Virus record (IMG/VR): IMGVR_UViG_3300024260_000002
Span: 117,623-181,622 of that record
Origin: a virus
DNA length: 64,000 nucleotides
Reading direction: 5' to 3' (one strand)
The notes beneath the pieces are model-generated. The model was not told the origin of the DNA. It was given only the letters and a program-made list of their open reading frames with translations, and did not search any database. This document shows positions 1 through 64,000 of this stretch, one piece after another (position 1 is the stretch's first letter; each line of letters opens with the position of its first letter). A program made the translations under genes and the position numbers.

Positions 1-1812
1 TTGTGATCTAGTCACACCTATAACTTTTCCGAACTCTTTTGGATCTGGGAAAATATACATACCTCTAACTATATCATGATTTGTCTTAACTGGGATCCGT
101 CCTTTTAAGGCAACAAAAATATAATCTTTTGTTCTAACTGAAGCATTAAGTTCAAGCCCTGGTGAAGTAGAAACAACACCCGCTAATGGTAATTCAGGAT
201 TATACAAAGTAACTTCTGTATCTATACCAATACTAAGAACCGTACCTGGCTCATATTGTAAATCACTTTCGTATTTTTCAGCTAAATCTGCATACTCTGC
301 AGATGTCGCAACACCTTCAAATTTACCACCATCTGTTTTAAAATCAAATGCTGTAACTCTGCCTGAGAAAGTACCATTTGCACCATTCTTAAGAGAATAT
401 GTATTATTTAAATCTAAATCACCACCTAATAATAATCCACCTGCTGCAGTAATTTTACCAGTACTTGTAAAAGTACCAGCATTTTCAAAATTACCATGTA
501 CATACATATTTCTCAAAACATCTAAATCTCTTCCAAGATAAGTATCTTTACCAGTTATTTGATGAATCTCATCGTTGAATGTTGCTTCGCCTGTTAAAGT
601 CATATCACCTGCATTCGTAACAATAAATTTTACATCACCAAGCTTCTCAATAAAAATTGAATTTTCAGTTTGAATGTCACCAACTACTGTTAAGTATCCA
701 CCTACTGTTAAGTATCCACCTACTGTTAAATAATTACCAACTGTAAAGTATTCACTGATAGTACCAAAACCATCAAGTATATTAAGATTACCTAATCCAG
801 TAATTTCGATATCTCCAGCTGCTGTAGCGATACCAGTAGTAACATCTAATCGGCCATCACCAGTACTAATATCACCTGTACCTGTACTAATATTACCAGC
901 TCCTGTATTAACAAAACCATTATTAGTTGAAGTAACACCATCTCTAATAAAACTTAAACCTCTAGTAATATCTAAATTACCATTTGAAGCAACTATATTA
1001 CCAATGTCAGTTCTGATTTCACCATCAACTGTTGTAATATGACCTTGTCCACCAACATTAACAAAACCACCACCAGCATTACTTCTAAAACCAGTATTAA
1101 CATGACAATATCCAAGTGAACTTAGAATATTACCGTTTGTTGTTAATGAATTATCTGATGAATTGGTTGAATTAATAGTAACTTTTCCAGTAGTATCAAC
1201 TTTAAAAAATGTTTGAACTTCAAATGTTCCAGGTAGATAAACTATATTAAAACGACTAGCATCACCAATAGTTAAAAGGTGAGTATTTTCATTCATATTT
1301 AAAATAGTTTGATCTTTATACCACATTGATAAAGCATCAATATATAACCAATCTCTATTTACTTGAAGATTTTCTATATCGTAACCTGTTAAAAGCCCTT
1401 CTACATAAGTAGGCGATTTAATAGGACCGGTAAAGTATTCTAATTTTTTTAGATGTAATATTTCAGCAGTATCTTCTATGATGGCATCAGCTCTACGACT
1501 TTCTTTTCGAAGTTGACCTAAAGCAAAATAATTTTTAGATAATTCATCAACTGTTAAATCTTTAAGAGCACCAACATTTATTTCAAGTTGAAGCATATCA
1601 GCTCTAAGTAATTCATTTGAATTATGTGTAACTTCTAATAGTTTTGTAACTATTATTTTGTAATCATTTTCTAGCTTATACGATAATTCGTCACTCTGCT
1701 CATAATAAGCAGCAACATCATTCGTAAGGCCTTGAATATTACTTTTTAATTTAGCCTCGTTAAATTTTAGGGCATTTAAAGTTGCTACTTCTTGCAGTAT
1801 TGACTTTGACAT
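1..1812 (-). CDS. Tail fibre protein with C-terminal autoprotease-like domain (partial)
   Basis: The reading frame starts at ATG 1812 behind an AAGGATGGATA ribosome-binding site and runs off the left edge, so the C-terminus is missing. The first ~200 residues are helical. About residues 200-450 are Gly/Thr/Asn-rich short repeats (for example three copies of YLTVGG/VV near 690-735), typical of beta-helical fibre shafts. Near the edge lies the pattern EYADLAEKYESD-x-x-YEPGTV, followed by a VVSTSPG stretch. This is known from C-terminal chaperone or autoprotease domains of phage tail fibres. It is last in an operon of fibre-like genes. Confident as a fibre or appendage protein; the receptor is unknown. 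Confidence 0.82.
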   Translation of the reverse strand, partial: MSKSILQEVATLNALKFNEAKLKSNIQGLTNDVAAYYEQSDELSYKLENDYKIIVTKLLEVTHNSNELLRADMLQLEINVGALKDLTVDELSKNYFALGQLRKESRRADAIIEDTAEILHLKKLEYFTGPIKSPTYVEGLLTGYDIENLQVNRDWLYIDALSMWYKDQTILNMNENTHLLTIGDASRFNIVYLPGTFEVQTFFKVDTTGKVTINSTNSSDNSLTTNGNILSSLGYCHVNTGFRSNAGGGFVNVGGQGHITTVDGEIRTDIGNIVASNGNLDITRGLSFIRDGVTSTNNGFVNTGAGNISTGTGDISTGDGRLDVTTGIATAAGDIEITGLGNLNILDGFGTISEYFTVGNYLTVGGYLTVGGYLTVVGDIQTENSIFIEKLGDVKFIVTNAGDMTLTGEATFNDEIHQITGKDTYLGRDLDVLRNMYVHGNFENAGTFTSTGKITAAGGLLLGGDLDLNNTYSLKNGANGTFSGRVTAFDFKTDGGKFEGVATSAEYADLAEKYESDLQYEPGTVLSIGIDTEVTLYNPELPLAGVVSTSPGLELNASVRTKDYIFVALKGRIPVKTNHDIVRGMYIFPDPKEFGKVIGVTRSQ

Positions 1813-1824
1813 TATCCATCCTTT

Positions 1825-2286
1825 TTATATTCCATATGTTTTTGATATATTTTCTATACTTTGAAGAATTATTCTACAAGCTCTAGCAGGCGATAAATCA
1901 ACCTGTACTGTATTTTCATTTATAATTGTTATTGGCACTATCGAATTTTGCCATCCAGCTGTTTCCAATACCCAAATATTATATTGAAAAAATTCAGTAT
2001 CTAAATTATGATTAAATATATGTTGTACATTTACAGCACCTTCATACATTACATTATTATCATTTATATTATTTATAACTCTTTCTACTTCAAGTGAATC
2101 AGTTCCAGTTCCAGTTGATAAAGTATCAACTACTGCTAATGCATCTGCTAAGTTATTAACACCTGCTAAGTTACCCACACCAGGCGCAGTATTTATTGTA
2201 TTAGATATTACACTTTTAAATCTAAGGTCTGATGCTTTTACATTTTGAACAATGCCATCTGAATTAGTTACATCTATATATCTCAT
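1825..2286 (-). CDS. Small tail-fibre-associated protein
   Basis: A 153-residue protein. The second half (VQHIFNHNLDTEFFQYNIWV, then a hydrophobic strand and ILQSI) resembles the beta-rich domains often seen in phage fibre or appendage proteins, where a histidine-asparagine-leucine motif precedes alternating strands. It overlaps the upstream gene by 4 bases (ATGA-type overlap), so the two are probably translationally coupled, and it precedes the large fibre gene. No enzyme motif is visible. The assignment rests on context and on the strand-rich composition. Confidence 0.5.
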   Translation of the reverse strand: MRYIDVTNSDGIVQNVKASDLRFKSVISNTINTAPGVGNLAGVNNLADALAVVDTLSTGTGTDSLEVERVINNINDNNVMYEGAVNVQHIFNHNLDTEFFQYNIWVLETAGWQNSIVPITIINENTVQVDLSPARACRIILQSIENISKTYGI

Positions 2287-2696
2287 GCAAATACCTCATT
2301 ATAACCCACGTAATTAAGCGTTAATACTGAGTTATCAGTAATCCATTGACTTGGTATATTTAAAGCTGTAATATCAAAGTATAAGTGATTATCAACCATA
2401 TGCTGAGAAAGTTCCTCATTGATTTCAATATCTCCAATACCATTAAAATATATATTATCTATATAAACTACTTTGTTTGGAAATGGTATACTTAGTATAC
2501 CATCATCGATTGTTAATCCTGTAATAACTTTATCTTTATAATGCACGAAGTCAAATTCTGAGACAAAAGTGTGAAATAATTCCTTAACTGATAATCCTTC
2601 TAGGCTATCAGTATTCTTAGAGATTATTGTTCCATCTCTAATACCTGAAACAATAGTTCTAACTATTGTTTCATAATTATCTATTATTACACTCAT
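2283..2696 (-). CDS. Hypothetical virion protein in fibre operon
   Basis: A 137-residue acidic protein without recognised domains. It begins with a helical segment (about residues 1-55) followed by alternating strands containing repeated IDD/IDN turns. It sits 23 bases downstream of the 1134-residue cadherin-like protein gene and overlaps the next gene by 4 bases. A structural or assembly role is inferred from position only. Confidence 0.4.
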   Translation of the reverse strand: MSVIIDNYETIVRTIVSGIRDGTIISKNTDSLEGLSVKELFHTFVSEFDFVHYKDKVITGLTIDDGILSIPFPNKVVYIDNIYFNGIGDIEINEELSQHMVDNHLYFDITALNIPSQWITDNSVLTLNYVGYNEVFA

Positions 2697-2719
2697 AACA
2701 ATCCTTTCTTTTATTAAAA

Positions 2720-5700
2720 TTATTGAACTATAATATCTACTTTACCTTTAACAACACTACCATCAGATTCATCTGCACCATCTGTACCAGTACCGATTGA
2801 AATAGTACCATCAGTGATATAATAGTCAAATGTATCATTACCAGTATATCCTAAAGTAGGCTCGTAAACAATTTCACCAGGAACAGCAGGAACTTGTCCC
2901 ATAATACCTTGAGTAAAACTAATTGTACCATGGGCTGGTTGAGTAACTGACATTATTACAATTTCTTCATTACCTGTATGACCATCATTAGATAAAGGAT
3001 TTAAAATATTATTAGCTGAACTAACAGAAACAACATAATTATCAGGAACTGTATAAGGACCAGTAACTTCAACAGTAATAGTTCCAAAACCAATTTTACC
3101 TTCTGTATCTGTAATAGAATATCCGAAGATATCTGGACCAGCATACTCAGTATCAGGAATATATGAAACACCACCTGTAATTGTAATTACTCCACTTGTT
3201 GCACCACCTAATGAATTAAGTAAAGTATAAGCACTCATATCAACATTACCTGGAATCATTGTAAATAGTTTATTATTTTCAACTACAAATGGAATATTTT
3301 GAACACCATCATTTAGTACATAATTTTCTAAATCAATATCATCTAGTATAGTAGGTTCAAATAAGAATCTAGTAGATAATATACTTGTACCATGATTTGC
3401 ATTATTAACAGAATACATACTAATAGTATCACCTGTACCATGACCATCATTAACCATAACATCAATGAATTGAGCACCTGAATTTTTAGAAACTATAAAT
3501 CCATCAGGACTAGTATAAGGACCACAAGGAGAACTAATTAAGTTAGTAGCTAAGCCACCATAAGTAGTTTCAAAATCATCACAACCATATCTATATGTAC
3601 CAATTTTTTGATTAGCATAACCGCCATCATCAAAGTTTATATCACCTTCAATAATAGGAGATATATTAGGGAAATATTCAGCACGAATTTTATTATATTC
3701 AGTTGTATAATTACTAATAAAAGTATTATTTGCTGTCACATAATTTTCAATTCTATTTACTTCACCTAATGCAGAAACTTGTTCGATAATAGTACTTTGT
3801 TCATTATTCTGAACAGCTTCATAAAGAGTCTGAGCTTTAATTAAATCAGAATTTAATCTATTAACTAAAATAAGACGCTTCTGTAATCTATCTGTAATAT
3901 ATGTATAGTTAAAGATTACACGTTGGTAATCATCCATCTGAAATATATCTAATTTATTACTATCTGCATTCATAATATTACCAGCAGCTAAATCTTTAGT
4001 TGTTTCAGCTAAATCAATTGCAGCTGAGTTGTCCCCTAATTCAATAGTATCAATAATATTTTGTTCAGTTTCTCTATCAATTAAAATATCAATACCTGCA
4101 TTATATAAATTCATTTCTTCTAACATAGCTTTTAATTTATTAATCTCAGTTACTTGTGTAAAATAAGATTCTTTTGCTACTAGTTGTGAATCACTTATAG
4201 TTGTAATATTATCACCAGCTATATCAACAACACTACCAACACCTGAATCATAATTAAAAATATCATTATTTATAAGTTGATAATTTTCAAAGTTATCAAT
4301 ATTATTATAATCATCTCCAAGCTTATATCTAGCAATTTGCAACTCTAAAGTTAAAATATCAAACTGATTAGTAGTTCCAGATACTTTAAAAGAAGCAATA
4401 AAATTACTCAATTCAGTTTCTTTTGCTTGTAAAAGAATTTCAATATCAGCAATAGATTCATTTATCATATTACGAATATTTTTAAGATTATTAAATCCTA
4501 GGACATTAGTTTTAATATCTAATTGTTGACCAGTACTAAATGTTCCCATATCTATAAAGTCTAATCCAAGATCAGTATCAATAATATTTTTAGAATTAAA
4601 ACCTTCTGCAAAATATTTTACTAAAATATTGTACATTAGATATGTGAATTCATAAGAATACAAAGGGTTTGAATAGTTAAAGAAGAACGCATTAACCTCG
4701 GGAGCATTGTTATCACCGACACGTATAGTAGTATCTGCAACTTTATTTTGTAATTTAATATTTCTTTCCTGAAGAGTATTAATTTCTATTGTAGCATTAA
4801 TAACTGATTCATTTGCTTCATATTCTCTTTGGTATTCATCATATGTTCCAAAAAGACTAATTAAATTTTGTGTACCTATTTCAGCACTATGGTCAATATT
4901 TAAAACAATTTGATTACAAGCTGTAGCATATCCAACTCTAACAGAACTTGGATAATAACGGTTTGAAATTCTACCAGAGCTATCACTTAGAACATAGTTA
5001 TCAATTGTACGAATTTGATTTTGTGATTCAAATAAACTAGTAGCATCTTCTAAGAAGTAATGTGTACCAGGCACCATTGTTAAAAGTTGATGATCAGGAG
5101 GAAGGTTGTATTTTACAGCATCTAATGTAATATAACCACCAGTATATATTAAGTGATTTCCTTCATTATATTCATTTAAATACATTCCAATAACTTGACT
5201 AAACTTTTGTCTAGAAGCAACTGATCGTTTATATGTACCGGACTCATCATCAAAGTAACACATATCACCAGAACGAAGATCTTCTTCTTCTGAGAATTGT
5301 GGATCAGATGCTTTATGCAATTGTTCTTCCGCTACGGCAATAAAGTTTGCTGATGTTAATCCCATTGAACTATAAATTGCCCTTGACTGATTACCAAAGT
5401 ATTCGAAAAGTAGTTTATAATTTTGAATATAAAGTTTAGATAAATACTGAGGATCTATACCATTTACAATAGCACCAGGGGTTGCAGGATTTGATTGAAT
5501 AATTTGACGAGCTTCTGTATTTTCATCATCTATTATATCAGAACTAGTAGCAAATGTAGCTATCAGTAATCCAGGCTTACCTGAAAATACAGTAGTTGAA
5601 TTATTACCATCTAAACTCTTATCATTAAAATCACAACTTACAACATTAGAATCTTCAATACGAGGAAAATGTAAACTTGCATAATCGATAAATCTAATTT

Positions 5701-6124
5701 TTGCAATATTATCTTGGCGTTGTTCAATATAATCATATTCAATAACTATACCATATTTAGTATCAGGAATAAAATCAGTATTTGAAAATACAAAATAAGT
5801 ATCTTCAAATATATCAATTAGTTGATTATCAACCATACATACACCGGCTTCAATCTTAAATATATTACTAATTACATTTGGGTCAGTTGGATACTCACCA
5901 GGAATATCAACTTCATTCACTGTTATTCCAAAACCATTAATATATGTTACAACAGTTTCTCTAGCAGGAGTATTTCTAAATGTTGAAAATGTTCTAGCAA
6001 CCATTCTTAAATAATCATTTTGTTTTCTATCGTTTGGTCCTAAACCATGCTTCTGATAAGTACCTTGTTCAGAAGTGGTAGGATTAATATTAGTTTGTAT
6101 TCCATTAATTGACAAGATTGGCAT
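2720..6124 (-). CDS. Large structural protein with coiled coils and C-terminal cadherin-like repeats
   Basis: An 1134-residue protein. The N-terminal third is beta-rich. Residues about 420-780 are mostly heptad-like helices (coiled coil). The C-terminal ~250 residues contain two tandem modules of the cadherin-like/bacterial-Ig type, each with an N-DG-H-G-T start and a Y-x-G-x-D-x-F-x-Y-x-I-x-D signature (near 3100-3170 and 2790-2860). Such modules usually extend adhesins. It abuts the upstream gene (its start lies 1 base past that stop) and precedes fibre genes, so a baseplate-anchored fibre or adhesin is likely. The repeat domain is clear; the exact virion position is inferred. Confidence 0.68.
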   Translation of the reverse strand: MPILSINGIQTNINPTTSEQGTYQKHGLGPNDRKQNDYLRMVARTFSTFRNTPARETVVTYINGFGITVNEVDIPGEYPTDPNVISNIFKIEAGVCMVDNQLIDIFEDTYFVFSNTDFIPDTKYGIVIEYDYIEQRQDNIAKIRFIDYASLHFPRIEDSNVVSCDFNDKSLDGNNSTTVFSGKPGLLIATFATSSDIIDDENTEARQIIQSNPATPGAIVNGIDPQYLSKLYIQNYKLLFEYFGNQSRAIYSSMGLTSANFIAVAEEQLHKASDPQFSEEEDLRSGDMCYFDDESGTYKRSVASRQKFSQVIGMYLNEYNEGNHLIYTGGYITLDAVKYNLPPDHQLLTMVPGTHYFLEDATSLFESQNQIRTIDNYVLSDSSGRISNRYYPSSVRVGYATACNQIVLNIDHSAEIGTQNLISLFGTYDEYQREYEANESVINATIEINTLQERNIKLQNKVADTTIRVGDNNAPEVNAFFFNYSNPLYSYEFTYLMYNILVKYFAEGFNSKNIIDTDLGLDFIDMGTFSTGQQLDIKTNVLGFNNLKNIRNMINESIADIEILLQAKETELSNFIASFKVSGTTNQFDILTLELQIARYKLGDDYNNIDNFENYQLINNDIFNYDSGVGSVVDIAGDNITTISDSQLVAKESYFTQVTEINKLKAMLEEMNLYNAGIDILIDRETEQNIIDTIELGDNSAAIDLAETTKDLAAGNIMNADSNKLDIFQMDDYQRVIFNYTYITDRLQKRLILVNRLNSDLIKAQTLYEAVQNNEQSTIIEQVSALGEVNRIENYVTANNTFISNYTTEYNKIRAEYFPNISPIIEGDINFDDGGYANQKIGTYRYGCDDFETTYGGLATNLISSPCGPYTSPDGFIVSKNSGAQFIDVMVNDGHGTGDTISMYSVNNANHGTSILSTRFLFEPTILDDIDLENYVLNDGVQNIPFVVENNKLFTMIPGNVDMSAYTLLNSLGGATSGVITITGGVSYIPDTEYAGPDIFGYSITDTEGKIGFGTITVEVTGPYTVPDNYVVSVSSANNILNPLSNDGHTGNEEIVIMSVTQPAHGTISFTQGIMGQVPAVPGEIVYEPTLGYTGNDTFDYYITDGTISIGTGTDGADESDGSVVKGKVDIIVQ

Positions 6125-6634
6125 TTATTGTCCTTTTATTTTATCTTTTGCTATATTTTTTTCTAAAGAAGAATTATAAACTTCAAGTATGTCAATTAAT
6201 TCTAGTTCGATTTGACCCAGAAGTTTGTAAACAACTGGAGTACTAATTGTAAATATTAATTCATTTAGTACATTTAGATATTGTGAGTAATGAGATAGAT
6301 TTGCAATTAAATCCATATTCTCAGCACTTGTATCGTTCTTTATATTATCTTGAAGAATATCTATCTTTCCAGATAAATCAATAAGCTTATCATATAAAGT
6401 GAACTGAAGAAATTTATCTTCAGTTCCTTCTAATTCATATGTAAACAGTTCTTCTTCTGTTGGCTGAACTTCTTGACCTTCTTCTTCTTCAGGTGCATCT
6501 TCCGCCGATTCTTCAGGTGCATCTTCCGCTGATGCATCTAATTCATCGTCTGAATTTAGTTCTTCAGCCTCTAACAGTAACAACAAAGGAAGATTAACCT
6601 CTTCCAATATTAGTCTCTGATTATAATTTAACAT
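6125..6634 (-). CDS. Acidic protein with capsid-targeting-like leader
   Basis: A 169-residue, very acidic protein. It starts MLNYNQRLILEE, matching the leader repeated in this window (L-I-L-E near residue 10). Residues ~28-60 are almost all Asp/Glu/Ala/Ser, with SAEDAPEE present twice (the coding DNA repeats tcttcaggtgcatcttccgc). The C-terminal half is helical. Acidic, helical proteins with a protease-cleavable start are typical of T4-type prohead core components, and the gene lies next to the portal gene, from which it is separated by a homing endonuclease. A head-core or internal protein is inferred. Confidence 0.5.
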   Translation of the reverse strand: MLNYNQRLILEEVNLPLLLLLEAEELNSDDELDASAEDAPEESAEDAPEEEEGQEVQPTEEELFTYELEGTEDKFLQFTLYDKLIDLSGKIDILQDNIKNDTSAENMDLIANLSHYSQYLNVLNELIFTISTPVVYKLLGQIELELIDILEVYNSSLEKNIAKDKIKGQ

Positions 6635-6670
6635 TAATCATCCTTTCTTGTTATTTATTTTATATCTAGT

Positions 6671-6678
6671 ATTTGTTA
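6671..6678 (-). promoter_or_regulatory. Late-type promoter motif TAACAAAT
   Basis: The minus strand reads TAACAAATACTAGATATAAA, 37 bases upstream of ATG 6634. The same TAACAAAT core lies before many late operons in this window, usually just after a hairpin. Promoter function is inferred from recurrence. Confidence 0.45.
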
Positions 6679-6696
6679 GAGACCTAAGTCCCTAAC
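6675..6696 (-). terminator. Hairpin after homing endonuclease
   Basis: The minus strand reads GTTAGGGAC-TTAG-GTCTCTAAC, a 9-base-pair stem with one G-U pair. Its 3' arm runs directly into the TAACAAAT motif. It probably ends the endonuclease transcript; the U-tract is weak. Confidence 0.4.
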
Positions 6697-6698
6697 GT

Positions 6699-8408
6699 TT
6701 AATAAATTTTATAGAATACTATATTACCAGAATCATATATTTTTCGGAAATCATTATTATACATATTAACAGTTTCCGTTAATTCAGCGTTAAATATTGG
6801 TAATATTTTATGAAGCTTATGCTTTTGATACTTATTTCTTGATTCTAATAGATTCTGATTCTCTGGTTTAAAATAGAAATAATTTGGTTGAGATATATGA
6901 CTAAAGATGAATCCAATTGTCTTATATAAATGTCCAGTGCTCCATCTTCGATTAGCATATGTTACTAAGCTTACTGGGTTTATTGTTTTTTCAAAATGTT
7001 TTAGTAGTTTAGAAGCTGCTCCTAATACTGTATGGTTAAGTTTAGAGCAAAATCTTATTAATTCATATTCGTATTGTTTAGACATTCTAGCTTTACCAAA
7101 CGTCATCAAAGATACTAATTCATCTTTATAATAAAGACCGTATCGGAATTTAGCATTACCATGTCCTTGTAAATGATTAAGGTCTTCGAATTCTCTAGCT
7201 GTTTTTGCGTCAACATCTTTTATAACTGTTTTTCTTCCAAATATTCTAGTAGTTCTTCCCATCTTAGAATTTATAACGCTTTTCCATATATCTTGTTTTG
7301 TATCCCATTCATTTTCAAAAATTTGAAATAATTGAATTTCTTTATTCTCTACTAATTCAGTTTTATCTAAATGTCTTTTTTTATTTTCTGTTGGATTATT
7401 AAACATTGAATATTTACTAATTCCTTGAGAATGAAACATTAATCCATTATATTCGATAGCAAAATTATTTGGAACTAATATATCTAATTCTTTATTGATT
7501 AAAGTCCTATCACCTTGAATTGTTTCATCTGAATCGATAAACTCAATTATTTCTGTTTCAGCTTCACTATTACCAGTACGTTTCGTAAATTCAATATTTA
7601 ATTCTTCAAATTTTTTATAAACAATTGAAGAACTACAATTAAAATAAGCTCTAAATTTTTTACTTAATATATGCTTCTGACTATCTAAGAAATTTTTTTC
7701 TATATAATCCGCATCATTCCAAAATATAGAATTATCTATTTTAGTTTCTATTATTTTTAGTTGAACATCTTTTGATCCAAACGGTGAGTTAGAATTAAAT
7801 TTTAACATATTGTTTTGATTTCTTATCTCCTGAACCAGTTTTGATTGGTACGGATAATCGCTACTATATCTTAAATTATTAGTATTTTTTATTTTATTTG
7901 AAATTATGGTGGACATAGAAGCTACTTCATTACCAAATAATTTTAAATTTGTTTTTTTAATTTTTGTAATTATTTCTGAATTTGAAAATACACACTTTGT
8001 TCCATATTTTTCTAAATTTGTTTTAATCACTTGATCTTTTTTCTCTTGAGTGGAGTTAACAGATTCTACCCCATACTTTAATATACAAGTTTCTTTTATT
8101 TTTTGTTTAACTTGTTTACTTTTGCTCATACATTTAACACAACAATAATCCTTAAATTTATAATTTTGTTTGTTAAATTCTACTTGGTTATTGCAATTGT
8201 GATTCTTACAAATTAAATCATTATTAGATAATTCTTGTTTGATTATTTGATATCTGATTTTTATATCATTTGTTATATAAAAATCAGTATAATTAAAAAG
8301 TATTTTTAAAGCAATTTGAATTTCTGTATCGTTTTTATATTTAGCAGATTCTAAATTATTTTTTAATCTTCCAGAATTTAATAATATTTGTATATCATTT
8401 ATCATCAA
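6699..8408 (-). CDS. Homing endonuclease with GNAT-like C-terminal domain
   Basis: A 569-residue protein. It has an N-terminal Cys-rich finger (C-x4-C, then C-x2-C, residues ~68-92), followed by repeated short LKYGVESVNST-type helices (NUMOD-like DNA-binding motifs, residues ~105-215). A Vsr/PD-(D/E)XK-like nuclease core follows (ELDILVPNNFAIEYNG...FH, ~residues 300-325). After this comes an extra ~180-residue domain (NHLQGHGNAKFRYGLYY, ELVSLMTFG, TYANRRWSTGHLYKTIGF) resembling acetyltransferase-like domains fused to phage nucleases. It lies between the portal and acidic core genes and has its own early-type promoter motif upstream. Unlike the others here, it does not overlap the next gene. 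Confidence 0.75.
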   Translation of the reverse strand: MMINDIQILLNSGRLKNNLESAKYKNDTEIQIALKILFNYTDFYITNDIKIRYQIIKQELSNNDLICKNHNCNNQVEFNKQNYKFKDYCCVKCMSKSKQVKQKIKETCILKYGVESVNSTQEKKDQVIKTNLEKYGTKCVFSNSEIITKIKKTNLKLFGNEVASMSTIISNKIKNTNNLRYSSDYPYQSKLVQEIRNQNNMLKFNSNSPFGSKDVQLKIIETKIDNSIFWNDADYIEKNFLDSQKHILSKKFRAYFNCSSSIVYKKFEELNIEFTKRTGNSEAETEIIEFIDSDETIQGDRTLINKELDILVPNNFAIEYNGLMFHSQGISKYSMFNNPTENKKRHLDKTELVENKEIQLFQIFENEWDTKQDIWKSVINSKMGRTTRIFGRKTVIKDVDAKTAREFEDLNHLQGHGNAKFRYGLYYKDELVSLMTFGKARMSKQYEYELIRFCSKLNHTVLGAASKLLKHFEKTINPVSLVTYANRRWSTGHLYKTIGFIFSHISQPNYFYFKPENQNLLESRNKYQKHKLHKILPIFNAELTETVNMYNNDFRKIYDSGNIVFYKIY

Positions 8409-8427
8409 AATTTCCTTTTTAAATATA

Positions 8428-8441
8428 ATTTCTATACTTAA
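8428..8441 (-). promoter_or_regulatory. Early-type promoter motif variant
   Basis: The minus strand reads TTAAGTATAGAAAT, a variant of the recurrent TTACCATAGAAAT motif. It lies 20 bases upstream of the homing endonuclease start at 8408 and suggests expression independent of the late operon. Confidence 0.35.
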
Positions 8442-8467
8442 ATTACTTATCTTGAAAGATAAATAAT

Positions 8468-10687
8468 TTAATATGATTGACCACCATCATCTGAATTCTG
8501 CATTAGCATATCTTTAGCTTGCTTCTTAATAAATCCATCACCTGTTTGAATTAAATCATCCCAGTTCATTTGAGGAATATAAAGCTTCAATAGCTCTTTA
8601 GGATCAATTGTAATCTCAGCAGATTTCAACATACCAATAATATTTGTAACTGAACTAACAAGTGCTTCATTTGCCTGTACTGTTAGTACTAGAGGCGGAT
8701 TCAAAGAAAACGCATAGTAGTTACTTAATAGGAAATCATTTCTATCGTAATCATTATTTTCCAGAACAATAGAGAATATGGAGTTCATCAATTGACTTAA
8801 TGAATCATCAATGTTACCTTGAAATGAAGAAATAGTAGTAGCAAAACTTGTATTAAGATTAACTAATGTTTCTCTTAAATCAACTTGATCGCCGATGTTT
8901 AAATAAACAGATGGAATACCAGTAGCTGCAATAAGTTCATTTCTTAAATCATTCATATCATTAAGGGGTAAGCTGCGATCACCCATAGGCATAACTTCCA
9001 TATCAATAAATCTTTGACCATTTACTTGAATAGTTGCTAAGTCACGGAAATCAGTAATTACCTTACTAATATTCTTAACATTACTTAATGAGTCAAAACT
9101 AATACTTTTATTAGAAATATCTTTCTTTACTTTCTCAATGATCTCAGCATGATTCTTTTTATTACCTGCCTCAATAGTCCATTTACGAACTACAGATGCT
9201 CGTGATAATCTTGAAACAATACTTGACATTAAAGCTAGTGTGTACATCTTAACAGGTTGAATAATTGGATCAAATATACTAGTACCATATGGTCCAAACT
9301 TATCTACAGATGTACTAAAGTTAATTAGTCTATTAGGAGAAACGAATCTAAATTTTAGTTTAGCCCGTTCTTTAATCTTATGATAAAGAATAATCTTGAT
9401 TGAACTTTCAACTGAATCGCTTAGATTTAATTCATCTAAATTATTAGCATGAGAATTACTAATTGTACTGTTAAGTTTTTTAACAACGCCTTTAGTCATC
9501 TGATCAATAATTTCACCACGAATTTCTTCTTCTGAGTTATTAGTACTCTTTGAATTATCTTGTTGTGTAAATCTTTTGAATACATCAATTTCAGAACCTT
9601 GACCATCACCTACATCTTCAACAATAAGGTAACCATAAAGTATCCCATCTTGTTCAATTATAATAACTTGATTGGGAGAAACATTTTTAAGGTAGATATC
9701 TTGAATAGATGAAAAATCTAAATCATTAATATCATCAAAATTATATTCTGAATTTTCACGAGTAATCTCTGAATAATAACCTGTATCAGCTTCTTCTATT
9801 TGAGAGCCAATTATTTTCTTACTTAAAAGGTCTTTAAATTGTTGAGCTGGAGTTGAAACAGGAACAACTTCACCATCCTCAACACTCTCTTCAAGATATT
9901 CGCCTTCTTTTTCAACGTACTCTTCTGCGTCTGATTCAAATATACAATATCCAAAATCCGTTGACTTTGTTTTAGTTTTAACACCAGTAACATAACTTTC
10001 AGTGATAAGCTCACGATGTGATGCTATATCAGCTACAGTCTTTAAATTAAGAATCTCAATAAAACTATTACCATACTTTAACATATCAGGAACAATTCTA
10101 TTTTTCATCTTCTTCTGTAAGTCAAAGTACACAGTACTTGTCTTTAAAAAGTTTTCATAATGCTTACCACTATCTTCTTTAATCGTTTGAAGAAATGCAA
10201 CATTATTTGGATTTGCATTAATATTTAAAAATTGTTTTGTTTGTACATTTTTAATAAGAATATTATCAATATATACTTTTAACATACGATATGCAATAAA
10301 GTTAATATTTGGAATTTCTTCATAAAATTGATAACGTTTTACACGTTCAGTTGGTACACTAATTTCACCTAGATTACCAAGGATATCACTATCAGCTGCA
10401 CCAAGAAGTTTTTTAATATCTTCATCGACTTTTTCATCTTCTGGTCTGTCATCTTCTTGTGCATCAGTTCTCTTTTGATATAATTGTTTTGAAAGTTCTT
10501 GTACTTCAATACTTTGCATCTTAGAGCTATAAGTATTATATGTATTTAAATTACCTACAATATTGTTGTATAAATCGTTAAATTTATCATCCAGATCAGT
10601 TAATACTTTAACTGGTTCTAAAATACTTTGAGCAGAATTAGAAGTTGCAACTTCTTCTTCTGGTTGTTGTTCGTTTTGTCCCCACAT
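8468..10687 (-). CDS. Portal protein (T4 gp20-like)
   Basis: A 739-residue protein forming the head vertex through which DNA is packaged and the tail attaches. The N-terminal ~100 residues are acidic and helical. The central part contains the portal-type beta/alpha clip region. Residues ~590-650 carry the hallmark LPLNDMNDLRNELIAATGIPSV-type segment, in which a displaced loop and helix precede a long helical wing (LRETLVNLNTSFATTISSFQ). The length exceeds T4 gp20 but fits jumbo-phage portals. It lies in the virion operon downstream of the terminase and tail genes. No leader motif is present. Confident. Confidence 0.82.
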   Translation of the reverse strand: MWGQNEQQPEEEVATSNSAQSILEPVKVLTDLDDKFNDLYNNIVGNLNTYNTYSSKMQSIEVQELSKQLYQKRTDAQEDDRPEDEKVDEDIKKLLGAADSDILGNLGEISVPTERVKRYQFYEEIPNINFIAYRMLKVYIDNILIKNVQTKQFLNINANPNNVAFLQTIKEDSGKHYENFLKTSTVYFDLQKKMKNRIVPDMLKYGNSFIEILNLKTVADIASHRELITESYVTGVKTKTKSTDFGYCIFESDAEEYVEKEGEYLEESVEDGEVVPVSTPAQQFKDLLSKKIIGSQIEEADTGYYSEITRENSEYNFDDINDLDFSSIQDIYLKNVSPNQVIIIEQDGILYGYLIVEDVGDGQGSEIDVFKRFTQQDNSKSTNNSEEEIRGEIIDQMTKGVVKKLNSTISNSHANNLDELNLSDSVESSIKIILYHKIKERAKLKFRFVSPNRLINFSTSVDKFGPYGTSIFDPIIQPVKMYTLALMSSIVSRLSRASVVRKWTIEAGNKKNHAEIIEKVKKDISNKSISFDSLSNVKNISKVITDFRDLATIQVNGQRFIDMEVMPMGDRSLPLNDMNDLRNELIAATGIPSVYLNIGDQVDLRETLVNLNTSFATTISSFQGNIDDSLSQLMNSIFSIVLENNDYDRNDFLLSNYYAFSLNPPLVLTVQANEALVSSVTNIIGMLKSAEITIDPKELLKLYIPQMNWDDLIQTGDGFIKKQAKDMLMQNSDDGGQSY

Positions 10688-10691
10688 TTAA

Positions 10692-11195
10692 TTATCCTTG
10701 ATCATATATTGTATTTAGTGTTTGTTTATTAACTGCATCTATACCAGTACCTTTTTCTCGAAACTTTATATTTGCTTCATTTAGTAATCTAAGAAAAGTT
10801 TGATGAATATATAATTCAATCCCTTTTTTCGAATAGACTTCTAATAGTCTTGACTTTTGAACATCATTAAGAGTAGCAGAAACATCTGTATAAAAATCTT
10901 CTTTAAGTTTTTTAATATCTTTTTTATCAAGTTCTTTATCTGATACAAAGTTTGCCATTATATATGACACTAAGTAATATCTGAACTTCACCTCAAGCAA
11001 TTGATCAAAAAATGCAACTAGTGTGATTGTATCATTTATTGATAGTTTCTTACGCTTCAGATTTTTAACCTTTAAATCAGAGATTTGTTTTTGTTTATAT
11101 AATTTATATATAACCACTATTAATGATGTTAGAATCATCATTCCTATAATTCCCGCATAAACTAAATTAGCATATACTGAGTACGAATATTCCAT
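10692..11195 (-). CDS. Membrane-anchored hypothetical protein in virion operon
   Basis: A 167-residue protein with one N-terminal transmembrane segment (about residues 8-32, AGIIGMMILTSLIVVIY), followed by a basic stretch (KLYKQKQ, KNLKRKK) and a helical C-terminal part. It sits 4 bases upstream of the portal start. A membrane protein directly before a portal gene is unusual. It might act in prohead assembly at the membrane or be a head or neck component. I do not recognise the family. Confidence 0.45.
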   Translation of the reverse strand: MEYSYSVYANLVYAGIIGMMILTSLIVVIYKLYKQKQISDLKVKNLKRKKLSINDTITLVAFFDQLLEVKFRYYLVSYIMANFVSDKELDKKDIKKLKEDFYTDVSATLNDVQKSRLLEVYSKKGIELYIHQTFLRLLNEANIKFREKGTGIDAVNKQTLNTIYDQG

Positions 11196-11206
11196 TTAAA
11201 TTCCTT

Positions 11207-11398
11207 TTAAGTCCGAGGACTATTATCTTTTATAAATTGTTCTATCTTTAGATCAGTAATTTTTATAAAAATTCCTTCTTCTAAGACAGGCGATGTTATT
11301 AAACTTCTTATTGATTCGTTATCTGCGACTGAAATACTGTCGCGTAAATTATCATCTATCTTAATATCATCGTTCGAAACAATAACTGAATTATTCAT
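11207..11398 (-). CDS. Small hypothetical protein
   Basis: A 63-residue acidic protein with no recognised motif. It lies between the baseplate-like gene and the membrane protein gene with 9-11 base gaps, so it is part of the same transcript. Confidence 0.45.
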   Translation of the reverse strand: MNNSVIVSNDDIKIDDNLRDSISVADNESIRSLITSPVLEEGIFIKITDLKIEQFIKDNSPRT

Positions 11399-11407
11399 TT
11401 TTTATTC

Positions 11408-12520
11408 CTATAATTTTATTGTTTTGAACGCTCTATTCGCAGGAACAGTAGCTCCTTGTTTAAAACTTCGATCTAAGTGTTTTATATTAGGCGCAATAAA
11501 ATTCTCAGTTTTAGTTTTATCCATAGAGGCAACAAAACCATTAATTAGAGGTTCAATTGTTAATCTTACATCAACATTTAATGGTTGATTATATTGATTA
11601 AATTGGGTTTCATTACCACCACGAGTAATTGTCATAGCGCTTATACCAGCTAATGGTATACTCATAAGACCTTCTGCTTCAACTTCCCACAATGTAGGGT
11701 AACCAAAATTAAGACCATCATATGAAATAGGAGCAGTTGCTAAAATTAACATTTTTAATGGTTCTAATATATACTTTTTAATAGCATCGGGGTGTCCTGA
11801 AGGACTAACTAATTTAATCATTAATTGTAAACTATTAGTATATTCAGAACGAGTCCATTCTTTTGGTAAAGCTGTTTGGATTCCAAGTGCTTTACCTGCA
11901 CCTAAGTTAAGTAGGGCATTATCACCATTATTTTCACTAAGCAATTTTAAACCATAAGTACTATCAAGTGACGCACCTTTCTTAATTTGTTGCACCTTTT
12001 GAGAAATAGGTAATCCTGATATTGAATTAGTTAATTTTTCAGCACTTGACATTTCAAAAGTATTTCCAAATACTTCAGACATTGTTGAATCATTTGTAGC
12101 TAAAATTCTAAGTTCATCAATGTTACTTGTTAAATCAGCTGGTAGATTTTTATCACTTGAATTTGACATATCATTGTGCCATAAAAGTTCGTGCCATAAT
12201 CGTACTGCTGTTTTTGTTGAAGTACCATCGACTAATGGTACACTTTGAAGTGGAGTTAATCCACCCATTTCATATAAACCATTAGTTGTATCTGAACCAG
12301 TAGTATTTTTTAAACCTAATGATTTTAATAATGTTGCTGAAATCTGTCCAAAATCAACTAAGTATCCAGTGGGTCTTAAATTAATTGTTGTAAGATTATT
12401 TTTTAAACGTTCTTCATAATTTATACCTCTTTCCTTTTTATTTATTTGAGTATTATAACCAGGAACTTTACCAATAACTGTAAAATTCGTATTGTTTCTC
12501 CCTGTTTCAAATGCTGGCAT
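11408..12520 (-). CDS. Tail tube cap/baseplate-like protein
   Basis: A 370-residue protein. The C-terminal third (LWEVEAEGLMSIPLAGISAM, then PLNVDVRLTIEPLI) follows the pattern of T4 gp48/gp54-like and related tube-initiator proteins, in which a tube-type beta-sandwich is followed by a predicted strand of type V-x-V-x-L-x-x-E-P. The N-terminus is Asn/Gly-rich and probably flexible. It is encoded just downstream of the very large virion protein, which could be a tape measure; in T4 the tube-cap gene follows the tape-measure gene. The resemblance is judged by eye, so the exact counterpart is uncertain. Confidence 0.45.
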   Translation of the reverse strand: MPAFETGRNNTNFTVIGKVPGYNTQINKKERGINYEERLKNNLTTINLRPTGYLVDFGQISATLLKSLGLKNTTGSDTTNGLYEMGGLTPLQSVPLVDGTSTKTAVRLWHELLWHNDMSNSSDKNLPADLTSNIDELRILATNDSTMSEVFGNTFEMSSAEKLTNSISGLPISQKVQQIKKGASLDSTYGLKLLSENNGDNALLNLGAGKALGIQTALPKEWTRSEYTNSLQLMIKLVSPSGHPDAIKKYILEPLKMLILATAPISYDGLNFGYPTLWEVEAEGLMSIPLAGISAMTITRGGNETQFNQYNQPLNVDVRLTIEPLINGFVASMDKTKTENFIAPNIKHLDRSFKQGATVPANRAFKTIKL

Positions 12521-12538
12521 TTAAATTCCTTTTATATT

Positions 12539-15500
12539 TTATATTTTCTTAGCTGTTGTAATTGCTTCAGCAAATGCTGAATGTTTATCAATAGTATAAA
12601 CATTCGTTTTACTTGCTTGTAGACCTTGAATAATACCCTGAAGGGCTGCTAATTGCGCCATCATTATTTTTGATTGAGATTCGTTATTAATATCAAGTTT
12701 TGTCATCTTTTCTAACTCAATTGCTTCAAGTTTTAATAATTGCTCATCTTTTTTATCAATTACTCTATCTTCGCTAATGTTCGCGAAAGTACTATCAATT
12801 CTTTGTTGAGATTTTTTTATCTTCATACGATTCTTTTCATACTGAGCTTCTTTCGCTTCTTCTGATGTTAATTGATGAGAAGAATTTTCCGGATCAGTTG
12901 CTACAACTTTACTTTTCTTAAACATACTACTATGGAATTTTTGATTTAACATATCACCATCAGCAGCAAGCATTGCCTTCTGGTCTTTTTTAGATAATGT
13001 TTCCCAATAAGCTCTTCCACCTCTTTCCCAAGTATTATCACCTGATCCCATAGTATAATCAATTAAAGCATTTCCTGAAACATTAGTAGCAACAGTCTTT
13101 CCTGTACGCTCTTTAAGTTCTAAACGAATAGCAGTTCTCACCATTAAATTTAACGTACCTTCTTTAAGCATATACATAAGTTCATCATTATCCATATCTT
13201 TAAAACGAGTACGAAGTTTTGCAATACTTTCATCTTTAAGTTGAGTACTAGTGTTGAAATGTATCATTGCTTCATCTAAATTATTTTTTTGTTCTTTAGA
13301 TATAGCACCATCATTCTTGATACCTGATTTACCTTTTTCTTCTAGTCTTTCTTCTTCAGCATTATCAAAATAAAATTCAGCATATTTATAAGCACTATAT
13401 GCAACAGCCCCTACAGCAAGAGCAGCAGCAACATAAGGAATTCTTAGAACTGCCATAATAGCAGTAGGAAATACGCTACCAATATTTTTTAAAACACCCA
13501 TAAATCCAAGTTTCTTAAAATTAAGTTTACCAAATAAATCTTTAGTACGTTGCCATAGACTAGCACCGCCAGCTGGAGCTTTAGGTTTTGGAACTGTACG
13601 TTTACCAGGACCGCCACCACCGCCACCGAAATCGTAACCGATGCCACCGAATCCGTCTAATAAACCAGACTCTTCTTGATTCTTTCTCATTCTTTTAGAT
13701 ATCTTTTTACGATTACCTTTAGTACAATTTCCACAAACACCATCACGAATTTCTTCTAAAAGGATAAGTTGTCTTTCTTGCATAGAGAATTTACGCTCTT
13801 GTTGTTCTTCCGACTTCTGAGAGTCCTGAGCGTCCTGAGCAGAAACATTTTCAGTTTCATCTTTATTCTTGCTACTAATAGATGATACTGATTGACCATC
13901 AGAATTTAAAAAGTTATCTAGGAAGCTATTACCACCTCTAGCTTTTTTAAGCTGTGAATCAATAAGTTTATCTTCATTTTTAGCGCTAAACATTTGTCCC
14001 CAAATACTAGGACTTGCATTTAATGTAGTCATCTGCTTCATCATTCGGTCTTTAATGTCTTCATCTTTGGCTGCATGATAATCATTACCAGCAAATGTAC
14101 CGTCAAATTTATTCATACTCAATTCATCAAATTTAGAACGCTTTATTGGACCAGCCATTGATTTCAATGATTCCATTTGTGAATGGTTATACTTTAAAAG
14201 TAATTCAAATCTATCAGGATAAGCTTTACCTAAATAATTAGCCATAAGATCCTGAGGACCCAATTCAGTAGCACCAACTGCGTCTCGTAAAGCTTCTTCA
14301 CTGTTAAGAGTAGTATTACTCAAATCACTGGCCATCCAATCGTACATAACTTCTTGTAATCCGCGATTCTTCTTACGTTTCTTCTTAGCACCCATTTTAC
14401 CACTAGCTTGACGCTCCATGATAGTATCACCGTTTTCGTCTGTTTCATATACTTGATTTCCATCAGCGTCTTTTTCAAGATCACCACCAAACATGTCCTT
14501 CACCCAGTTATAGCCACCGGATGCCATCTTAGCAGTACCAGATAATACATTATACCCTGGAATATAACCAAGTTTTTCATCAATAGTTTTAAAATGTGAT
14601 TCATAAAAAGAATCATCAGCCATATTATTGATTTCATTCTCTTCACGAATTCTAGCGAGAAGACCATGAGATGATGCTTGAGTAATACCGAAGCCATCAG
14701 TACGAATTTTTAAAAGTTCATGTGCTGAGAATCTACTAATTTCAGAAATAAGACCAAGAATAGATAATTGTTTAGATTCAAATGTACTAGCTTTACTCAT
14801 AATTTGAGAGGGTGTTGTATGTATAGCTTGAACTAAAGAACTTGAAACACCCATCTTCTCAGCAAATTGTTCTTCACTTTGTAATGCATCAACACCTTTA
14901 ATTTTACTATTCGCAGTGTTATACATTTCAGTAACTGATTTACCTTGCAGTGTAGCACTTAAATAAGTACCAGGATCGAAAGTACTTAAAGCGTTAGCCA
15001 TACCCATTTCGATTCCACCAAAGAATCTATTAGTTAAACTTACATCTTTTGTTGAAGAGTCTGCAGAGTGTATGGTACCATCATCGCCAAATGTATCACT
15101 TAAAGTCTTTTGACCTCCGTAACCACCTTCTTTATTTTTACGAGATTCATTATCTACAGACTCAGCTGCAATAAAAGGTAGAACTGATGTGTGACCTTCA
15201 ATCATTGCTAAAATATTAGCAATAAGAGATTCACCAGGTTTCATCTGATGTTGATTTTGCAAACGTTTAATTTGCATTTGTAGCATACGCGTACTACCAT
15301 AAGTAGTTTCTAGTTCATGTGGACTAGTACCCATAGTAGTCATTTGTGTACGATTAATTTCTATTTTAGTACTTGAGTCTTTACTCATATACTTATTTAA
15401 CGCACCGGCACCTTTCTGCATTGCTATCATAGAAGCAATGCCCATACCCATTGGGCTCAATCCAGAGATAGCAGCTTGACCAGCACTTCCTAGTCCTAAC

Positions 15501-16012
15501 ATTCCAGCACCAGAAGCTAATCCTCCAGCAGCTGCAGAACCCATACCTTGCATACCACCAAATAAACTTGAACCCATCATACCAGTACTTAATAGACTAG
15601 TGTTTAGCCCACCACCCATAGCAGCAGCACCATAAGCACCCGTTTTCATTAGTTTAGCAAAACTGCTTCCAGCTGATGCTGCACTTGCTGCAGCATCACC
15701 GAATCCTGAACCAGTTCCTGCCTTTTGATTTAAATTTCTTTGGTAAGCATTCTTTTGAGCATCTGCTGTTTGTTTAGCACCACTCATTAGCATCATAGCA
15801 GATGATACAGGTAACATAGGAGCCAACATTTCAGCCGCTTTTCCACCAACAGCACCAGCCGCTATTTTACCTACACCAGCCACCATCTTTAATTTTTTAA
15901 AAGCTCGAGAATTTAGTACTTTATTTAATCCAGTACGATCGCCAGTCTCAGCCATTTGATCAAGCATTGAGTAATACTGTTCCTGTATGGCATTTCTTTT
16001 CTTGTCAGACAA
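12539..16012 (-). CDS. Very large virion protein, possible tape measure
   Basis: An 1157-residue protein. Residues ~45-205 are Ala/Gly/Met-rich and hydrophobic. The middle is helical and charged. There is a C-x2-C pair (GVCGNCTKG, residues ~755-762), then a Gly-rich linker, and a strong hydrophobic stretch near residues 835-865 (AVLRIPYVAAALAVGAVAYSAY), followed by long charged helices to the end. Long helical proteins with hydrophobic patches, encoded between the terminase and a tube-cap-like gene, often serve as tape measures that enter the host envelope. An internal virion protein is the main alternative. Confidence 0.5.
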   Translation of the reverse strand: MSDKKRNAIQEQYYSMLDQMAETGDRTGLNKVLNSRAFKKLKMVAGVGKIAAGAVGGKAAEMLAPMLPVSSAMMLMSGAKQTADAQKNAYQRNLNQKAGTGSGFGDAAASAASAGSSFAKLMKTGAYGAAAMGGGLNTSLLSTGMMGSSLFGGMQGMGSAAAGGLASGAGMLGLGSAGQAAISGLSPMGMGIASMIAMQKGAGALNKYMSKDSSTKIEINRTQMTTMGTSPHELETTYGSTRMLQMQIKRLQNQHQMKPGESLIANILAMIEGHTSVLPFIAAESVDNESRKNKEGGYGGQKTLSDTFGDDGTIHSADSSTKDVSLTNRFFGGIEMGMANALSTFDPGTYLSATLQGKSVTEMYNTANSKIKGVDALQSEEQFAEKMGVSSSLVQAIHTTPSQIMSKASTFESKQLSILGLISEISRFSAHELLKIRTDGFGITQASSHGLLARIREENEINNMADDSFYESHFKTIDEKLGYIPGYNVLSGTAKMASGGYNWVKDMFGGDLEKDADGNQVYETDENGDTIMERQASGKMGAKKKRKKNRGLQEVMYDWMASDLSNTTLNSEEALRDAVGATELGPQDLMANYLGKAYPDRFELLLKYNHSQMESLKSMAGPIKRSKFDELSMNKFDGTFAGNDYHAAKDEDIKDRMMKQMTTLNASPSIWGQMFSAKNEDKLIDSQLKKARGGNSFLDNFLNSDGQSVSSISSKNKDETENVSAQDAQDSQKSEEQQERKFSMQERQLILLEEIRDGVCGNCTKGNRKKISKRMRKNQEESGLLDGFGGIGYDFGGGGGGPGKRTVPKPKAPAGGASLWQRTKDLFGKLNFKKLGFMGVLKNIGSVFPTAIMAVLRIPYVAAALAVGAVAYSAYKYAEFYFDNAEEERLEEKGKSGIKNDGAISKEQKNNLDEAMIHFNTSTQLKDESIAKLRTRFKDMDNDELMYMLKEGTLNLMVRTAIRLELKERTGKTVATNVSGNALIDYTMGSGDNTWERGGRAYWETLSKKDQKAMLAADGDMLNQKFHSSMFKKSKVVATDPENSSHQLTSEEAKEAQYEKNRMKIKKSQQRIDSTFANISEDRVIDKKDEQLLKLEAIELEKMTKLDINNESQSKIMMAQLAALQGIIQGLQASKTNVYTIDKHSAFAEAITTAKKI

Positions 16013-16057
16013 TGCTTTCTCCTTTTGATTTAATAGTTATAGTTTCATTATATATCT

Positions 16058-16065
16058 ATTTGTTC
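16058..16065 (-). promoter_or_regulatory. Late-type promoter motif (GAACAAAT)
   Basis: The minus strand reads AGAACAAATAGATATATAAT just after the terminase terminator and 45 bases before ATG 16012. It is a one-base variant of TAACAAAT and probably starts the tail/portal operon. Confidence 0.45.
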
Positions 16066-16078
16066 TTTGAATTGAAAG

Positions 16079-16113
16079 ACAAGAGTATCTAATCGGCTAC
16101 ATGCCGATTAGAT
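16079..16113 (-). terminator. Terminator at end of terminase gene
   Basis: The minus strand has an 11-base-pair stem (ATCTAATCGGC / GCCGATTAGAT) with a 5-base loop, followed by ACTCTTGTC. The stem includes the terminase stop codon. The trailing CTTGT element recurs after other hairpins here. Confidence 0.65.
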
Positions 16114-18067
16114 AATTACTCATATCATATTCTTTTAGATCAGGTTTCTTTTTATCACTTTTAAAATGAAAACCATCTTCGTTCTCAACCCATTCATCTG
16201 ATTCTTGACCAGTACTACCGCCCGTGCCAATTGTAACACTGATAAAGTCCATTATAGTTTCAGGAGTTAAAGCAAATGCTTGTATCTCACCATCTACTTG
16301 AAGTTCACCACTCTTAATCATTAACTTACGAACATATAAACAGAAGTTATAAGCCATAACAACATCATCATGTTGTCCACGCATTGCTTCAATACGTCCA
16401 TTAGCTTTTTGTTCTAGGTTTCGTAGTTCGTCAATAAGCATATCACTATGAAATAAATCAGGACGACCATTAACTTGATTCATCAGTTCATTAAACATCT
16501 GATCACGTTTACCATTACCCATTTTACCAGCATTTGAAGTATATAAACCAAATGTATAATCACCAGTTGGTTCACCTTTACCATTTTTTACTTCTTCTTG
16601 ATATAAATATGCTTCATAATCGAAGTCATCAACCAATGGATCATTATAAAGTAATTCCTCAACTGTTTCTTTACCAATCGAGTTTCTCTCAATAATGACT
16701 CTTAGTGTTTCTTCGTTAACATTATATAGTTTACTTAGTCCTTGGACCGCAGCTTTTACAAGAGCAGCAAATCTTTTAACAACAGAGAATTTACCTTTCC
16801 ATGCACCTACTTCTTGACCTGAAACAGCATGTACTAAACTCAAAGCACTATAATCCGAATTGATACCAGCACTCATAGCGGTATCCACACCAAGTAAATA
16901 TATTTCACCTGGAATTAATTCAGAGAACATTTCAAGTTTATGACCAAAAGGCAATTGCATCTCATGACTAGATTTTTTAGGAACAAGCTTACATATAACA
17001 TCATCAGAGAATATAGATGTACTTGAACCAAGAAATACTAAGTCAAGTTCCTGATTAATCTTACGTTGATTAAAGTTCAGTTCCTTACATTGCTTATTAT
17101 ACCAATCTTGATCTCTATGTGTATCACTCCAAAGAATTTTCATACTAATAAATGCATTCTTTTCAGGATCATCCATAGTAACTTCATAACCATCATAAAG
17201 AACTTTATTCTCATAATCATATATATCATCAAACTTAACTGATCTTTGTAATATGCCGTAGAACCAGTTACCACCAGCACCATTAGGTGTTGATACCGCA
17301 ATCATACAAGTAGGATAACCAAATTTCTTAGCAAATATTTTCGCTGTTGAAATAGATGGTTGCATTGCGGAATAAACAATATCCATATGTTTAATAAAGG
17401 CTGCCTCATCCAGGATTATAATACTTCCTGAAAGTCCACGACCAAGAGTATCAGGATCAATACTACCAGAAACGAACATAGTATCAAACATACTCTTATT
17501 CTTTAAGTGAAAGAATGTAGTTCTTTCGGCTTTAGAAGCATTTGGTACTCTCATCCAATTAGGAAGCTTACTCATCATTTCTTTTAAACGAGCAACTGCA
17601 TCCTTACCACGATTACTATCTAATGTTAGGAATGCTATCTTAATACCAGGAAAGAATACCATACAATACAATGCATATAGTAATGCTAGTGTAGTCTTAC
17701 CAATCTGGCGAGAACTAATAAACGCGACATTATCTTGCAATTCAAATAATTTAAAAAGTAATCTAAATTTATTTGAACTTTGCCATTGTTCTGAACTTCC
17801 CATGTGAATAAATCCACCAGTTACGGGAGTATATGCATATTTCTCTACCCAATACAACGGAGACATTTTACATTTCATCCATTCTATCATTTGCTCATTA
17901 GCCGACATATTTTTATTGTAATGATCTTCTCCTAAATACTCAGGAACCTTTATTACAGGTTTTTCTTTTACAATAATACCTTCCACTACCTCAACTTCTG
18001 AAGCTGGGTCTTTCCATATATCATTATCTTCTTCTAAAGACTCTTCATCGTTTAGTATTTCTGACAT
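16097..18067 (-). CDS. Terminase large subunit (T4 gp17-like)
   Basis: A 656-residue DNA-packaging ATPase-nuclease. The ATPase domain shows a Walker A-type ISSRQIGKTT (residues ~117-126), a following FFPGIKIAFLT strand and Walker B SIIILDEAAF (~215-224). The coupling motif VSTPNG comes later. The nuclease domain has GVDTAMSAGINSDYSALSL (RNase-H fold, first Asp) and GQHDDVVMAYNF near the end. Length and domain order match T4 gp17. The start has a clear AAAAAGGA ribosome-binding site. The terminator stem overlaps its stop. Upstream lies a palindromic promoter-like module at 18086-18237. Confidence 0.93.
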   Translation of the reverse strand: MSEILNDEESLEEDNDIWKDPASEVEVVEGIIVKEKPVIKVPEYLGEDHYNKNMSANEQMIEWMKCKMSPLYWVEKYAYTPVTGGFIHMGSSEQWQSSNKFRLLFKLFELQDNVAFISSRQIGKTTLALLYALYCMVFFPGIKIAFLTLDSNRGKDAVARLKEMMSKLPNWMRVPNASKAERTTFFHLKNKSMFDTMFVSGSIDPDTLGRGLSGSIIILDEAAFIKHMDIVYSAMQPSISTAKIFAKKFGYPTCMIAVSTPNGAGGNWFYGILQRSVKFDDIYDYENKVLYDGYEVTMDDPEKNAFISMKILWSDTHRDQDWYNKQCKELNFNQRKINQELDLVFLGSSTSIFSDDVICKLVPKKSSHEMQLPFGHKLEMFSELIPGEIYLLGVDTAMSAGINSDYSALSLVHAVSGQEVGAWKGKFSVVKRFAALVKAAVQGLSKLYNVNEETLRVIIERNSIGKETVEELLYNDPLVDDFDYEAYLYQEEVKNGKGEPTGDYTFGLYTSNAGKMGNGKRDQMFNELMNQVNGRPDLFHSDMLIDELRNLEQKANGRIEAMRGQHDDVVMAYNFCLYVRKLMIKSGELQVDGEIQAFALTPETIMDFISVTIGTGGSTGQESDEWVENEDGFHFKSDKKKPDLKEYDMSNYLIGM

Positions 18068-18085
18068 TATTTTTCCTTTTTAAAA

Positions 18086-18237
18086 CGATCTTTCAAGATC
18101 ATAAAAATAGTTACCATAGAAATAAAATAAAATATTTCTATGGTAATAATTTCTATCTTTAAAGATCGCACTTTTTTTTGAATAATGATCTTTAAAGATA
18201 GAAATTATTTCTATCTTTAAAGATCGTTTTATTTATT
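18086..18237. repeat. Palindromic regulatory module with TTACCATAGAAAT pair
   Basis: Non-coding. TTACCATAGAAAT (18111-18123) faces its exact reverse complement (18134-18146) across ten A/T bases. The pair is flanked by repeated GATCTTTAAAGATC-like dyads and ATTTCTATCTTTAAAGATCG blocks. Modules of the same design occur at 33119-33270 and 58590-58720. It may contain promoters in both directions plus hairpin terminators; the function is unknown. Confidence 0.55.
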
Positions 18238-18496
18238 TGGGTATAGTACTAAGTAATCGTCTAGCGGCAAATGCTTCTTCTGCATCAGATATATCACCAC
18301 CAGATGCGTCTTGCATGCTTTTGATTCTTGCACTATTCAAAGCAGCTGTACCTTTAGCTTCAATATTGCCATTTGCTATTCTATTCCAGTCAGCATCAGA
18401 TAATGTACCACCTGAGTGAAATGCAGCCATCCTTGCTTTATTGGCGGCCATAATATTACTTTCTAATATTAATCCTTTATTGATTTTATAAATCAT
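18233..18496 (-). CDS. Small head-internal-type protein with targeting leader
   Basis: An 87-residue protein starting MIYKINKGLILES. It has the shared leader with L-I-L-E at residues 9-12, a probable prohead-protease cleavage site before Ser-13. The remainder is Ala-rich and helical with SDADWNRIANG and SDAEEAFAARR repeats. It lies 1 base downstream of the 335-residue gene. It is probably packaged inside the capsid (inference from the leader). Confidence 0.55.
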   Translation of the reverse strand: MIYKINKGLILESNIMAANKARMAAFHSGGTLSDADWNRIANGNIEAKGTAALNSARIKSMQDASGGDISDAEEAFAARRLLSTIPK

Positions 18497-18497
18497 T

Positions 18498-19505
18498 TTA
18501 TTTTCCGCTTATGATCATATCTTTTTTGAAGTTCAGAATTAACTGTTCTAAACGTTCTTGTTCATCAGGGGCAACTTTTTGAGCATCAAATAAACTAGAT
18601 TTATAATTAGTACTAATTACATATGCAACTAATTCATCAAATTCACCATCCATTGATTTCTTACTTCCTTCACCAACAACAGCAGCAAATGAACTCATCA
18701 ATGCAGTTTCTGTAATATTAGCAATACCAGCTTTAGTTAAAACAGTAGCAATATTTTTAAATTCCGTTAAATCATTTAGCTTCATTTCTTTAAGAAATGC
18801 TACATCTTCTTCTGAATAAAGTTTAGTTAATTTACCTAGTATAGTCTGCGCAGATTGCTCAGTAAATACGCGCGCAAACATAAAGTCAATGACTACATCG
18901 AACTTAGTACGATCTTCGTTTTTAATCTCGTTATGAGCTTTGGATAAGATCTTAGTAATAACTTTTTTAAATACTTCATAACTAGTTTCAAATATTTTAT
19001 TTTTACCATTACCTTTTAAACCGATAATAGTTAAAGTATTAATATATAAATAATAATATACATCAACAAGAGTAAAATAATCAATTGAATCTAATAAATC
19101 ATTAAATAATTTTTCTATTTGAGTATCAAGATTTTTCATTTGTAAAGCACTAGTATCAGTGATAGTAGTTTTTATACGTGAAAGTTCTTTATTTGCTTTT
19201 TCAATATCTTTAACTTTTCTAGCAACTTCTTGTAAATCACTTGCATCAACAATGGCACTAATATCAGCAGCAAGGCCACTAAGTTTGTTACCATTTAGAT
19301 ATTGAATACCAAATTCGGCATTTCTTTTACGAGATATATCAGTAATACCATAACCGATATAAAGAGACTCACTTCTAACTAAACTACTAATAGCTTTAGT
19401 TTTATGACTAGTACCTATCTTTGATAGTACTGTACTAATATTCTTTAAGAACTTTTTTTGAACAGCATCTTGCTGCTTTAAGTTTATCTTTTTAATTGTT
19501 ACCAC
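18498..19505 (-). CDS. Helical hypothetical virion protein
   Basis: A 335-residue, Lys-rich, almost all-helical protein without a recognised domain. The basic N-terminus (VTIKKINLKQQDAVQKKF) is followed by long amphipathic helices. It is the third gene of an operon that starts with a gp53-like protein. The leader-bearing 87-residue gene follows immediately. A structural role is inferred from context. Confidence 0.42.
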   Translation of the reverse strand: MVTIKKINLKQQDAVQKKFLKNISTVLSKIGTSHKTKAISSLVRSESLYIGYGITDISRKRNAEFGIQYLNGNKLSGLAADISAIVDASDLQEVARKVKDIEKANKELSRIKTTITDTSALQMKNLDTQIEKLFNDLLDSIDYFTLVDVYYYLYINTLTIIGLKGNGKNKIFETSYEVFKKVITKILSKAHNEIKNEDRTKFDVVIDFMFARVFTEQSAQTILGKLTKLYSEEDVAFLKEMKLNDLTEFKNIATVLTKAGIANITETALMSSFAAVVGEGSKKSMDGEFDELVAYVISTNYKSSLFDAQKVAPDEQERLEQLILNFKKDMIISGK

Positions 19506-19564
19506 AATTAATCCTTTTTTAATTTTATAAAATTTACTCCGAAAGTAAAAGTAAATAGTCGGTC

Positions 19565-19879
19565 TTAAAGACCTAACAACTGTTGAACAACTTCTGACTT
19601 AAGCATTTTAATCTTATTATTAAAATGACTAGGGACGAATTGAAATAATGTGCCTATATTGTTTGCGGCTAAAATAAGTGGATAGTATTGTTCTGAACCA
19701 TAATATCTTAATGCAACTCTTTCTGGACGGTATTTGTATATATCAGGGACATCAATCTCTACTAAGTTTTCAGCTTTCTGAATATAATGGATACGATCAT
19801 TTATTATATTTCCTAGAATTGTTGGTTCCAAATATTGATCATATACTTCACTATTAAGACTGGTATATAATAAATTCAT
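19565..19879 (-). CDS. Baseplate wedge protein gp53-like
   Basis: A 104-residue protein. The segment RPERVALRYYGSEQYYPLIL followed by AANNIGTLFQF resembles the conserved part of T4 gp53-type baseplate wedge proteins (L-x-Y-Y-G-x-x-x-Y-x-P/W-L-I-x-x-x-N). The N-terminus (NDRIHYIQKAENLVEIDVPDIYKY) matches the usual layout, in which a strand pair precedes a helix. It is shorter than T4 gp53 but similar to minimal homologues. It is encoded 2 bases after the preceding leader-bearing gene. Confidence 0.5.
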   Translation of the reverse strand: MNLLYTSLNSEVYDQYLEPTILGNIINDRIHYIQKAENLVEIDVPDIYKYRPERVALRYYGSEQYYPLILAANNIGTLFQFVPSHFNNKIKMLKSEVVQQLLGL

Positions 19880-19881
19880 TC

Positions 19882-20565
19882 TTATCCTTTTGTTATATTA
19901 TAGTTTGGTCCATAACTTCTAGGACCATTACTATTACTTAAGTGCATACCTAATTTATTAATAGTTGAAGATCTTAAATCTTTTGACCCTTGACCTAATA
20001 CAGGTCTTGTACCATCTTCACGTTTTACTTTTGTTTCATAATGAGAAGATAATTCTACAGGATCTTTTGTTATAGCATTACCTTTTCTGTAGTTCTCACG
20101 ATGATGAGATATTTCAGAAATTTCAGAAATTTCAGAAATTTCAGAAATTTCATTAATTCTTTCAATTTTTGCTCTATCTCCTGGTTGTCTTCCTGCTGCA
20201 TGACTTGAACCAGATTGTGTAACATCATTTAAATCTTGTACACCTTTTGATTTAGAAACATCAGTTGGTAGAATTTTACCAGCATTAAGATTTTTCTTAG
20301 CGGCTTGTATACCTGTAGGATGAGAAGACATTATAAGTGCACCTTCTGTTAAAGCATCTTTATCAATTTCTTCTTTTTTTACCGGAGCACTTACCCCTGG
20401 CATATTACTAGGATCTTTTAATTTCATAGAGGTAATATCTTTATCATGTTCTACTCTGAACTGTTTTGTTGCCCGTAATTGTCGCTCTAAATTAATTTTT
20501 AAATCATTTTTTATAAGGTTAATTAATTCAGATTCTAAAATATACTTACGAATTTGAATTTTCAT
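19882..20565 (-). CDS. Leader-bearing protein with Glu-Ile-Ser repeat
   Basis: A 227-residue protein. The leader is MKIQIRKYILESE (I-L-E at residues 9-11). The body is charged and disordered-looking, rich in Lys, Ser and Gly. A perfect EIS repeat (residues ~139-152) is encoded by tandem 9-base units (atttcagaa) at 20110-20152, which could expand or contract without breaking the frame. It is probably an internal head protein ejected with the DNA; no catalytic motif is visible. Confidence 0.5.
   Translation of the reverse strand: MKIQIRKYILESELINLIKNDLKINLERQLRATKQFRVEHDKDITSMKLKDPSNMPGVSAPVKKEEIDKDALTEGALIMSSHPTGIQAAKKNLNAGKILPTDVSKSKGVQDLNDVTQSGSSHAAGRQPGDRAKIERINEISEISEISEISEISHHRENYRKGNAITKDPVELSSHYETKVKREDGTRPVLGQGSKDLRSSTINKLGMHLSNSNGPRSYGPNYNITKG
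20110..20152. repeat. 9-base tandem repeat inside a gene
   Basis: Four to five copies of atttcagaa encode the Glu-Ile-Ser repeats of the 19882-20565 protein. Units are multiples of three bases, so slippage would change length but not frame. Confidence 0.8.
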
Positions 20566-20568
20566 AAA

Positions 20569-20781
20569 TTATCCTATATTTTGAGGAGGAAACGCAAAAG
20601 CTTTTCTACCAAATTTCTTTTTATATTGTCTTTTAATTTCTTGACTAGTTTCTTCATTTGAACTAATTACTCTATTACGTGAAAAACCAAATACTTTTAC
20701 TTTCTCAGGAATGACTTCACCATAATTATCTTCTACGTATCCTTCATCTACATAATCATATGCCACATATAATTCTGACAT
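20569..20781 (-). CDS. Small hypothetical protein
   Basis: A 70-residue protein, Tyr/Glu-rich at the N-terminus (YVAYDYVDEGYVEDNYGEVI) and basic at the C-terminus (KRQYKKKFGRKAF). It lies directly between the o-spanin and the leader-bearing gene with 2-3 base gaps. No family is recognised. Confidence 0.45.
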   Translation of the reverse strand: MSELYVAYDYVDEGYVEDNYGEVIPEKVKVFGFSRNRVISSNEETSQEIKRQYKKKFGRKAFAFPPQNIG

Positions 20782-20783
20782 TT

Positions 20784-21116
20784 CTAATCCTTCTTTGTTT
20801 TAAGAGTTTTTATTATCTTATAATTTGTTTGTGCCCAAGATTTATAACGTTCATAATTTAACTTTAAAATCTCACCATCTTCTAAAGTTAATTGATAATA
20901 AGTTACATCATTGTACTTAATATATTCAACTTTATATTTTAGAGCTATTGGTGGTTCTTGTATCTCAGGAATTGGTTTATCTAAATAAATTAATTTATCT
21001 TGGATTTGGATTTCTGGTATACATGGTTTGGGCTCTTCCCAAACAATATGACAACCAGTAAGAGAAAGACTAAAAACCAATACTAGACATATCTTTAATA
21101 TTTGTGTCATTAACAT
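20784..21116 (-). CDS. Outer-membrane spanin lipoprotein (Rz1-like)
   Basis: A 110-residue protein. The N-terminal signal (KICLVLVFSLSLTGC) ends in a lipobox (S-L-T-G-C), so Cys-22 would be lipidated and anchored in the outer membrane. A Pro/Glu-rich linker follows (EEPKPCIPEIQIQ, KPIPEIQEPP), typical of o-spanins. Its start lies inside the 3' end of the inner-membrane partner gene in another frame, the classic Rz/Rz1 arrangement. Together they would fuse the membranes at lysis. This shows that the host is Gram-negative. Confidence 0.72.
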   Translation of the reverse strand: MLMTQILKICLVLVFSLSLTGCHIVWEEPKPCIPEIQIQDKLIYLDKPIPEIQEPPIALKYKVEYIKYNDVTYYQLTLEDGEILKLNYERYKSWAQTNYKIIKTLKTKKD

Positions 21117-21546
21117 CTTTAGCTCCTTTCTTTACTTTCCAAATCTTACAATCTTTTATTGTAATAAAATCTTTTGTTTCTAGTTTTGGTAATTTTCTAA
21201 GTTTATCAATTGTTATAATTAATCTTTGTATCTGAATATCTTTATCTTTTAATAATAAACTTGTTGCTACCTTAGAAGCATTAACATCATTTTTATAATC
21301 TTGACAAATTTCAGTATTTGAATTATTTAACTTGACCGCTGAGCTTAAATTGATTTGAGATGTAATATATTTACCATCTAATTCAACATAAGCTTCTTTT
21401 TCCGTTACTAGTGTTTCTTTTAATTTAAGAATTGAACTTCTATATGAAGCATTTCCTATCTCATAATAAACAACTAATCCTACTAGAATAAGTCCCATTA
21501 TAACGAACTTATTAGTAAGTAATTTCATTGCATATGTTACCCACAT
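21070..21546 (-). CDS. Inner-membrane spanin (Rz-like)
   Basis: A 158-residue protein. ATG 21546 (MWVTYAMK) is chosen because AAAGGA stands 7 bases upstream. An in-frame ATG at 21570 has no such site. One N-terminal transmembrane segment (NKFVIMGLILVGLVVYYEIG) is followed by a long coiled-coil periplasmic domain (residues ~35-130). It overlaps the o-spanin gene by 47 bases. Family knowledge: i-spanins are type II membrane proteins with coiled coils that bind the o-spanin to disrupt the outer membrane. Confidence 0.72.
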   Translation of the reverse strand: MWVTYAMKLLTNKFVIMGLILVGLVVYYEIGNASYRSSILKLKETLVTEKEAYVELDGKYITSQINLSSAVKLNNSNTEICQDYKNDVNASKVATSLLLKDKDIQIQRLIITIDKLRKLPKLETKDFITIKDCKIWKVKKGAKDVNDTNIKDMSSIGF

Positions 21547-21620
21547 ATTATTTCCTTTTAAATTATACAACTAACTCTAAGAGCTGATGTGTAATATTGT
21601 CTTAATACCATATTCTATCC

Positions 21621-22862
21621 TTAAAATAATTCTATTGATTTTTTAGCCTTTATGATCTCACTCTCTTTACGGATAATAATATTTGAACTATATATAATCT
21701 CACCATGTTCATTAATGAAGAAACTAGTACCACCTGGTCTTGAATAACTAAAACCAAGCATCTTACTATATTCATCATAAATCTTTAGAGAGTTCATAAC
21801 TATTAAACCTGTTAAGTGTATTGATTGGTGGAAGTGCCCAATAATAAGAGTGTCAAATGCTTTACCAACTGCAACCGCTGCTGTAAGTTTCTTTGCTCTA
21901 GCTCTTAAAATAGGAACAGCTACACCACCAATTCCATTACCACCTTTAATTGTATCACCATGTTGTAAATTAAATCTATGTCCATTTACTGAGAAAAGAA
22001 TCTCATCAGACTTATCTGTAACAATAACAACATCTTCGTTATCTCTAAAGTGTTGTTGTACAAAATAATATACCATACTACCTAAACTGTTTTCGGTTCT
22101 TTGTTTAGTACGTGTATATCTACTACCATCAAGTCTATCATGGTTACCAGTTACAGCAGGAACAAACACTTTACCAAATTCTTTATGTAATGTGTTTATA
22201 CTTCTTATAATAAGATTGACACCTTCAACAACTTGTTCAGTCGCTGTTCGATCATTAGTCTCATCCATATTGTGCATATTATTACCAGCAATTATATCAC
22301 CACCTAATATTAGTACAACACCTTCATAATCATAATTCATATTATGTTTACAAATACCTACAAAATCATTAATTACTTTATCAGCATAAGAATGCGCTAA
22401 TTCAGTGTTAAAGGAGTCTCCGAACCCTACATCGCCTTCTTCAACGACTTCGCCTATATGAATGTCTGAGAGGCATATAACAGGTACTATACTTTTCTCT
22501 GTTGTATTTACCCACTCAGGAATTTCATCTTCAAAACCTATTTCTCGAACACCAGCAATAAGTTCTTTTACATCTGTACTGCTTATAATATCATGCTTAG
22601 CTTCATCAACTGCTCTTTTGAGCAATTTGTTTTCTTTTTCAAGTTTAGAAATTTTTAGTTTGTCGCTATTAATTATTTGTTTAGAAGCAGCTTTTGGTTT
22701 TAGATTTCGTTCTGTCATAATCTTTCGTTTCCACTCTTGGATGGATCGAATACTCACACCGTACTTTTCAGCTAGATCAGCGTTCATTCCTTTAACTCCA
22801 GCAGCAGCGACTATGTCATCTTTTTCAATAATAGTTAATGTAGGATATTTATATAATTTCAT
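21621..22862 (-). CDS. Metallophosphoesterase with N-terminal HTH
   Basis: A 413-residue protein. Residues ~12-45 look like a helix-turn-helix (ADLAEKYGVSIRSIQEWKRK), followed by a coiled-coil linker. The C-terminal domain shows all calcineurin-type motifs: SDIHIGE, LGGDIIAGN, VTGNHDR, LQHGD and IIGHFHQ, which bind two metal ions. The fold covers nucleases and phosphodiesterases. With an HTH-like start, it might be a nuclease acting at specific DNA, comparable to phage SbcD-like enzymes. It lies between the spanins and leader-bearing genes. The domain is certain; the substrate is not. Confidence 0.78.
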   Translation of the reverse strand: MKLYKYPTLTIIEKDDIVAAAGVKGMNADLAEKYGVSIRSIQEWKRKIMTERNLKPKAASKQIINSDKLKISKLEKENKLLKRAVDEAKHDIISSTDVKELIAGVREIGFEDEIPEWVNTTEKSIVPVICLSDIHIGEVVEEGDVGFGDSFNTELAHSYADKVINDFVGICKHNMNYDYEGVVLILGGDIIAGNNMHNMDETNDRTATEQVVEGVNLIIRSINTLHKEFGKVFVPAVTGNHDRLDGSRYTRTKQRTENSLGSMVYYFVQQHFRDNEDVVIVTDKSDEILFSVNGHRFNLQHGDTIKGGNGIGGVAVPILRARAKKLTAAVAVGKAFDTLIIGHFHQSIHLTGLIVMNSLKIYDEYSKMLGFSYSRPGGTSFFINEHGEIIYSSNIIIRKESEIIKAKKSIELF

Positions 22863-22863
22863 A

Positions 22864-23049
22864 TTAATCCTCGTACTTAACAGAACTATCGTCGTCTTTA
22901 GGATATTTATCTTTTAACTGATCTTTGCCTATTCCACCATAAGTTGCAATAGGAGTAGCTGATCCAGACATAGCACCTGCGGATGAAACACCACCAACCA
23001 TACCATCCATTTCCTGGATAATCTTTTTCTTTTCAATCGTTATTTTCAT
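22864..23049 (-). CDS. Small leader-bearing protein
   Basis: A 61-residue protein. MKITIEKKKIIQEMDG is a variant of the shared leader with I-I-Q-E, still I-x-E. A Gly/Ala/Ser-rich stretch (MVGGVSSAGAMSGS) and a charged tail follow. It is probably a processed internal head protein. A late-type promoter and a terminator lie upstream. Confidence 0.5.
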   Translation of the reverse strand: MKITIEKKKIIQEMDGMVGGVSSAGAMSGSATPIATYGGIGKDQLKDKYPKDDDSSVKYED

Positions 23050-23073
23050 TATTATTCCTTAATCTATATGAAT

Positions 23074-23081
23074 ATTTGTTA
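23074..23081 (-). promoter_or_regulatory. Late-type promoter motif TAACAAAT
   Basis: The minus strand reads GTTAACAAATATTCATATAG, 24 bases before ATG 23049 and just downstream of a hairpin. Confidence 0.45.
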
Positions 23082-23110
23082 ACGAAGTTGAATATTCATG
23101 GAAATCAAGG

Positions 23111-23140
23111 ACAAGAATATATCAGGAATTAACCTGATAT
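23111..23140 (-). terminator. Hairpin terminator
   Basis: The minus strand has an 8-base-pair stem ATATCAGG / CCTGATAT followed by ATTCTTGTCC, the same tail as other terminators here. It ends the fibre-like gene unit at 23216. Confidence 0.5.
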
Positions 23141-23215
23141 GTGTATTAAATTTTACCATAAAGTAAAACCTCTTGTATTGGGTTAAAATAATCATTTGAT
23201 AAATTATCTTATGTA

Positions 23216-23746
23216 TCAATATACAGCACCTGATTGATAATCAGCAAACGTTGTGTTACCTGATAGAGTATCAATAATTTCATAAGTCATAAATAATTTA
23301 GTATATTGATCATTCTGATCTCTCATAAATAATTTAGTTTCTGCACCTTGAATTTGGAAACAAAATTCCATATTTCCAAATCCACCAGCAGGTACAATAT
23401 CACCACCCTGTCCTCTACCATTAGTAGTTTCTTCACCAGTAGGAGAAGAGTATGTATCAAATGTTCCTGTAAATGTATTAGCAGGTATTACAAGCTGTCC
23501 ATTAAATGTCCATTTATCTCCAATTGCATCATAACAATTTAAATCGTATACTATTGTTTTTTCAACTGCCTCATCTGCTTGAAATGTGAACATTTCAAAT
23601 TCATCAAAATAAAAATTTACATTTGAGGTTCTCACTGTTGCCACTGCTGATTGCCTTCCTCCTACAGGTTTATTATTTAATTCTGTAAAATTTGTATCTA
23701 ATTCTGCATGAGTTAATGGTGCGCCTTTATCACTTCTTAATACCAT
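23216..23746 (-). CDS. Tail fibre-like protein with L-T-H-x-E-x-D-x-N-F motif
   Basis: A 176-residue protein. The N-terminal motif APLTHAELDTNFTELN is a known signature near the start of phage fibre or appendage proteins that link to the virion. The rest is beta-rich with aromatic residues. A second protein with the same start lies at 48464-49003, suggesting related appendages or decorations. It lies in a group of leader-bearing genes. No enzymatic motif. Confidence 0.55.
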   Translation of the reverse strand: MVLRSDKGAPLTHAELDTNFTELNNKPVGGRQSAVATVRTSNVNFYFDEFEMFTFQADEAVEKTIVYDLNCYDAIGDKWTFNGQLVIPANTFTGTFDTYSSPTGEETTNGRGQGGDIVPAGGFGNMEFCFQIQGAETKLFMRDQNDQYTKLFMTYEIIDTLSGNTTFADYQSGAVY

Positions 23747-23756
23747 TTTTTATCCT

Positions 23757-24167
23757 TTATTTACCCTGTGTTTTAACACGAAACTCGTTTCGTCTTTCTG
23801 GTTTATATCTACCATTTTTTAGATCATTTTTCATAGCCATAGATTTAGAAGTATCTTTAATCGCTTTATCTTCTGATGAGCTAATACCTAACGGAGTGGG
23901 ACTTTTCTCAATCTTATCTAATTTATTAAGCATGTCACGATTCGGCATTCTTATCTCTTCAAGTAAAGATGCTTCAAAAAGTTCACGCATTTGAATTTGA
24001 ATACTTTCCATAAGTCCATCATCAACAAGCATCTTACGAATTTGCATTGTTGATTCATTAATCATAATTTTACCAAGAAGAGTTTCCTCTTCTGTTAATG
24101 AACTTTCCTCTAGAATCTCTAGAGAGTACTTCATACGAATGTTTTCTAATATTAAATCTAATTTCAT
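23757..24167 (-). CDS. Leader-bearing paralogue, MKLDLILEN family member 1
   Basis: A 136-residue protein. The start MKLDLILENIRMKYSLEILEE has two L-x-L/I-x-E sites. Residues ~33-50 (GKIMINESTMQIRKMLVDDG) are nearly the same in the proteins at 27076-27456 and 30319-30951, defining a paralogous family of three. The C-terminal tail is charged and lacks the Ala/Gly repeats of the third copy. It is probably processed and packaged within the head. Confidence 0.55.
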   Translation of the reverse strand: MKLDLILENIRMKYSLEILEESSLTEEETLLGKIMINESTMQIRKMLVDDGLMESIQIQMRELFEASLLEEIRMPNRDMLNKLDKIEKSPTPLGISSSEDKAIKDTSKSMAMKNDLKNGRYKPERRNEFRVKTQGK

Positions 24168-24169
24168 TT

Positions 24170-24511
24170 CTAACCCTTTGTTCCAGCAATTGATTCATAC
24201 ATTGAATCAGTATCATAATTATGTCTCTGTATAATAGCCACACCTTTATCAAGTACTTTATTACCAGTATATGCTAATCCAGCAGCCCCCGCCGCAGCCA
24301 TACCAGGAATCAAAACTCCCTCTTCTAAAGGCTTATCAGCACTCTTCTGAGCATTCTTTTCCATTCCAGCTAAATTCTTTAAAGTTGTTGGATGATTTGG
24401 ACCAAGTCTATCATTTTGTTTAATAGTTGCTTCTGTTACTTTTTCATTCATTAACATAGTGCTGCTAGCACTAGCTTCTAAAATTAATCTTTTATCTAAT
24501 TTATATATCAT
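24170..24511 (-). CDS. Leader-bearing protein with glycine-zipper segment
   Basis: A 113-residue protein. MIYKLDKRLILEA is the canonical leader. Residues ~68-95 (LIPGMAAAGAAGLAYTG) form a hydrophobic Ala/Gly segment able to insert into a membrane. Two bases separate it from the next gene. Packaging and ejection are inferred. Confidence 0.52.
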   Translation of the reverse strand: MIYKLDKRLILEASASSTMLMNEKVTEATIKQNDRLGPNHPTTLKNLAGMEKNAQKSADKPLEEGVLIPGMAAAGAAGLAYTGNKVLDKGVAIIQRHNYDTDSMYESIAGTKG

Positions 24512-24521
24512 TTATTTTCCT

Positions 24522-24713
24522 TTATGTTAAAGTATAAGCAGTTGCTACTAAAGCTCCTATACCAGCAGCTGCTGGTATAATACTGCCATCTTTTTTTTCT
24601 AGTATATCGTTTTCTTTTTTCAATAATCGATGATCAACATTTATTGTCATTCCTGGATGATTCTTACGCGTAGCATCCATATATTCTAATATTAATTTTT
24701 TATTTAGTTTCAT
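24522..24713 (-). CDS. Leader-bearing small membrane-active-type protein
   Basis: A 63-residue protein. ATG 24713 (MKLNKKLILEYM) is chosen because AAGGA stands just upstream and it restores the canonical leader. The C-terminal segment IIPAAAGIGALVATAYTLT is a short hydrophobic glycine-zipper-like helix. Its ribosome-binding site and start codon lie inside the 3' end of the homing endonuclease at 24700-25716. Confidence 0.52.
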   Translation of the reverse strand: MKLNKKLILEYMDATRKNHPGMTINVDHRLLKKENDILEKKDGSIIPAAAGIGALVATAYTLT

Positions 24714-25716
24714 AAATATCCTTAATAAACACTTCAGTGTTTCCACCTGAATTTAATACTTTAATATTCTCTTCTATTAAATATTGAGAATTATCTTTAA
24801 TGATTTTTTGTTCTTCAATATATGCGTCCCGACCTGTTTCGAATTGAGTTTCTTTTAAAATTTTGATTTTTTTATAATCTGTTTTAGAATATCGTTCCTT
24901 AACTGATCTAGATGTAATTCCAATTTTATAATATTTTTTATTATCAAAAGTTATTTCTAAATAATATAAGATTGTCGGAGCATTATAAACTGCTCCGTTG
25001 ATATTATTAATATGATTAATATCTAAATCTTTAAATTTTCTAAGACTAGCATTACTAGACACATTAAAGAATCTACAAAAATCATTTTTTAAAATCATTC
25101 TATGTTCATTTAAGAAATTATTCTCAATAAAATCTTTATCATAATATTTATCATAATTGGTTATATCTCTCTCGTGTGCAAATCTTACACCATATTTTTT
25201 AAGGGAAGTATCCATTCTTTTTTGATACATAATATATTTATTCAATTTTAAAACATCTCGAGAATTTTGTTTCGATGTTTCTGTACAAGCACTTAATGCT
25301 CCATACTTCAACATCATTGTGTTATCTCTAGTCTCTTTTTGTTTAATTAAATCTATTTCACCATCTTTATATTTACGACTAACTTCATTATATGCATCTT
25401 TGTCTGTGTTCCGACACTCGTGTGAACAATAGTTTCCAAAAACCATATTATTCATTTTATAAACTTTATGATTAGAACAGTCTTTATGTTTGCATTTTAA
25501 ATCAGATTCTTCGTAACCATCATTAATAATTTTAAATCTAATTTTTAAATCATCTTTTAAATCGTATTTGTCTTGTGATGTATACCATTTAGTTTCATCA
25601 TAAAGTATTTTTAAACTATCTTTTACTTCTGATAACTTATTGGTAAGTAGACTATGTTTAAGTTTACCTACTTTATTTTTTAGTATGTTTAGATACTCTG
25701 TATCGTATTGTTTCAT
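24700..25716 (-). CDS. GIY-YIG-type homing endonuclease
   Basis: A 338-residue protein. It has an N-terminal Cys finger (CKHKDCSNH...YCSHEC, ~residues 75-100) followed by NUMOD-like LKYGALSAC and LKKYGVRFAH motifs. The C-terminal domain (ILYYLEITFDNKKYYKIGIT, then RYSKTDY, and E in AYIEEQ) fits the GIY-YIG/T5orf172 nuclease fold. The last codons (IKDIYETK-stop) overlap the ribosome-binding site and first codons of the next gene. The 5' junction (25710-25731) closely resembles the 3' junction (24708-24727). It is a selfish element inserted before a gene start. Confidence 0.72.
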   Translation of the reverse strand: MKQYDTEYLNILKNKVGKLKHSLLTNKLSEVKDSLKILYDETKWYTSQDKYDLKDDLKIRFKIINDGYEESDLKCKHKDCSNHKVYKMNNMVFGNYCSHECRNTDKDAYNEVSRKYKDGEIDLIKQKETRDNTMMLKYGALSACTETSKQNSRDVLKLNKYIMYQKRMDTSLKKYGVRFAHERDITNYDKYYDKDFIENNFLNEHRMILKNDFCRFFNVSSNASLRKFKDLDINHINNINGAVYNAPTILYYLEITFDNKKYYKIGITSRSVKERYSKTDYKKIKILKETQFETGRDAYIEEQKIIKDNSQYLIEENIKVLNSGGNTEVFIKDIYETK

Positions 25717-25746
25717 AACATTTTCCTTAATAATTATATATTAAGT

Positions 25747-25754
25747 ATTTGTTA
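25747..25754 (-). promoter_or_regulatory. Late-type promoter motif TAACAAAT
   Basis: The minus strand reads GTTAACAAATACTTAATATA, 31 bases before the homing endonuclease start at 25716. It is probably the original promoter of the downstream leader-bearing genes. Confidence 0.45.
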
Positions 25755-25777
25755 ACTGACATAACCTTAAACTTTTC

Positions 25778-26494
25778 TTAAAGCAGCCAAATGTAAGAAT
25801 CTGGAGGCGTGCGTTTTAATTCGGTAATAGTTTCTCTACGAAGCTCTTTAGCATCGTTTATAAGTTCTTCTGCATTTAATTGAATTGATCCAAATGGTGT
25901 ATTGAAGTTATTAAACTTCTTACGTATTTTACCAATAGCATTCATTATATAACTTGTACTAAGATCTCTAAATGAATCGTACAGTGCTGGACTAATACTA
26001 GTTGGATCAGCATGCGCAACATTTAACACAACTACAAATTCTCTTGATAAATAAGAATAACCTGCTCTTTGCATTTGTATCTTATCAGGTGGGAGGAATT
26101 TCCACGTATTATCAGCCTGAGTTATTGAAGCCATATCTAAATAATTCTGGCGGACTAAAAAGTCTGTAATATCTCCTGCAACTGATTGTGAAAACATTTG
26201 ATTATAATCTACATAGTTTGCTTGTTCGATAATTGAACTAATACCAAGAATCTTATAATCAAAGTTTGTAAATTGGTAAGTAATAATAGGATCTTGGCTA
26301 ATTATATTACCTTCAAACATTTTATAATATTTTACAAGAGGATCATAATTACTGAACTCAGGCATTACGTGCATTTTTATTTTTTCCATAATTTGTTGAT
26401 CTGTTAACTCTAGAGCCATTACATCAGCACCAAGTTCTGTTTTAATATAATCAATTATATTATCCCATGATTGCCATGAAGTACATGTTGCCAT
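25778..26494 (-). CDS. Neck/connector-like virion protein
   Basis: A 238-residue protein. The N-terminus (LGADVMALELTDQQIMEKI, followed by hVMPEFSNYDPLV) follows the pattern of neck or head-completion proteins of large myophages. The middle is strand-rich with ITQADNTWKFLPPDKIQ. The C-terminus is helical. It is preceded by a terminator-promoter pair and forms its own transcript start. The counterpart (gp14-like or other) is not certain. Confidence 0.45.
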   Translation of the reverse strand: MATCTSWQSWDNIIDYIKTELGADVMALELTDQQIMEKIKMHVMPEFSNYDPLVKYYKMFEGNIISQDPIITYQFTNFDYKILGISSIIEQANYVDYNQMFSQSVAGDITDFLVRQNYLDMASITQADNTWKFLPPDKIQMQRAGYSYLSREFVVVLNVAHADPTSISPALYDSFRDLSTSYIMNAIGKIRKKFNNFNTPFGSIQLNAEELINDAKELRRETITELKRTPPDSYIWLL

Positions 26495-26540
26495 ATTTAA
26501 TTCCTTTTTATCTCTATCGATAAAGATAGTTTATATAGTT

Positions 26541-26548
26541 ATTTGTTA
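26541..26548 (-). promoter_or_regulatory. Late-type promoter motif TAACAAAT
   Basis: The minus strand reads CTAACAAATAACTATATAAA, 47 bases before ATG 26494 and just after the UUCG hairpin. Confidence 0.5.
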
Positions 26549-26565
26549 GCTTAGTGAATTTAAGC

Positions 26566-26595
26566 ACAAGAAAATATAAGCCGAAGCTTATATTA
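26566..26595 (-). terminator. Rho-independent terminator with UUCG loop
   Basis: The minus strand reads AATATAAGC-TTCG-GCTTATATT followed by TTCTTGTGC. It is a strong stem with a stable tetraloop, overlapping the stop of the 26593 gene. Confidence 0.75.
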
Positions 26596-27066
26596 TTTTC
26601 TAAATTGGTTTCGTCCACTAAATAGTTTACCTATACCATATTCGATACCAGGAGCAACTGCAGTATTTATAGCAGCACCTACTGGAGCACCAATAAGAGC
26701 ACCTACTGGACCACCCGCCATGAATCCTGCTACTGTACCAACACTAGCACCATTAATACCTTTATTAATCATATTACTAGGTGTATAAGCATCATCTACA
26801 GTTAACTTACTTTTTGGTTCTGCTGATGTTGCTCCAAGAGCTCCAGCACGTCCTAAAAGAGTTCCTGCAACAGGATGTCCAAGTTTATCACCTACTTCAT
26901 AACCAGCAGTCGCTTGACCAATCTTACTTGCCAATGTACCAACAACTGGAATTCCAGCAGTTGCATTTAAAAGTCTTTCAGATGTTTTGTTTGTGTCATC
27001 AAATATTTGTCTTTGATTACCAACAAAACTTTCAAGTATAAGACTTTTAGACAATTCAATTTTCAT
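26593..27066 (-). CDS. Leader-bearing glycine-zipper protein
   Basis: A 157-residue protein. MKIELSKSLILESF is the canonical leader. Residues ~105-150 form a long glycine-zipper stretch (GTVAGFMAGGPVGALIGAPV, AAINTAVAPG) that should insert into or associate with membranes. A shorter zipper-like stretch lies near residues 35-75. Probably processed, packaged and ejected to form part of a conduit. Inference. Confidence 0.55.
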   Translation of the reverse strand: MKIELSKSLILESFVGNQRQIFDDTNKTSERLLNATAGIPVVGTLASKIGQATAGYEVGDKLGHPVAGTLLGRAGALGATSAEPKSKLTVDDAYTPSNMINKGINGASVGTVAGFMAGGPVGALIGAPVGAAINTAVAPGIEYGIGKLFSGRNQFRK

Positions 27067-27075
27067 TTTATATCC

Positions 27076-27456
27076 TTATTTTTCTCCGTCTTTACCAGCT
27101 TCAGAACTTGTGTTCCAACCAGCATCAACTTTTTCAAAGAATTTCTTCTTATCTTCATCAGGCATTGCCTCTACAGAATCGTATTTACACTTCGCAAGCT
27201 CAGCTTTAAAATATTTATCATACGCTGCACCTTTAGCAGATTCCTCTAATAAAGTATTTGTCCAAGCTTCTTCTAATACATTCTGAACGTTGGTAATAGT
27301 ACCTTCTTCAACAAGTATCTTACGAATAGTTGATAATGATTCATTGATTAAAATTTTACCTTTAAGTAAATCAATTTCTGATACACTTTCACCTTCTTCT
27401 AGAAGTCCCAATGTGTATTTGTTTTTTACATTTTCTAATATTAAATCTAATTTCAT
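27076..27456 (-). CDS. Leader-bearing paralogue, MKLDLILEN family member 2
   Basis: A 126-residue protein. MKLDLILENVKNKYTLGLLEE, followed by GKILINESLSTIRKILVEEG, aligns with the proteins at 23757 and 30319. Several L-x-E sites lie in the first 25 residues. The C-terminal half is charged and helical (YDKYFKAELAKCKYD) and lacks the membrane segment. It is probably a processed head protein. Confidence 0.55.
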   Translation of the reverse strand: MKLDLILENVKNKYTLGLLEEGESVSEIDLLKGKILINESLSTIRKILVEEGTITNVQNVLEEAWTNTLLEESAKGAAYDKYFKAELAKCKYDSVEAMPDEDKKKFFEKVDAGWNTSSEAGKDGEK

Positions 27457-27470
27457 AAGATTTCCTTTAT

Positions 27471-27845
27471 TTAATTTAAAGCACCTGCTGCTAATACACC
27501 AGTACCTAATGCAGCAGCTCCGCCTAATATATCAGCAGATCTATTTTTATTGTTTAATAAATCAGTTGTAGCTCTATCAGCTACTTTATCAATTTGTGGT
27601 GAATATTTATTTGCTAAATATGCACCACCTATTGCACCTGCAACTGGTCCAGCAATTAACGCTGCACTAGGAGCGGCAACACCTGCACCAACTAATCCAG
27701 CTACGCCACCTAATCCTAATTTAGTACCAGCAAGAGTACCAACCGTAGTATTAAATCCTTTATTAAAAGGAGTGTTCATTTCTTTTGGAGTAGCATATTG
27801 AAAATTTTCAAGTATAAGACGCTTATCTAATTGTACTTTCATCAT
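27471..27845 (-). CDS. Leader-bearing glycine-zipper protein
   Basis: A 124-residue protein. (M)MKVQLDKRLILENF is the leader. Residues ~30-80 are Gly/Ala-rich (GTLAGTKLGLGGVAGLVGAG, AALIAGPVAGAIGGAYLA), and a second zipper ends the protein (ILGGAAALGTGVLAAGALN). This makes two probable membrane-spanning hairpins. Two consecutive ATGs precede KVQL; either could be used with the AGGAAAC site. Confidence 0.55.
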   Translation of the reverse strand: MMKVQLDKRLILENFQYATPKEMNTPFNKGFNTTVGTLAGTKLGLGGVAGLVGAGVAAPSAALIAGPVAGAIGGAYLANKYSPQIDKVADRATTDLLNNKNRSADILGGAAALGTGVLAAGALN

Positions 27846-27850
27846 GTTTC

Positions 27851-28381
27851 CTATTTAATTATATTTTTAAAATTTTGAAAAACTCTAGAGGGAGAACTAT
27901 CTATTTTCATCGGTTGAGAATTATTACTAAAATATGGTAGATCTTTAGCACTACCTGGTTGATATTTTGTACCAAATAATAAAGTACTTGGATTTAAGTT
28001 TTCATTACTTGCATCATATATCTTTTGTGCTTCATGTTGAGGTAATTTACTAACATACTCTTTTGCATCTTTTAAAGCATTTGCTTCATGATTCTTAAAA
28101 GGAGTTAATGCATTAACGACTTCTTTAGGGTGATTATCTGAATGGTTTTGTGGAAACATATACTGATGTAGTCTACGAGGCTCATGACTTGAAATATGTG
28201 TTCCACGACTATCCATATCCAATAGTTGTGCTCCTATATTTTTATTATCAAATGTTTTTTGAGCATTTGAAATAACATCATTTTCAGCAGCAGTTCTAGC
28301 AGCAGAGTACTCAAATCCATCTAAACCATCAAGTCCTTCAAATTCTTCAAGTATCTTATGTTTATCTAATTGTACTTTCAT
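27851..28381 (-). CDS. Leader-bearing protein
   Basis: A 176-residue protein. The leader is MKVQLDKHKILEEFEG. The body is charged and His-rich (HISSHEPRRLHQYMFPQNHS, NHEANALKDAKEY) without membrane segments, unlike its neighbours. The gene overlaps the upstream stop (TAATG). It is probably a soluble packaged protein; no catalytic signature is clear. Confidence 0.52.
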   Translation of the reverse strand: MKVQLDKHKILEEFEGLDGLDGFEYSAARTAAENDVISNAQKTFDNKNIGAQLLDMDSRGTHISSHEPRRLHQYMFPQNHSDNHPKEVVNALTPFKNHEANALKDAKEYVSKLPQHEAQKIYDASNENLNPSTLLFGTKYQPGSAKDLPYFSNNSQPMKIDSSPSRVFQNFKNIIK

Positions 28382-28593
28382 TATGCTGCACCTGGATCTA
28401 AAGTTTTAACTAATTCACCACTAAGTTTATTTATACCATAAGCTGCGCCACCTAGAATTCCAACAGGAATTGCTACGTTTGCTACTTTACTTGTAGTACT
28501 TTGAGGAATACCAGCTGCTCTTTGAGCTTGTACTTGTTGCATGTGATGATAATTCGCTTCTAGAATTAAAGCTTTGTCTAATTTTACTTTCAT
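28381..28593 (-). CDS. Leader-bearing small membrane-type protein
   Basis: A 70-residue protein. The leader MKVKLDKALILEAN is followed by a Gln-rich turn and a hydrophobic segment VANVAIPVGILGGAAYGI. TAATG overlap links it to the next gene. Probably a processed and ejected membrane-active peptide (inference). Confidence 0.52.
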   Translation of the reverse strand: MKVKLDKALILEANYHHMQQVQAQRAAGIPQSTTSKVANVAIPVGILGGAAYGINKLSGELVKTLDPGAA

Positions 28594-28608
28594 AATATTT
28601 CCTTTTGT

Positions 28609-29253
28609 TTATATTTTTTTATATTTTTTTACTATATTTTTTAACTTGATAGCATTATTTCGTTTTGTTATAATTCTTTTAGGAACTATTTGAGGAGATG
28701 TTAATGGTGTTTTTCTTTTTATATCACCAGGTTGTACTAAAGGTTTTGATCTATTATCCATTGCTGTTTGAGTAGGCTTATTTAAATCTCTTGGCTCCCT
28801 TATAGGCTCTTTTTTATAAAAAGCATTATTCTTTTTTTGAGGACCATGTTGCATACCAGTATCTACACCGACAGGAGGAGGATTTTCTTTTCTCTTCTCA
28901 TCAGCTACCCATTGCTTAGTTTTAGCAACACCTTTATTTAAAGCACTTATAGTATTTGTAGCACCTTTTGAAACAGCAGCTTTATTATTTAAAGCTAATG
29001 CTCCTGCACCTAAAGCTGTCCCAGCCATTAAACCTTTAGTTGCAACATTTTCCCAATCTGTCCCAGGAGCTTCTGTAACATGATTTACTGTATGAATATT
29101 TGTAACGGGTCTATTTATAGGAGTGTCATCTGATAATGCGTCTGTAGCTAAACCACCGGCCACTAAACCACCAATACCAGCTAAATATTTTCCAGAATGT
29201 TTCTTTAAATGTTCTGAAAAATTTTCAAGTATAACATCTTTATGTAATTTCAT
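28609..29253 (-). CDS. Leader-bearing protein with two membrane segments and basic tail
   Basis: A 214-residue protein. MKLHKDVILENF is the leader (I-L-E). Hydrophobic segments are KYLAGIGGLVAGGLATDAL (~27-45) and GLMAGTALGAGALAL (~75-90). The C-terminal ~100 residues are Lys/Arg/Pro-rich (GDIKRKTPLTSPQIVPKRII) and could bind DNA. It is a close paralogue of the disrupted gene at 29581-30227, sharing GVDTGM-x-HGPQK. Confidence 0.55.
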   Translation of the reverse strand: MKLHKDVILENFSEHLKKHSGKYLAGIGGLVAGGLATDALSDDTPINRPVTNIHTVNHVTEAPGTDWENVATKGLMAGTALGAGALALNNKAAVSKGATNTISALNKGVAKTKQWVADEKRKENPPPVGVDTGMQHGPQKKNNAFYKKEPIREPRDLNKPTQTAMDNRSKPLVQPGDIKRKTPLTSPQIVPKRIITKRNNAIKLKNIVKKYKKI

Positions 29254-29274
29254 TTTATATCCTTTTTCTTATCA

Positions 29275-29282
29275 ATTTGTTA
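29275..29282 (-). promoter_or_regulatory. Late-type promoter motif TAACAAAT
   Basis: The minus strand reads ATTAACAAATTGATAAG, 21 bases before ATG 29253. A terminator hairpin lies just upstream. Confidence 0.42.
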
Positions 29283-29300
29283 ATTGTTTATTTTAATGGA

Positions 29301-29334
29301 CAAGAAAATACTACAAGCCTGAGCTTGTAGTATT
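29301..29334 (-). terminator. Rho-independent terminator
   Basis: The minus strand has an 11-base-pair stem ATACTACAAGC-TCAG-GCTTGTAGTAT followed by TTTCTTGTCC. Confidence 0.75.
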
Positions 29335-29346
29335 TAGGATAAATTG

Positions 29347-29534
29347 TTACTGATTTACAAGACCATCAACATATCTACCAGCGTCTTGAACGCCTTGTTT
29401 AATTGTTTGTCAGCATCTTCATACGCATTAATAATATCATCCGAGTAGTGACCGGCGAGCGCTCCAATACCTGCAACTGTAAGTATTTTACTATAATTTT
29501 CCAGTATTAATTTCTTATCTGTTTGAACTATCAT
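29347..29534 (-). pseudogene. Frameshifted leader-bearing minigene
   Basis: ATG 29534 opens MIVQTDKKLILENY (canonical leader) and a short GIGALAGH segment, giving 59 residues to a stop at 29355. Shifting frame near 29410 instead yields KQGVQDAGRYVDGLVNQ-stop (29347). This matches the C-terminus KQGVQGAENYLNSLTQQ of the 30319-30951 protein. No ribosome-binding site precedes the start. I read it as a shortened, decayed family member, although a functional 59-residue peptide cannot be excluded. Confidence 0.5.
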
Positions 29535-29580
29535 ATCATTTACATTTTTTTGTAATTAGCATTATTAGATACTACACTTT

Positions 29581-30227
29581 TTAATTTATTAATATTTTTC
29601 GCTTATTTATAACTCGTTGAGGAACAATCGCTGGGCCAGTTAAAGGTTTTTTGCGCTTTATATCACCTGGTTGACTAAGAGAATTTAATGAAACATCTTT
29701 AGCCACTGAGGTTGGTTCATTTAAATTTCTATGTAAAGGTTTAACCTTTTTGTAAAAAGTGTTATTTCGTTTTTGAGGCCCATGAGTCATTCCTGTATCA
29801 ACTCCAATCGGAGTAGGGTTTTCTTTACGTTTTTCTGAAGCAACCCATTTTTTAGTTGAATCAACTCCTCTATTTATTGCAGATACTGCAGTATTTATAC
29901 CACCTTGAGTTGCTTGACCCATAGAAGTATTTATTTTATCTGCAGCATTGATAGTATTGGTTGCAACCTTTGCAGCACCAGATGACACATCTTTAATACC
30001 ATTAACATTTTTAGATATCAATCCAGCTACACCAAGACCGGCTCCAGTCAATAAACTTTTGTTTGCAATATCATTCCAATCTGTATTACTAGGAGATTCT
30101 TTAATATTATTAGTTATATGTTGAGTAGGTTCTTCTTCGCCATCAAAAGCATTAGTCAATCCAACACCAGCTAAAATACCCGCACCAGCTAAATATTTTC
30201 CAGAATTAAATTTTTATTAATTATCAT
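29581..30227 (-). pseudogene. Leader-bearing paralogue disrupted by frameshift
   Basis: ATG 30227 with AAAGGAAATTATA upstream encodes MIINKNLILENI and then a stop (30189). In the frame shifted by one, the sequence continues as NSGKYLAGAGILAGVGL and a 192-codon frame that parallels the intact paralogue at 28609-29253 (SGKYLAGIGGLVAGG, GVDTGM-x-HGPQK, QPGDIKRK). The word ATTCTGGAAAA encodes both I-L-E-N and the N-S-G-K region, so a deletion between two copies would explain the lost ~12 codons. The downstream frame has only a TTG start at 30159 without a ribosome-binding site. Confidence 0.65.
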
Positions 30228-30281
30228 TATAATTTCCTTTATTAAATATTTGTTAATAAAGGAAATTATAATGATAATTAA
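30217..30281. repeat. Perfect 29-base-pair palindrome over a start region
   Basis: Arms 30217-30245 and 30253-30281 are exact reverse complements with a 7-base loop. The left arm is the ribosome-binding site and first codons of the disrupted gene; the right arm is an inverted copy of it. It replaces the usual terminator tail, suggesting a template-switch duplication. Confidence 0.85.
30248..30255 (-). promoter_or_regulatory. Late-type motif TAACAAAT in palindrome loop
   Basis: The motif lies in the loop of the 29-base palindrome, 20 bases upstream of the disrupted gene's ATG. Confidence 0.35.
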
Positions 30282-30285
30282 TATA

Positions 30286-30313
30286 GGCATTGCAGATATA
30301 TATCTGCAATGCC
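30286..30313 (-). terminator. Hairpin after 30319 gene
   Basis: A perfect 14-base inverted repeat (GGCATTGCAGATAT / ATATCTGCAATGCC). The T-rich flank is on the plus side (TTTCTTT). On the minus strand the expected TTTCTTG tail is missing, having been replaced by the palindrome. Confidence 0.5.
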
Positions 30314-30318
30314 TTTCT

Positions 30319-30951
30319 TTATTGTTGTGTTAAACTATTTAAATAGTTTTCTGCGCCTTGAACACCTTGCTTAAGATTACCACTTATAGTGTCACCAACA
30401 TGACCAAGTTTATCACTTAGCTCACTAGCACCTGATTTAAATTTATTAGTATAGTCAGCTACTTTATCAATACTAGCATCTTGCATAGTTGTTGTATTAT
30501 TAGCAACACCAGTAGCATTATTAGCAACACCAGTAGCATTATTAGCAACACCAGCAGCATTATTAGCAACACCAGTAGTGTTATTAGCAACACCAGCAGC
30601 GTTAGCTACAATTCCTTGGTGAGCATTAGCAACCGATGCCGCATTATCAGCAATACCAGAATTTGTATGATCTACAAATTGTTTACCAGCATCATAAGCC
30701 ATTTTACCACCAGCACCAACACCAGCTAAAGCACCAGCACCAACTAAACGTTGACCCCAACCTTCTTCTAGAAGATCACGAACACCTTGCATAACTCCTT
30801 CTTCAACAAGCATTTTACGAATTTGCATTGTTGATTCATTAATCATGATTTTACCTTTAAGTAAATCTTTTTCAGACATACCCTCGGCTTCTTCAAGAAG
30901 ACCTAAAGAATAACGATTACGAACATTTTCTAAGATTAAATCTAATTTCAT
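30319..30951 (-). CDS. Leader-bearing paralogue, MKLDLILEN family member 3, with 7-residue repeats
   Basis: A 210-residue protein. MKLDLILENVRNRYSLGLLEE and GKIMINESTMQIRKMLVEEG match the two shorter paralogues. A glycine-zipper (VGAGALAGVGAGGKMAYDAG, ~72-91) follows. Residues ~100-150 are tandem V-A-N-N-A/T-T/A-G repeats encoded by 21-base DNA units (30490-30600). The end KQGVQGAENYLNSLTQQ is shared with the decayed minigene at 29347. A processed, packaged membrane-interacting protein is inferred. Confidence 0.57.
   Translation of the reverse strand: MKLDLILENVRNRYSLGLLEEAEGMSEKDLLKGKIMINESTMQIRKMLVEEGVMQGVRDLLEEGWGQRLVGAGALAGVGAGGKMAYDAGKQFVDHTNSGIADNAASVANAHQGIVANAAGVANNTTGVANNAAGVANNATGVANNATGVANNTTTMQDASIDKVADYTNKFKSGASELSDKLGHVGDTISGNLKQGVQGAENYLNSLTQQ
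30490..30600. repeat. 21-base tandem repeats encoding VANNxTG
   Basis: About five imperfect copies of ttattagcaacaccagtagc lie in the coding sequence. The unit length is a multiple of three. Confidence 0.8.
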
Positions 30952-30961
30952 CCGAATCTCC

Positions 30962-31504
30962 TTATTTCAAGTTCGCAAGGATTCTTGCAACAACTGTACT
31001 TGATTCTTCAAGTAATGCAGCTTCTTCAGCAACAACTTCAGACTCTTCGATTACTGGAGCTACTTCAGCTTCTTCAGCAACAACTTCAGACTCTTCGATT
31101 ACTGGAGCTACTTCAGCTACTTCAGCAGGAACTTCTGATTCTTGCATTGGAGCCACTGCAGGAACTATTTCTTCTTCTGGCATTTCTTCATAACCTTCTT
31201 CCTCTTCAGGTTCACCATCTACAGGAATAAGTTGACCATCTTGGAATACATATTTGTTCCCAACAGCATCAAATAATTCAATTGGTGGCAATTCTTCTTC
31301 AGCATCAGGAACGTTAAGTTCATCAGGAATAAAATCTTCAGCCGCCTCTGTAATTACATCAGCACATAGATTGTGATAAAACTCTGCTTCTTCTAGAGTA
31401 ACAGTACCATTTTTACTTAAGTGTCCAAGTACCATAGAATTACCCATGTTAGTTGAAGTTTCTTCTAATACACCCGCAAGTGTTTGAGCGAAATATTCGT
31501 TCAT
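30962..31504 (-). CDS. Acidic head-core-like protein with 16-residue repeat
   Basis: A 180-residue protein. The start MNEYFAQTLAGVLEE ends in V-L-E, so it may be processed like the others. The body is extremely acidic (PEEEEGYEEMPEEEIV). EVAPVIEESEVVAEEA is duplicated exactly, encoded by a 48-base direct repeat (31020-31115). Acidity and helicity recall T4 prohead core proteins. It is first in the operon with 30319-30951. Confidence 0.5.
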   Translation of the reverse strand: MNEYFAQTLAGVLEETSTNMGNSMVLGHLSKNGTVTLEEAEFYHNLCADVITEAAEDFIPDELNVPDAEEELPPIELFDAVGNKYVFQDGQLIPVDGEPEEEEGYEEMPEEEIVPAVAPMQESEVPAEVAEVAPVIEESEVVAEEAEVAPVIEESEVVAEEAALLEESSTVVARILANLK

Positions 31505-31590
31505 TATATTTTCCTTTTGGCTTTCGCCTATTTAAGTTTTTTATTATTTGAGCTTTTTTTGATTTAAGATTTAAGAATTTATATCTAATC

Positions 31591-31598
31591 ATTTGTTA
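31591..31598 (-). promoter_or_regulatory. Late-type promoter motif TAACAAAT
   Basis: The minus strand reads ATAACAAATGATTAGATATAAA, 86 bases before ATG 31504. It probably drives the acidic protein operon. Confidence 0.45.
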
Positions 31599-31622
31599 TC
31601 TAAGTTAAAATTTTGCCAAGAA

Positions 31623-32684
31623 TTAATTAAATAATTGTAATTGACAGTTTGATAATTGACTAAATCTAAATGTAGTTAAACTGATATCTAAATCAAATAC
31701 ATAGTAAGGTACTAGTGTTCCATCAATATCTTTATCAATTACCATTTCAGGTGTTACTAAAGGAATTTCAATAAACTCTACTCTAGCATCGTTTATAGTT
31801 GAATCATCTACCATAAAAATAGATACAGGTAATCCAAGTATTTGATAATCAGATACAGGAACTTGTAATTGATTCAAATCTATATCGAAATCACCTTCTT
31901 CTAATATATAACTTCTTTTAAGTTTATTCTGTCTATCACTAAAAATATCATTATTCATATCAATTAAAATAGGTAAATCTTTACTACCATCAACTATATT
32001 ACCAACAATTTGTATACCATTTACAATTCGATTATCAATAGTAACATTTCCTATAACATTAGGAACCTTTAATCGCACTTCGATATTAACATTGATTGAA
32101 TTCTCACCATCAACATTCTTATTTTTTTGAATTGAATTTACTCTAAATATAGGAGAGATTTCATATAATGCATATCCTTCTATTTTCTGATTAGTTGTTC
32201 TATAATACAAACCTTCTGTATCATCAACTGTATCCCAATCTTTAATAAAATCATCTACATGTATATAAGCATTGTACTTATAACTATAGAACATCATATT
32301 CTTAGGAAACGCACTTATAAGTTGGTTATGGTAATTTAATATATCACTAACACCAGATAAGTTAATTTTTATATCCATTTGAATAGTGACCCATTTAAAG
32401 TCAATTATTACAGAATCTTGTTTAGTATGGTTACTCGCAACTGCCATAGTAGTATCAGCGTTATGCTGAACCGCAATATAACGAAAGAAATCTCTATTAT
32501 CATCAGTTGTTATATCAGTAAGGTTTACCATACACATAGGATATTTTTTAACATGATCTTCATATAATTTATAATTTAGATAAGCTTTATCTGCATATGA
32601 AAACTGATAATGTTGTATGTTTGGAAAGGTACTACTTATAAACTTTTTAAAAGATTTTAAGTAGTCCAGGTAATATGAATACAT
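31623..32684 (-). CDS. Tail/neck structural protein
   Basis: A 353-residue, strand-rich protein without recognised motifs. The N-terminal region (FPNIQHYQFSYADKAYLNYK) is Tyr-rich. The centre contains repeated I-x-V-N-I-E-V-R-L-K-V-type strands. It forms a pair with the 138-residue gene immediately upstream (1-base gap). Position between head-internal genes and RNA polymerase suggests a virion component, but no counterpart is recognised. Confidence 0.42.
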   Translation of the reverse strand: MYSYYLDYLKSFKKFISSTFPNIQHYQFSYADKAYLNYKLYEDHVKKYPMCMVNLTDITTDDNRDFFRYIAVQHNADTTMAVASNHTKQDSVIIDFKWVTIQMDIKINLSGVSDILNYHNQLISAFPKNMMFYSYKYNAYIHVDDFIKDWDTVDDTEGLYYRTTNQKIEGYALYEISPIFRVNSIQKNKNVDGENSINVNIEVRLKVPNVIGNVTIDNRIVNGIQIVGNIVDGSKDLPILIDMNNDIFSDRQNKLKRSYILEEGDFDIDLNQLQVPVSDYQILGLPVSIFMVDDSTINDARVEFIEIPLVTPEMVIDKDIDGTLVPYYVFDLDISLTTFRFSQLSNCQLQLFN

Positions 32685-32685
32685 T

Positions 32686-33102
32686 TTATTCTCCTAAAAA
32701 GATATTTAAATCTATGTCATCTGTACTCGCATAAAATAGTGAATGATTTATATCACCCTTATAATCACGATGTAAAATTAAAATAGTAGTTGCTTCAAAG
32801 ATAATTCTAGTTATGTTTAACTTATTAAAATCATCACCTACTTCCCATGTTTGATATTTAGCTGCTTGAACTCTGTCTTTTATAATAATTTTATTATCTA
32901 CTATGTTAAAAAACTTATTATTGTTATTATATATCTTTTCTAAATCTCTAATAAAATTCATTTTTAAATTATAATTTTCATTCAGATATTTATAATTTGC
33001 ACTTAGTCTATAACGATTACAGTCATTAGACATTTTCAAGTACACATAAGGCACTGACCGATGCATTATCGGAACCTTGATACTTTGATACTCATTTTCC
33101 AT
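32686..33102 (-). CDS. Hypothetical virion-operon protein
   Basis: A 138-residue, Asn/Tyr-rich protein with predicted strands (VPYVYLKMSNDCNRYRLSAN). No family is recognised. It lies downstream of the palindromic promoter-like module 33119-33270 and is coupled to the 353-residue gene. Confidence 0.42.
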   Translation of the reverse strand: MENEYQSIKVPIMHRSVPYVYLKMSNDCNRYRLSANYKYLNENYNLKMNFIRDLEKIYNNNNKFFNIVDNKIIIKDRVQAAKYQTWEVGDDFNKLNITRIIFEATTILILHRDYKGDINHSLFYASTDDIDLNIFLGE

Positions 33103-33118
33103 TTTATATTCCTACTTA

Positions 33119-33270
33119 ATGATCTTTAAAGATCGTTTTATTTTTAGATATTTTCTATCTTTAAAGATAGAAAATTCGCGATCTAAAAGGATCAGAAAAG
33201 TTACCATAGAAATATTTTATTTTATTTCTATGGTAACTTTTTTTCTGACCCCAAAAGATAGAAAACAAAT
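33119..33270. repeat. Palindromic regulatory module with TTACCATAGAAAT pair
   Basis: AAAAGTTACCATAGAAATA (33196-33214) faces its reverse complement (33223-33241), giving a 19-base-pair stem with an 8-base loop. Blocks GATCTTTAAAGATCG and TTTCTATCTTTAAAGATAGAAA lie on the left. It separates the RNA polymerase gene from the next operon, so it may both terminate and initiate. Confidence 0.6.
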
Positions 33271-33278
33271 CTCTTAAA

Positions 33279-36200
33279 TTAGAGATTTGCTTCGAGACCT
33301 GCACCTTGAAAGAATATTTTAATCATATTTAAAGATGTTAAATCTTCAGATTCGATATCAATATCAAACGATTCAGGTATTTCATTGTTTCTAACAATTT
33401 CATTAATCATTTTCTTTTTAGCTTTACTAGCATCCGACTTCATAGCATGCATTTCTTTTATAAGACCATAAGGTCTTTTTGAAAGTAATGAATTCATATC
33501 GTATAGACCAATCTTAATAGCACCGGTACCTTCTTTAGTACCACTTCGACCTTGACCAGTTATCCAGTTCTTAGAAGTATTTAAAGAACCACGAGTTGAT
33601 GACATTGCTTGAGGAAAATGTTCTAGCATATTGATTGGTAAGATACCAACAGGAACTGCTCTAGTTGTAACAATACCATTATTTTCAAGAATCTTAACTT
33701 TCTCATTCAAAGGGACACCAAGTACATCAGCAGCTTTTTGGATATTAGAAATAGTTAACTTATTTTTAAATGGTGGTACAATAGCAGGGAATGCTGGATT
33801 ATTTAAAGGATGACTATTATTGATAATTTTAGAGATTTCTTTTGTTGATTTTTTAAAGAACTCATTAAGTTGTTCAATTATAATATGATCTTTTGTTTCA
33901 TCCAAATGACCAAACACTTCCATAACTAGTTTTTTAATAGCTAAAATTTTACCTTGTTTATTAAGTTCTAAACAAGCTTCATTAAGATAATAAATAACTT
34001 TACCTAAGTACATGGCTAGAAGTATACTAGGATTCTTACGAGAAATAATACTCAGAGGAGTACCAATAAATTCAATCTTAAGTCCAGTTTCCTCTGCAAT
34101 AGGTTCCATATCTTTACCCATAACATATTGAACAGTACCTTTACCACCTGAACTAGTCAGTGTAAACTTTGAACCATTAATAACAGGATTAACCTTTTCA
34201 ATATAAACTTCAATAATAGCTCCATCAATTTCTTCTTGATTGAACTTATGACCACCAATAGTTAATGTTTCAGAATTTTCTAAATGTCCAATACAATCAA
34301 TATAATCATCATTATTGTCGGTATCAGCTTTACATGCGGCAGCTTTTTTAGAAATAGTATCAGTTGTTTGTGAATGTAATGCTAAAATTGGTTTAGGTAA
34401 TTTTTTAGTATTTAATTTAACAACGATTTCTTTTATTGTTCCACCAGGACTAAGATAAGTCTTAGTTAAACCGTCTTGAACTAATCCAACCATTGTAGAT
34501 TCTTCATCGTCCTCAAGGTCATCATCAATAAATTCTTCTGATGTATTATACTTTATTAAAACATCACCTGCTTTCGTAATATTACCTTGTTTTAAATTTA
34601 ATTCTGATAATTTAGCACCAGTTGTAAATTTAATATTAATCTTTTGAAGAACTTTATTAGAAAATTTATCAGTCAGTGTATCACTAACAACCCAACCATC
34701 TTCATAATTCATTCCAAGATATCCCATCTCTGCAACAACAAGGTTTTTACCAATAGCTAACTTACCTGTTTTAAGTGAATCTGTTGTAGCTAAGATTTGA
34801 CCTTCTTTAACTTTCTCACCAGCGCTTACTAAAGAACTATATTTTGTAGCAATATAAATACCACGCTTTGTACGCGATTTAACAGGTGTTATAGCGATAG
34901 TTTCTACTGACTTATCATTGTATTGCACTTTGATAGTTTCACTTGTAATCGCTTTAATAACGCCTTCTTTCTTAGCTTTCTTAGAAAATCTATCTGAAAC
35001 TAAATGAGGAACATAACTTTCAAAACCTGTTTGAACTAAAGGAACATCCGGCTTCTCAAGTTGAATAAACTGAGCAGTTTGTTGATTACCCATTACACGA
35101 CGAGTTGTATCATCATATTCAAAGAAAGGACTTAATGATTCAATAGGACTAAGGTTCTCAAATGCATTACTATCATTAGTAAATTCTCTACGAGAAATTG
35201 ATCCAAATCTATCATCAATACGTGCACCATTGGTGAGTGTTTGATTTATACCAATACCACCATACTCATTAGTTGCAGTAGGAGCAATTGTACCAAAATA
35301 ACTAGGATTTGTATCTCTACGATTAAGAGTAACATCTTGTTTACGAACGTTACCAATACCTACTTTAGTTACTTTTAAACTTAACATCATTTCCTCAACA
35401 GGATTCAACGTTTTAGTGTACTGAAGTATACCAGCATCTAAAAGATTCTTAATAATATAATCATTTTGCATATATATTTTTTCATTACTTAATTGCTTAC
35501 GAGCTTTAAATTTAGAAAGTGCTTGATGCATTTGATTATAAGCTACACTTGTAATAGTCTCAGACATTCTTAAACGATAATTATCTAAATCATATTGACT
35601 CTTAGAAGTTCTTTGTCCTAGTAGTTCAACCATTTCATTAGTGAATACACCTGGTAGATCTGTACTTTGACCAGCATCTTCAAGAATCTTTTTTGTACTT
35701 CCATCAATAAATTTATATTCAACATCATATAAATTCTTTGCAGATGTAGCACCTTGTTTATTAACAATAACTTTCATCATTGCATTGCTAAGACCTTCAA
35801 GTGTAGGAGAAAATATTTCATTGTTTAATTTATAAGTGTTAAGACCATTTGCATAGTTCCATTGGTGCTGATTCTTAGGATATAAACACAAATATTGTCT
35901 TGCACCATCTTCTGTTGTAAAGTTCATTACAATACCAGCGTCATTGTCTTTTTTATCTTTAAATTGAAATTCTAATTTCATAATACCAAATGCAGATTTC
36001 ATAGTACTTCTATTAATTAAAAGAAATACTGCTAAAGGAACATTCTTTCCAAGGATTCTCATTTCATAGAAAGGCTTTGAACTTTTACTCTTTTTAATAA
36101 TATCTTCACCCGATACTAAATTATTAATTTTATTATATATATTGAAAATAAATTCATTTAAATGAGCTTTGTTGATATGATTAACATCACCATCTTCAGT

Positions 36201-36377
36201 CTTCGAATAGATATAATCTGATCCACCACGAAGATACGCGTACTCTACAATCTCAGAAGTATTTCCAAGTCCCGCTTTTCTTCTTTCATAGAATTGGAGA
36301 ACTTTAACTTGTTCACCATCTATTGTTTTTGAGACCTCATTTTTGAGATCGATTATGTAATCGTTTTTTACAGCCAT
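33279..36377 (-). CDS. Phage RNA polymerase beta subunit, C-terminal part
   Basis: A 1032-residue protein. Segments match the beta-subunit C-terminal half: YGGIGINQTLTNGARIDDRF-type fork region, KNLVVAEMGYLGMNYEDGWV (conserved N-M-x-Y-E-D), GGKGTVQYVMGKDMEP (G-x-K-G-T/V), SIISRKNPSILLAMYLGK, and near the end KEGTGAIKIGLYDMN and RPYGLIKEMHAMKSDASKAK. It would form half of a noncanonical multisubunit polymerase like those of phiKZ- and AR9-type phages. The ribosome-binding site (AAGGAATTATC) lies inside the preceding homing endonuclease gene. Confidence 0.82.
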   Translation of the reverse strand: MAVKNDYIIDLKNEVSKTIDGEQVKVLQFYERRKAGLGNTSEIVEYAYLRGGSDYIYSKTEDGDVNHINKAHLNEFIFNIYNKINNLVSGEDIIKKSKSSKPFYEMRILGKNVPLAVFLLINRSTMKSAFGIMKLEFQFKDKKDNDAGIVMNFTTEDGARQYLCLYPKNQHQWNYANGLNTYKLNNEIFSPTLEGLSNAMMKVIVNKQGATSAKNLYDVEYKFIDGSTKKILEDAGQSTDLPGVFTNEMVELLGQRTSKSQYDLDNYRLRMSETITSVAYNQMHQALSKFKARKQLSNEKIYMQNDYIIKNLLDAGILQYTKTLNPVEEMMLSLKVTKVGIGNVRKQDVTLNRRDTNPSYFGTIAPTATNEYGGIGINQTLTNGARIDDRFGSISRREFTNDSNAFENLSPIESLSPFFEYDDTTRRVMGNQQTAQFIQLEKPDVPLVQTGFESYVPHLVSDRFSKKAKKEGVIKAITSETIKVQYNDKSVETIAITPVKSRTKRGIYIATKYSSLVSAGEKVKEGQILATTDSLKTGKLAIGKNLVVAEMGYLGMNYEDGWVVSDTLTDKFSNKVLQKINIKFTTGAKLSELNLKQGNITKAGDVLIKYNTSEEFIDDDLEDDEESTMVGLVQDGLTKTYLSPGGTIKEIVVKLNTKKLPKPILALHSQTTDTISKKAAACKADTDNNDDYIDCIGHLENSETLTIGGHKFNQEEIDGAIIEVYIEKVNPVINGSKFTLTSSGGKGTVQYVMGKDMEPIAEETGLKIEFIGTPLSIISRKNPSILLAMYLGKVIYYLNEACLELNKQGKILAIKKLVMEVFGHLDETKDHIIIEQLNEFFKKSTKEISKIINNSHPLNNPAFPAIVPPFKNKLTISNIQKAADVLGVPLNEKVKILENNGIVTTRAVPVGILPINMLEHFPQAMSSTRGSLNTSKNWITGQGRSGTKEGTGAIKIGLYDMNSLLSKRPYGLIKEMHAMKSDASKAKKKMINEIVRNNEIPESFDIDIESEDLTSLNMIKIFFQGAGLEANL

Positions 36378-37273
36378 GATAATTCCTTATTAAGTGCTTC
36401 ATTTAGTATTTTATCTACTATTTTATAATCTTTGTATTTTATTCGAAGTATTTGAATATTATTATTATAACAATATTCATTCTTTAATGTATCATTTTTT
36501 TGAACTTTTAATAATCCAAGATTTCCTCCAAATTTTGAAGATTCTTTAAAATGCTGTTTACCATCATATTCAATACAAATATTATGTTCAGGCAAATAAA
36601 AATCAAATCTTAGGTTTCCTAAATCAATAAATTTTTTTTCTCGAATAAATTTATAATTGTATTTTTTTAAATAATTATAAATTTTTAATTCACCTTTTGA
36701 TAAATTACATGTTGGACAACCTACACCGTTTAAATGATCATTGGCACACTGCAAATAATCACCATGAATTTTACATGTTATAAAACTTTTTTTATATGTT
36801 CCACTATAAAAAAAGTTTTCATATGTATATAAATTATTATGTTTTATTTTAGCTTTTTGTTCAAAATCTTTTAATGTATGCATTTGGGAACATTTAAAAC
36901 AAGCTGAACCTGCAAGGTGAACAGAAGGTGTTTGATTAAATTCTCCATGAATAGGACATATAATGATTCCTTTTTTATACGATTTAGTGTATAAAAATTT
37001 TGAATAATTATAGGTATTTTTATGTATAACATTTGATTTTATTATAAAATCTTCTAATTTTGCAACTTGTTGATTAATACACTGCTTACAACAACCAGTT
37101 CTTGAATATATATGTTTATACGGAGTGGTTGTAAATTCACCGTGAATTTTACAAATTATAATAATATTTGATGTATTATTTTTATATTCAACTTTGGAAT
37201 AATCATAATTTCCTAAATGAATTTTTTTTGATAAGGTTAAAAACTTTAAACATCTAACATTAAGTTTAGCCAT
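36368..37273 (-). CDS. PD-(D/E)XK homing endonuclease with treble-clef repeats
   Basis: A 301-residue protein. Three Cys/His modules (CKIHGEF...C-x2-C, CPIHGEF...C-x2-C, CKIHGDY...C-x2-C) span residues ~35-190 and probably bind zinc and DNA. The C-terminal nuclease core LRFDFYLPEHNICIEYDGKQ is PD-(D/E)XK-like. The last codons NKELSWL-stop overlap the AAGGAATT site and ATGGCT start of the RNA polymerase gene, and its own start is also ATGGCT behind AAGGAA. It separates the two beta-subunit genes. Confidence 0.7.
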   Translation of the reverse strand: MAKLNVRCLKFLTLSKKIHLGNYDYSKVEYKNNTSNIIIICKIHGEFTTTPYKHIYSRTGCCKQCINQQVAKLEDFIIKSNVIHKNTYNYSKFLYTKSYKKGIIICPIHGEFNQTPSVHLAGSACFKCSQMHTLKDFEQKAKIKHNNLYTYENFFYSGTYKKSFITCKIHGDYLQCANDHLNGVGCPTCNLSKGELKIYNYLKKYNYKFIREKKFIDLGNLRFDFYLPEHNICIEYDGKQHFKESSKFGGNLGLLKVQKNDTLKNEYCYNNNIQILRIKYKDYKIVDKILNEALNKELSWL

Positions 37274-37321
37274 ATTATTTCCTTTGTTCTGCTCTTAACA
37301 TTTTTTCAGAACTTGTCAAGT

Positions 37322-37417
37322 TTAAAGGGATTTTGGTTTACCAGTTTTCACTCGCTCCTCCACACCTAATCTATCTGCTTCTAGAAGAAGCTCAGTTTTA
37401 TTTATTATTAATTTCAT
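37322..37417 (-). CDS. Leader-only minigene
   Basis: A 31-residue protein, MKLIINKTELLLEADRLG followed by EERVKTGKPKSL. It carries the shared leader (L-L-L-E) and almost nothing else. The ribosome-binding site AAGGCATAAT lies in the end of the homing endonuclease at 37419. It could be a truncated leader-bearing gene or a very small packaged peptide. Confidence 0.45.
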   Translation of the reverse strand: MKLIINKTELLLEADRLGVEERVKTGKPKSL

Positions 37418-37418
37418 A

Positions 37419-38555
37419 TTATGCCTTTATATTATTATTTTTACTATATGTTATTGTACCTGCATCATAAATTGTTCGACCATTCTCTATTATAAATTCA
37501 GGATCGTTGATACTTAAAATACTATAACCCAATTTTTTTAACCAATTACCATTATCAATTAATAAATCAACTATAACTTCATTGTCAGTTGGTTCTAGGG
37601 GTTCATGTGTTAAATATAATAAAATTAAATGTTTTATATCATCAATGTTATTTTCATCCATGTGAAATAATTGTATATTTTTATGTAAACATTCAATTGA
37701 TTTTTCTTGTTTATGAAACATTTGATAATTTAAATCACTTTGCTTATTACTAACATTTTTTGAAAGCTCACTACAATAACTATGCCAATAATTACCATTA
37801 AATTCAATAGCAATATTTAAATCAGGAATAAAAATATCAAGTTCAGATGATATAATAGTTCTACTATTTTTTATAATATTAGAAATATCACAATCTTCTA
37901 ACCAATCAATCAGTTCATATTCAACTAAACTTACACCCGTTCGTTTAACATATTTAATATCTAAGTCAACTAGTTTCCTATTGGCAGCTGTTTGTTGACA
38001 ATTAAAGAACATTTTAAATTCTGATAATTTAAAATGTTCTTTCTCATCTATAAAATTTTTTATTATAAAATCTTTATCAAACCAATAATCATAATTGGTT
38101 AAATGCTGATTAAATACATGTTGATTATTGTACATCAAGTTAATCGTTTTATTATATGAATCTTTCATTTTTTTATTTAAATCAATATTTTGCAATGCGT
38201 GTTCAACACCATAATTTTTTAGTAGTGTCATTTTTCTTTTATTTTGTACATCTTTATCCAAATTTGTACATCTTTGTGAACAGAAATCACTAAACCCTTT
38301 TTTAAGTGTTCTAAATTTTACCTGTTGTTCACACTCTATTCGTTTACATACCAAATCATTTTCTTTTATATTATTTTTAATGATATAATTTCTAACACTT
38401 AAATGATTTGAACCATAATCTGTATAAAATAAGGTGTCAACAATCAATTGTTTAATTGATTGTTGAATAATATCGTTATTTATATATGCTTCTTTTGTTA
38501 AAAGACCTGTTAATAAATTTCCACTTTTATTTTTTAAAATGTGAAATTTATCCAT
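37419..38555 (-). CDS. Vsr/EDxHD-like homing endonuclease
   Basis: A 378-residue protein. N-terminal Cys finger (CKRIECEQQ...FCSQRC, ~70-97), NUMOD-like LKNYGVEHALQ motif, then nuclease core SELDIFIPDLNIAIEFNGNYWHS (split here: S-E-L-D, A-I-E-F-N-G, Y-W-H) typical of Vsr-like homing enzymes. It uses a start within the 3' flank of the upstream beta-subunit gene. The 16 bases catattaagcctttat at its start recur with one mismatch at its end (37415-37430), where they supply the next gene's ribosome-binding site and ATG. Confidence 0.72.
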   Translation of the reverse strand: MDKFHILKNKSGNLLTGLLTKEAYINNDIIQQSIKQLIVDTLFYTDYGSNHLSVRNYIIKNNIKENDLVCKRIECEQQVKFRTLKKGFSDFCSQRCTNLDKDVQNKRKMTLLKNYGVEHALQNIDLNKKMKDSYNKTINLMYNNQHVFNQHLTNYDYWFDKDFIIKNFIDEKEHFKLSEFKMFFNCQQTAANRKLVDLDIKYVKRTGVSLVEYELIDWLEDCDISNIIKNSRTIISSELDIFIPDLNIAIEFNGNYWHSYCSELSKNVSNKQSDLNYQMFHKQEKSIECLHKNIQLFHMDENNIDDIKHLILLYLTHEPLEPTDNEVIVDLLIDNGNWLKKLGYSILSINDPEFIIENGRTIYDAGTITYSKNNNIKA

Positions 38556-38556
38556 A

Positions 38557-40116
38557 TTAAGCCTTTATAGTCATTTTTGAATATTTAAAATCGTGTAGAT
38601 CTCTAAGATCATATTTAGCTGCAATTTCATCTTTATCTGAGTTAGACATATTTTCTAATTTAATAGCATTAACAGATTTTAATTGTTGTACAAATTTATC
38701 TTCTATCTCAACGAAACCATTACCAACTGTAAGTTTAGCATTCTTTATCTTTAAAGAACTAACACTAAAGTGTGTATAGAAACGTATTAGATTTGGTGCA
38801 ACTTTCTGAATAGGTTTAGGAAACAGCTGATTGATAAGAATATAATTATTACCACCAATCTTAATATATTTACCATTAACAGGAACAGGAATTCTAAAAG
38901 ATATAGTATAAGGTTTATTTGTAGTCTGTCCGTAATCTTTATGTTGCACTTTTACTTGATATTCTTTATATCTATTTTTATTATCATCAACAATTTTTGT
39001 TTTAATTCCAAGAACTTTAATATCAACATCTGGATCATTTTCAAGCGTACCATGAATAAGATCTTCTACAAGCTCATCTATATTTTCAGTAAGCTCAGTA
39101 CGTTGTTTATCATAGTTACCCACTTCATCCATACCAACAATCTTTTGTGAATTAAATACTGTTTTATGTGGTATATTTAAAGTAACATTACCATTATATT
39201 TCTTATTAGCCTCAGAACTTAAATCACTAATTTTATCAGATACGTCTGTTGAAAACAATTGATTTATTTTTTCATCAAATGTTCCTTGTAATGTTGTATG
39301 TTGTTTTAAAAGACTTTTAATCTCTTTTTGTTTTGATGAAGCATTTGTTTCACTCATAGCTAAAGTTTCAATAGCTTTTTTAGTAGCATCTAATTCCTCT
39401 TCAGTATCAATAGCCTTAACAACACCTTTGGATAATTTAGTCTTTACTAATTTAAGTTGACCAATAATATTTCTTAGAAATTTTAATTTATCAGTTTCTT
39501 TCTCATCTGGTACAGCTAAAGGATAATACTTATTATTAATAAAATAAACTATACCATCTAGGCCAGTTTTAATTTTACCAGCACTTAATTTATCCATATA
39601 AATTAATAAATTAAGAAAGTCACTTGAGTCATTATCTAATAAAGGATTACCTATAATAAGAAGAATATTTTTTCTTTCTGGTTTATAATCTAACGTAGCG
39701 CTTCCAATAAGTTTATTAAACTCATTAAATACCATTTTATTACTTCTACTCTTCGCAGTACTTAGTAGATCATCAATAAGACCAGAAAGGTCAAATATAT
39801 TAGTACGTTCATCATTAAGTTGTTTAGCTGGTACACGAGTATATACAAAATTTGGTAACTCAGCTTTTAGATTAATAAAGTATTTTTGTGATGAAAGTTT
39901 CTTACCGAGAAAATTACTAATGATTCCAGGCACAACAATTTGTTGATAATACCCTTTAATTTGAGTACTCATAAATTTAGATAGAGCTATATCAGATTCA
40001 GATTTAGATATAGATTCAGGTACAAAAAATACGTTATTTCCTACTTTATCTTCATCCCAAAATCTTACATTTGGTAAAGCCTGTTTGTTTCGAATCAGCT
40101 TCGTAGTGTTAATCAT
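38557..40116 (-). CDS. Phage RNA polymerase beta subunit, N-terminal part
   Basis: A 519-residue protein. The C-terminal third (FRIPVPVNGKYIKIGGNNYI, LINQLFPKPIQK, followed by RFYTHFSVSSL) matches the beta-subunit lobe/protrusion transition, where cellular enzymes have G-x-F-I-I-N-G-x-E-x-V-I. Residues ~140-210 resemble a lobe region. Together with the gene at 33279 it makes a split beta subunit, as known for jumbo phages. AAAAAGGA stands before ATG 40116. Its stop overlaps the homing endonuclease start region. Confidence 0.68.
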   Translation of the reverse strand: MINTTKLIRNKQALPNVRFWDEDKVGNNVFFVPESISKSESDIALSKFMSTQIKGYYQQIVVPGIISNFLGKKLSSQKYFINLKAELPNFVYTRVPAKQLNDERTNIFDLSGLIDDLLSTAKSRSNKMVFNEFNKLIGSATLDYKPERKNILLIIGNPLLDNDSSDFLNLLIYMDKLSAGKIKTGLDGIVYFINNKYYPLAVPDEKETDKLKFLRNIIGQLKLVKTKLSKGVVKAIDTEEELDATKKAIETLAMSETNASSKQKEIKSLLKQHTTLQGTFDEKINQLFSTDVSDKISDLSSEANKKYNGNVTLNIPHKTVFNSQKIVGMDEVGNYDKQRTELTENIDELVEDLIHGTLENDPDVDIKVLGIKTKIVDDNKNRYKEYQVKVQHKDYGQTTNKPYTISFRIPVPVNGKYIKIGGNNYILINQLFPKPIQKVAPNLIRFYTHFSVSSLKIKNAKLTVGNGFVEIEDKFVQQLKSVNAIKLENMSNSDKDEIAAKYDLRDLHDFKYSKMTIKA

Positions 40117-40163
40117 TAGAGTTCCTTTTTAAATTTCTTAATTATTTTGTTGTTTCTATATTA

Positions 40164-40171
40164 ATTTGTTA
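40164..40171 (-). promoter_or_regulatory. Combined late/early-type promoter motif
   Basis: The minus strand reads ATAACAAATTAATATAGAAA, fusing TAACAAAT with the TTAATATAGAAA variant of the early motif, 48 bases before the beta-subunit gene. Confidence 0.42.
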
Positions 40172-40195
40172 TTGTAGTCTGAAATGAAGCACAAG

Positions 40196-40216
40196 AAAAA
40201 GACCCTAAGGTCTTTT
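40196..40216 (-). terminator. Terminator hairpin
   Basis: The minus strand reads AAAAGACC-TTAG-GGTCTTTT followed by TCTTGTGC, just at the stop of the 40215 gene. Confidence 0.65.
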
Positions 40217-40466
40217 AATCTTTTCTTTTAATACCCATCTCAGCTAAGAGTTCTTCATTGTATTTAACAGCACTTAAAGCTTTACTTACAACTTGAGCAT
40301 CTCTTTTCATATGATGAATTTTAAGTTCTTGTCTTGCAACCTCATTTGCCGACTCTATTTTTAGTATGAGAACATCTTCATATTTCATACCTATAAATTG
40401 TGTAGGATTAATTCCATATAAATCTGATGTGCTAACAATACTTTTTGTTCTTACAAAATTATCCAC
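40215..40466 (-). CDS. Small hypothetical protein
   Basis: An 83-residue, helical, charged protein. It overlaps the upstream gene by 8 bases, so it is in the same operon as the CYTH enzyme. No family is recognised. Confidence 0.42.
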   Translation of the reverse strand: MDNFVRTKSIVSTSDLYGINPTQFIGMKYEDVLILKIESANEVARQELKIHHMKRDAQVVSKALSAVKYNEELLAEMGIKRKD

Positions 40467-40710
40467 AACGATCCTCGCTTTTATCTCTCACATAATCTTC
40501 AATAGCATCATTAACAATACTATCTACTTTACCATTAAAAGATTCTAGTAAAAAATCTAAAAAACATTGAGTACTTTGATCAACATCACCTTTAAAAACC
40601 AATTGACCTTTATCAAATTCAAGTCTGCCTACTTCACCTTTAGCATCATTAAATACTAAATTATATTGAGGTTCTATCTTAACTTGTTTTTCATCTGAAT
40701 GATAATGCAT
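40459..40710 (-). CDS. Small hypothetical protein
   Basis: An 83-residue protein. ATG 40710 (MHYHSDEKQ) follows AAGGATTGGTA and overlaps the CYTH stop (TAATG), so translational coupling is likely. The N-terminal half is strand-rich and the C-terminal half acidic and helical. The function is unknown. Confidence 0.42.
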   Translation of the reverse strand: MHYHSDEKQVKIEPQYNLVFNDAKGEVGRLEFDKGQLVFKGDVDQSTQCFLDFLLESFNGKVDSIVNDAIEDYVRDKSEDRCG

Positions 40711-41165
40711 TACCAATCCTTATATGGGAGTTTAATTAAGCTTGAGTTAAAATATTTAGGATCAGTAAGCTCTTTTCCTAACCACGACGGTTTATCAAAA
40801 TTTTGATCAGCGTTTTTAAATTCAACTTCTGCAACAACAAGACCTTCGTTATCACCATGAAATACATCTACTTCAATTATTAAGTCATCCCATGAAACAT
40901 TATAACGGGTCTTACTTATTGCACCAGGACATAACTTCAACATTTGTATAGCATCTACCTTTGGAATATTGTATTCAAACTCATCTCGAGTAATGCTAAT
41001 ATTAGCACCTTTAACTGTGATATATGCAACGTTATCTTTTATTCTGACTCTTACTACGCTTTCGTCAGTAATGCTCAAATAACCTTGTTTAATCTTATTA
41101 GGTGACTTCGCAAATTTTAGAAATTCATCACTTAGAACTTCAAACTTTCTTTCAATCTCTTTCAT
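40710..41165 (-). CDS. CYTH-domain triphosphatase or adenylate-cyclase-like enzyme
   Basis: A 151-residue protein. CYTH hallmarks are KEIERKFEV (E-x-E-x-K), IKQGYLS, VVRVRI, AYITVKG, EFEYNI, KTRYNV, IIEVDVFHGDNEGLVVAEVE and WLGKELT. All tunnel-lining acidic and basic residues appear present. Family members hydrolyse inorganic or thiamine triphosphate or make cAMP (class IV cyclases). Small stand-alone CYTH proteins are usually triphosphatases. It overlaps the nuclease-like gene upstream by 14 bases. Confidence 0.78.
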   Translation of the reverse strand: MKEIERKFEVLSDEFLKFAKSPNKIKQGYLSITDESVVRVRIKDNVAYITVKGANISITRDEFEYNIPKVDAIQMLKLCPGAISKTRYNVSWDDLIIEVDVFHGDNEGLVVAEVEFKNADQNFDKPSWLGKELTDPKYFNSSLIKLPYKDW

Positions 41166-41844
41166 GTAAAGCCTTTATTTCATTAGACCAATTATCAAAA
41201 GGAACTTGTTTCTCTTCAATTAATTGGATTATAGTATCATCATCATTAGATACCTTGTAGCCAAAATAATCAGTTGGCCAATTCTCTTTAATTCTTTTAG
41301 TAAATAGGTATTTACTAATATCAAATATCTCAAGTTCAGTAAATAATTTTTTAATAATAGCTTTAGAGTCTCGATGACTTTTACCATATATACTTTTAAA
41401 ATGTTTTGAACTTTGTCTCTTTATTCCTTGACGAAATAAAAGAAGCTCTGAACTCCATAATAAATCAAATACATTAGGAAATGGTTTTTGTTGTCCTATA
41501 CAATATTCTTCTAAAATATTATTATTATACACATAGACAGTTGTATTAATATTTTCAACTAAATCTAGAAAATCTCTACATAATTTTTTAAAATGTTTTA
41601 CATCAATTGCTATAACAACTTCAGAACTATATGTTTGATAATCTGTATGTTGAGCTCGAAGCTTCTTAAGATTATCACCATTACTTTTAATTTCAAAACT
41701 AATGATACAAGAGTTATCCACAAGAAACAAATCGTTTCTTGTGGATAAGGTGACATGAGTGTATTCATCACGAATAAAACTATCAGGATATTTTTCTAAA
41801 TATAATTTACGAAGAGCTTCTCGTATATCTTTTTCATTTGTCAT
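41152..41844 (-). CDS. sce7726-like PD-(D/E)XK nuclease
   Basis: A 230-residue protein. Residues ~25-75 show T-x-x-T-R-N-D-L-F-L-V, IISFEIKSNGDNLKKL and Q-H-T-D-Y, which is the D...E-x-K core plus following Gln of the sce7726 type nuclease family. The C-terminal half is helical (KRQSSKHFKSIYGKSHRDSK) and possibly DNA-binding. A perfect 15-base inverted repeat (41714-41748) lies in the codons of the first nuclease strand. Confidence 0.55.
   Translation of the reverse strand: MTNEKDIREALRKLYLEKYPDSFIRDEYTHVTLSTRNDLFLVDNSCIISFEIKSNGDNLKKLRAQHTDYQTYSSEVVIAIDVKHFKKLCRDFLDLVENINTTVYVYNNNILEEYCIGQQKPFPNVFDLLWSSELLLFRQGIKRQSSKHFKSIYGKSHRDSKAIIKKLFTELEIFDISKYLFTKRIKENWPTDYFGYKVSNDDDTIIQLIEEKQVPFDNWSNEIKALHERD
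41714..41748. repeat. Inverted pair of DnaA-box-like sequences
   Basis: TTATCCACAAGAAAC and its exact reverse complement are separated by 5 bases. TTATCCACA equals the E. coli DnaA-box consensus. It is inside the nuclease gene. Confidence 0.7.
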
Positions 41845-41854
41845 AATAAACCTT

Positions 41855-42043
41855 TTATTTTTTTATCTCTTTAGGTGATACACTTTTATAAAATCGTATT
41901 ACTCTTATACAATCTTCGCAATTAATTTTCTCTGTTGTTGGAAAACCATTTACTTCTGTTTGTGCAATAGTACACATAGTAAAGTCATCTTGTAATTCAA
42001 ATATGCCATGAACTACATTTTCAACTTTTAATTTCTCTACCAT
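41855..42043 (-). CDS. Small hypothetical protein with Cys pair
   Basis: A 62-residue protein. ATG 42043 (MVEKLKVEN) is preferred to an upstream TTG. It contains CTIAQTEVNGF and NCEDCIRV (C-x2-C). Two bases separate it from the upstream 52-residue gene. Confidence 0.4.
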   Translation of the reverse strand: MVEKLKVENVVHGIFELQDDFTMCTIAQTEVNGFPTTEKINCEDCIRVIRFYKSVSPKEIKK

Positions 42044-42045
42044 TT

Positions 42046-42204
42046 TTAACCCCAATATCTAGGGGATTTATCAGCAGCTAACTTCAGCTCTTTGCGAATC
42101 TCATTATTTAATAAGTCTAATACATCAACTATACCAGCATTCTCTTTTAGATCCTGCACCAACTTTTTTATTCTTACTAACTCATCTACCGCTTCAACTT
42201 TCAT
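42046..42204 (-). CDS. Small helical protein
   Basis: A 52-residue protein starting MKVEAVDELVRIKKL with a predicted amphipathic helix (VQDLKENAGIVDVLDLLN). AGGAAT ribosome-binding site; early-type promoter motif 17 bases upstream. Function unknown. Confidence 0.45.
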   Translation of the reverse strand: MKVEAVDELVRIKKLVQDLKENAGIVDVLDLLNNEIRKELKLAADKSPRYWG

Positions 42205-42220
42205 TATAATTCCTAGGGAT

Positions 42221-42234
42221 ATTTCTATATTAAC
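42221..42234 (-). promoter_or_regulatory. Early-type promoter motif GTTAATATAGAAAT
   Basis: A minus-strand variant of TTACCATAGAAAT overlapping the stop of the deacetylase gene and preceding the 52-residue gene. Confidence 0.4.
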
Positions 42235-42836
42235 TTTAAAAGCTGATCTATATCTTCTCTACCATTACCAACAATATTTAAATCAGCATCTGGAAAATAT
42301 TCATTAAATCTTTTTCTTAGTAAAGCATTATATAAATCACTTGTGTAATTATATGGTGTACAATAATGTATATCACCAGCTTTAATAATACGATTTTGGT
42401 ACATGTCAATATATCTAAATAACATTTCTTCAATGTCTTTTTCTATAATTTTAAAGTAATCTTTTAAACTTTTATTTTTAATAAGATTTTCTAACCTTAA
42501 ATGATTATGACCATGTAATCCTATATTAACTTGCTTTAGTTTTGATAATGATATTAGATCGTCATATGAAACATAATTTGATAAATCACCATTGGAAAAG
42601 AAATTATCATGAGCAATTGAACATTCTTCATAGTTTCTATTATCATCAGTATTAATAATACCTGTTGATACATAATATCGAATCTCTATATCAGGATATA
42701 TATTACAGATTTTAAAAATAGGTTCTATTTGACCATAAAGACCATCATCAAATGTTAAAATATAATCATCCAATTTTAGTTTAAAATAGTCATCCCTCCA
42801 TTGATGTATCATTAGATACTTCTTTGAAGATTCCAT
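42225..42836 (-). CDS. Polysaccharide deacetylase-like protein
   Basis: A 203-residue protein. NodB-type motifs: DYILTFDDGLYGQ (motif 1, catalytic and metal-binding Asp pair), NIGLHGHNHLRL (motif 2, H-x-x-x-H) and CTPYNYTSDL in place of the usual R-x-P-x (motif 3). Family enzymes remove N-acetyl groups from peptidoglycan or surface glycans. The length fits a single domain without signal peptide, so it acts in the cytoplasm or after lysis, or it may be a glycan-modifying accessory. The missing Arg in motif 3 tempers the activity assignment. Confidence 0.6.
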   Translation of the reverse strand: MESSKKYLMIHQWRDDYFKLKLDDYILTFDDGLYGQIEPIFKICNIYPDIEIRYYVSTGIINTDDNRNYEECSIAHDNFFSNGDLSNYVSYDDLISLSKLKQVNIGLHGHNHLRLENLIKNKSLKDYFKIIEKDIEEMLFRYIDMYQNRIIKAGDIHYCTPYNYTSDLYNALLRKRFNEYFPDADLNIVGNGREDIDQLLKLI

Positions 42837-42838
42837 TT

Positions 42839-43189
42839 TTAAACGCTCGAGGATTGTCTTACTGCAACTTGAATAGTTTCTCTTACTGTATCTAAATGAT
42901 CAGTAATTGTTTGTATCTCAGTGAGTACTGACTTATGTGCTGACTTTTGTGCGTCATCCAAATTAGTTGAATCTATGTAATTAATGGTTTCTTTCATTTC
43001 TTTAATACCAGGGCATACATCTTCTAATTCATCAGCTATATCTGAAATTGCTAAAACTTGTAAATTATACTCTTCTCTAGTTACTTTGTAACCAGCAATC
43101 TCTTCTAGTTCTGCTTCGTTTAGCATTACAACTCTACCACTTTCTAAATGAACAGTATATTCACCTGCGCCTTCGTATATTTTCGTCAT
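42839..43189 (-). CDS. Hypothetical protein
   Basis: A 116-residue acidic protein with a short strand-rich N-terminus (YTVHLESGRVVMLNE) and long helices. An early-type motif (43214-43227) stands 25 bases before its start. No family is recognised. Confidence 0.42.
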   Translation of the reverse strand: MTKIYEGAGEYTVHLESGRVVMLNEAELEEIAGYKVTREEYNLQVLAISDIADELEDVCPGIKEMKETINYIDSTNLDDAQKSAHKSVLTEIQTITDHLDTVRETIQVAVRQSSSV

Positions 43190-43213
43190 ATTTCTTCCTT
43201 TGGTTTTATTATA

Positions 43214-43227
43214 ATTTCTATATTAAC
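43214..43227 (-). promoter_or_regulatory. Early-type promoter motif GTTAATATAGAAAT
   Basis: A minus-strand copy located between the 43223 gene stop and ATG 43189. Confidence 0.42.
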
Positions 43228-43429
43228 TTAATTTATCTTTATTGATAAACATAAGTTCTTTGTTAAATTCATTACGATTAATGAATCCAACACAAACATT
43301 ATTAACTTTATTAAACTTTTCCCATAAGGTTTGAGTCTTAGAAAAGAATCCTATATTTCTATAACATTTTTCACATATAACATTTCCTTGATCATAACTA
43401 TTACACGCGGCTAAATTATTGGCTAACAT
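43223..43429 (-). CDS. Small Cys-containing protein
   Basis: A 68-residue protein with VICEKCYRN (C-x2-C) and scattered Cys, possibly zinc-binding. Late-type motif at 43449-43456 upstream. Function unknown. Confidence 0.42.
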   Translation of the reverse strand: MLANNLAACNSYDQGNVICEKCYRNIGFFSKTQTLWEKFNKVNNVCVGFINRNEFNKELMFINKDKLS

Positions 43430-43448
43430 TAGTCTCCTTTTTATAATT

Positions 43449-43456
43449 ATTTGTTA
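43449..43456 (-). promoter_or_regulatory. Late-type promoter motif TAACAAAT
   Basis: The minus strand reads CTAACAAATAATTATAAAAAGG. It is divergent from the early-type promoter on the plus strand at 43471. Confidence 0.42.
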
Positions 43457-43470
43457 GAGAAGTACAAATA

Positions 43471-43490
43471 GTTACCATAGAAATAAATAT
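43471..43490 (+). promoter_or_regulatory. Early-type promoter GTTACCATAGAAATAAATAT
   Basis: It stands 28 bases before ATG 43518, with the extended upstream block AAGTACAAATA shared with 58769-58780. Copies precede all plus-strand gene groups in this window. Confidence 0.55.
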
Positions 43491-43517
43491 ATCAATAAAA
43501 ATCAAAGGAGCATTAAG

Positions 43518-43796
43518 ATGCTAAATAATTTAACAAAAGAAGCCTATTTAAAAGTAATAGAGCATAACGGTAATCTAGTGTTACCACTAAGAAGAAGCAA
43601 CAAAATAGTTGCAAAAATAGGAGAGTGTTCAACACTCATAACTCGTGAATACAGTAAAAATGTTACAGGAGTAAGATACATAGACATTATATGTCTAGGT
43701 AAAAAAATAGGGACAACTTATTTAGAAAAGAAAACAGTTGGTGATGATATAAGTTATCACTTCGAATATGTAGAAGCATATTCAAGAATAGATTAA
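43518..43796 (+). CDS. Small early protein
   Basis: A 92-residue basic protein on the plus strand, with an AAAGGAG ribosome-binding site. It is strand-rich (VLPLRRSNKIVAKIGECSTL) and has no recognised family. Its own early-type promoter and a downstream hairpin indicate a single-gene early transcript, a common layout for host-takeover proteins. Confidence 0.55.
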   Translation: MLNNLTKEAYLKVIEHNGNLVLPLRRSNKIVAKIGECSTLITREYSKNVTGVRYIDIICLGKKIGTTYLEKKTVGDDISYHFEYVEAYSRID

Positions 43797-43827
43797 ATTC
43801 TATTCTTTGATTTCAAGGACAAGAATT

Positions 43828-43857
43828 GTCCTACTTCCGTAGGACTAACATTTTTTC
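43828..43857 (+). terminator. Terminator after 43518 gene
   Basis: GTCCTAC-TTCC-GTAGGAC followed by TAACATTTTTT. Another small hairpin (GGACAAGAATTGTCC) precedes it. Confidence 0.6.
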
Positions 43858-43972
43858 AGCCAAAGTTCTCACAAAGCCGTACGTTTTTATTTTATGGCCT
43901 AGAACGTGTCTCAAAACTTTGCGACCAATTATTTGTTCATGGGAAGGTTTTTAGGCTTGAGTAATTAAGTAA

Positions 43973-43992
43973 GTTACCATAGAAATATATAT
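43973..43992 (+). promoter_or_regulatory. Early-type promoter GTTACCATAGAAATATATAT
   Basis: 27 bases upstream of ATG 44019, behind a good GAAAGGGG ribosome-binding site. Confidence 0.52.
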
Positions 43993-44018
43993 ATTAAATC
44001 GAACAGAAAGGGGTCACA

Positions 44019-44243
44019 ATGACTAAAGTAAGATTAATAACAGAAGTATCTAAAAAGATACTAGAAATAAATGATTGTGGCATAGATGCCACAATTGATG
44101 TAACAGCATCAAACGGCAAAAGAGTTGCCCAATTTGGTAACTCAGATTTAGACTTAGATATAATCAGAACAAATATGGTTATGTCATTAATAGATGTGAA
44201 AGGTGATTTCGATTATGAAATCACACACAAGAATAGTCAGTAG
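44019..44243 (+). CDS. Small early protein
   Basis: A 74-residue protein with alternating strands and helices (VRLITEVSKKILEINDCGID). It has its own promoter-like motif and a terminator at 44235-44268, so it is a monocistronic early gene. No family is recognised. Confidence 0.55.
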   Translation: MTKVRLITEVSKKILEINDCGIDATIDVTASNGKRVAQFGNSDLDLDIIRTNMVMSLIDVKGDFDYEITHKNSQ

Positions 44244-44268
44244 CAATTGCTACTGACTATTTTTATTT
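44235..44268 (+). terminator. Terminator after 44019 gene
   Basis: AGTCAGTAGC-AATT-GCTACTGACT followed by ATTTTTATTT. Its T-tract overlaps the end of the convergent HD-GYP gene. Confidence 0.75.
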
Positions 44269-45330
44269 GATTGTTTCTTTAATTTGCTCGAACTTATATT
44301 TATTGTTAAAATATAATTCAATTAAATCAGGATCAAATGATACTCCAGATTCTTCTTTAAAATATGTATCTATTTCTGATTCCAACCAAGCATTTTTATA
44401 AGGTCGAATTGAACTTAAAGCATCATATACATCAGCAATTGCTACCACTCGTCCTTCTATACTTATACTTTCTTCTTTAAGTTTATTTGGATAACCTGTA
44501 CCATTCCATTTTTCATGATGATGATAACTAATAAGTCCAGCTGTTTTTAATACTGACAATTCTGAATGTTTAAATATGTCATGACCAAGTTTCGTATGAT
44601 CTTTCATTATTTCAAATTCATCTATTGTTAATTTTCGTGGTGCATGTAAAATATTATCATCTATTCCTATTTTACCTGCATCATGCATAGGAGCAGCATA
44701 CTTAATCAACTTGCTACGTTCCTCTGATAATCCATAAGCTCTTGCTAAAATATATGAATACTCAGCAACTCTTGCAACATGATGTTTTAAATCAGTATCT
44801 TTTCCTTCAATAATAGAACTCAAGTTGATAATAAGTTCTCTTTGTGATTCTTCAATTTCTTGACGAAGATCAATAAGTTCTGTTATATCTTGACGAAGAG
44901 CTAAAAATTCAAATATTTTATTATTTTTTATAATTGGAAAAATTGATAAAACACTCCATTTTGTTTCATTGAACTTAGTTTTATAACTAATATTACCTTT
45001 CCATATTTTACCAGATGATATAGTTCTCCACATATCTTTATAAATAATAGGATCAGTATCATTATCTTTGATTATAGCATGAGTCTTACCTATAACCTCA
45101 CCAAGTGTTAAATTATAAACTCTAAGAAATTCAGCATTTGCATACGTTATTACCCCTGCAATATCTGTTTTTGATATACAATAATTATGATTGAATATAT
45201 CTTTATATTGAAACGCTATATCAATATCTGATGAGTCATGAGAAAATACATTACAATGTCTAGGACAGAATAGATGTCTAATATACCGAACAGGGTTAAA
45301 TCTGCTGAGTGTCTCAAAACAATTTACCAT
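44263..45330 (-). CDS. PAS-HD-GYP protein, predicted c-di-GMP phosphodiesterase
   Basis: A 355-residue protein. Residues ~50-155 are a PAS domain of the Aer-like type (GVITYANAEFLRVYNL, GEVIGKTHAII, W-x-G-N-I-S-Y). Residues ~170-330 form an HD-GYP domain with complete signatures: HHVARVAEYS, MHDAGKIGI, HTKLGH, YHHHEKWNGTGYP. HD-GYP enzymes degrade cyclic di-GMP. The N-terminal HLFCPRHCNVFSH is Cys/His-rich. Both domains are common in Campylobacterota signalling proteins, so acquisition from the host is likely. It lies in a phage accessory region next to early genes. Confidence 0.85.
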   Translation of the reverse strand: MVNCFETLSRFNPVRYIRHLFCPRHCNVFSHDSSDIDIAFQYKDIFNHNYCISKTDIAGVITYANAEFLRVYNLTLGEVIGKTHAIIKDNDTDPIIYKDMWRTISSGKIWKGNISYKTKFNETKWSVLSIFPIIKNNKIFEFLALRQDITELIDLRQEIEESQRELIINLSSIIEGKDTDLKHHVARVAEYSYILARAYGLSEERSKLIKYAAPMHDAGKIGIDDNILHAPRKLTIDEFEIMKDHTKLGHDIFKHSELSVLKTAGLISYHHHEKWNGTGYPNKLKEESISIEGRVVAIADVYDALSSIRPYKNAWLESEIDTYFKEESGVSFDPDLIELYFNNKYKFEQIKETIK

Positions 45331-45341
45331 AGTTTCTCCTT

Positions 45342-45626
45342 TTATTTTAAGTAATATATACCTTCGTTTATACCACTATCTAAATAATTTGTTGAGTACC
45401 TGTCTTTGCCAAATTCACAAAATACCTCATATTCATTATTTTTATCTTTAATGTTTGTTGTGATTAATAATTTATGACAATAGTTCTTAATTTGTATTGT
45501 TGTCTGCTTATTTCTTGTTTTTAGTGATAATATATCACCACCGTTATAACCCGTAAATGTTTTAATATTAAATATATCCAATTCGATAGCATACTTAATT
45601 AATGATTTCATATCTTTATTATACAT
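45342..45626 (-). CDS. Hypothetical protein, tandem paralogue A
   Basis: A 94-residue protein. MKSLIKYAIELDIFNIKTFT, GYNGGDILSLK and FCEFGKD align with the neighbouring gene at 45733-46020, showing tandem duplication. No known family. Confidence 0.48.
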   Translation of the reverse strand: MYNKDMKSLIKYAIELDIFNIKTFTGYNGGDILSLKTRNKQTTIQIKNYCHKLLITTNIKDKNNEYEVFCEFGKDRYSTNYLDSGINEGIYYLK

Positions 45627-45660
45627 AGCACTCTCTTTTTAATTCTTTACTTTTTGCATC

Positions 45661-45708
45661 AAGAATCATCTATTAAACTTTTTATTAAGGGTTTAATAGA
45701 TGATTCTT
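45661..45708. terminator. Bidirectional-looking hairpin between paralogues
   Basis: 18-base perfect arms (AAGAATCATCTATTAAAC) around a 12-base loop, A/T-rich on both flanks. Confidence 0.6.
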
Positions 45709-45732
45709 ATTTGATCTCGTTTTTAACTTTAC

Positions 45733-46020
45733 TTATTTAAGACTATATGATTTAAAATCATTTAAATCATCATTTAAATCTAAAGTTATATCATTTCCAA
45801 ATGCGCAAAATATAGTAGCAAAATCAGAATTTTTATCTTTTTTAATATTAGTATCTATATTAATACCATGACAGTATCTTTTTAATCTTTTTAAGTGATC
45901 AATATTTGGTGACTTAAAACTAATTATATCACCACCTTTATATCCATCGAAAGTATTAATACTTTCGATGTCTAATTCTAAGGCATACTTAACTAAAATT
46001 TTCATTTTATTAATATACAT
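45733..46020 (-). CDS. Hypothetical protein, tandem paralogue B
   Basis: A 95-residue protein with MKILVKYALELDIESINTFD, GYKGGDIISFK and FCAFGND, matching paralogue A in order and spacing. The AAAAGGA ribosome-binding site supports ATG 46020. The leader region upstream contains a 20-base-pair stem (46061-46124). Confidence 0.48.
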   Translation of the reverse strand: MYINKMKILVKYALELDIESINTFDGYKGGDIISFKSPNIDHLKRLKRYCHGINIDTNIKKDKNSDFATIFCAFGNDITLDLNDDLNDFKSYSLK

Positions 46021-46060
46021 TATTTTCCTTTTATTCGTTTCTGAAACGAATATTTTAATT

Positions 46061-46124
46061 GCCGTTATATATGTAATTAAAGTGTTATATTCGCTTTAAT
46101 TAGCTTAATTACACATATAACGGC
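46061..46124 (-). other. Long stem-loop in intergenic region
   Basis: Arms 46061-46080 and 46105-46124 pair over 20 bases. The single irregular pair is A-C on plus-strand RNA but G-U on minus-strand RNA, favouring a minus-strand transcript. A short hairpin (ATTCGTTT / AAACGAAT) lies between it and the paralogue B start. It may be a 5' leader structure. Confidence 0.45.
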
Positions 46125-46198
46125 ATTTACGGGGTGCCGGAAGTTGGAGTGTTGATTGTAAACAAACAAGACTGCAATGTGGAGAAATTGTTCAAAAT

Positions 46199-46223
46199 AT
46201 ATAGATTAGCAGCTAATCTATAT
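46199..46223 (-). terminator. Terminator after HNH gene
   Basis: ATATAGATTAG-CTG-CTAATCTATAT followed by ATTTTG on the minus strand, at the stop of the HNH gene. Confidence 0.55.
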
Positions 46224-46224
46224 A

Positions 46225-46716
46225 TTATTTCTTTAATGCTTGTATTTCATTTTTTAATATTTCATTTTCTATTTTTAATAATTGTCTAGAACCAATTCTG
46301 GTTGAATTTTTATTTCTACTTCCAAATGTATCAGTTTGTGCATGACAATTTCGACACAACATTCTTAAATTATTTCGCTTATTATTTAAAGCATCACCAT
46401 CTATATGATCCATTTCCATTGGAACAGGTAATCCATTCCATTCAGATAATTTACAAATTTGACAACAAGTTTCTTCTTTCCGCATATATGTTACAATATG
46501 GTTACTTGTTCTGGTTATTTTATTCTTTTTCTGAAGACCATCTTCTTCTCCAGATAACCATTTAGTGATATAAACACTAGCTTTATAATCCATTTGACAT
46601 TGATTATTACAATATCTTAAACCTGATTTTGTAATATTTGTTTTTTTATAGCGAATTTCTTTTTCACATGCTACGCAAATAGCATCAGCATAATACTTAT
46701 CATTATCTTTGCCCAT
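46225..46716 (-). CDS. HNH homing endonuclease
   Basis: A 163-residue protein. It has an N-terminal Cys finger (CVACEK...YCNNQC) and a C-terminal HNH core: CCQICKLSEWNG, MEMDHIDGDALNNKRNNLRM and LCRNCHAQTDTFG. A short overlapping frame upstream (MCKTPEQKEKYKEYNRNYNK, from ~46770) resembles the usual Lys-rich start of such enzymes, so a frameshift near the start is possible. Stand-alone insertion in an intergenic region. Confidence 0.75.
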   Translation of the reverse strand: MGKDNDKYYADAICVACEKEIRYKKTNITKSGLRYCNNQCQMDYKASVYITKWLSGEEDGLQKKNKITRTSNHIVTYMRKEETCCQICKLSEWNGLPVPMEMDHIDGDALNNKRNNLRMLCRNCHAQTDTFGSRNKNSTRIGSRQLLKIENEILKNEIQALKK

Positions 46717-46803
46717 TTTTCTTTATTGTAATTTCTATTATATTCTTTATATTTCTCTTTTTGTTCTGGTGTTTTACACATTATTTTTACTTTTTATAAT
46801 AAT

Positions 46804-46977
46804 CTATCTACTAGAATCAACAATACCATTACAAAAACAATATGGACATTCTATTGGTTCACGTGGATCTCTATTTTCACGTTCTTTATCAGTTGGATTA
46901 GGATGATATCCAGTTCCTTTACAAAATTTGCAAACAGTTTCATCGTTTGCAAAATTCTCTACTTCTTCTAATAACAT
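46804..46977 (-). CDS. Zinc-ribbon mini-protein
   Basis: A 57-residue protein too short for usual gene calling. It contains TVCKFCKGTGYHP and IECPYCFCNG, a pair of C-x2-C-x-G-type knuckles as in DnaJ-like zinc modules. It directly follows the 130-residue gene with a 2-base gap. Confidence 0.5.
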   Translation of the reverse strand: MLLEEVENFANDETVCKFCKGTGYHPNPTDKERENRDPREPIECPYCFCNGIVDSSR

Positions 46978-46979
46978 CT

Positions 46980-47372
46980 TTAATCCTTTTCAAGAAGTTC
47001 TACAAATTCAACATGATCTTTAGGGATTTTACCACGCATTTGGAAATCATATTTTCTTGCTTTTAAATCTTTTAAAAGTCTCTTAGTTTCATCAACAGTT
47101 AAATCATCAACATTAGAATCATTATCAAACTTAGTAGGTTTATCACCTACAATTTGTTTGATAGCATTATCAAACATAGCTTGTTTAGCAGGAGATACCT
47201 TATATGGAAGTTTAGTCATTCTTAACCAGTTAAGAACTCTATTAAGATCACTAACAGTTTTATTAGCTTTATAATAATCCATTACGCCTTTGATCTTAAG
47301 AATAACATCTTTTTCGGCTTTGACATTTAATCTCACGATTTGCCAAGACGCATTGAATTTATTTACTTTCAT
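46980..47372 (-). CDS. Hypothetical protein
   Basis: A 130-residue, Lys-rich helical protein (SWQIVRLNVKAEKDVILKIK). It is the first gene after the structured intergenic region 47384-47677. No family is recognised; it could bind nucleic acid. Confidence 0.42.
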   Translation of the reverse strand: MKVNKFNASWQIVRLNVKAEKDVILKIKGVMDYYKANKTVSDLNRVLNWLRMTKLPYKVSPAKQAMFDNAIKQIVGDKPTKFDNDSNVDDLTVDETKRLLKDLKARKYDFQMRGKIPKDHVEFVELLEKD

Positions 47373-47383
47373 ATGATTCCTTT

Positions 47384-47529
47384 AAAATATTTATATAAAT
47401 ATTAATTCCGAGTCTAGAGGAGAAATTACTTTCCCTTATTCGCTGGAGACATTATATCTTCCGTTTAGCTACAAATGATATCCTGCAGTAGATAAATCAT
47501 TCGCTTATTAATATTTATATAAATATTTT
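47384..47529. repeat. 23-base inverted repeat enclosing a 100-base hairpin-rich segment
   Basis: AAAATATTTATATAAATATTAAT-type arms (47384-47406, 47507-47529) are perfect reverse complements. The enclosed segment can form several stems, for example GGGAAA-GUAA-UUUCUC on the minus strand with a G-U pair. Possibly a structured RNA or recombination site. Confidence 0.5.
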
Positions 47530-47677
47530 GATTATAACTTATAAACCCGTTTAAACACATACATGCAATGACTTTTTTTCCACTAGCAGTCAACATGGCA
47601 TCCTTGAAATTATCTTGGATTCCTGTAGGATCGAACTACTTTCTTTTTAGACAAGTATGGGTTTAAATGTATTTATA
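47530..47677 (-). ncRNA. Possible structured RNA downstream of tRNA-Glu
   Basis: The minus strand can fold with closing arms AAACCC(AUAC) and (GUAU)-x-GGGUUU, enclosing stems GUAG-UUCGAUC-CUAC, GGAAUCC / GGAUGCC and UGACU / AGUCA. No gene lies here. The class is not recognised and no group I core could be convincingly identified. Low confidence. Confidence 0.3.
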
Positions 47678-47754
47678 TGGAGAGACTGACGAGGTTTGAA
47701 CTCGCGATATCCATCGTGAAAGGATGGTGGCTTAACCAATTCGCCTACAGTCTC
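47678..47754 (-). tRNA. tRNA-Glu (UUC)
   Basis: The cloverleaf fits: acceptor GAGACTG / CAGTCTC, anticodon stem CCATC / GATGG with loop CTTTCAC (anticodon TTC at 47718-47720), T-arm GCGAG-TTCAAAC-CTCGT, encoded CCA end. It lies in a gene-free stretch of about 500 bases with other structured DNA. It may support translation of the Glu-rich, AT-rich gene set. Confidence 0.88.
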
Positions 47755-47884
47755 ATAATTTCTATATAGAGCATTTTTAATTATGCAGTCCTACCAACTA
47801 TTTGAATCTAATTGGTTCGAGTAAAAGTTTATAAAAGCAATTTTTATATATTATTAAATTTTTTATGCTGTGAACTCAATATAT

Positions 47885-48463
47885 TCATATATTCATATTT
47901 CTTTTATTTCTTGCTCGCCTACTAATAACCGATGCATCCCAACTCCGTAATTTTAAATCTTTTAATATTGAACCTTCTTCACCAACAAGACTTTCTGGAA
48001 TCTCAACAAAATTTCTATTCTTTAAAAATTTTCTGAGATTCCAGATTATTGGTTGATTTAAAAGTATATCATAAGAGTCTATTAGTTCTGAAAAATCATA
48101 ATTAACAGTAGCAATCATAAAACCATTTGAGTATTTAATCATCAATGGATTATTTGTGTCAAAAGTATATATTGCTAAATCAGCATCTAATAATGAACCT
48201 AATTCAGACAAAGGTAATATAGATTCATAATCAACATCAATATAAATTCCACCATAATCATGTAATATTTTAAGTCTTAATATATCAACAATAAATGCTT
48301 TAGAAATATTGCTAGGAATATTATCTAAATTGTATTGTTCTAAAGCTTCATTTCCCCAAAGTTTATATTTAAATTCTGGATTCATTTGTTTAAGTTCAAT
48401 AGTTTTTTGATATAGTTCCTTAGGAATTTCATCACCAATCCATATCTGATGAATTAGTTGCAT
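47885..48463 (-). CDS. GT32-like glycosyltransferase
   Basis: A 192-residue protein. Motifs of the OCH1/sugar-binding DXD family: LIHQIWIGDEIPKEL, YKLWG, FIVDILRLKILHDYGGIYID followed by VDYES (D-x-D). It would transfer a sugar from a nucleotide sugar in the cytoplasm. It lies 1 base after the fibre-like gene 48464-49003, so a role in glycosylating a virion protein, or in altering a host surface glycan, is possible. Confidence 0.72.
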   Translation of the reverse strand: MQLIHQIWIGDEIPKELYQKTIELKQMNPEFKYKLWGNEALEQYNLDNIPSNISKAFIVDILRLKILHDYGGIYIDVDYESILPLSELGSLLDADLAIYTFDTNNPLMIKYSNGFMIATVNYDFSELIDSYDILLNQPIIWNLRKFLKNRNFVEIPESLVGEEGSILKDLKLRSWDASVISRRARNKRNMNI

Positions 48464-49003
48464 CTAGTTTGAAACATTACTATCAACATTGTGAAAATCA
48501 GCAAATAATAAATTTTGAATAGTTTTTTGAGATTTGATAATAACTTCTGCTGGAGCAGCTACACTAAACCATGGCCCATTAAAATAACCAGCAGCATATG
48601 CCATAGCTACGATATCAAAATCAAAGCCTAAAGTGTCTCCTGTTCTAGTTACATCAATACGAATTCTAACATCAGCCTCATAAACATTGCTACTGCCTTC
48701 ATAGTCAGTATATGCAAAAGTTGATGCTTGTACAAAATTTACTGTCCAATTATCTTGGAAGTCACTTGGAATAGGAACACTTAAAGCTATAGGTGTTGTA
48801 AAATCATTAAATAGATTCGCTTCAGGATCATCAAGTTTCGGACTTAATAACATTTGAACATTCAAATATTTATTCTCTGTAAAATCGTGAGGTATGCTTA
48901 TTGTAGCACCATTAAATAAATAATGGCCGCCTTCTAAATCTTTAAAATTTTGATCCCTTTCAACATGTGTTAAAGGTGTACCCTTCGTTTCGCGTAAGTT
49001 CAT
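48464..49003 (-). CDS. Tail fibre-like protein with L-T-H-x-E-x-D-x-N-F motif
   Basis: A 179-residue protein. GTPLTHVERDQNFKDLEGG at the N-terminus is the same attachment-type motif as in 23216-23746, and the remainder is strand-rich. AAGGATTATAA precedes its ATG, and a terminator-promoter pair precedes the gene. It forms an operon with a glycosyltransferase. Confidence 0.55.
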   Translation of the reverse strand: MNLRETKGTPLTHVERDQNFKDLEGGHYLFNGATISIPHDFTENKYLNVQMLLSPKLDDPEANLFNDFTTPIALSVPIPSDFQDNWTVNFVQASTFAYTDYEGSSNVYEADVRIRIDVTRTGDTLGFDFDIVAMAYAAGYFNGPWFSVAAPAEVIIKSQKTIQNLLFADFHNVDSNVSN

Positions 49004-49028
49004 TTATAATCCTTAATTTAATATGATT

Positions 49029-49036
49029 ATTTGTTA
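49029..49036 (-). promoter_or_regulatory. Late-type promoter motif TAACAAAT
   Basis: The minus strand reads ATAACAAATAATCATATT, overlapping the 3' arm of the terminator hairpin at 49033. Confidence 0.45.
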
Positions 49037-49089
49037 TAAGAAAGTATCCTATGCTACTCATTTAGCATAGCTGGATACTTTCTTATAAC
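49033..49089 (-). terminator. Terminator with 17-base arms and inner stem
   Basis: GTTATAAGAAAGTATCC pairs with its reverse complement, and an inner ATGCT / AGCAT stem extends it. The minus strand runs through TTTCTTAT into the promoter motif. Confidence 0.6.
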
Positions 49090-49111
49090 AAACATTAACC
49101 CCCATGTACCA

Positions 49112-49243
49112 TCATAAGAGTTGCCCCCATTCAAATGTTTTAGTACCAGAAATGATTCCGATACGTCCAATTGAATTTGTAGCAACCTTACTTGATAAAT
49201 CTGCCATTATTTCAGCAGATTCATTTATATCAACCAAGTGCAT
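49112..49243 (-). CDS. Small hypothetical protein downstream of HU-like gene
   Basis: A 43-residue protein (MHLVDINESAEIMADLSSKV) two bases after the HU-like stop. The start lies in a 16-base palindrome GTGCATAATTATGCAC (49239-49254). The ribosome-binding site is weak, so reality is uncertain. Confidence 0.35.
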   Translation of the reverse strand: MHLVDINESAEIMADLSSKVATNSIGRIGIISGTKTFEWGQLL

Positions 49244-49254
49244 AATTATGCACC
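49239..49254. promoter_or_regulatory. 16-base palindrome at HU-gene stop
   Basis: GTGCATAATTATGCAC is a perfect dyad overlapping the HU-like stop and the next start. It could be a binding site for a dimeric protein. Confidence 0.35.
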
Positions 49255-49557
49255 AATAAGCTTACCTGATTTAGAAAGACTAAATGCTAGTTTCTTACGA
49301 GCTGGTTTTGCTGCATGATCTGCAATTCCACCAGTTAGTGAATTCTTAACGCCTGTACGAGCAGGTACTGCTTTTACATCATTACATTTAAATGTTCCAA
49401 CTTTTCCGAATGAACACTTACCATTTGCCATAGCAGTATCAACTACTAAACTTGTATACGTATCAATTGCTTTACGCGCTGTACGATCGATTTCCGCTGC
49501 TGAACCTTCATAGCCCATACGAGTTGCAAATTCTACAATTACTTCTTTTTCTGTCAT
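49246..49557 (-). CDS. HU/IHF-like DNA-binding protein
   Basis: A 103-residue protein. GKCSFGKVGTFKCNDVKA and PARTGVKNSLTGG match the HU/IHF beta-arm region (G-x-F-x-x-x-x-R-x-G-x-N-P-x-T-G, with Lys replacing the intercalating Asn-Pro region), and the end KKLAFSLSKSGK matches the C-terminal K-x-x-F-x-x-S/G. It probably compacts or bends phage DNA. A long hairpin-rich leader precedes the gene. Confidence 0.75.
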   Translation of the reverse strand: MTEKEVIVEFATRMGYEGSAAEIDRTARKAIDTYTSLVVDTAMANGKCSFGKVGTFKCNDVKAVPARTGVKNSLTGGIADHAAKPARKKLAFSLSKSGKLIGA

Positions 49558-49590
49558 TTTTAATTCCTTAAAATTTTTTTAGTCTGAGTT

Positions 49591-49860
49591 TCCTCAAATG
49601 TTATTCTTTAAGAATAACATTTCAAAAAACATATATTCCTGGTAAGAGAGGACCAGGAATATAATACTCTATTTAAATAGAGGAAGAAATTTGATGACCA
49701 ATCAAATTTCTTTTAACAAAGGAGTCTCAGTACAAAAATGTACTGTATGAGCAAAAACACATAACACAGGAGCCACAAAATACAAGGAGAAAAACATTTC
49801 ATTATTTGCACTGAGCTTGTACCTAAGTACTATCAGTAGTCGCGAAAAACGACTGCTGTA
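49591..49860. ncRNA. Array of six hairpins in gene-free region
   Basis: Successive stems are AAATGTTATTC / GAATAACATTT, ATATTCCTGGT / ACCAGGAATAT, CTCTATT / AATAGAG, AGAAATTTGAT / ATCAAATTTCT, CAGTACA / TGTACTG and CAGTAGTCG / CGACTGCTG. The last has a U-G pair on plus-strand RNA but a C-A mismatch on minus-strand RNA. Three GGAG motifs (near 49731, 49763, 49788) have no reading frame behind them on the plus strand. It could be a structured RNA or the leader of the HU-like gene. Confidence 0.45.
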
Positions 49861-49913
49861 TACTCTTCATTAAGAATATAAAGCAATTGTCTTATCTATG
49901 TTATTTACTTATA

Positions 49914-49927
49914 ATTTCTATGATAAC
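49914..49927 (-). promoter_or_regulatory. Early-type promoter motif GTTATCATAGAAAT
   Basis: Minus strand, reading toward the hairpin array and the HU-like gene. It is followed upstream by a 15-base inverted repeat (49923-49958). Confidence 0.42.
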
Positions 49928-49995
49928 TATTTTTATCTTTTAAGATAAAAATAGTTATTTTTAAAATTATTTTAAATATGTTTATTATATTAATA

Positions 49996-50009
49996 ATTTC
50001 TATGGTAAC
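49996..50009 (-). promoter_or_regulatory. Early-type promoter motif GTTACCATAGAAAT
   Basis: Minus strand, exact core, 70 bases behind the previous copy. Both point to an early transcript through 49558-49900. Confidence 0.45.
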
Positions 50010-50110
50010 TATTTATTAGCGAGAAAGATCGTTTACACTATTCTAATAGAGTAATTTTCATAGCTATATAACTACCAAGTAAACACCTATTATATTATAC
50101 CTTTAAGTGT

Positions 50111-50557
50111 TTAAGGTAAAATTAACTCTAAATGTGGAAGATCGTCAAATTTTTGATCAGTATAAGTATCATCACCATCCCAATCTAAACCAAATCTAAC
50201 TATATGTGTTGTAAGACCTTCTTCAAGAAGCTTAACACTAATAGCTTTAACCATACCCATCATTGTATAAAATCTGCGATTATCTTTTTCGTTATTTGAA
50301 AAAGCATTTGTGCCTTTTTTATATGGCATAATGTCTACTGCCATTGAAATACCATCAGTACTTTGATGTTTACTTAATTTATTAATACCATCAAGTTTTG
50401 AACGACCTTCTTTAAATAACTCTTGTTGTCTATCAGTAGTTCTTAGCCCTTCAAGCACACTAAAATCGTAAAATTTTATTAATTCATTTAAAATCATTTG
50501 AATATCACTATGACACGTTTCTAGTGCATCTAAACTTTTTCTTCCAAAATTATACAA
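50111..50557 (-). CDS. Endolysin, L-alanyl-D-glutamate peptidase-like (M15)
   Basis: A 148-residue protein. The start TTG 50557 (MYNFGRKSLDALETCH) is preferred because AAGGAGG lies 5 bases upstream and this is the usual first sequence of such endolysins. The in-frame ATG 50572 lacks a site. Zinc-peptidase residues are His and Asp in LSKHQSTDGISMAVDI and His in DDLPHLEL. VLEGLRTTDRQQELF is the conserved substrate-side segment. It cleaves peptidoglycan cross-bridges at lysis. The length fits the T5-type single-domain enzyme. An 18-codon leader frame overlaps its start. Confidence 0.8.
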   Translation of the reverse strand: MYNFGRKSLDALETCHSDIQMILNELIKFYDFSVLEGLRTTDRQQELFKEGRSKLDGINKLSKHQSTDGISMAVDIMPYKKGTNAFSNNEKDNRRFYTMMGMVKAISVKLLEEGLTTHIVRFGLDWDGDDTYTDQKFDDLPHLELILP

Positions 50558-50603
50558 GACTTCCTCCTTCATTAATACATATTACACCATCTATCTTTTT
50601 CAT
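50550..50603 (-). CDS. Leader peptide overlapping endolysin start
   Basis: A 17-residue frame (MKKIDGVICINEGGSLV) with its own AAGGATATAAA site. Its codons for E-G-G contain the AAGGAGG site of the endolysin, and its stop overlaps the endolysin TTG by a few bases. It could couple or delay endolysin translation. Confidence 0.45.
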   Translation of the reverse strand: MKKIDGVICINEGGSLV

Positions 50604-50634
50604 TTTATATCCTTATTTTAATATATGTAGATAT

Positions 50635-50642
50635 ATTTGTTC
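50635..50642 (-). promoter_or_regulatory. Late-type promoter motif (GAACAAAT)
   Basis: The minus strand reads TGAACAAATATATCTACATA, 32 bases before the endolysin leader ATG. Confidence 0.42.
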
Positions 50643-50661
50643 ACATGAAACCAAACACAAG

Positions 50662-50686
50662 AATAGAATAGCTAAGCTATTCTATT
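50662..50686 (-). terminator. Terminator after MBL-fold gene
   Basis: AATAGAATAGC-TTA-GCTATTCTATT followed by CTTGTG on the minus strand. Confidence 0.65.
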
Positions 50687-51468
50687 AGACCTAAATTAAA
50701 TTCTTGACCTCTACGAACAATACCAGCAAAGCCAGCTTCTTCCGCTAAGGTTTCATATTCCCAAATATGTTTATCATTTAAAGCATAGTGGTATAACCAC
50801 ATTTTAGCTTTAACTTCATCTGGTAACTCTTTAAGTTCATGAAATTGCGTATGAACTGAACCAAGATACTCTGCAAATTCACAATCATGAAAAATTATAG
50901 TACTTGTTTCATATTGTGTAAAACTCTCAGGTAATTTACAATCACCAGATATGAATACACTATGTTCATTGTATTCCCATGATAAACCAAAACTTGGTAC
51001 ATCATTTTCACCATTATTTACATGAGTAGACAATTCAGGCGAGAATTCAATTCCTTCAAAAAAGAAGATACCATTATCAGTATGAGAAGTTATATCAAAA
51101 TAATTTGATAATTCCATCTTTTGACCATGAATTGCTCCAAGACCACCTTTCCAAGTACATTCCCAACCATTTTTAATGATATCATCATGTGCTATCATTC
51201 TAGGTTTGTGTTGACCAAATGGAAAACCATCAAAGTATGTTTTAAACGCTACAAATTCAACACCACCGGCATGATCAGCATGCAAATGACTAATATAAAT
51301 ATCAGTAATATCTTGCAATGAAACACTATTAAAAAGCAATGCATCATTAATAGTAGTTCCACAATCATAAAGAAGATTTGATGTACCTTCTGAAATTAAA
51401 ATATTACTTTGAAAATTCTCTTCATGATTTACAAAAGCACTACCACTTCCTAAAAATTTAATTTTCAT
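50677..51468 (-). CDS. Metallo-beta-lactamase-fold phosphodiesterase, Apyc1-like
   Basis: A 263-residue protein. ATG 51468 (MKIKFLGSGSAF) is chosen; the longer frame upstream only shadows the preceding gene. Motifs: LLYDCGTTI, ISHLHADHAGGVEF (H-x-H-x-D-H), THVNNG, PSFGLSWEY, FISGDCK, FHDCEF and KMWLYHYA near the C-terminus, so all five metal-binding motifs of the fold are present. From memory, the order and spacing resemble Apyc1, the phage anti-Pycsar enzyme that cleaves cyclic mononucleotides, and its relatives. RNase Z-like enzymes are the alternative. Confidence 0.68.
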   Translation of the reverse strand: MKIKFLGSGSAFVNHEENFQSNILISEGTSNLLYDCGTTINDALLFNSVSLQDITDIYISHLHADHAGGVEFVAFKTYFDGFPFGQHKPRMIAHDDIIKNGWECTWKGGLGAIHGQKMELSNYFDITSHTDNGIFFFEGIEFSPELSTHVNNGENDVPSFGLSWEYNEHSVFISGDCKLPESFTQYETSTIIFHDCEFAEYLGSVHTQFHELKELPDEVKAKMWLYHYALNDKHIWEYETLAEEAGFAGIVRRGQEFNLGLIE

Positions 51469-51469
51469 A

Positions 51470-51901
51470 TTACCAACTTGCGAATCCACCAGCAGCAGGA
51501 GCAGCAGGAGCAGTCGTTGATGCAGATTTAGTCGTTGATGATTGAACCGGTTCAGCAGCAGGAGATACTGAAATATCAACAGCAGTTATTAAATCTTCTG
51601 TTTCCGGCGTAAGTGTTTTAAAATCAGGTTTAAGCATAAACTCTTTATAAATATTAGTCTTAGCAAATAATTTAATTCCAAGATTTACAATACTTTCTGC
51701 ATGTAATCCACTTGCTTCTGTAAGAATCTTAAATGCTTCATTATCAAGACTTAGCGTGATTTGAGTTGCTGTTTCATTTCCCGCTGTTGTTGTCATTGCC
51801 GCTTCATTACTATATTGCTGAGGTTGCTGAGGCTGCTGAGGTTGAGGAGCCACATAAGGTGGCTGCTGAGGAGTCGAGGCTCCTAAATTATTAATATCCA
51901 T
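51470..51901 (-). CDS. ParR-like ribbon-helix-helix protein
   Basis: A 143-residue protein. Residues ~1-35 are Pro/Gln-rich. Residues ~47-85 (TQITLSLDNEAFKILTEASG, LHAESIVNLGIKLF) have a strand-helix-helix pattern like ribbon-helix-helix proteins. The C-terminus is Ala/Ser/Thr-rich and disordered. It follows the actin-like ParM gene (interrupted by two homing endonucleases), the normal place for the ParR adaptor. Assignment rests on pattern and context; a single-strand-binding or T4-like accessory role is possible. Confidence 0.45.
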   Translation of the reverse strand: MDINNLGASTPQQPPYVAPQPQQPQQPQQYSNEAAMTTTAGNETATQITLSLDNEAFKILTEASGLHAESIVNLGIKLFAKTNIYKEFMLKPDFKTLTPETEDLITAVDISVSPAAEPVQSSTTKSASTTAPAAPAAGGFASW

Positions 51902-52596
51902 TCTAATTCCTTATCTATTTTTTGATCATATCTAATTCTATATAATTTTATATTATTGTCTATACAATATTGAGTTTTAATTTTATCTCGAATTTTAATT
52001 TTTTCAAATTCAAGTAAACCACCAAATTTTGAGGATGGTTTAAAATGTTGAATACCATCATATTCTATACAAATATTTAATTCTGGTAAATAAAAATCAA
52101 AAGGCAATTTTCTTTTAGTGTTTAAATTACAACAATCTTTAAATTTATACTGAATTAAATAATCTATCTTTAATTCATCTAATTTTTTTATTATTGCTAA
52201 CTCACCTTTAGATGAACTACATTTTGTGCAGCCACATGATTGTATATGATTTTTTGGTTTTTGAAGAAATTCACCATGAATAGGACATATAATAATAACA
52301 TTAATTGTGCCTTTTAAATATATAGTTTTTGAATAATTGTATTTATTATTATGAATAATATTGCTTTTAATGATAAACTCCTCAGTTGTTAATACACCAC
52401 CACATTTTGGACATCCGCATTTTCTATTAATATGTACAGTTGGTTTTTGGAGAAATTCACCGTGTATTTTACAAATTATTATACTTTTTATATGTGCGGA
52501 TTTGTATATAAATTTTGTATAATCATATACATAATTATGTATATGATTTGCTTTATTTATAACATCTTCTTGTTTTAACGTATTTTTGTTAGCCAA
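51883..52596 (-). CDS. PD-(D/E)XK homing endonuclease with treble-clef repeats
   Basis: A 237-residue protein. Two Cys/His modules (CKIHGEF...CGCPKC and CPIHGEF...CGCTKC) are followed by the nuclease core LPFDFYLPELNICIEYDGIQ, similar to 36368-37273. The start is TTG 52596, directly after an in-frame TAA within a copy of the ParM 3' end. The last codons (DKELEWILII-stop) overlap the ribosome-binding site and start of the ParR-like gene. Confidence 0.7.
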   Translation of the reverse strand: MANKNTLKQEDVINKANHIHNYVYDYTKFIYKSAHIKSIIICKIHGEFLQKPTVHINRKCGCPKCGGVLTTEEFIIKSNIIHNNKYNYSKTIYLKGTINVIIICPIHGEFLQKPKNHIQSCGCTKCSSSKGELAIIKKLDELKIDYLIQYKFKDCCNLNTKRKLPFDFYLPELNICIEYDGIQHFKPSSKFGGLLEFEKIKIRDKIKTQYCIDNNIKLYRIRYDQKIDKELEWILII

Positions 52597-52608
52597 TTAA
52601 AGAGTACC
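52581..52608. repeat. 28-base copy of ParM gene 3' end
   Basis: An exact direct repeat of 53580-53607, containing the codons for Y-S-L-I-G-stop of the ParM-like gene, here stranded between two homing endonuclease genes. Confidence 0.9.
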
Positions 52609-52616
52609 ATAATTTT

Positions 52617-52643
52617 TAATATTCATTTTAATTCCTTATCTAT
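52617..52643. repeat. Copy of ParR-like gene start region
   Basis: 25 of 27 bases match 51892-51918, the ribosome-binding site and first codons of the ParR-like gene (MDINN becomes MNIKN). Confidence 0.8.
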
Positions 52644-53504
52644 GATCATATCCAATTCTAATATATCTATATTAAATATTTCAGTATTTCCAAAACTTTT
52701 TTGAAATACTTTATCATCTGTTAAATATTTTTTATATTTTTTTAGTATTTTCTGTTCTTCTTCGTACGCATATTGACCGATAATAAAATGAGTTTCTTCT
52801 ACAATACGAATTCTTTTTCTTTTTTCATCTCTGAATCTGTGTCTAACATCATTATTTGTTATTCCAATTTTATAATATTTTTCATCTATGCATATATAGT
52901 AAAGAATTGCATGTTTATTCTGATCAAAACCATGTTTATTCACTTTAAATTTTATATTCAAATCTCTAATTTTTTTATTAGCTGTTGTTTGATTACAATT
53001 AAAAAACTCTTTGAACGCTTGTACATTAAAAAATAAAGTATCTTTGTCTATAAATTTATTATTGATAAATTTTTTATTATAAAATTTATCAATATTTGTA
53101 ATATGATCTAAACTTTTATTATTATCAATTGCAAACTTTCTAAATTCTTTTGTATTCATATAACTTGATGTTCCATACTTTTTCATCATTGTTTTCTGAC
53201 CATTTTTAATAGCTGATGGCGTAGCGCATTTTTTCCCACAGTAATTTGACCATTTATATGATGATCTATAAAATTTTTTTTGATTATTACAATTCTTTTC
53301 ACAACATTTAAAATCTAACATGTTATCTTTAACACTTTTTATTCGAGTGGATAAATCAGAAGCTTCATCTAAAACCTGTATATAATCTTTTGTTAATTCA
53401 TATACATATTTTATAGCTTTTTTTACTTCTTCTGATTTATTGTTTCTAAGTCCTTTTAACATTGTACCATTTTCATAAAATAAACATTTTATATTTTTAT
53501 CCAT
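52623..53504 (-). CDS. GIY-YIG-type homing endonuclease
   Basis: A 293-residue protein. N-terminal finger CCEKNCNNQ...YCGKKC (~68-95), NUMOD-like MKKYGTSSYM, then ILYYICIDEKYYKIGITNND, RFRDEKRK and AYEEEQKI of the GIY-YIG/T5orf172 fold, much like 24700-25716. It is bracketed by duplicated pieces of the ParM end and ParR start, so it inserted at the same junction as the neighbouring endonuclease. Confidence 0.7.
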   Translation of the reverse strand: MDKNIKCLFYENGTMLKGLRNNKSEEVKKAIKYVYELTKDYIQVLDEASDLSTRIKSVKDNMLDFKCCEKNCNNQKKFYRSSYKWSNYCGKKCATPSAIKNGQKTMMKKYGTSSYMNTKEFRKFAIDNNKSLDHITNIDKFYNKKFINNKFIDKDTLFFNVQAFKEFFNCNQTTANKKIRDLNIKFKVNKHGFDQNKHAILYYICIDEKYYKIGITNNDVRHRFRDEKRKRIRIVEETHFIIGQYAYEEEQKILKKYKKYLTDDKVFQKSFGNTEIFNIDILELDMIIDKELK

Positions 53505-53587
53505 ATTCTTTTTCCCTATAGCTATTTATTAATAGCCTAAAAGATTAAGTCATTATAAACTAATATTAAATTACAAAACTATTTTTG

Positions 53588-54493
53588 TTAGCCAATTAAA
53601 GAGTACCCGTATACGTTACTGAATTCCTTCGGATCTGAATTATATACAGTGTTTGGTGGCATTGGAACATCTTGAATATAATAAGCTCCTCCTCCAGCAA
53701 TTAAAACTTTCTCAGCCATCATTAAAGTTTTCTTTTCTGAAACAAGTACCGAATTCATAAGTTTTTGTACAAATTTATTTTTTAAATCCGCAATTACTTT
53801 AGGGATATCTTCTTGTGGTGTTCCACCTAAAGAAAATTCTTTATCCATGAAAATTTTTAAAGCTTCTTGCTCTGAAAACGGCATACCATAAGCACTTTCC
53901 AAATAATTAGAGAAAGTTTTCATAATTGAAACAACGCCATGTCCAGGAAACCCTTTCATTTTAGTTTGAATAGCTTCACCTCTTTCATAATAAAGAAAGT
54001 TAATTGTTCTATAACCAATATCAATAACACATAAAGATTTTGGTGGAGTTTGAGTTAATTCATTTTGAACAATATAAGCATTATATGCACCTGAACCTTG
54101 AGGTCCAACAACATTAACACCAGTAGCTACTGTTTCATTATTAACTTTTAAGAAATTTAAACGTTCTTTAAATTCTTCGCGCTTAGACCAATCAGTTAAA
54201 GCTAGACCAGTATTTAAAGAAATATCTCCAGTAATTCCAAGCTTCTTAAAAATATGGAATACAATTAATGGAGCAAATTTAATTAGGAACTTGTAATCGG
54301 TTGTTGTGAAAGCCTCATCCGTAGCCAGTTCACCAACATAGTATTTTTCACCTTCAAAGTCATAAATAGCAGACTCACCAAATTCGATACCACAGTCATT
54401 AGCAAAGCTAATAGCAGTTGGTACTTTATAATATTGTGAATTGAACATAATTTTACTTGAACTATATCCAATATCGATTGAAATTTTATTCAT
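53588..54493 (-). CDS. ParM-like actin family protein
   Basis: A 301-residue protein. Phosphate-1 motif KISIDIGYSSSKIMF, phosphate-2 motif LCVIDIGYRTINFLYY and adenosine motif VLIAGGGAYYIQD indicate an actin/Hsp70-fold ATPase of the ParM/StbA/Alp type. Such proteins form filaments that move plasmid or phage DNA. The ParR-like gene lies downstream. Its start codon and AAAAGGA site are inside the end of the upstream homing endonuclease. In a jumbo phage it could position DNA or an intracellular compartment, or segregate a plasmid-like state. Confidence 0.72.
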   Translation of the reverse strand: MNKISIDIGYSSSKIMFNSQYYKVPTAISFANDCGIEFGESAIYDFEGEKYYVGELATDEAFTTTDYKFLIKFAPLIVFHIFKKLGITGDISLNTGLALTDWSKREEFKERLNFLKVNNETVATGVNVVGPQGSGAYNAYIVQNELTQTPPKSLCVIDIGYRTINFLYYERGEAIQTKMKGFPGHGVVSIMKTFSNYLESAYGMPFSEQEALKIFMDKEFSLGGTPQEDIPKVIADLKNKFVQKLMNSVLVSEKKTLMMAEKVLIAGGGAYYIQDVPMPPNTVYNSDPKEFSNVYGYSLIG

Positions 54494-55632
54494 TTATTTT
54501 TCCTTTTATATTTTAAATATCCTGAATTATATATTGGATATTTTGTATTTTTTATTAATTCCGGTTCTAATATTTCAACCAAGTCATAATCATTCTCTAA
54601 CCATAAACCATTATCATAATCTAAATCAATTATTATTTCATCCGTTTCACTACAGTCAAATACTATTTCATCATTTAATGAATTTACAATATCTATAACT
54701 AAAGATTCGTTAAGATCTTCATAAATATGAAATAGTTGAATACCTAATTCTTTACACATTAATGATTTTTTTTGATGTCTAAATTTATCAGAATTCTCTT
54801 GATGTCTATGCCAATACATACCGTTATATTCAATAGCTACTTTTAATTTTTCTATATAAATATCTAATTCATATGGTTGTATTATCTTTTTTGAATTTAT
54901 AATTAATTTATGGTTAATTTGTCGTCTTATATAAATTTCTTTTTCTGATACACCAATTTTTGAAGTTACTATATCAAAATATTTTAATGTTAAATAAGCG
55001 GTTGAATTTGATACATTAAAATATTTTGTAAACTTAAATATTAAAAATTTATCATTTTTAATAAAATTATCAATAATAAATTGTTTATTTTGATTTATTA
55101 CAAAACTATTAGAGTTTTCAACATAGTCTATTTTATCTTTAAATTCTTTAATTTGTAATGCATGTGAATGACCATATCTATTTTTCATAGTTAAATGCAT
55201 TTTATCATTAAATTTTTTAACTTGCATAGCATTTTTTGAATTGTATTTTTCTAACATTGTGCAAATTGATTTATCTTTAAATTCTTTAACTTTTAAAGGA
55301 TTATCAAAACCATATTGTTTAATACAAGTATTTTTTCTTTTTTTAATTGTTTTTGATGAAGATGATGCGCATTTATTAGAACAATAATTATTTTTTTTAT
55401 TAGACCCTTTATTAATGGATACTTTATTATTGCAATTTTCATGTTTACAAATTTTATCTTCATGCTTAAAAGGATATAATAATAAAGCATATTTTATATT
55501 ACACTGTTCTCTCGCGTAAACAGAATCTTTAAAAATTATATCTAAGATATTTATAATTTCTGAGTCTTTGTTTAAAAAAAGATTTCTTTTTAACATAGTA
55601 CCTTTTTCATTATATAATATCTTAAAATTCAT
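54490..55632 (-). CDS. Vsr/EDxHD-like homing endonuclease
   Basis: A 380-residue protein. N-terminal finger CKHENCNNK...YCSNKC, three NUMOD-like segments (IKQYGFDNPLK, MLEKYNSKNAMQ, MKNRYGHSHALQ), and nuclease core YELDIYIEKLKVAIEYNGMYWHR. The 16 bases attcatttatttatcc at its 5' junction (55627-55642) recur with one change at its 3' junction (54488-54503), where they provide the ParM start region. Last codons KYKRKNK-stop cover the ParM ribosome-binding site. Confidence 0.72.
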   Translation of the reverse strand: MNFKILYNEKGTMLKRNLFLNKDSEIINILDIIFKDSVYAREQCNIKYALLLYPFKHEDKICKHENCNNKVSINKGSNKKNNYCSNKCASSSSKTIKKRKNTCIKQYGFDNPLKVKEFKDKSICTMLEKYNSKNAMQVKKFNDKMHLTMKNRYGHSHALQIKEFKDKIDYVENSNSFVINQNKQFIIDNFIKNDKFLIFKFTKYFNVSNSTAYLTLKYFDIVTSKIGVSEKEIYIRRQINHKLIINSKKIIQPYELDIYIEKLKVAIEYNGMYWHRHQENSDKFRHQKKSLMCKELGIQLFHIYEDLNESLVIDIVNSLNDEIVFDCSETDEIIIDLDYDNGLWLENDYDLVEILEPELIKNTKYPIYNSGYLKYKRKNK

Positions 55633-55636
55633 TTAT

Positions 55637-56134
55637 TTATCCATTTGCTGTTTCAGCTTGTTCCATCGGAGCACCAAATCTTTGGCGTACTTCTGCAACT
55701 TTCTCTTCACTAAATGATTTAAAATCAACATAATGAATAACTAAATTAGCACTATACTTATCAACTTCATCTTCTACTTGAGCATCTGTTAGATTTTGGG
55801 TAGCAAGATATTTACGTAAATCAAATATAGTTTTTTCAACTAGTTTACCATAATCTTCTTCATTAAAGAATGCTACGCCATTTTCAACTGTAGTGATATA
55901 GAAATCTACACCACTTAGTATTGAATGTGTTTCTGCTCTTTGTACAATTGTAATGAATGAATCAAAAATTAGATTACCATTTAATTTATCAGCAATTGCT
56001 TTACGATCTTCCATTACTTTCATAAGAATAGCACTTTGTGCTAGTTCTTGTTCTGTTGGTTCTCTCTGATCTGCATCTACTGCATCTACTGCATCTACTG
56101 CATCTACTGCATCTACTTCGTTGTTTTCTGACAT
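55637..56134 (-). CDS. Hypothetical protein with Asp-Ala-Val repeat
   Basis: A 165-residue acidic protein. Residues 8-22 are VDAVDAVDAVDAVDA, encoded by tandem 9-base units (ctgcatcta, 56069-56115). The rest is a mixed alpha/beta domain (DFYITTVENGVAFFNEEDYG). It is the first gene of the ParM operon after the helicase unit. Function unknown. Confidence 0.48.
   Translation of the reverse strand: MSENNEVDAVDAVDAVDAVDADQREPTEQELAQSAILMKVMEDRKAIADKLNGNLIFDSFITIVQRAETHSILSGVDFYITTVENGVAFFNEEDYGKLVEKTIFDLRKYLATQNLTDAQVEDEVDKYSANLVIHYVDFKSFSEEKVAEVRQRFGAPMEQAETANG
56069..56115. repeat. 9-base tandem repeat inside a gene
   Basis: About five copies of ctgcatcta encode the D-A-V repeats near the N-terminus of the 55637 gene. 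Frame-neutral length variation is possible. Confidence 0.85.
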
Positions 56135-56135
56135 T

Positions 56136-56594
56136 TTATTTCCTTTTATATTTAAGTTGAATCCGATGCTTATTTATTATAGCTCGAATTTCTTTTTCAT
56201 TTAGATAATTATCAACTAATAATGTATCAACTATTTCATATATAATACTTTTAATCTGTTCAGTATTTGATCTATCCATATCAAATCCATCTGAGATGAA
56301 ACTATTACGACTAATTATATAATTCGTTACTACTCTTACTTTTTGTATCTTATAATAGGATAATGAATTACCATCCTTATCAATTAAAAGCTCTTGTAAA
56401 AGCATAATATTGTTTACTATTTTATCAATAGAGTATCTTCTAAGACCATTCATGGAACCATTTAGTTGTAAAATAATGTTAAATGTTTTTGCTTGAACTG
56501 AACTTATGTATCGATATACATGATAATGTAATTTTAATCTAAATAGAAAAATACTAATATCAGTTTTGATGTTATACAGGAGCAAGGGAAACAT
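56136..56594 (-). CDS. Hypothetical protein coupled to helicase gene
   Basis: A 152-residue protein. ATG 56594 (MFPLLLYNIK) is chosen because AAGGAGGT stands 8 bases upstream, inside the helicase 3' end. It is helical and basic at the C-terminus (NEKEIRAIINKHRIQLKYKR). Overlap with the helicase gene suggests coupled translation. Family unknown. Confidence 0.48.
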   Translation of the reverse strand: MFPLLLYNIKTDISIFLFRLKLHYHVYRYISSVQAKTFNIILQLNGSMNGLRRYSIDKIVNNIMLLQELLIDKDGNSLSYYKIQKVRVVTNYIISRNSFISDGFDMDRSNTEQIKSIIYEIVDTLLVDNYLNEKEIRAIINKHRIQLKYKRK

Positions 56595-58272
56595 GCTTAG
56601 GTACCTCCTTCTCTTTCTTCTCAAAATCAAAACCTTCAAAATTAAATTTAGCTGTACTGTAACTTTTCTTTAAATTATTAATTAAAGTAAAATGCATCTC
56701 AGGAAAGAATTTGAAATATAAATTTGTGAAGAAAAATTGAGAATGTATATCTTGATTTTTTTCTTTACACATTCTAGTTATTCTTCCCGTAACTTGAATA
56801 GATGGTATTGCTCCAACTAAAGGTGTACATACTAAAATATTTGTTAACTCGCTTCTTGAATATCCTGTTGTCAGCATTTTAAAATTACTAATCACAATAT
56901 CTTTAGAACTCATTATCTCACGGTCAGTCATATTATCAACAACTGTCCATGAGGTCTTCAATTCAAGTGCTGGTAGTTCATTTTGTATTGTAACTAAATC
57001 TTTTAATATAGGTTTAGTTAAACTATACATTCGGGCATCTTCTTTAAAAGGTTTTAAAGTGGGACACTTCTTACGTTTAGGAAAGACTTTAAAATAATTA
57101 TCATAAAATATTTGTACTTGATCAATAGTCAAATACTCTTTTGATATATCAAGTTTCTTATTAGTTGAACCTGTTATTACTCCAACATCATAACCTCTAT
57201 CTCTTAATATTTTTTCCATTTTAAAAACCATTTTATTTGTAGCAAATAGGACCGCTGTTATATGATCTGTTTTATGCCTATATTCCACCCAATCGGCGAT
57301 ATGCTTTAAATAATCATCTTTACTTTCCAAAATCATATTATGTGTTGCAAGAAATCGTATATAATCAGTTTTTGCGTAAGTTAATCTTTGTATTTCTTGA
57401 GGTGTGAAATCAACATATATATTATGCAAAGTTACAGTAGGAATCAAATTTTGGTGATCTAAATCAACTAGCACTTCTCCAACCGAATTTGTCATCAAAA
57501 AGTCGTTAATACCTTTTACGAAAGGTGTTGCACTCAACCCTATAATATTATCAGTCTTAAAAATAATTGCTGTTTTAGCATATGATTCAGCTGCTCCACT
57601 TTGATGACACTCATCATAAAAAACAAGACCAATTCGTGAATAAAATTCTTCTAATTCTATTAAATTTATTCTTTTTAATTGCGATAGTAATGTTTGTATT
57701 TTCACAACTATAATATCATTATCTAATATGTTATTTTTTTCAATTTTAGCAATATCACTTCCTTGAATAATACCTATTTTATCTTTAGATAATCCTGTAA
57801 AATTTGAAATTTCATCTACCCATTGATCTTCTAAAATAGAATTTGGTACAATACAAAGAGTTTTATAACCAATTATACTTGATAATTTGATACTCATAAA
57901 TGTTTTTCCTACACCTGGTCGTGCTTGTAATATTCCATTTATTTTACCTGTTTTTTTAAATATATCTAAAAAAGTATCAAATACTATTTGTTGTTCAGGT
58001 CTAGGTTCAAATTTTACATCATATGTTATTTTAGTATATTCTTGATTATTGACTTGAGCTTGTCTCTTTATAATATCATCACCTATTTGATGAATTGCTA
58101 AATCTTCGTAGTTATTTTGTATGAAGAATTTTGGTAGAACAACTGCATGTCCTAAATCTAATACTGATAAATCTCGTTCTTCCATAGGAATAGATTTATC
58201 ATACTTGTTCCAAAAAGGAGGTTGTTGTTTGATATATTCCCACTCGTGCTTATGAATTATATCCATCGACAT
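56572..58272 (-). CDS. UvsW-like SF2 DNA helicase
   Basis: A 566-residue protein. Helicase motifs: ILQARPGVGKTFMS (I), CIVPNSILEDQW (Ia), LVFYDECHQSGA (II, D-E-C-H), IIGLSATPF (III), AVLFATNKMV and VITGST (IV/V region), IQVTGRITRM (VI). T4 UvsW, of similar length, remodels replication forks and recombination intermediates. The early-type promoter motif (58286-58298) ends ~10 bases before its AAAGGA site. Confidence 0.78.
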   Translation of the reverse strand: MSMDIIHKHEWEYIKQQPPFWNKYDKSIPMEERDLSVLDLGHAVVLPKFFIQNNYEDLAIHQIGDDIIKRQAQVNNQEYTKITYDVKFEPRPEQQIVFDTFLDIFKKTGKINGILQARPGVGKTFMSIKLSSIIGYKTLCIVPNSILEDQWVDEISNFTGLSKDKIGIIQGSDIAKIEKNNILDNDIIVVKIQTLLSQLKRINLIELEEFYSRIGLVFYDECHQSGAAESYAKTAIIFKTDNIIGLSATPFVKGINDFLMTNSVGEVLVDLDHQNLIPTVTLHNIYVDFTPQEIQRLTYAKTDYIRFLATHNMILESKDDYLKHIADWVEYRHKTDHITAVLFATNKMVFKMEKILRDRGYDVGVITGSTNKKLDISKEYLTIDQVQIFYDNYFKVFPKRKKCPTLKPFKEDARMYSLTKPILKDLVTIQNELPALELKTSWTVVDNMTDREIMSSKDIVISNFKMLTTGYSRSELTNILVCTPLVGAIPSIQVTGRITRMCKEKNQDIHSQFFFTNLYFKFFPEMHFTLINNLKKSYSTAKFNFEGFDFEKKEKEVPKHVSLAPV

Positions 58273-58285
58273 TCCTTTCTATATT

Positions 58286-58298
58286 ATTTCTATGGTAA
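58286..58298 (-). promoter_or_regulatory. Early-type promoter motif TTACCATAGAAAT
   Basis: Minus strand, directly upstream of the UvsW-like gene. Confidence 0.48.
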
Positions 58299-58362
58299 TT
58301 TTTTCGATCTAATTGGATCATTTTAAGAATTCCTATGAATTCTTCTCTGAGAAATACACATA

Positions 58363-58382
58363 GTTACCATAGAAATAAATAT
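58363..58382 (+). promoter_or_regulatory. Early-type promoter GTTACCATAGAAATAAATAT
   Basis: Upstream of the 58401 mini-gene; exact copy of the motif at 43471. Confidence 0.52.
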
Positions 58383-58400
58383 AGTAAGGAAGTAATAACA

Positions 58401-58490
58401 TTGTCGAAATTAGATATGAGTAAAAAAGACTTCCTGGATAATAAATACGATGAAAGATTAATTGTATTTTATTTTTTTCTGAGGACTTAA
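58401..58490 (+). CDS. Very small early gene (29 residues)
   Basis: TTG 58401 (or ATG 58416) after AAGGAAG opens MSKLDMSKKDFLDNKYDERL and ends in a hydrophobic FYFFLRT. It has a promoter-like motif just upstream. Coding status is uncertain because of its size. Confidence 0.35.
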   Translation: MSKLDMSKKDFLDNKYDERLIVFYFFLRT

Positions 58491-58494
58491 AGTA

Positions 58495-58514
58495 GGTATC
58501 ATAGAAATAAATAT
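58495..58514 (+). promoter_or_regulatory. Early-type promoter variant
   Basis: GGTATCATAGAAATAAATAT. No clear reading frame follows for 100 bases, so it may drive a non-coding transcript. Confidence 0.4.
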
Positions 58515-58589
58515 GTTAATAAATGAGTCATAATATCATTACAAGAAAGAACTTTGCAGAGTATATATTCTAAAAAATATAGCAATTAT

Positions 58590-58720
58590 CTTTTTAGATA
58601 ACGATCTTTTAAGATCATTTAAAAACTTACCATAGAAATAAAAGAAAAGATTTCTATGGTAAGTTTTTCGATCCACAAAGATCGCAGTTTTTTTATGAAA
58701 TGATCTTTAAAGATCATTCT
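58590..58720. repeat. Palindromic regulatory module with TTACCATAGAAAT pair
   Basis: AAAAACTTACCATAGAAAT (58621-58639) faces its reverse complement (58650-58668), giving a 19-base-pair stem with a 10-base loop. Flanking GATCTTTTAAGATC and GATCTTTAAAGATC dyads match the modules at 18086 and 33119. Confidence 0.6.
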
Positions 58721-58780
58721 GTAGGGAAATTGTTAGATATTTCTATATTAACTCATTTTGAACTTTGAGAAGTACAAATA

Positions 58781-58800
58781 GTTACCATAGAAATTAATGT
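58781..58800 (+). promoter_or_regulatory. Early-type promoter GTTACCATAGAAATTAATGT
   Basis: 28 bases before ATG 58828; preceded by AAGTACAAATA as at 43460. Confidence 0.52.
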
Positions 58801-58827
58801 ATTAGAAAAACAAAGGAGGACATTAAT

Positions 58828-58923
58828 ATGTCACAAGAAGAAATTGATAGGCTAGTAAAATTAGCAGAGAACCAAGAGATGCTAATCGCATCTCATACGC
58901 AAGAAAGCAATAATCTTAAATAG
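58828..58923 (+). CDS. Very small early protein (31 residues)
   Basis: MSQEEIDRLVKLAENQEM, a single amphipathic helix followed by a polar tail. Excellent AAAGGAGG ribosome-binding site and own promoter motif; 30 bases upstream of the HD-domain gene in the same transcript. Confidence 0.6.
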   Translation: MSQEEIDRLVKLAENQEMLIASHTQESNNLK

Positions 58924-58953
58924 ATTATTAGCTTTTTAATTTAAAGGAATACA

Positions 58954-59544
58954 ATGAACGAACTTAGTAAATATACAGTAAGAGAGTTTTTTAAGGAGTT
59001 TTATTTAAGTAATGATGACGCTCATCAAATTAGTCACGCTGATGATGTATGTGATTTAGCATTAACAATTAATAAGAAGCTTGGAGATTTATATAGTGAA
59101 GAGTATATAATATTAGCAAGTTATGCTCATGATATTTATTCAGATGAGTTAGGAAGAAAGAACCATCATAAATTAGCATATAGCTACATTATGAATACAA
59201 AGAGTGCTATATTTGAGACGATAAGCGACGAGGGTAAAGGTATCATCGCTTGCGCTGTATTTGAGCATAGAGCATCATATACAGGCGATTTTACTTCTAA
59301 ACTAAGTGAGATCATTAGTGCTGCAGATAGAGGAGTTCCAAACTATAAAGATATTTATAATAGAGCTTTAAAATATGCTAAGGGTGATCATAACCAGACT
59401 GAACTTCATATGATTGATAAGTATGGTAGAAACGGGTATGCTAAATATCCTGATGCTTATATTAAGATATTTAAAGAAGAGCTTGAAGAGCTTTATACTA
59501 TTATTGATTCTTTGAATCCAGAGACAAGAAAGGACATAGCATAA
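58954..59544 (+). CDS. HD-domain phosphohydrolase
   Basis: A 196-residue protein. The metal-binding pattern is H in ISHADDV, HD in SYAHDIYSDE, HH in GRKNHHKLAY, H in FEHRASYTG and D in SAADRGV, consistent with the HD superfamily (nucleotidases and phosphodiesterases). It is expressed from the early-type plus-strand promoter and ended by a strong terminator. Substrate unknown; nucleotide or signal-nucleotide hydrolysis is plausible. Confidence 0.72.
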   Translation: MNELSKYTVREFFKEFYLSNDDAHQISHADDVCDLALTINKKLGDLYSEEYIILASYAHDIYSDELGRKNHHKLAYSYIMNTKSAIFETISDEGKGIIACAVFEHRASYTGDFTSKLSEIISAADRGVPNYKDIYNRALKYAKGDHNQTELHMIDKYGRNGYAKYPDAYIKIFKEELEELYTIIDSLNPETRKDIA

Positions 59545-59562
59545 GCTATGTCCTAGTTTTAT
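59532..59562 (+). terminator. Terminator after HD-domain gene
   Basis: GGACATAGC-ATAA-GCTATGTCC followed by TAGTTTTATTG. Confidence 0.75.
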
Positions 59563-59573
59563 TGTTTAGATTT

Positions 59574-60068
59574 TTAAATTGCCGGTACTTTTATTTGTAT
59601 ATGACCACTGAATGATTTTTCAACACTGGGCAGTTGATGTTTGATAAGTAATACATTATACGAAACAGCTGTATCCACCTGGACTTCATTTGAGACGGAA
59701 CTTGGTTTATTAGTATCTCCGTCAATAAAGTAATTCGTTACTACTGTGTCATATGTTATAACATGTTCAAATTTTTCAATAATTTCATAATTAACATATA
59801 TTTTACGATCCGGGCGGTATGTAGTTGTATATGTTTGTTCGTTTAAATCTGTAGTATTTGATAGAGTTAATATAGTACCATTAAATGTAAAATCGTGCAT
59901 AGTTTTTTCTTCATCAATCCATATAATTAATTTACCAGTTGCTGGTACATCTTGTGCTTTAATTTCCATTAAAGTAGGATTATATGAATTGTCTACATTA
60001 GCTGTTAAGTCAAATAGTAAAAAGGAAGCATCATCTGTAGTATATAAAGTACCTTTAGTAATATTCAT
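59574..60068 (-). CDS. Beta-rich hypothetical virion protein
   Basis: A 164-residue protein with alternating strands and Thr/Asn-rich turns (TYTTTYRPDRKIYVNYEIIE). No family is recognised. It is last in the minus-strand operon that begins beyond the right edge. A structural role fits the composition. Confidence 0.42.
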   Translation of the reverse strand: MNITKGTLYTTDDASFLLFDLTANVDNSYNPTLMEIKAQDVPATGKLIIWIDEEKTMHDFTFNGTILTLSNTTDLNEQTYTTTYRPDRKIYVNYEIIEKFEHVITYDTVVTNYFIDGDTNKPSSVSNEVQVDTAVSYNVLLIKHQLPSVEKSFSGHIQIKVPAI

Positions 60069-60078
60069 GATGTTATCC

Positions 60079-60813
60079 TTATTTACCTAATTCGTCAAAT
60101 CTACCTGCAATAATCTTTTCAAGATCGGTTTTCTCAGGGTCATATGTTCGTGTGATATTATCACTTACAGCATCTTTTGTATAACCATAATTATAACCAA
60201 CTCCTGAATTAAATCTATGTGCAGATTGTTTAGTCGAAATAGCATTGCTTTTTGTATATTTTTGATTTGAAGTTAAACGTGTAGGAATAAATCCTTCATC
60301 TGTATATTCACCATAAAGTAAAGTTAATATAGTTTCAATATGATGCATTTGTACATTTGTAGTACTTAATAGTTGATCATAAATTGCAACCGCATGTTTT
60401 TGTAAATCACCTCTTAGGTATTTAACTCTATTTTCAAATAGTTTATCAAGTACCATAATATCAGTAGCATTGCTCTTAGTACTAGCAAAACATATCAAAT
60501 CACCTTTATTAAAATAATATGTAGTTACACTACCATCTTTTTCATAAAAATCTGGTATAACTAGATTGATATCAAATTGAAAATATAATTGAAGTTCATC
60601 TTGTCCTTGGACTTCAATATTCAAAATACCAGGAATTTTGATAGACCCAACTAAAGTCTCAGATGATTCATCTGAGACATCAACAAGTTCTTCATCATCC
60701 AATTTTAATTCATCTGAATCGATTCTAATAATTAAATCCATATATGCAACAATACGATGTTCTTCTATGGTTAAATATTTTTCAATCTTTTCTTTAGTCG
60801 TTAATTTTGCCAT
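60079..60813 (-). CDS. Hypothetical virion-operon protein
   Basis: A 244-residue protein. The N-terminal two thirds are strand-rich with an acidic loop (ELVDVSDESSETLV). The C-terminal part (SNQKYTKSNAISTKQSAHRF) is polar. No family is recognised. It is preceded by the leader-like gene at 60828. Confidence 0.42.
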   Translation of the reverse strand: MAKLTTKEKIEKYLTIEEHRIVAYMDLIIRIDSDELKLDDEELVDVSDESSETLVGSIKIPGILNIEVQGQDELQLYFQFDINLVIPDFYEKDGSVTTYYFNKGDLICFASTKSNATDIMVLDKLFENRVKYLRGDLQKHAVAIYDQLLSTTNVQMHHIETILTLLYGEYTDEGFIPTRLTSNQKYTKSNAISTKQSAHRFNSGVGYNYGYTKDAVSDNITRTYDPEKTDLEKIIAGRFDELGK

Positions 60814-60827
60814 TTATAGTCCTTTGT

Positions 60828-61082
60828 TTATTTATCTTCTTCTACTGCTGCTTGTTCTTTAGTTGGAGCCGTATTAGGATGAGACCCTTTACGTTCAAGA
60901 GCTTTTAATTCATCTGTATCATAAATAGATGACATATATTCAGTATTAGTTCCTTCGAACTTCTCTTCTTTCTTTGCAACTCTTTCCATCTCAGCTTCTG
61001 GTCCTTTACGATCTTCTTGAGCTGCCATATTAATTTCTTTAAGTTTTTTAAGAACTGGATTCTTATCTATTTCTACTTTCAT
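60828..61082 (-). CDS. Small charged protein with degenerate leader
   Basis: An 84-residue protein starting MKVEIDKNPVLKKLKE. The beginning fits the shared leader (M-K-V-x-x-D-K) but the L-I-L-E is replaced; L-K-E at 14-16 is the only matching site. The body is highly charged. It overlaps the upstream stop (TAATG). Confidence 0.45.
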   Translation of the reverse strand: MKVEIDKNPVLKKLKEINMAAQEDRKGPEAEMERVAKKEEKFEGTNTEYMSSIYDTDELKALERKGSHPNTAPTKEQAAVEEDK

Positions 61083-61240
61083 TATTTACCCTTCTGATTT
61101 GCTTTGGTTCTATCTCTAGATGTTTTTAACATTCTATGTCTAGCGATAGTTTCTTTTGAAGCCTTTTCTTTTTTACCAATTCTGGATAAATTAGACTCAC
61201 TTAAATATTTTTCTTTATATACTTGTTGAAGTGTTTGCAT
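61082..61240 (-). CDS. Small basic protein
   Basis: A 52-residue protein (MQTLQQVYKEKYLSESNLSR, then Lys/Arg-rich). It overlaps the Acb1-like gene end by 1 base and the next gene start (TAATG). YLSES may be a weak leader site. Possibly nucleic-acid binding. Confidence 0.48.
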   Translation of the reverse strand: MQTLQQVYKEKYLSESNLSRIGKKEKASKETIARHRMLKTSRDRTKANQKGK

Positions 61241-61779
61241 TATTTCTTTTCCTTATTATCTTTATTGTCTTTATCATCTTTTAAAGAATCTTCGACCCAA
61301 TCTTCATTAAGTGGACTTATTCGTTCTTGAATGATTTCAATAGTATTACCAATAAATGGTTTAGTAAGATCTTTATTTTTTTTAAAGTCTAGATCAAAAC
61401 CTTTACAGTTATACATCAATGTAACATGAGCTGTGTAATTAGGATAATCCGTAGTTGCACCTGATTTAATAGCTCTTTGGAATTGAGTTTCACACCAAGG
61501 ACATTCTAAAACAACATGAAGATTCTTTCCTTCATCTGTATCAAAATGACCAAAGCCTTTTATCTTAATAAGCTTTGATATAGTATCTTCTGCTTTTCCA
61601 TCAACTTGTTTTGTTCCCTTAGATGTCTTTAGAAAAGGAACAGGTTTTGAAGAGTATGTTAATGTACAATGATATGCATCTGTAAAGTCTTTTTTAAGAC
61701 CAAAACTTTTTATTATACTATCTAATTTTTTATTACTTTCTTTCGAGAAAATAATGTCTGCGTAAGTACCTTGTGCCAT
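61240..61779 (-). CDS. acb1: Acb1-like 2H phosphoesterase (anti-CBASS)
   Basis: A 179-residue protein. Two H-x-T motifs, YHCTLTYSS and YTAHVTLMYN, are the 2H-phosphoesterase signature. Flanking segments GTYADIIFSKESNKKLDSII, KGFGHFD, LHVVLECP and TTDYPNY resemble T4 Acb1 (gene 57B), which cleaves the cyclic oligonucleotide signals of CBASS. A ~20-residue Lys/Asp tail (KDDKDNKDNKEKK) is additional. Activity on the host's own messenger is inferred. Confidence 0.72.
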   Translation of the reverse strand: MAQGTYADIIFSKESNKKLDSIIKSFGLKKDFTDAYHCTLTYSSKPVPFLKTSKGTKQVDGKAEDTISKLIKIKGFGHFDTDEGKNLHVVLECPWCETQFQRAIKSGATTDYPNYTAHVTLMYNCKGFDLDFKKNKDLTKPFIGNTIEIIQERISPLNEDWVEDSLKDDKDNKDNKEKK

Positions 61780-61802
61780 TTGATTCCTTTTTAATTATTA
61801 AC

Positions 61803-62474
61803 TTACATCGATTGTTTATCAAATTCTCTATCTCTAACTCTTGCAGTTAAAATATTAGGATTTGTATGATGCATCTTATTATATACTTTCTTTTGACCAT
61901 CAACATCACCGTCTAGAACAGAATCAAAATATCGCTTACCATTTCCATGACCAGCAAGTGAACCCATTGTTAAATTAGTTTGTTGTTGTCTTGATAATTG
62001 ATTAGCATCTTTATGAATTTTAGCATCATCTATCCAATCCATATTTCTAGCGATTTTAGGCATATCTCTATTGATTCGATTTATACCAGTAGTTACAGAA
62101 TCATTAGTATTTTGATATAATCCTTTCGCACTAGTAAAACCATTATCACCAACAGTCTTTCCTGAATTTTCAATGTTTCCAAGAGTCTTCATAAATCTAT
62201 GTGAATTATCTACAGATTTTTCATAAGGTAATCCAAAACGTTCAGATTGATCTCTAATGATTCTTAATGAATTTTTATTGAATTCATCATATTTTGATTT
62301 TAAAATATTAGAACCTTTTGTAGGTTCTTGATGCTGACCTAGAATCTTTTCATCTTGTAAATGATTATCTAATGATTCCCCATTATTTTCAATAGCTTCT
62401 TCATTAGATACACCATTTATTAAATCTTGTAAATAACTTTCAACTATTAAGTGTTTTTTGATTTTATAAATCAC
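61803..62474 (-). CDS. Leader-bearing transglycosylase-like protein
   Basis: A 223-residue protein. GTG 62474 starts MIYKIKKHLIVESY, the shared leader with I-V-E. Residues ~95-125 (GNIENSGKTVGDNGFTSAKG followed by LYQ) match the catalytic-Glu region of lysozyme/transglycosylase domains, which cut peptidoglycan glycan strands. The rest is helical. If the leader directs packaging, this enzyme would be ejected with the DNA to open the cell wall from within the virion. Confidence 0.58.
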   Translation of the reverse strand: MIYKIKKHLIVESYLQDLINGVSNEEAIENNGESLDNHLQDEKILGQHQEPTKGSNILKSKYDEFNKNSLRIIRDQSERFGLPYEKSVDNSHRFMKTLGNIENSGKTVGDNGFTSAKGLYQNTNDSVTTGINRINRDMPKIARNMDWIDDAKIHKDANQLSRQQQTNLTMGSLAGHGNGKRYFDSVLDGDVDGQKKVYNKMHHTNPNILTARVRDREFDKQSM

Positions 62475-62623
62475 TATTCACTCCTGTAAATATTTTGAGA
62501 TAACATAATTTTTAACATAAAAATTCTTTTATCTAATGTTCTTAAATATGATTTATCTTCTTGTGCGATATTCTTTAAATCGTTTGAAATTTCTTTTTTA
62601 TCTCTATAATACCGAAATAACAT
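62474..62623 (-). CDS. Small helical protein
   Basis: A 49-residue protein (MLFRYYRDKKEISNDLKNIA) that overlaps the next gene's GTG start (TAGTG) and lies directly after the peptidase gene (ATG 62623, peptidase stop 62624). Its end carries the ACAGGAG site of the transglycosylase. Function unknown. Confidence 0.48.
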   Translation of the reverse strand: MLFRYYRDKKEISNDLKNIAQEDKSYLRTLDKRIFMLKIMLSQNIYRSE

Positions 62624-63262
62624 TTATTTACTCCAAATAACTTTACCATTTGTATTATCTGTAGTCGGTAGAATATCATCGGGAAAAAATACATCTCTTT
62701 TGATTAATCCAAAAAGCACAGATGTTTCTTTTAATTTCCAATTCGTTATATACTGGTAAGGCTTCATTATGTAATAAATTAATTCACTACATGAAAAAAA
62801 TCTACTTACTTCATCTTCTTCTTCAAAGATAAAATCATAATCGTACGGAACACCTATTTTTCCTTTAGCTCTTTGTAAAATATCCATAATATTTGAGTGT
62901 TTTAGTTGTGGAAACCTTATAACTGCAACTCTGTCGGCTCTCATAAAACTAACTAAATCAGTATATTGTACATCTGGTGTCATTGAGTGTATTATTTTTT
63001 CATCGATTCCACCAACATATAACGACGCATGGCTATACTTTCCTGCTATAAAATATCCATCAAGGTACTTATCATAACCTCTGAGAATAATATCTCCTGC
63101 TCGAATAATGTCTCTCACTTCATAATAAGAATCGCCTTTTAGTTTAAAAGTCGTTGGTTCAACTACTACCCAAAATGGGTATGGATGAATTTTTATATGA
63201 GCGAATATCTTTAAAAAACCTGATTGTAATTTATATCTCAGCTTGTCTAACTTTTTTAACAT
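62624..63262 (-). CDS. YiiX/NlpC-P60-like cysteine peptidase
   Basis: A 212-residue protein. RAGDIILRGYDK, GKYSHASLYVGG (catalytic His), IIHSM, GKIGVPYDYDF and FFSCSELIYY (catalytic Cys) follow the permuted papain-fold order of YiiX/YebB-type proteins. The N-terminus is hydrophobic and basic. Family members cut peptide or lipid-acyl bonds in the cell wall or envelope. It is grouped with the transglycosylase, suggesting an entry or lysis role. Confidence 0.7.
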   Translation of the reverse strand: MLKKLDKLRYKLQSGFLKIFAHIKIHPYPFWVVVEPTTFKLKGDSYYEVRDIIRAGDIILRGYDKYLDGYFIAGKYSHASLYVGGIDEKIIHSMTPDVQYTDLVSFMRADRVAVIRFPQLKHSNIMDILQRAKGKIGVPYDYDFIFEEEDEVSRFFSCSELIYYIMKPYQYITNWKLKETSVLFGLIKRDVFFPDDILPTTDNTNGKVIWSK

Positions 63263-63271
63263 ATTTATTCC

Positions 63272-63400
63272 TTAGTGTGTGAAGTATGCTAGTGTAAAAA
63301 TAGCACTTACATAAAGCAAACATTGAGCTACGCAAAAATAAAATATAATATTACTCTCGCTTAGTATCCGTGCCTTTATCTTTTTTATCATGTTTATCAT
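63272..63400 (-). CDS. Small membrane protein
   Basis: A 42-residue protein with one transmembrane helix (IFYFCVAQCLLYVSAIFTLA) after a basic start (MINMIKKIKARI). AAAAGGA site upstream. It lies next to cell-wall enzymes, so a holin- or antiholin-like role is possible but unproven. Confidence 0.48.
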   Translation of the reverse strand: MINMIKKIKARILSESNIIFYFCVAQCLLYVSAIFTLAYFTH

Positions 63401-63416
63401 GTTTATAGTCCTTTTG

Positions 63417-63521
63417 TTAAGTCAACGAGGTGTATAAAGTATATGTAAGTGTAAATACATAGATGTATACTTCTGGAAAGTTGTCACAAAATTTGATAAT
63501 CTTTTTTAGAAATTTATACAT
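63417..63521 (-). CDS. Possible small membrane peptide
   Basis: A 34-residue frame (MYKFLKKIIKFCDNF, then a hydrophobic Tyr/Thr-rich segment). Weak ribosome-binding site. Listed because the spacing and direction fit the operon. Confidence 0.3.
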   Translation of the reverse strand: MYKFLKKIIKFCDNFPEVYIYVFTLTYTLYTSLT

Positions 63522-63540
63522 CTCTACTGCATCGTATTCA

Positions 63541-64000
63541 TTAGAAGAAGATTTTTAATAGTACAATCAATAATATGATTAAGTACACATATTTTTTATT
63601 TTTCTCAAACCATACCGCAGTATTCTTTTTTGCACTTAAATACCATCTATCCCATAAGTTGCCTATGAAATTATATGTTACATCTTCTATTTTACCGCCT
63701 ACATCAATCTTCTTAAAAGGATTAATCGTATCAATAATACTAGATGTTGTACTCTTTACTGTCCCTACCACTGTCTTTACTGTTCCTATTACTGACCCTA
63801 TTACTGGTCTTACTACTTTCTCTTTAGTTTCATCAACTACTTCATCAACTACTTCTTTAGTTTCATCAACTACTTCCTCAACTACTTCTTTAGTTTCATC
63901 AACTACTTTCTCAACTACTTCTTTAGTTTCATCAACTACTTTCTCAACTACTTCTTTAGTTTCATCAACTACTTTCTCAACTACTTCTTTAGTTTCATCA
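63541..64000 (-). CDS. 11-residue-repeat protein with C-terminal membrane anchor (partial)
   Basis: The frame enters from the right edge. The visible part begins with at least six tandem copies of D-E-T-K-E-V-V-E-K-V-V encoded by 33-base units (63820-64000). It continues through PVIGSVIGTVKTVVGTVK and NPFKKIDV, and ends in a transmembrane helix (YVYLIILLIVLLKIFF). Eleven-residue amphipathic repeats with T-K-E cores resemble LEA and synuclein-type membrane-binding helices. A tail-anchored protein acting at the membrane is inferred; its N-terminus is unseen. Confidence 0.6.
   Translation of the reverse strand, partial: DETKEVVEKVVDETKEVVEKVVDETKEVVEKVVDETKEVVEEVVDETKEVVDEVVDETKEKVVRPVIGSVIGTVKTVVGTVKSTTSSIIDTINPFKKIDVGGKIEDVTYNFIGNLWDRWYLSAKKNTAVWFEKNKKYVYLIILLIVLLKIFF
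63820..64000. repeat. 33-base tandem repeats
   Basis: Copies of a unit beginning tttagtttcatcaactactt, varying mainly at two positions, encode the 11-residue repeats of the protein above and run off the edge. Confidence 0.9.

Follow-up and report, generated by a model that had tools for sequence, protein, structure and literature searches.

A 64-kb window (bases 117623-181622) in the 181.6-kb IMG/VR record of a large uncultured T4-like phage encodes 16 open reading frames and two remnants that begin with a common N-terminal leader. We consider it highly probable that this leader is a capsid-targeting sequence (CTS) of the T4 type that is carried by an enlarged set of proteins and written in a new sequence dialect. 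The short tag very probably loads the tagged proteins into the head, and some of them would later be injected with the DNA.

A Common Leader Among the Genes of the Window

Open reading frames were called on both strands, and the remainder of the record outside the window was included. The leader has the general form M-x(2-6)-(N/D)-K-x-L-I-L-E followed by N, S, E or A; upon alignment on the Glu residue, the consensus is (D/N)-K-x-L-I-L-E, then N, S, E, A or Y. All leader genes and remnants of the window are located on the minus strand (Table 1), the weakest variant being that of gene 22864. An earlier note on this DNA had listed 18 coordinates and had counted at least 16 genes or remnants with the leader; each coordinate was found to be the low end of a minus-strand reading frame or remnant carrying it, in agreement with that count. 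A longer version of gene 24522, starting with GTG at 24746, is unlikely, and the open reading frame at 29355 may represent a third remnant. A pseudogene, a sequencing error or a programmed shift are possible causes of the frame break in 29581-30227.

To determine how often such leaders occur by chance, we counted a strict motif ([LIVM]3E with the Glu at residues 6-18) in 191 genes, using random windows from the protein bodies as the null. The motif was present in 15 of the 191 genes compared to an expected 2.3 +/- 1.4, and none of 1000 draws reached this number. The early half of the same genome contained a single borderline match among 60 genes. In the control phage T5 (100 kb) one match was observed vs. 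1.3 expected, while T4 (100 kb) displayed a small excess (6 vs. 1.5). The loose (L/I)xE motif alone was only modestly enriched (43 observed vs. 31.6 expected) and, as it often occurs by chance, was discarded as evidence.

The earlier note had further described the bodies behind the leader as unrelated. This applies to most of them, but 28609 is a paralog of 29581 (48% over 176 aa), and the three proteins 23757, 27076 and 30319 have a long leader of about 55 residues in common, and about 65 N-terminal residues altogether. Searches of the cargo bodies against Pfam and PHROG gave no meaningful matches, no leader protein of the window had a PHROG match below 0.01, and 28609 and 27851 had no tblastn match in INPHARED. 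Apart from 61803, no homology of the cargo to known families was detected. A resemblance of the glycine zipper of 26593 to a microvirus DNA pilot protein was set aside as a weak match (E 0.04).

Table 1. Leader genes and associated features. Positions refer to the window unless marked "genome"; a slash marks the end of the leader at Glu. Cargo and core designations are predictions.
Position	Strand	Leader	LILE or variant	Description
6125..6634	-	MLNYNQRLILE/EV	LILE	Acidic protein, pI 4.1; second site LLLE at residue 22
16097..18067	-			Large terminase subunit, T4-like; PHROG_2, 8.5e-35
18233..18496	-	MIYKINKGLILE/S	LILE	Short-leader cargo; further (L/I)xE sites: none
19882..20565	-	MKIQIRKYILE/S	KYILE	Short-leader cargo; basic body
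22864..23049	-	MKITIEKKKIIQE/M	KIIQE	Weak leader variant
23757..24167	-	MKLDLILE/N..ILEE..INES..	LILE	Long-leader protein; 8 more (L/I)xE sites, all by residue 71
24170..24511	-	MIYKLDKRLILE/A	LILE	Short-leader cargo
24522..24713	-	MKLNKKLILE/Y	LILE	Short-leader cargo; ATG start (internal ATG at 24713)
26593..27066	-	MKIELSKSLILE/S	LILE	Short-leader glycine-zipper protein, pI 9.6
27076..27456	-	MKLDLILE/N..LLEE..INES..VEEG	LILE	Long-leader protein; 7 further sites by residue 72
27471..27845	-	MMKVQLDKRLILE/N	LILE	Short-leader glycine-zipper protein
27851..28381	-	MKVQLDKHKILE/E	HKILE	Short-leader cargo
28381..28593	-	MKVKLDKALILE/A	LILE	Short-leader glycine-zipper protein
28609..29253	-	MKLHKDVILE/N	DVILE	Short-leader protein; glycine zipper and basic C-terminal part, pI 10.2
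29355..29534	-	MIVQTDKKLILE/N	LILE	Tagged 59-aa ORF without good ribosome-binding site
29581..30227	-	MIINKNLILE/N	LILE	28609 paralog; leader intact at 30227, frame broken before open body 29581-30190
30319..30951	-	MKLDLILE/N..LLEE..INES..VEEG	LILE	Long-leader protein with glycine-zipper/repeat body; (L/I)xE sites only in first 63 residues
30962..31504	-	MNEYFAQTLAGVLEE/T..		Acidic candidate core protein, pI 4.1; 6 sites beyond first
37322..37417	-	MKLIINKTELLLE/A	ELLLE	31-aa leader remnant between two endonuclease-like genes
61803..62474	-	MIYKIKKHLIVE/S	HLIVE (GTG start)	Short-leader cargo; transglycosylase-like body
24700-25716, 36368-38555, 46225-46716, 51883-53504, 54490-55632				Endonuclease-like genes (by eye)
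genome 63753-64514 (L004:6753-7514)	-			253-aa acidic protein; 12 (L/I)xE sites vs. 3.3 expected
genome 84722-86341		MNENLILE/N	LILE	Major capsid protein; PHROG_20655, 1.4e-6
genome 86419-87213				gp21-type prohead protease; PHROG_207 (head maturation protease), 2.7e-22

The Leader on the Major Capsid Protein and Its Protease

Outside the window, the same record encodes a sheath protein, a candidate core protein and, adjoining each other, the major capsid protein (MCP) and a gp21-type prohead protease. Scanning the entire record with Pfam S77 returned nothing, and the control genomes were silent as well; the protease, whose S77 match is sub-threshold (8e-4), was located by reading of the open reading frames and by PHROGs. 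A four-sequence protease profile matched the structure of T4 gp21 (PDB 5jbl) at 1.2e-4, and an eight-sequence MCP profile matched the major structural protein in PDB 7x30 at 2e-11. The AlphaFold model of the MCP (pLDDT 53) was too poor for a fold search.

The MCP begins with the same leader, and additional L-x-E sites precede the conserved shell sequence, at residues 46-50 and 69-70. All eight aligned MCPs have L5-I6-x-E8-N9 without variation, and each of the ten MCPs inspected, among them fragments in Sulfurimonas and Chlorobiota MAGs, contained LI(L/M)EN. Similarly, the four aligned proteases all possess an I-x-E near residue 8 and a second site, LEE(S/N), ahead of the catalytic domain. The earlier note had anticipated that a search of the full genome and related phages would reveal a prohead protease and further tagged genes. 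Both were found: the protease is encoded beside the leader-bearing MCP and has an I-x-E variant of its own, and the relatives retain this gene order and possess their own tagged sets.

Tagged Genes in Related Phages

A tblastn search of INPHARED with the MCP gave no match, and relatives were therefore drawn from IMG/VR. The MCP recurs at about 50% identity on three contigs 227-281 kb long and on others measuring 37-167 kb, and five relatives (G001, G002, G003, G004 and G006) were dissected gene by gene. All five possess tagged genes of their own, and in G006 and G004 tagged genes are located between the protease and the MCP. A weight matrix built exclusively from the own genome and then applied to the relatives identified 16 genes in G006 vs. 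1.7 expected (Poisson 6e-11). The signal was less pronounced in G001, G002 and G003, which have tags of differing sequence (in G003, e.g., IEKLLEET and IESLIEES). As a motif, (L/I)xE is weak; the tag enrichment in G002 and G003 is weak too.

Some of the proteins recur among the relatives. 6125 has the homologs G001_155650, G006_98579 and G003_128548, the body of 26593 resembles G002_192536, and the PIATYG motif of 22864 was found again in the tagged G003_84136. The long leader (about 55 residues, DLILEN-LLEE-INE-EEG) occurs in G000 (three genes), G001 (three), G002, G003 and G006 (two), and is joined to differing bodies across genomes; conservation within its alignment was insufficient for a scan of the collection. 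Two MCP relatives (L143 and L144) are short contigs binned into Sulfurimonas and Chlorobiota MAGs, which may be taken as a hint to the host.

Two Groups of Tagged Proteins

The short-leader bodies contain fewer further (L/I)xE sites than expected, both in the own genome (9 observed vs. 18.1 expected) and in G006 (20 vs. 27.6), although this depletion of the loose motif is mild (P about 0.015 and 0.08, respectively). Rich in such sites are the long leaders, the pro-regions of MCP and protease, and the acidic proteins 6125, 30962 and genome 63753-64514, the last of which is a candidate for the main prohead scaffold. This distribution fits a division into site-poor short-leader bodies, which would be protected cargo, and a site-rich group of propeptides and core proteins that would be degraded in maturation.

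The same sites bear on the possibility that the tagged proteins are mostly components of the prohead core (scaffold), which would dock via the leader and be destroyed by the protease, so that little or nothing is ejected. 6125, 30962, 23757 and 27076 have many (L/I)xE sites; the first two are strongly acidic, as T4 gp67 appears from its N-terminal half, and 30962 and its homologs adjoin a long-leader gene in three genomes (own, G003 and G006). 6125, 30962 and perhaps 23757 and 27076 look like core proteins destroyed in maturation and not like ejected cargo, 6125 being a probable prohead-core component. However, further sites are few or absent in most short-leader bodies, many of which have a basic pI (8-10) or a glycine zipper, and 61803 has homology to a domain found in podoviral internal virion proteins. 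Internal proteins (IPs) of T4-related phages are reported to be basic as well (PMC9026906). A core function for most of the set therefore appears rather improbable. The large set of ejected proteins proposed in the earlier note is retained with regard to its size, about 16 tagged members, but has to be corrected for the few that are core-like.

A Transglycosylase-Like Protein Among the Tagged Set

61803 has a tagged counterpart in G006 (33% identity), and both conserve ENSG, AxGLYQ and HHTNP. In tblastn searches, 61803 displayed homology to internal virion protein(s) at 3e-6 and 1e-5; the former match is to the C-terminus of HTVC203P gp47, which adjoins genes annotated as internal virion proteins. 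A weak match (9e-3) was to the C-terminus of an internal virion protein of Vibrio phage 1.204.O, the N-terminal part of which matches PHROG_3883 (internal virion protein) at 1.8e-30. A profile of three tagged homologs scored this Vibrio phage protein at 5e-7, with the search size set by hand (Z = 1e5). In addition, the G006 homolog matched the transglycosylase PHROG_4067 at 2.8e-4. In 61803, the Glu at residue 102 is a candidate for the catalytic residue.

By these matches, 61803 has a body with homology to the C-terminal domain of T7-like podoviral internal virion proteins, and we assign it as transglycosylase-like; as the AlphaFold model (pLDDT 33) was too poor for a fold search, this assignment is based on sequence. 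In T7, the ejected gp16 has a transglycosylase (PMC8954989). The homology of 61803 provides indirect evidence for ejection that is independent of the leader. In contrast to the T7-like proteins, 61803 stands on its own as a small protein and has a T4-style tag, and its phage is T4-like.

Other Possible Origins of the Leader

Glycine zippers are over-represented among the tagged genes in four of six genomes (Fisher P 0.007 in the own genome, 1e-4 in G001), and a conserved leader followed by a variable glycine-zipper core is the architecture known from double-glycine leaders. The leader might accordingly direct the secretion or maturation of bacteriocin-like proteins and be removed by the peptidase of an exporter. 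However, the leaders lack a Gly-Gly or Gly-Ala cleavage site and end in a gp21-type motif. The MCP has the tag as well, the prohead protease has an I-x-E variant of it, and several of the bodies are not membrane-like but soluble or basic, all of which renders this explanation very improbable.

A feature at the level of the mRNA (a translation enhancer or late-gene 5' element) or a trace of recent duplication, for which the clear paralogs 28609/29581 and 23757/27076/30319 might speak, deserves hardly any credence, as the LILE codons vary freely, the tag terminates in Glu whatever the dialect and is missing from early genes, and relatives with MCPs only about 50% identical have retained it. The motif is encoded by TTA, CTA, CTT, TTG and CTG for Leu and ATA, ATT and ATC for Ile, indicating that selection acts on the protein and that the leader is not a DNA element.

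Probable Capsid Targeting and Its Relation to Known Systems

The reading of the leader as a capsid-targeting signal, as put forward in the earlier note, gains support from the prohead protease, the leader on the MCP, the tagged sets of the relatives, the tags of T4 and the homology of 61803. Binding, cleavage, packaging and ejection of the tagged proteins are what we infer from these findings. The N-terminal 8-13 residues would bind the prohead core or the inner shell during head assembly, and the phage's own gp21-type protease would cut after the Glu of (L/I)-x-E, freeing the bodies inside the head. MCP and protease would be tagged because both are built into, and processed within, one and the same particle. 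The set would consist of surviving short-leader cargo (several glycine-zipper proteins and the transglycosylase-like protein), the long-leader family with its three members and a few acidic core proteins, which probably undergo degradation. The cargo probably exits with the DNA and may help to breach the host envelope or to protect the genome.

In T4, gp21 cleaves after L/I-X-E, and ten N-terminal CTS residues of IPIII suffice for targeting (PMC9026906). The likeness to T4 that had been noted earlier, a short leader on internal proteins (..FIAE) cut after I/L-x-E, extends to gp21 (..LLIE), gp22 (..LIAE) and gp68; all of these T4 proteins possess N-terminal tags ending in (L/I)xE. IPI, IPII, IPIII and Alt also share with the present set the unrelated bodies behind a short (L/I)xE tag, the gp21-type protease and the large myovirus-type phage. 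However, the tag of IPII and IPIII is MKTYQEFIAE, whereas a conserved Lys and LILE are found here, and homology of tag or cargo to the T4 IPs was not found; with the own-genome matrix, the T4 IPIII tag scored -0.8 and that of gp22 7.0. T4 has three IPs, and at least ten are known across its relatives (PMC12373910), compared to about 16 tagged open reading frames in this one genome. The tag on the MCP and the glycine-zipper and transglycosylase-like cargo also differ from the T4 IP system. SPN3US and phiKZ are likewise large phages with many internal proteins, whose N-terminal propeptides are cut by the prohead protease gp245, but most of these propeptides comprise 111-254 residues and only two 20-24 (PMC10052503, PMC5694885), and the descriptions hold no common short tag across many genes. 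CTS-type systems as such are already known; what is new relative to the open-access literature is the dialect, the occurrence of the tag on the MCP, the number of tagged proteins, the long leader, and cargo of the glycine-zipper and transglycosylase-like kinds.

More tentatively, these phages may form an undescribed T4-like lineage in which a portable tag, short (about 10 residues) or long (about 55), loads a fast-changing envelope-breaching kit of glycine-zipper membrane proteins and a T7-type transglycosylase. If so, a T7-like ejection apparatus would be delivered by a T4-like head. Under the main reading, the capsid-targeting logic of T4 is extended to a lineage whose MCP has no match in INPHARED, and the leader provides a computable rule for naming packaged proteins among anonymous genes, and with it a large natural set of candidate injected effectors. 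As the tag is also present on MCP and protease, comparison can serve to decipher the recognition code, and the tags could be tried for loading proteins into phage heads.

Gene Context

The large terminase subunit is about 26% identical to its counterparts in cyanophages and other large phages. Endonuclease-like genes of zinc-finger or HNH style, identified by eye, are numerous among the structural genes. At 44263-45330 of the window, a protein with a PAS-like segment (TDIAGVITYANAEF), also recognized by eye, is unusual in a phage. Between genome positions 104553 and 117302 (L006, L007), the translations of a run of genes display CxxxCxxC-type radical-SAM motifs, a cluster that is likewise unusual for a phage.

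Follow-up and report, generated by a model that had tools for sequence, protein, structure and literature searches.

In the 64,000-nucleotide stretch of viral DNA analysed here (the window; bases 117,623–181,622 of a source record of 181,622 bases), the minus strand of positions 44263–45330 carries an ORF of 355 aa, designated P0001, that begins with an ATG at 45330 and ends with a TAA at 44263. These are exactly the limits given by an earlier first-pass annotation, which named no strand; the plus strand of the same interval is full of stops. A Shine–Dalgarno sequence, AGGAG, can be read a few bases 5′ of the start codon (45336–45340). The preceding ORF on the same strand (45342–45626; 94 aa, unknown fold) ends 11 bases before P0001 and is probably co-transcribed with it. 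It adjoins a paralogue of 95 aa, also minus strand and of unknown fold (45733–46020), and it is possible that one of these two proteins pairs with P0001 as a two-gene unit. The 94-aa ORF and P0001 are enclosed by two hairpins with a putative terminator role: a long, AT-rich inverted repeat of 20 pairs lies 5′ of the unit and is terminator-like on the plus strand (45661–45708), whilst a terminator-like hairpin of 13–16 pairs is found directly 3′ of the P0001 stop codon (44232–44261). The GC content of P0001 is 28 % (0.41/0.31/0.12 by codon position) and its codon use is that of the phage core genes; to judge by the nucleotide sequence, the gene appears maintained in both its codon use and its expression signals.

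The source record is that of a real tailed phage, with a TerL gene (PHROG match, 8.5e-35), a helicase and an endolysin, and at 181.6 kb it falls below the 200 kb cut-off for jumbo phages, although the record is possibly incomplete. Several further genes were noticed in the window. An RNA polymerase beta-subunit-like protein (33279–36377, minus strand; Rpb2 domain 6, 1.6e-12) has a homologue of 42 % identity in the related phage G057. Homing-endonuclease-like ORFs of several families, recognized by eye, are scattered through the genome (6699–8408, 24700–25716, 36368–37273, 37419–38555, 51883–52596, 52623–53504 and 54490–55632, all minus strand), and many have homologues in G038, G057, G058 and G060. 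One of the few plus-strand genes in its region (58954–59544) appears by eye to be a second HD-domain-like ORF and matches phrog_3921 (8e-41), a family of unknown function.

Domains and active site of P0001

P0001 combines an N-terminal tail (residues 1–49; 45184–45330) that contains a CPRHC motif, a PAS sensor domain (residues 50–151; 44878–45183) and an HD-GYP phosphodiesterase domain (residues 154–355; 44266–44871), all on the minus strand; no membrane part is apparent. Pfam matches for PAS_9 (2e-7, residues 55–151), HD_5 (1.2e-24, residues 171–336; 87.4 bits against a curated cut-off of 27.2) and HD (2.1e-18) all lie above their curated cut-offs. An AlphaFold model generated from an alignment of 20 rows had a mean pLDDT of 80.8 and a pTM of 0.67, with values mostly above 90 in the HD-GYP domain and below 50 for residues 1–47, such that the tail has no confident fold. 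The model matched the GAF-HD-GYP protein PmGH (4mcw) across both domains (Z 31.2), the rmsd of 11.4 Å presumably reflecting a different arrangement of the domains. It also matched the PAS-HD-GYP protein DvhD over 286 residues (Z 21.5), the HD-GYP domain of PA4781 (4r8z; Z 28.5, rmsd 1.6 Å, 199 residues) and, with its PAS domain, MmoS (Z 16.9, rmsd 1.6 Å).

By sequence, the PAS domain is closest, among solved structures, to the flavin PAS domains of MmoS (3ewk, 1.1e-19), Aer (8dik, 3.4e-15) and NifL (2gj3, 7.9e-9), followed by LOV domains, which agrees with the description of an Aer-like sensor in the first-pass annotation. The fold is the same, at 24–33 % identity in the structure matches, and two Trp and one Asn of the Aer domain align with Trp101, Trp110 and Asn65 of P0001. 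As the Aer segment RHPDMP reads KDNDTD in P0001, however, we infer, rather than assert, that the domain binds FAD.

The HD-GYP domain is complete (residues ∼154–352), as had been claimed, and is most informatively compared with that of PmGH from Persephonella marina, a c-di-GMP phosphodiesterase with a tri-iron centre (1e-49 by sequence). The two align over 202 residues without gaps, so a constant offset places the PmGH metal ligands E185, H189, H221, D222, H250, H276, H277 and D305 at D180, H184, H216, D217, H245, H271, H272 and D300 of P0001 (active-site alignment: DDHHDKHHHGYPIDDRK in P0001 versus DEHHDKHHHGYPIDDRK in PmGH). The same offset relates the putative catalytic residues D183 and K225 to D178 and K220, and D308, I294, R314 and K317 to D303, I289, R309 and K312. 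P0001 thus contains the HD diad (H216 D217), the HH pair (H271 H272) and GTGYP at 277–281, with GYP itself at 279–281. These positions can be weighed against alanine exchanges in PmGH, which covered all eight ligands as well as D183, K225, D308 and the GYP/substrate residues (Bellini et al., PMC4159591). Seven of the eight ligand positions are identical in P0001, and the only change, E185 to D180, is conservative, E or D at this position defining the carboxylate group (Bellini et al., PMC4159591). Read in order, the ligand positions of P0001 are D,H,H,D,H,H,H,D, and the remaining residues are kept as well. The alignment thus shows no loss of metal ligands, the outcome that the first-pass annotation had named as refuting its proposal. 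With every active-site position kept, the domain appears intact to a degree far beyond chance. Directly after the E/D ligand, where T-G is usual, P0001 has L-K (D180-L181-K182; E-T-Q in PmGH, of subgroup E/D-T-G), and because this signature triplet is missing, P0001 was not filed in the trinuclear E/D-T-G subgroup despite its carboxylate. Otherwise, the two proteins share the order of sensor domain followed by HD-GYP domain and differ in having GAF or PAS as the sensor, and in being bacterial or viral.

Viral relatives and origin of the gene

The first-pass annotation considered such a protein rare in phages, and our searches bear this out. P0001 matched none of 38,880 PHROG phage families, and a tblastn search of 50,697 phage records yielded 35 matching records, none of them covering 80 % of the protein. 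Most of the 35 are unannotated faecal contigs, with 28 of the matches being to unannotated 'Bacteriophage sp.' entries, and no clear jumbo-phage homologue was found in this collection except for one doubtful record. Among annotated phages, an HD-GYP match occurs only in Microcystis phage MaAM05 (MW495066.1, L027), whose 'cGAMP phosphodiesterase' we rejected as a phage gene; it sits among trxB, coaD and secE, and the region looks like bacterial sequence inside a phage record. In BFVD, at an E-value of 0.001 or better, the named matches were labelled as PAS, kinase, GGDEF or other signalling proteins, and none bore an HD-GYP name.

Whilst no close relative was found when IMG/VR was scanned with the P0001 sequence by itself, profile scans of the same resource (A1, A4 and A6) returned 112, 2 and 24 relatives, respectively, the 112 being HD-GYP relatives from among 2.9 million contigs. 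Of the records with these HD-GYP relatives, 38 were tested for a terminase, which was found in 18. Among the best 80 of the 112 relatives, only L030 has a PAS domain besides its HD-GYP domain, and it is the one other clear phage protein with this layout in IMG/VR (36 % identity to P0001). A multi-PAS HD-GYP protein from scan A4, L129, was discounted, as it is encoded at one end of a record that resembles a prophage, beside bacterial-looking ORFs. L030 derives from phage G020 (IMGVR_UViG_3300026488_000025, 79.7 kb) and is, like P0001, a short PAS-HD-GYP protein from a phage with a histidine-kinase gene; unlike P0001, it adjoins tail-fibre-like genes and has lost three active-site residues, with I, F and K at the positions of D178, D180 and H184. 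These phage proteins need therefore not all be fully active, and L030 may represent an altered enzyme or a binuclear one. A third phage, G038, encodes a stand-alone HD-GYP protein (L062; gene at L114:4244–5282) whose gene overlaps by 8 bases a GGDEF gene, the two being flanked by a DNA-polymerase-like ORF on one side and an ORF for a UvrD-like helicase on the other (both named by eye). This overlap ties a phage HD-GYP protein to c-di-GMP-type signalling, and the two genes are candidates for a viral pair that makes and breaks c-di-GMP. The GGDEF protein (156 aa) has an intact GGDEF motif and a short C-terminus (profile positions 3–96 of 161), and may not be a cyclase.

HD-GYP proteins of jumbo phages have been reported as predicted cyclic-nucleotide-acting enzymes (Iyer et al., 2021; PMC7824862), so the kind was already known among large phages; the passages concerned make no mention of a PAS sensor, and it is the sensor-fused, fully intact form that sets P0001 apart.

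In HD-GYP trees built from a sample that contained no Campylobacterota genome, P0001 was placed inside a large clade, near proteins of several phyla that we take to be of the REC-DUF3369 and GAF types. The best bacterial HD-GYP domain found is 49 % identical to that of P0001, and by full-length score L030 surpasses everything compared (214 bits, with 190 for the best bacterial protein). Constraining P0001 and L030 to one clade gave a likelihood above that of the free tree (p-AU 0.62). In our first tree P0001, L030 and L062 fell into one starred clade together with a Clostridia protein; support dropped once long rows were removed, and as the three-phage clade was thereafter merely not rejected (p 0.23), we do not claim a common viral origin.

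Kinase and receiver genes in related phages

A gene comparison of G020, G038 and the phage carrying P0001 revealed few common genes, with a histidine kinase present in all three. In the P0001 phage this is a membrane protein of 450 aa (L213:1659–3011, minus strand; record bases 59,058–60,410, outside the window) with an HATPase_c match (7e-7) and a weak HisKA match that includes an H-box. Eight viral loci were identified by scanning with the three kinases, and as six of these lie in new records, the kinase is present in nine records in total. In eight of the nine (the exception being G020) a receiver-like gene lies beside the kinase gene, in the P0001 phage at L007:398–1069 on the minus strand. 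Among the residues invariant across the eight receiver-like proteins are an acid pair (D62 D63), the phospho-acceptor D118 and K200, which make up the response-regulator signature. All PDB matches to a profile of the family were response regulators or CheY proteins, with weak E-values; a scan with the receiver pair returned no matches. Kinase and receiver possibly form a viral two-component system. The P0001 phage, G038 and G057 share a gene order of small helical/membrane ORF, receiver, kinase, small secreted-looking ORF and outer-membrane-like protein, the last two located directly after the kinase and, in the P0001 phage, at L006:18788–19057 and L006:17625–18791 (minus strand; DUF3373, 5e-10, for the outer-membrane-like protein).

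HD-GYP genes were found in three of the nine kinase records (G000, G020 and G038), and also in G045, which lacks the kinase. As no HD-GYP gene was detectable in the other six, some of which are fragments, we gave up the notion of an obligate partnership between HD-GYP and the kinase operon. The 167 kb record of G057 has the most similar kinase (57 % identical) and yet no detectable HD-GYP gene, which makes the latter accessory: what is conserved is the kinase–receiver pair, with HD-GYP as cargo.

Proposed function and alternatives

We consider it probable, from the residues and domains described above, that P0001 is a phosphodiesterase of cyclic dinucleotides under sensor control, with c-di-GMP as its most likely substrate; c-di-GMP is the main lifestyle signal of bacteria, which destroy their own c-di-GMP with enzymes of this kind. 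The product would be soluble, a long helix connecting a flavin/redox-type PAS domain with an HD-GYP domain that is catalytically complete and has a predicted multi-metal centre. Its most likely action in the infected cell would be to hydrolyse host c-di-GMP, yielding pGpG, GMP or both. The PAS domain would set this activity by the redox or energy state of the cell, and motility, surface-glycan, biofilm output or other c-di-GMP-dependent responses might shift to the benefit of the phage. The activity itself, c-di-GMP as the main substrate, the direction of control and the gain to the phage are what we infer here.

The first-pass annotation had further proposed that P0001 forms a second-messenger-erasing set with Acb1- and Apyc1-like enzymes. 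Both of these genes are real Pfam members: an Acb1-like 2H phosphoesterase (61240–61779, minus strand; 4.8e-23) with visible HxT motifs HCT and HVT, and an Apyc1-like phosphodiesterase of the metallo-beta-lactamase fold (50677–51468, minus strand; Anti-Pycsar_Apyc1, 1.2e-19) that likely starts at MKIKFLG inside a longer ORF extending to 51579. T4 Acb1 is reported to cleave signals that contain one or more A but not cGG, and the substrates of Apyc1 are cyclic mononucleotides (PMC9117128); an HD-GYP enzyme would therefore fill the substrate gap at c-di-GMP, rendering the three complementary. The genes are not adjacent, however, lying ∼5 kb (Apyc1-like) and ∼16 kb (Acb1-like) from P0001, and neither Acb1 nor Apyc1 was found in nine further viral records that carry HD-GYP, the shared kinase or both, some of them fragments. 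We thus accept the inventory of the three genes, whilst a functional set is not supported.

Phages erase the cyclic-nucleotide alarm signals of defence systems, and 3′3′-cGAMP is also cleavable by HD-GYP proteins. The main rival to a c-di-GMP enzyme is counter-defence, with P0001 chiefly destroying 3′3′-cGAMP or another CBASS-type cyclic dinucleotide as a companion of the Acb1- and Apyc1-like enzymes encoded by the same phage. A clear relative, V-cGAP3 (5z7c), is annotated as a 3′3′-cGAMP phosphodiesterase, and such a role is predicted for jumbo-phage HD-GYP proteins by Iyer et al. (2021; PMC7824862). We nevertheless regard this as rather unlikely: P0001 is nearer by sequence to PmGH than to V-cGAP3 (173 versus 106 bits), its non-redundant contribution beside an Acb1 that spares cGG would be c-di-GMP, Acb1 and Apyc1 do not co-occur with HD-GYP in related records, and a PAS sensor is unexpected on a constitutive counter-defence enzyme. 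A role as a receptor or scaffold that binds c-di-GMP without cutting it is suggested by DvhD of Desulfovibrio vulgaris (9rc0), a receptor with the same PAS-then-HD-GYP order and two-domain fold, and by the residues lost in L030. DvhD is membrane-bound and inactive, with SQ replacing HD and no HH pair (PMC13090378), whereas P0001 retains both HD and HH along with the remaining ligand positions; on these residues we rejected a DvhD-like receptor, which seems distinctly improbable.

The presence of the gene may also be explained without any role in infection. HD-GYP genes are very numerous in bacteria, their distribution among the related phages is accessory, and the stretch around P0001 (∼40.2–49.2 kb of the window) has almost no homologues in G057, as would be expected of a recent bacterial passenger. 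This appears improbable given the conserved active site, phage-like codon use and strong ribosome-binding site, a best bacterial domain of only 49 % identity, and a second phage protein of the same layout that can be sister to P0001. Chimeric assembly or bacterial contamination, conceivable for a metagenomic record that has no completeness estimate, is scarcely credible when GC content and codon use equal those of the phage core genes, neighbouring ORFs on the one contig are of the same style and a protein of this kind recurs in a second phage.

If P0001 is indeed an intact c-di-GMP enzyme with its own sensor, it would represent a phage steering host behaviour according to physiology. A precedent for phage proteins that touch host c-di-GMP turnover is Dap1 of Pseudomonas phages, which, as described in PMC12846349, inhibits a host phosphodiesterase, whereas P0001 would itself be one. 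The related viruses with similar enzymes and sensor-kinase switches hint at a tuning of host behaviour that goes beyond self-copying. More tentatively, and with considerable doubt, large phages might carry sensory circuitry of their own: a conserved operon of receiver and membrane kinase with a putative periplasmic sensor, to which some would add a PAS-HD-GYP hydrolase of c-di-GMP under redox control, and one a GGDEF partner. Such circuitry would read the outside and the inside state of the host and rewrite c-di-GMP, for example in lysis timing or host motility. P0001, the kinase/receiver pairs and the one phage GGDEF gene specify small, expressible proteins with which to ask whether viruses run second-messenger circuits.

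Two further observations concern genes elsewhere. A CYTH-domain protein (window 40710–41165, minus strand; Pfam 4e-15), with a triphosphate-binding fold, could also act on nucleotides. Furthermore, L009 contains a run of about nine radical-SAM-like ORFs, recognized by eye from CxxxCxxC-type motifs (4553–9773, 12122–13048, 13906–15009 and 16322–17302, minus strand), beside sugar-nucleotide-type genes.
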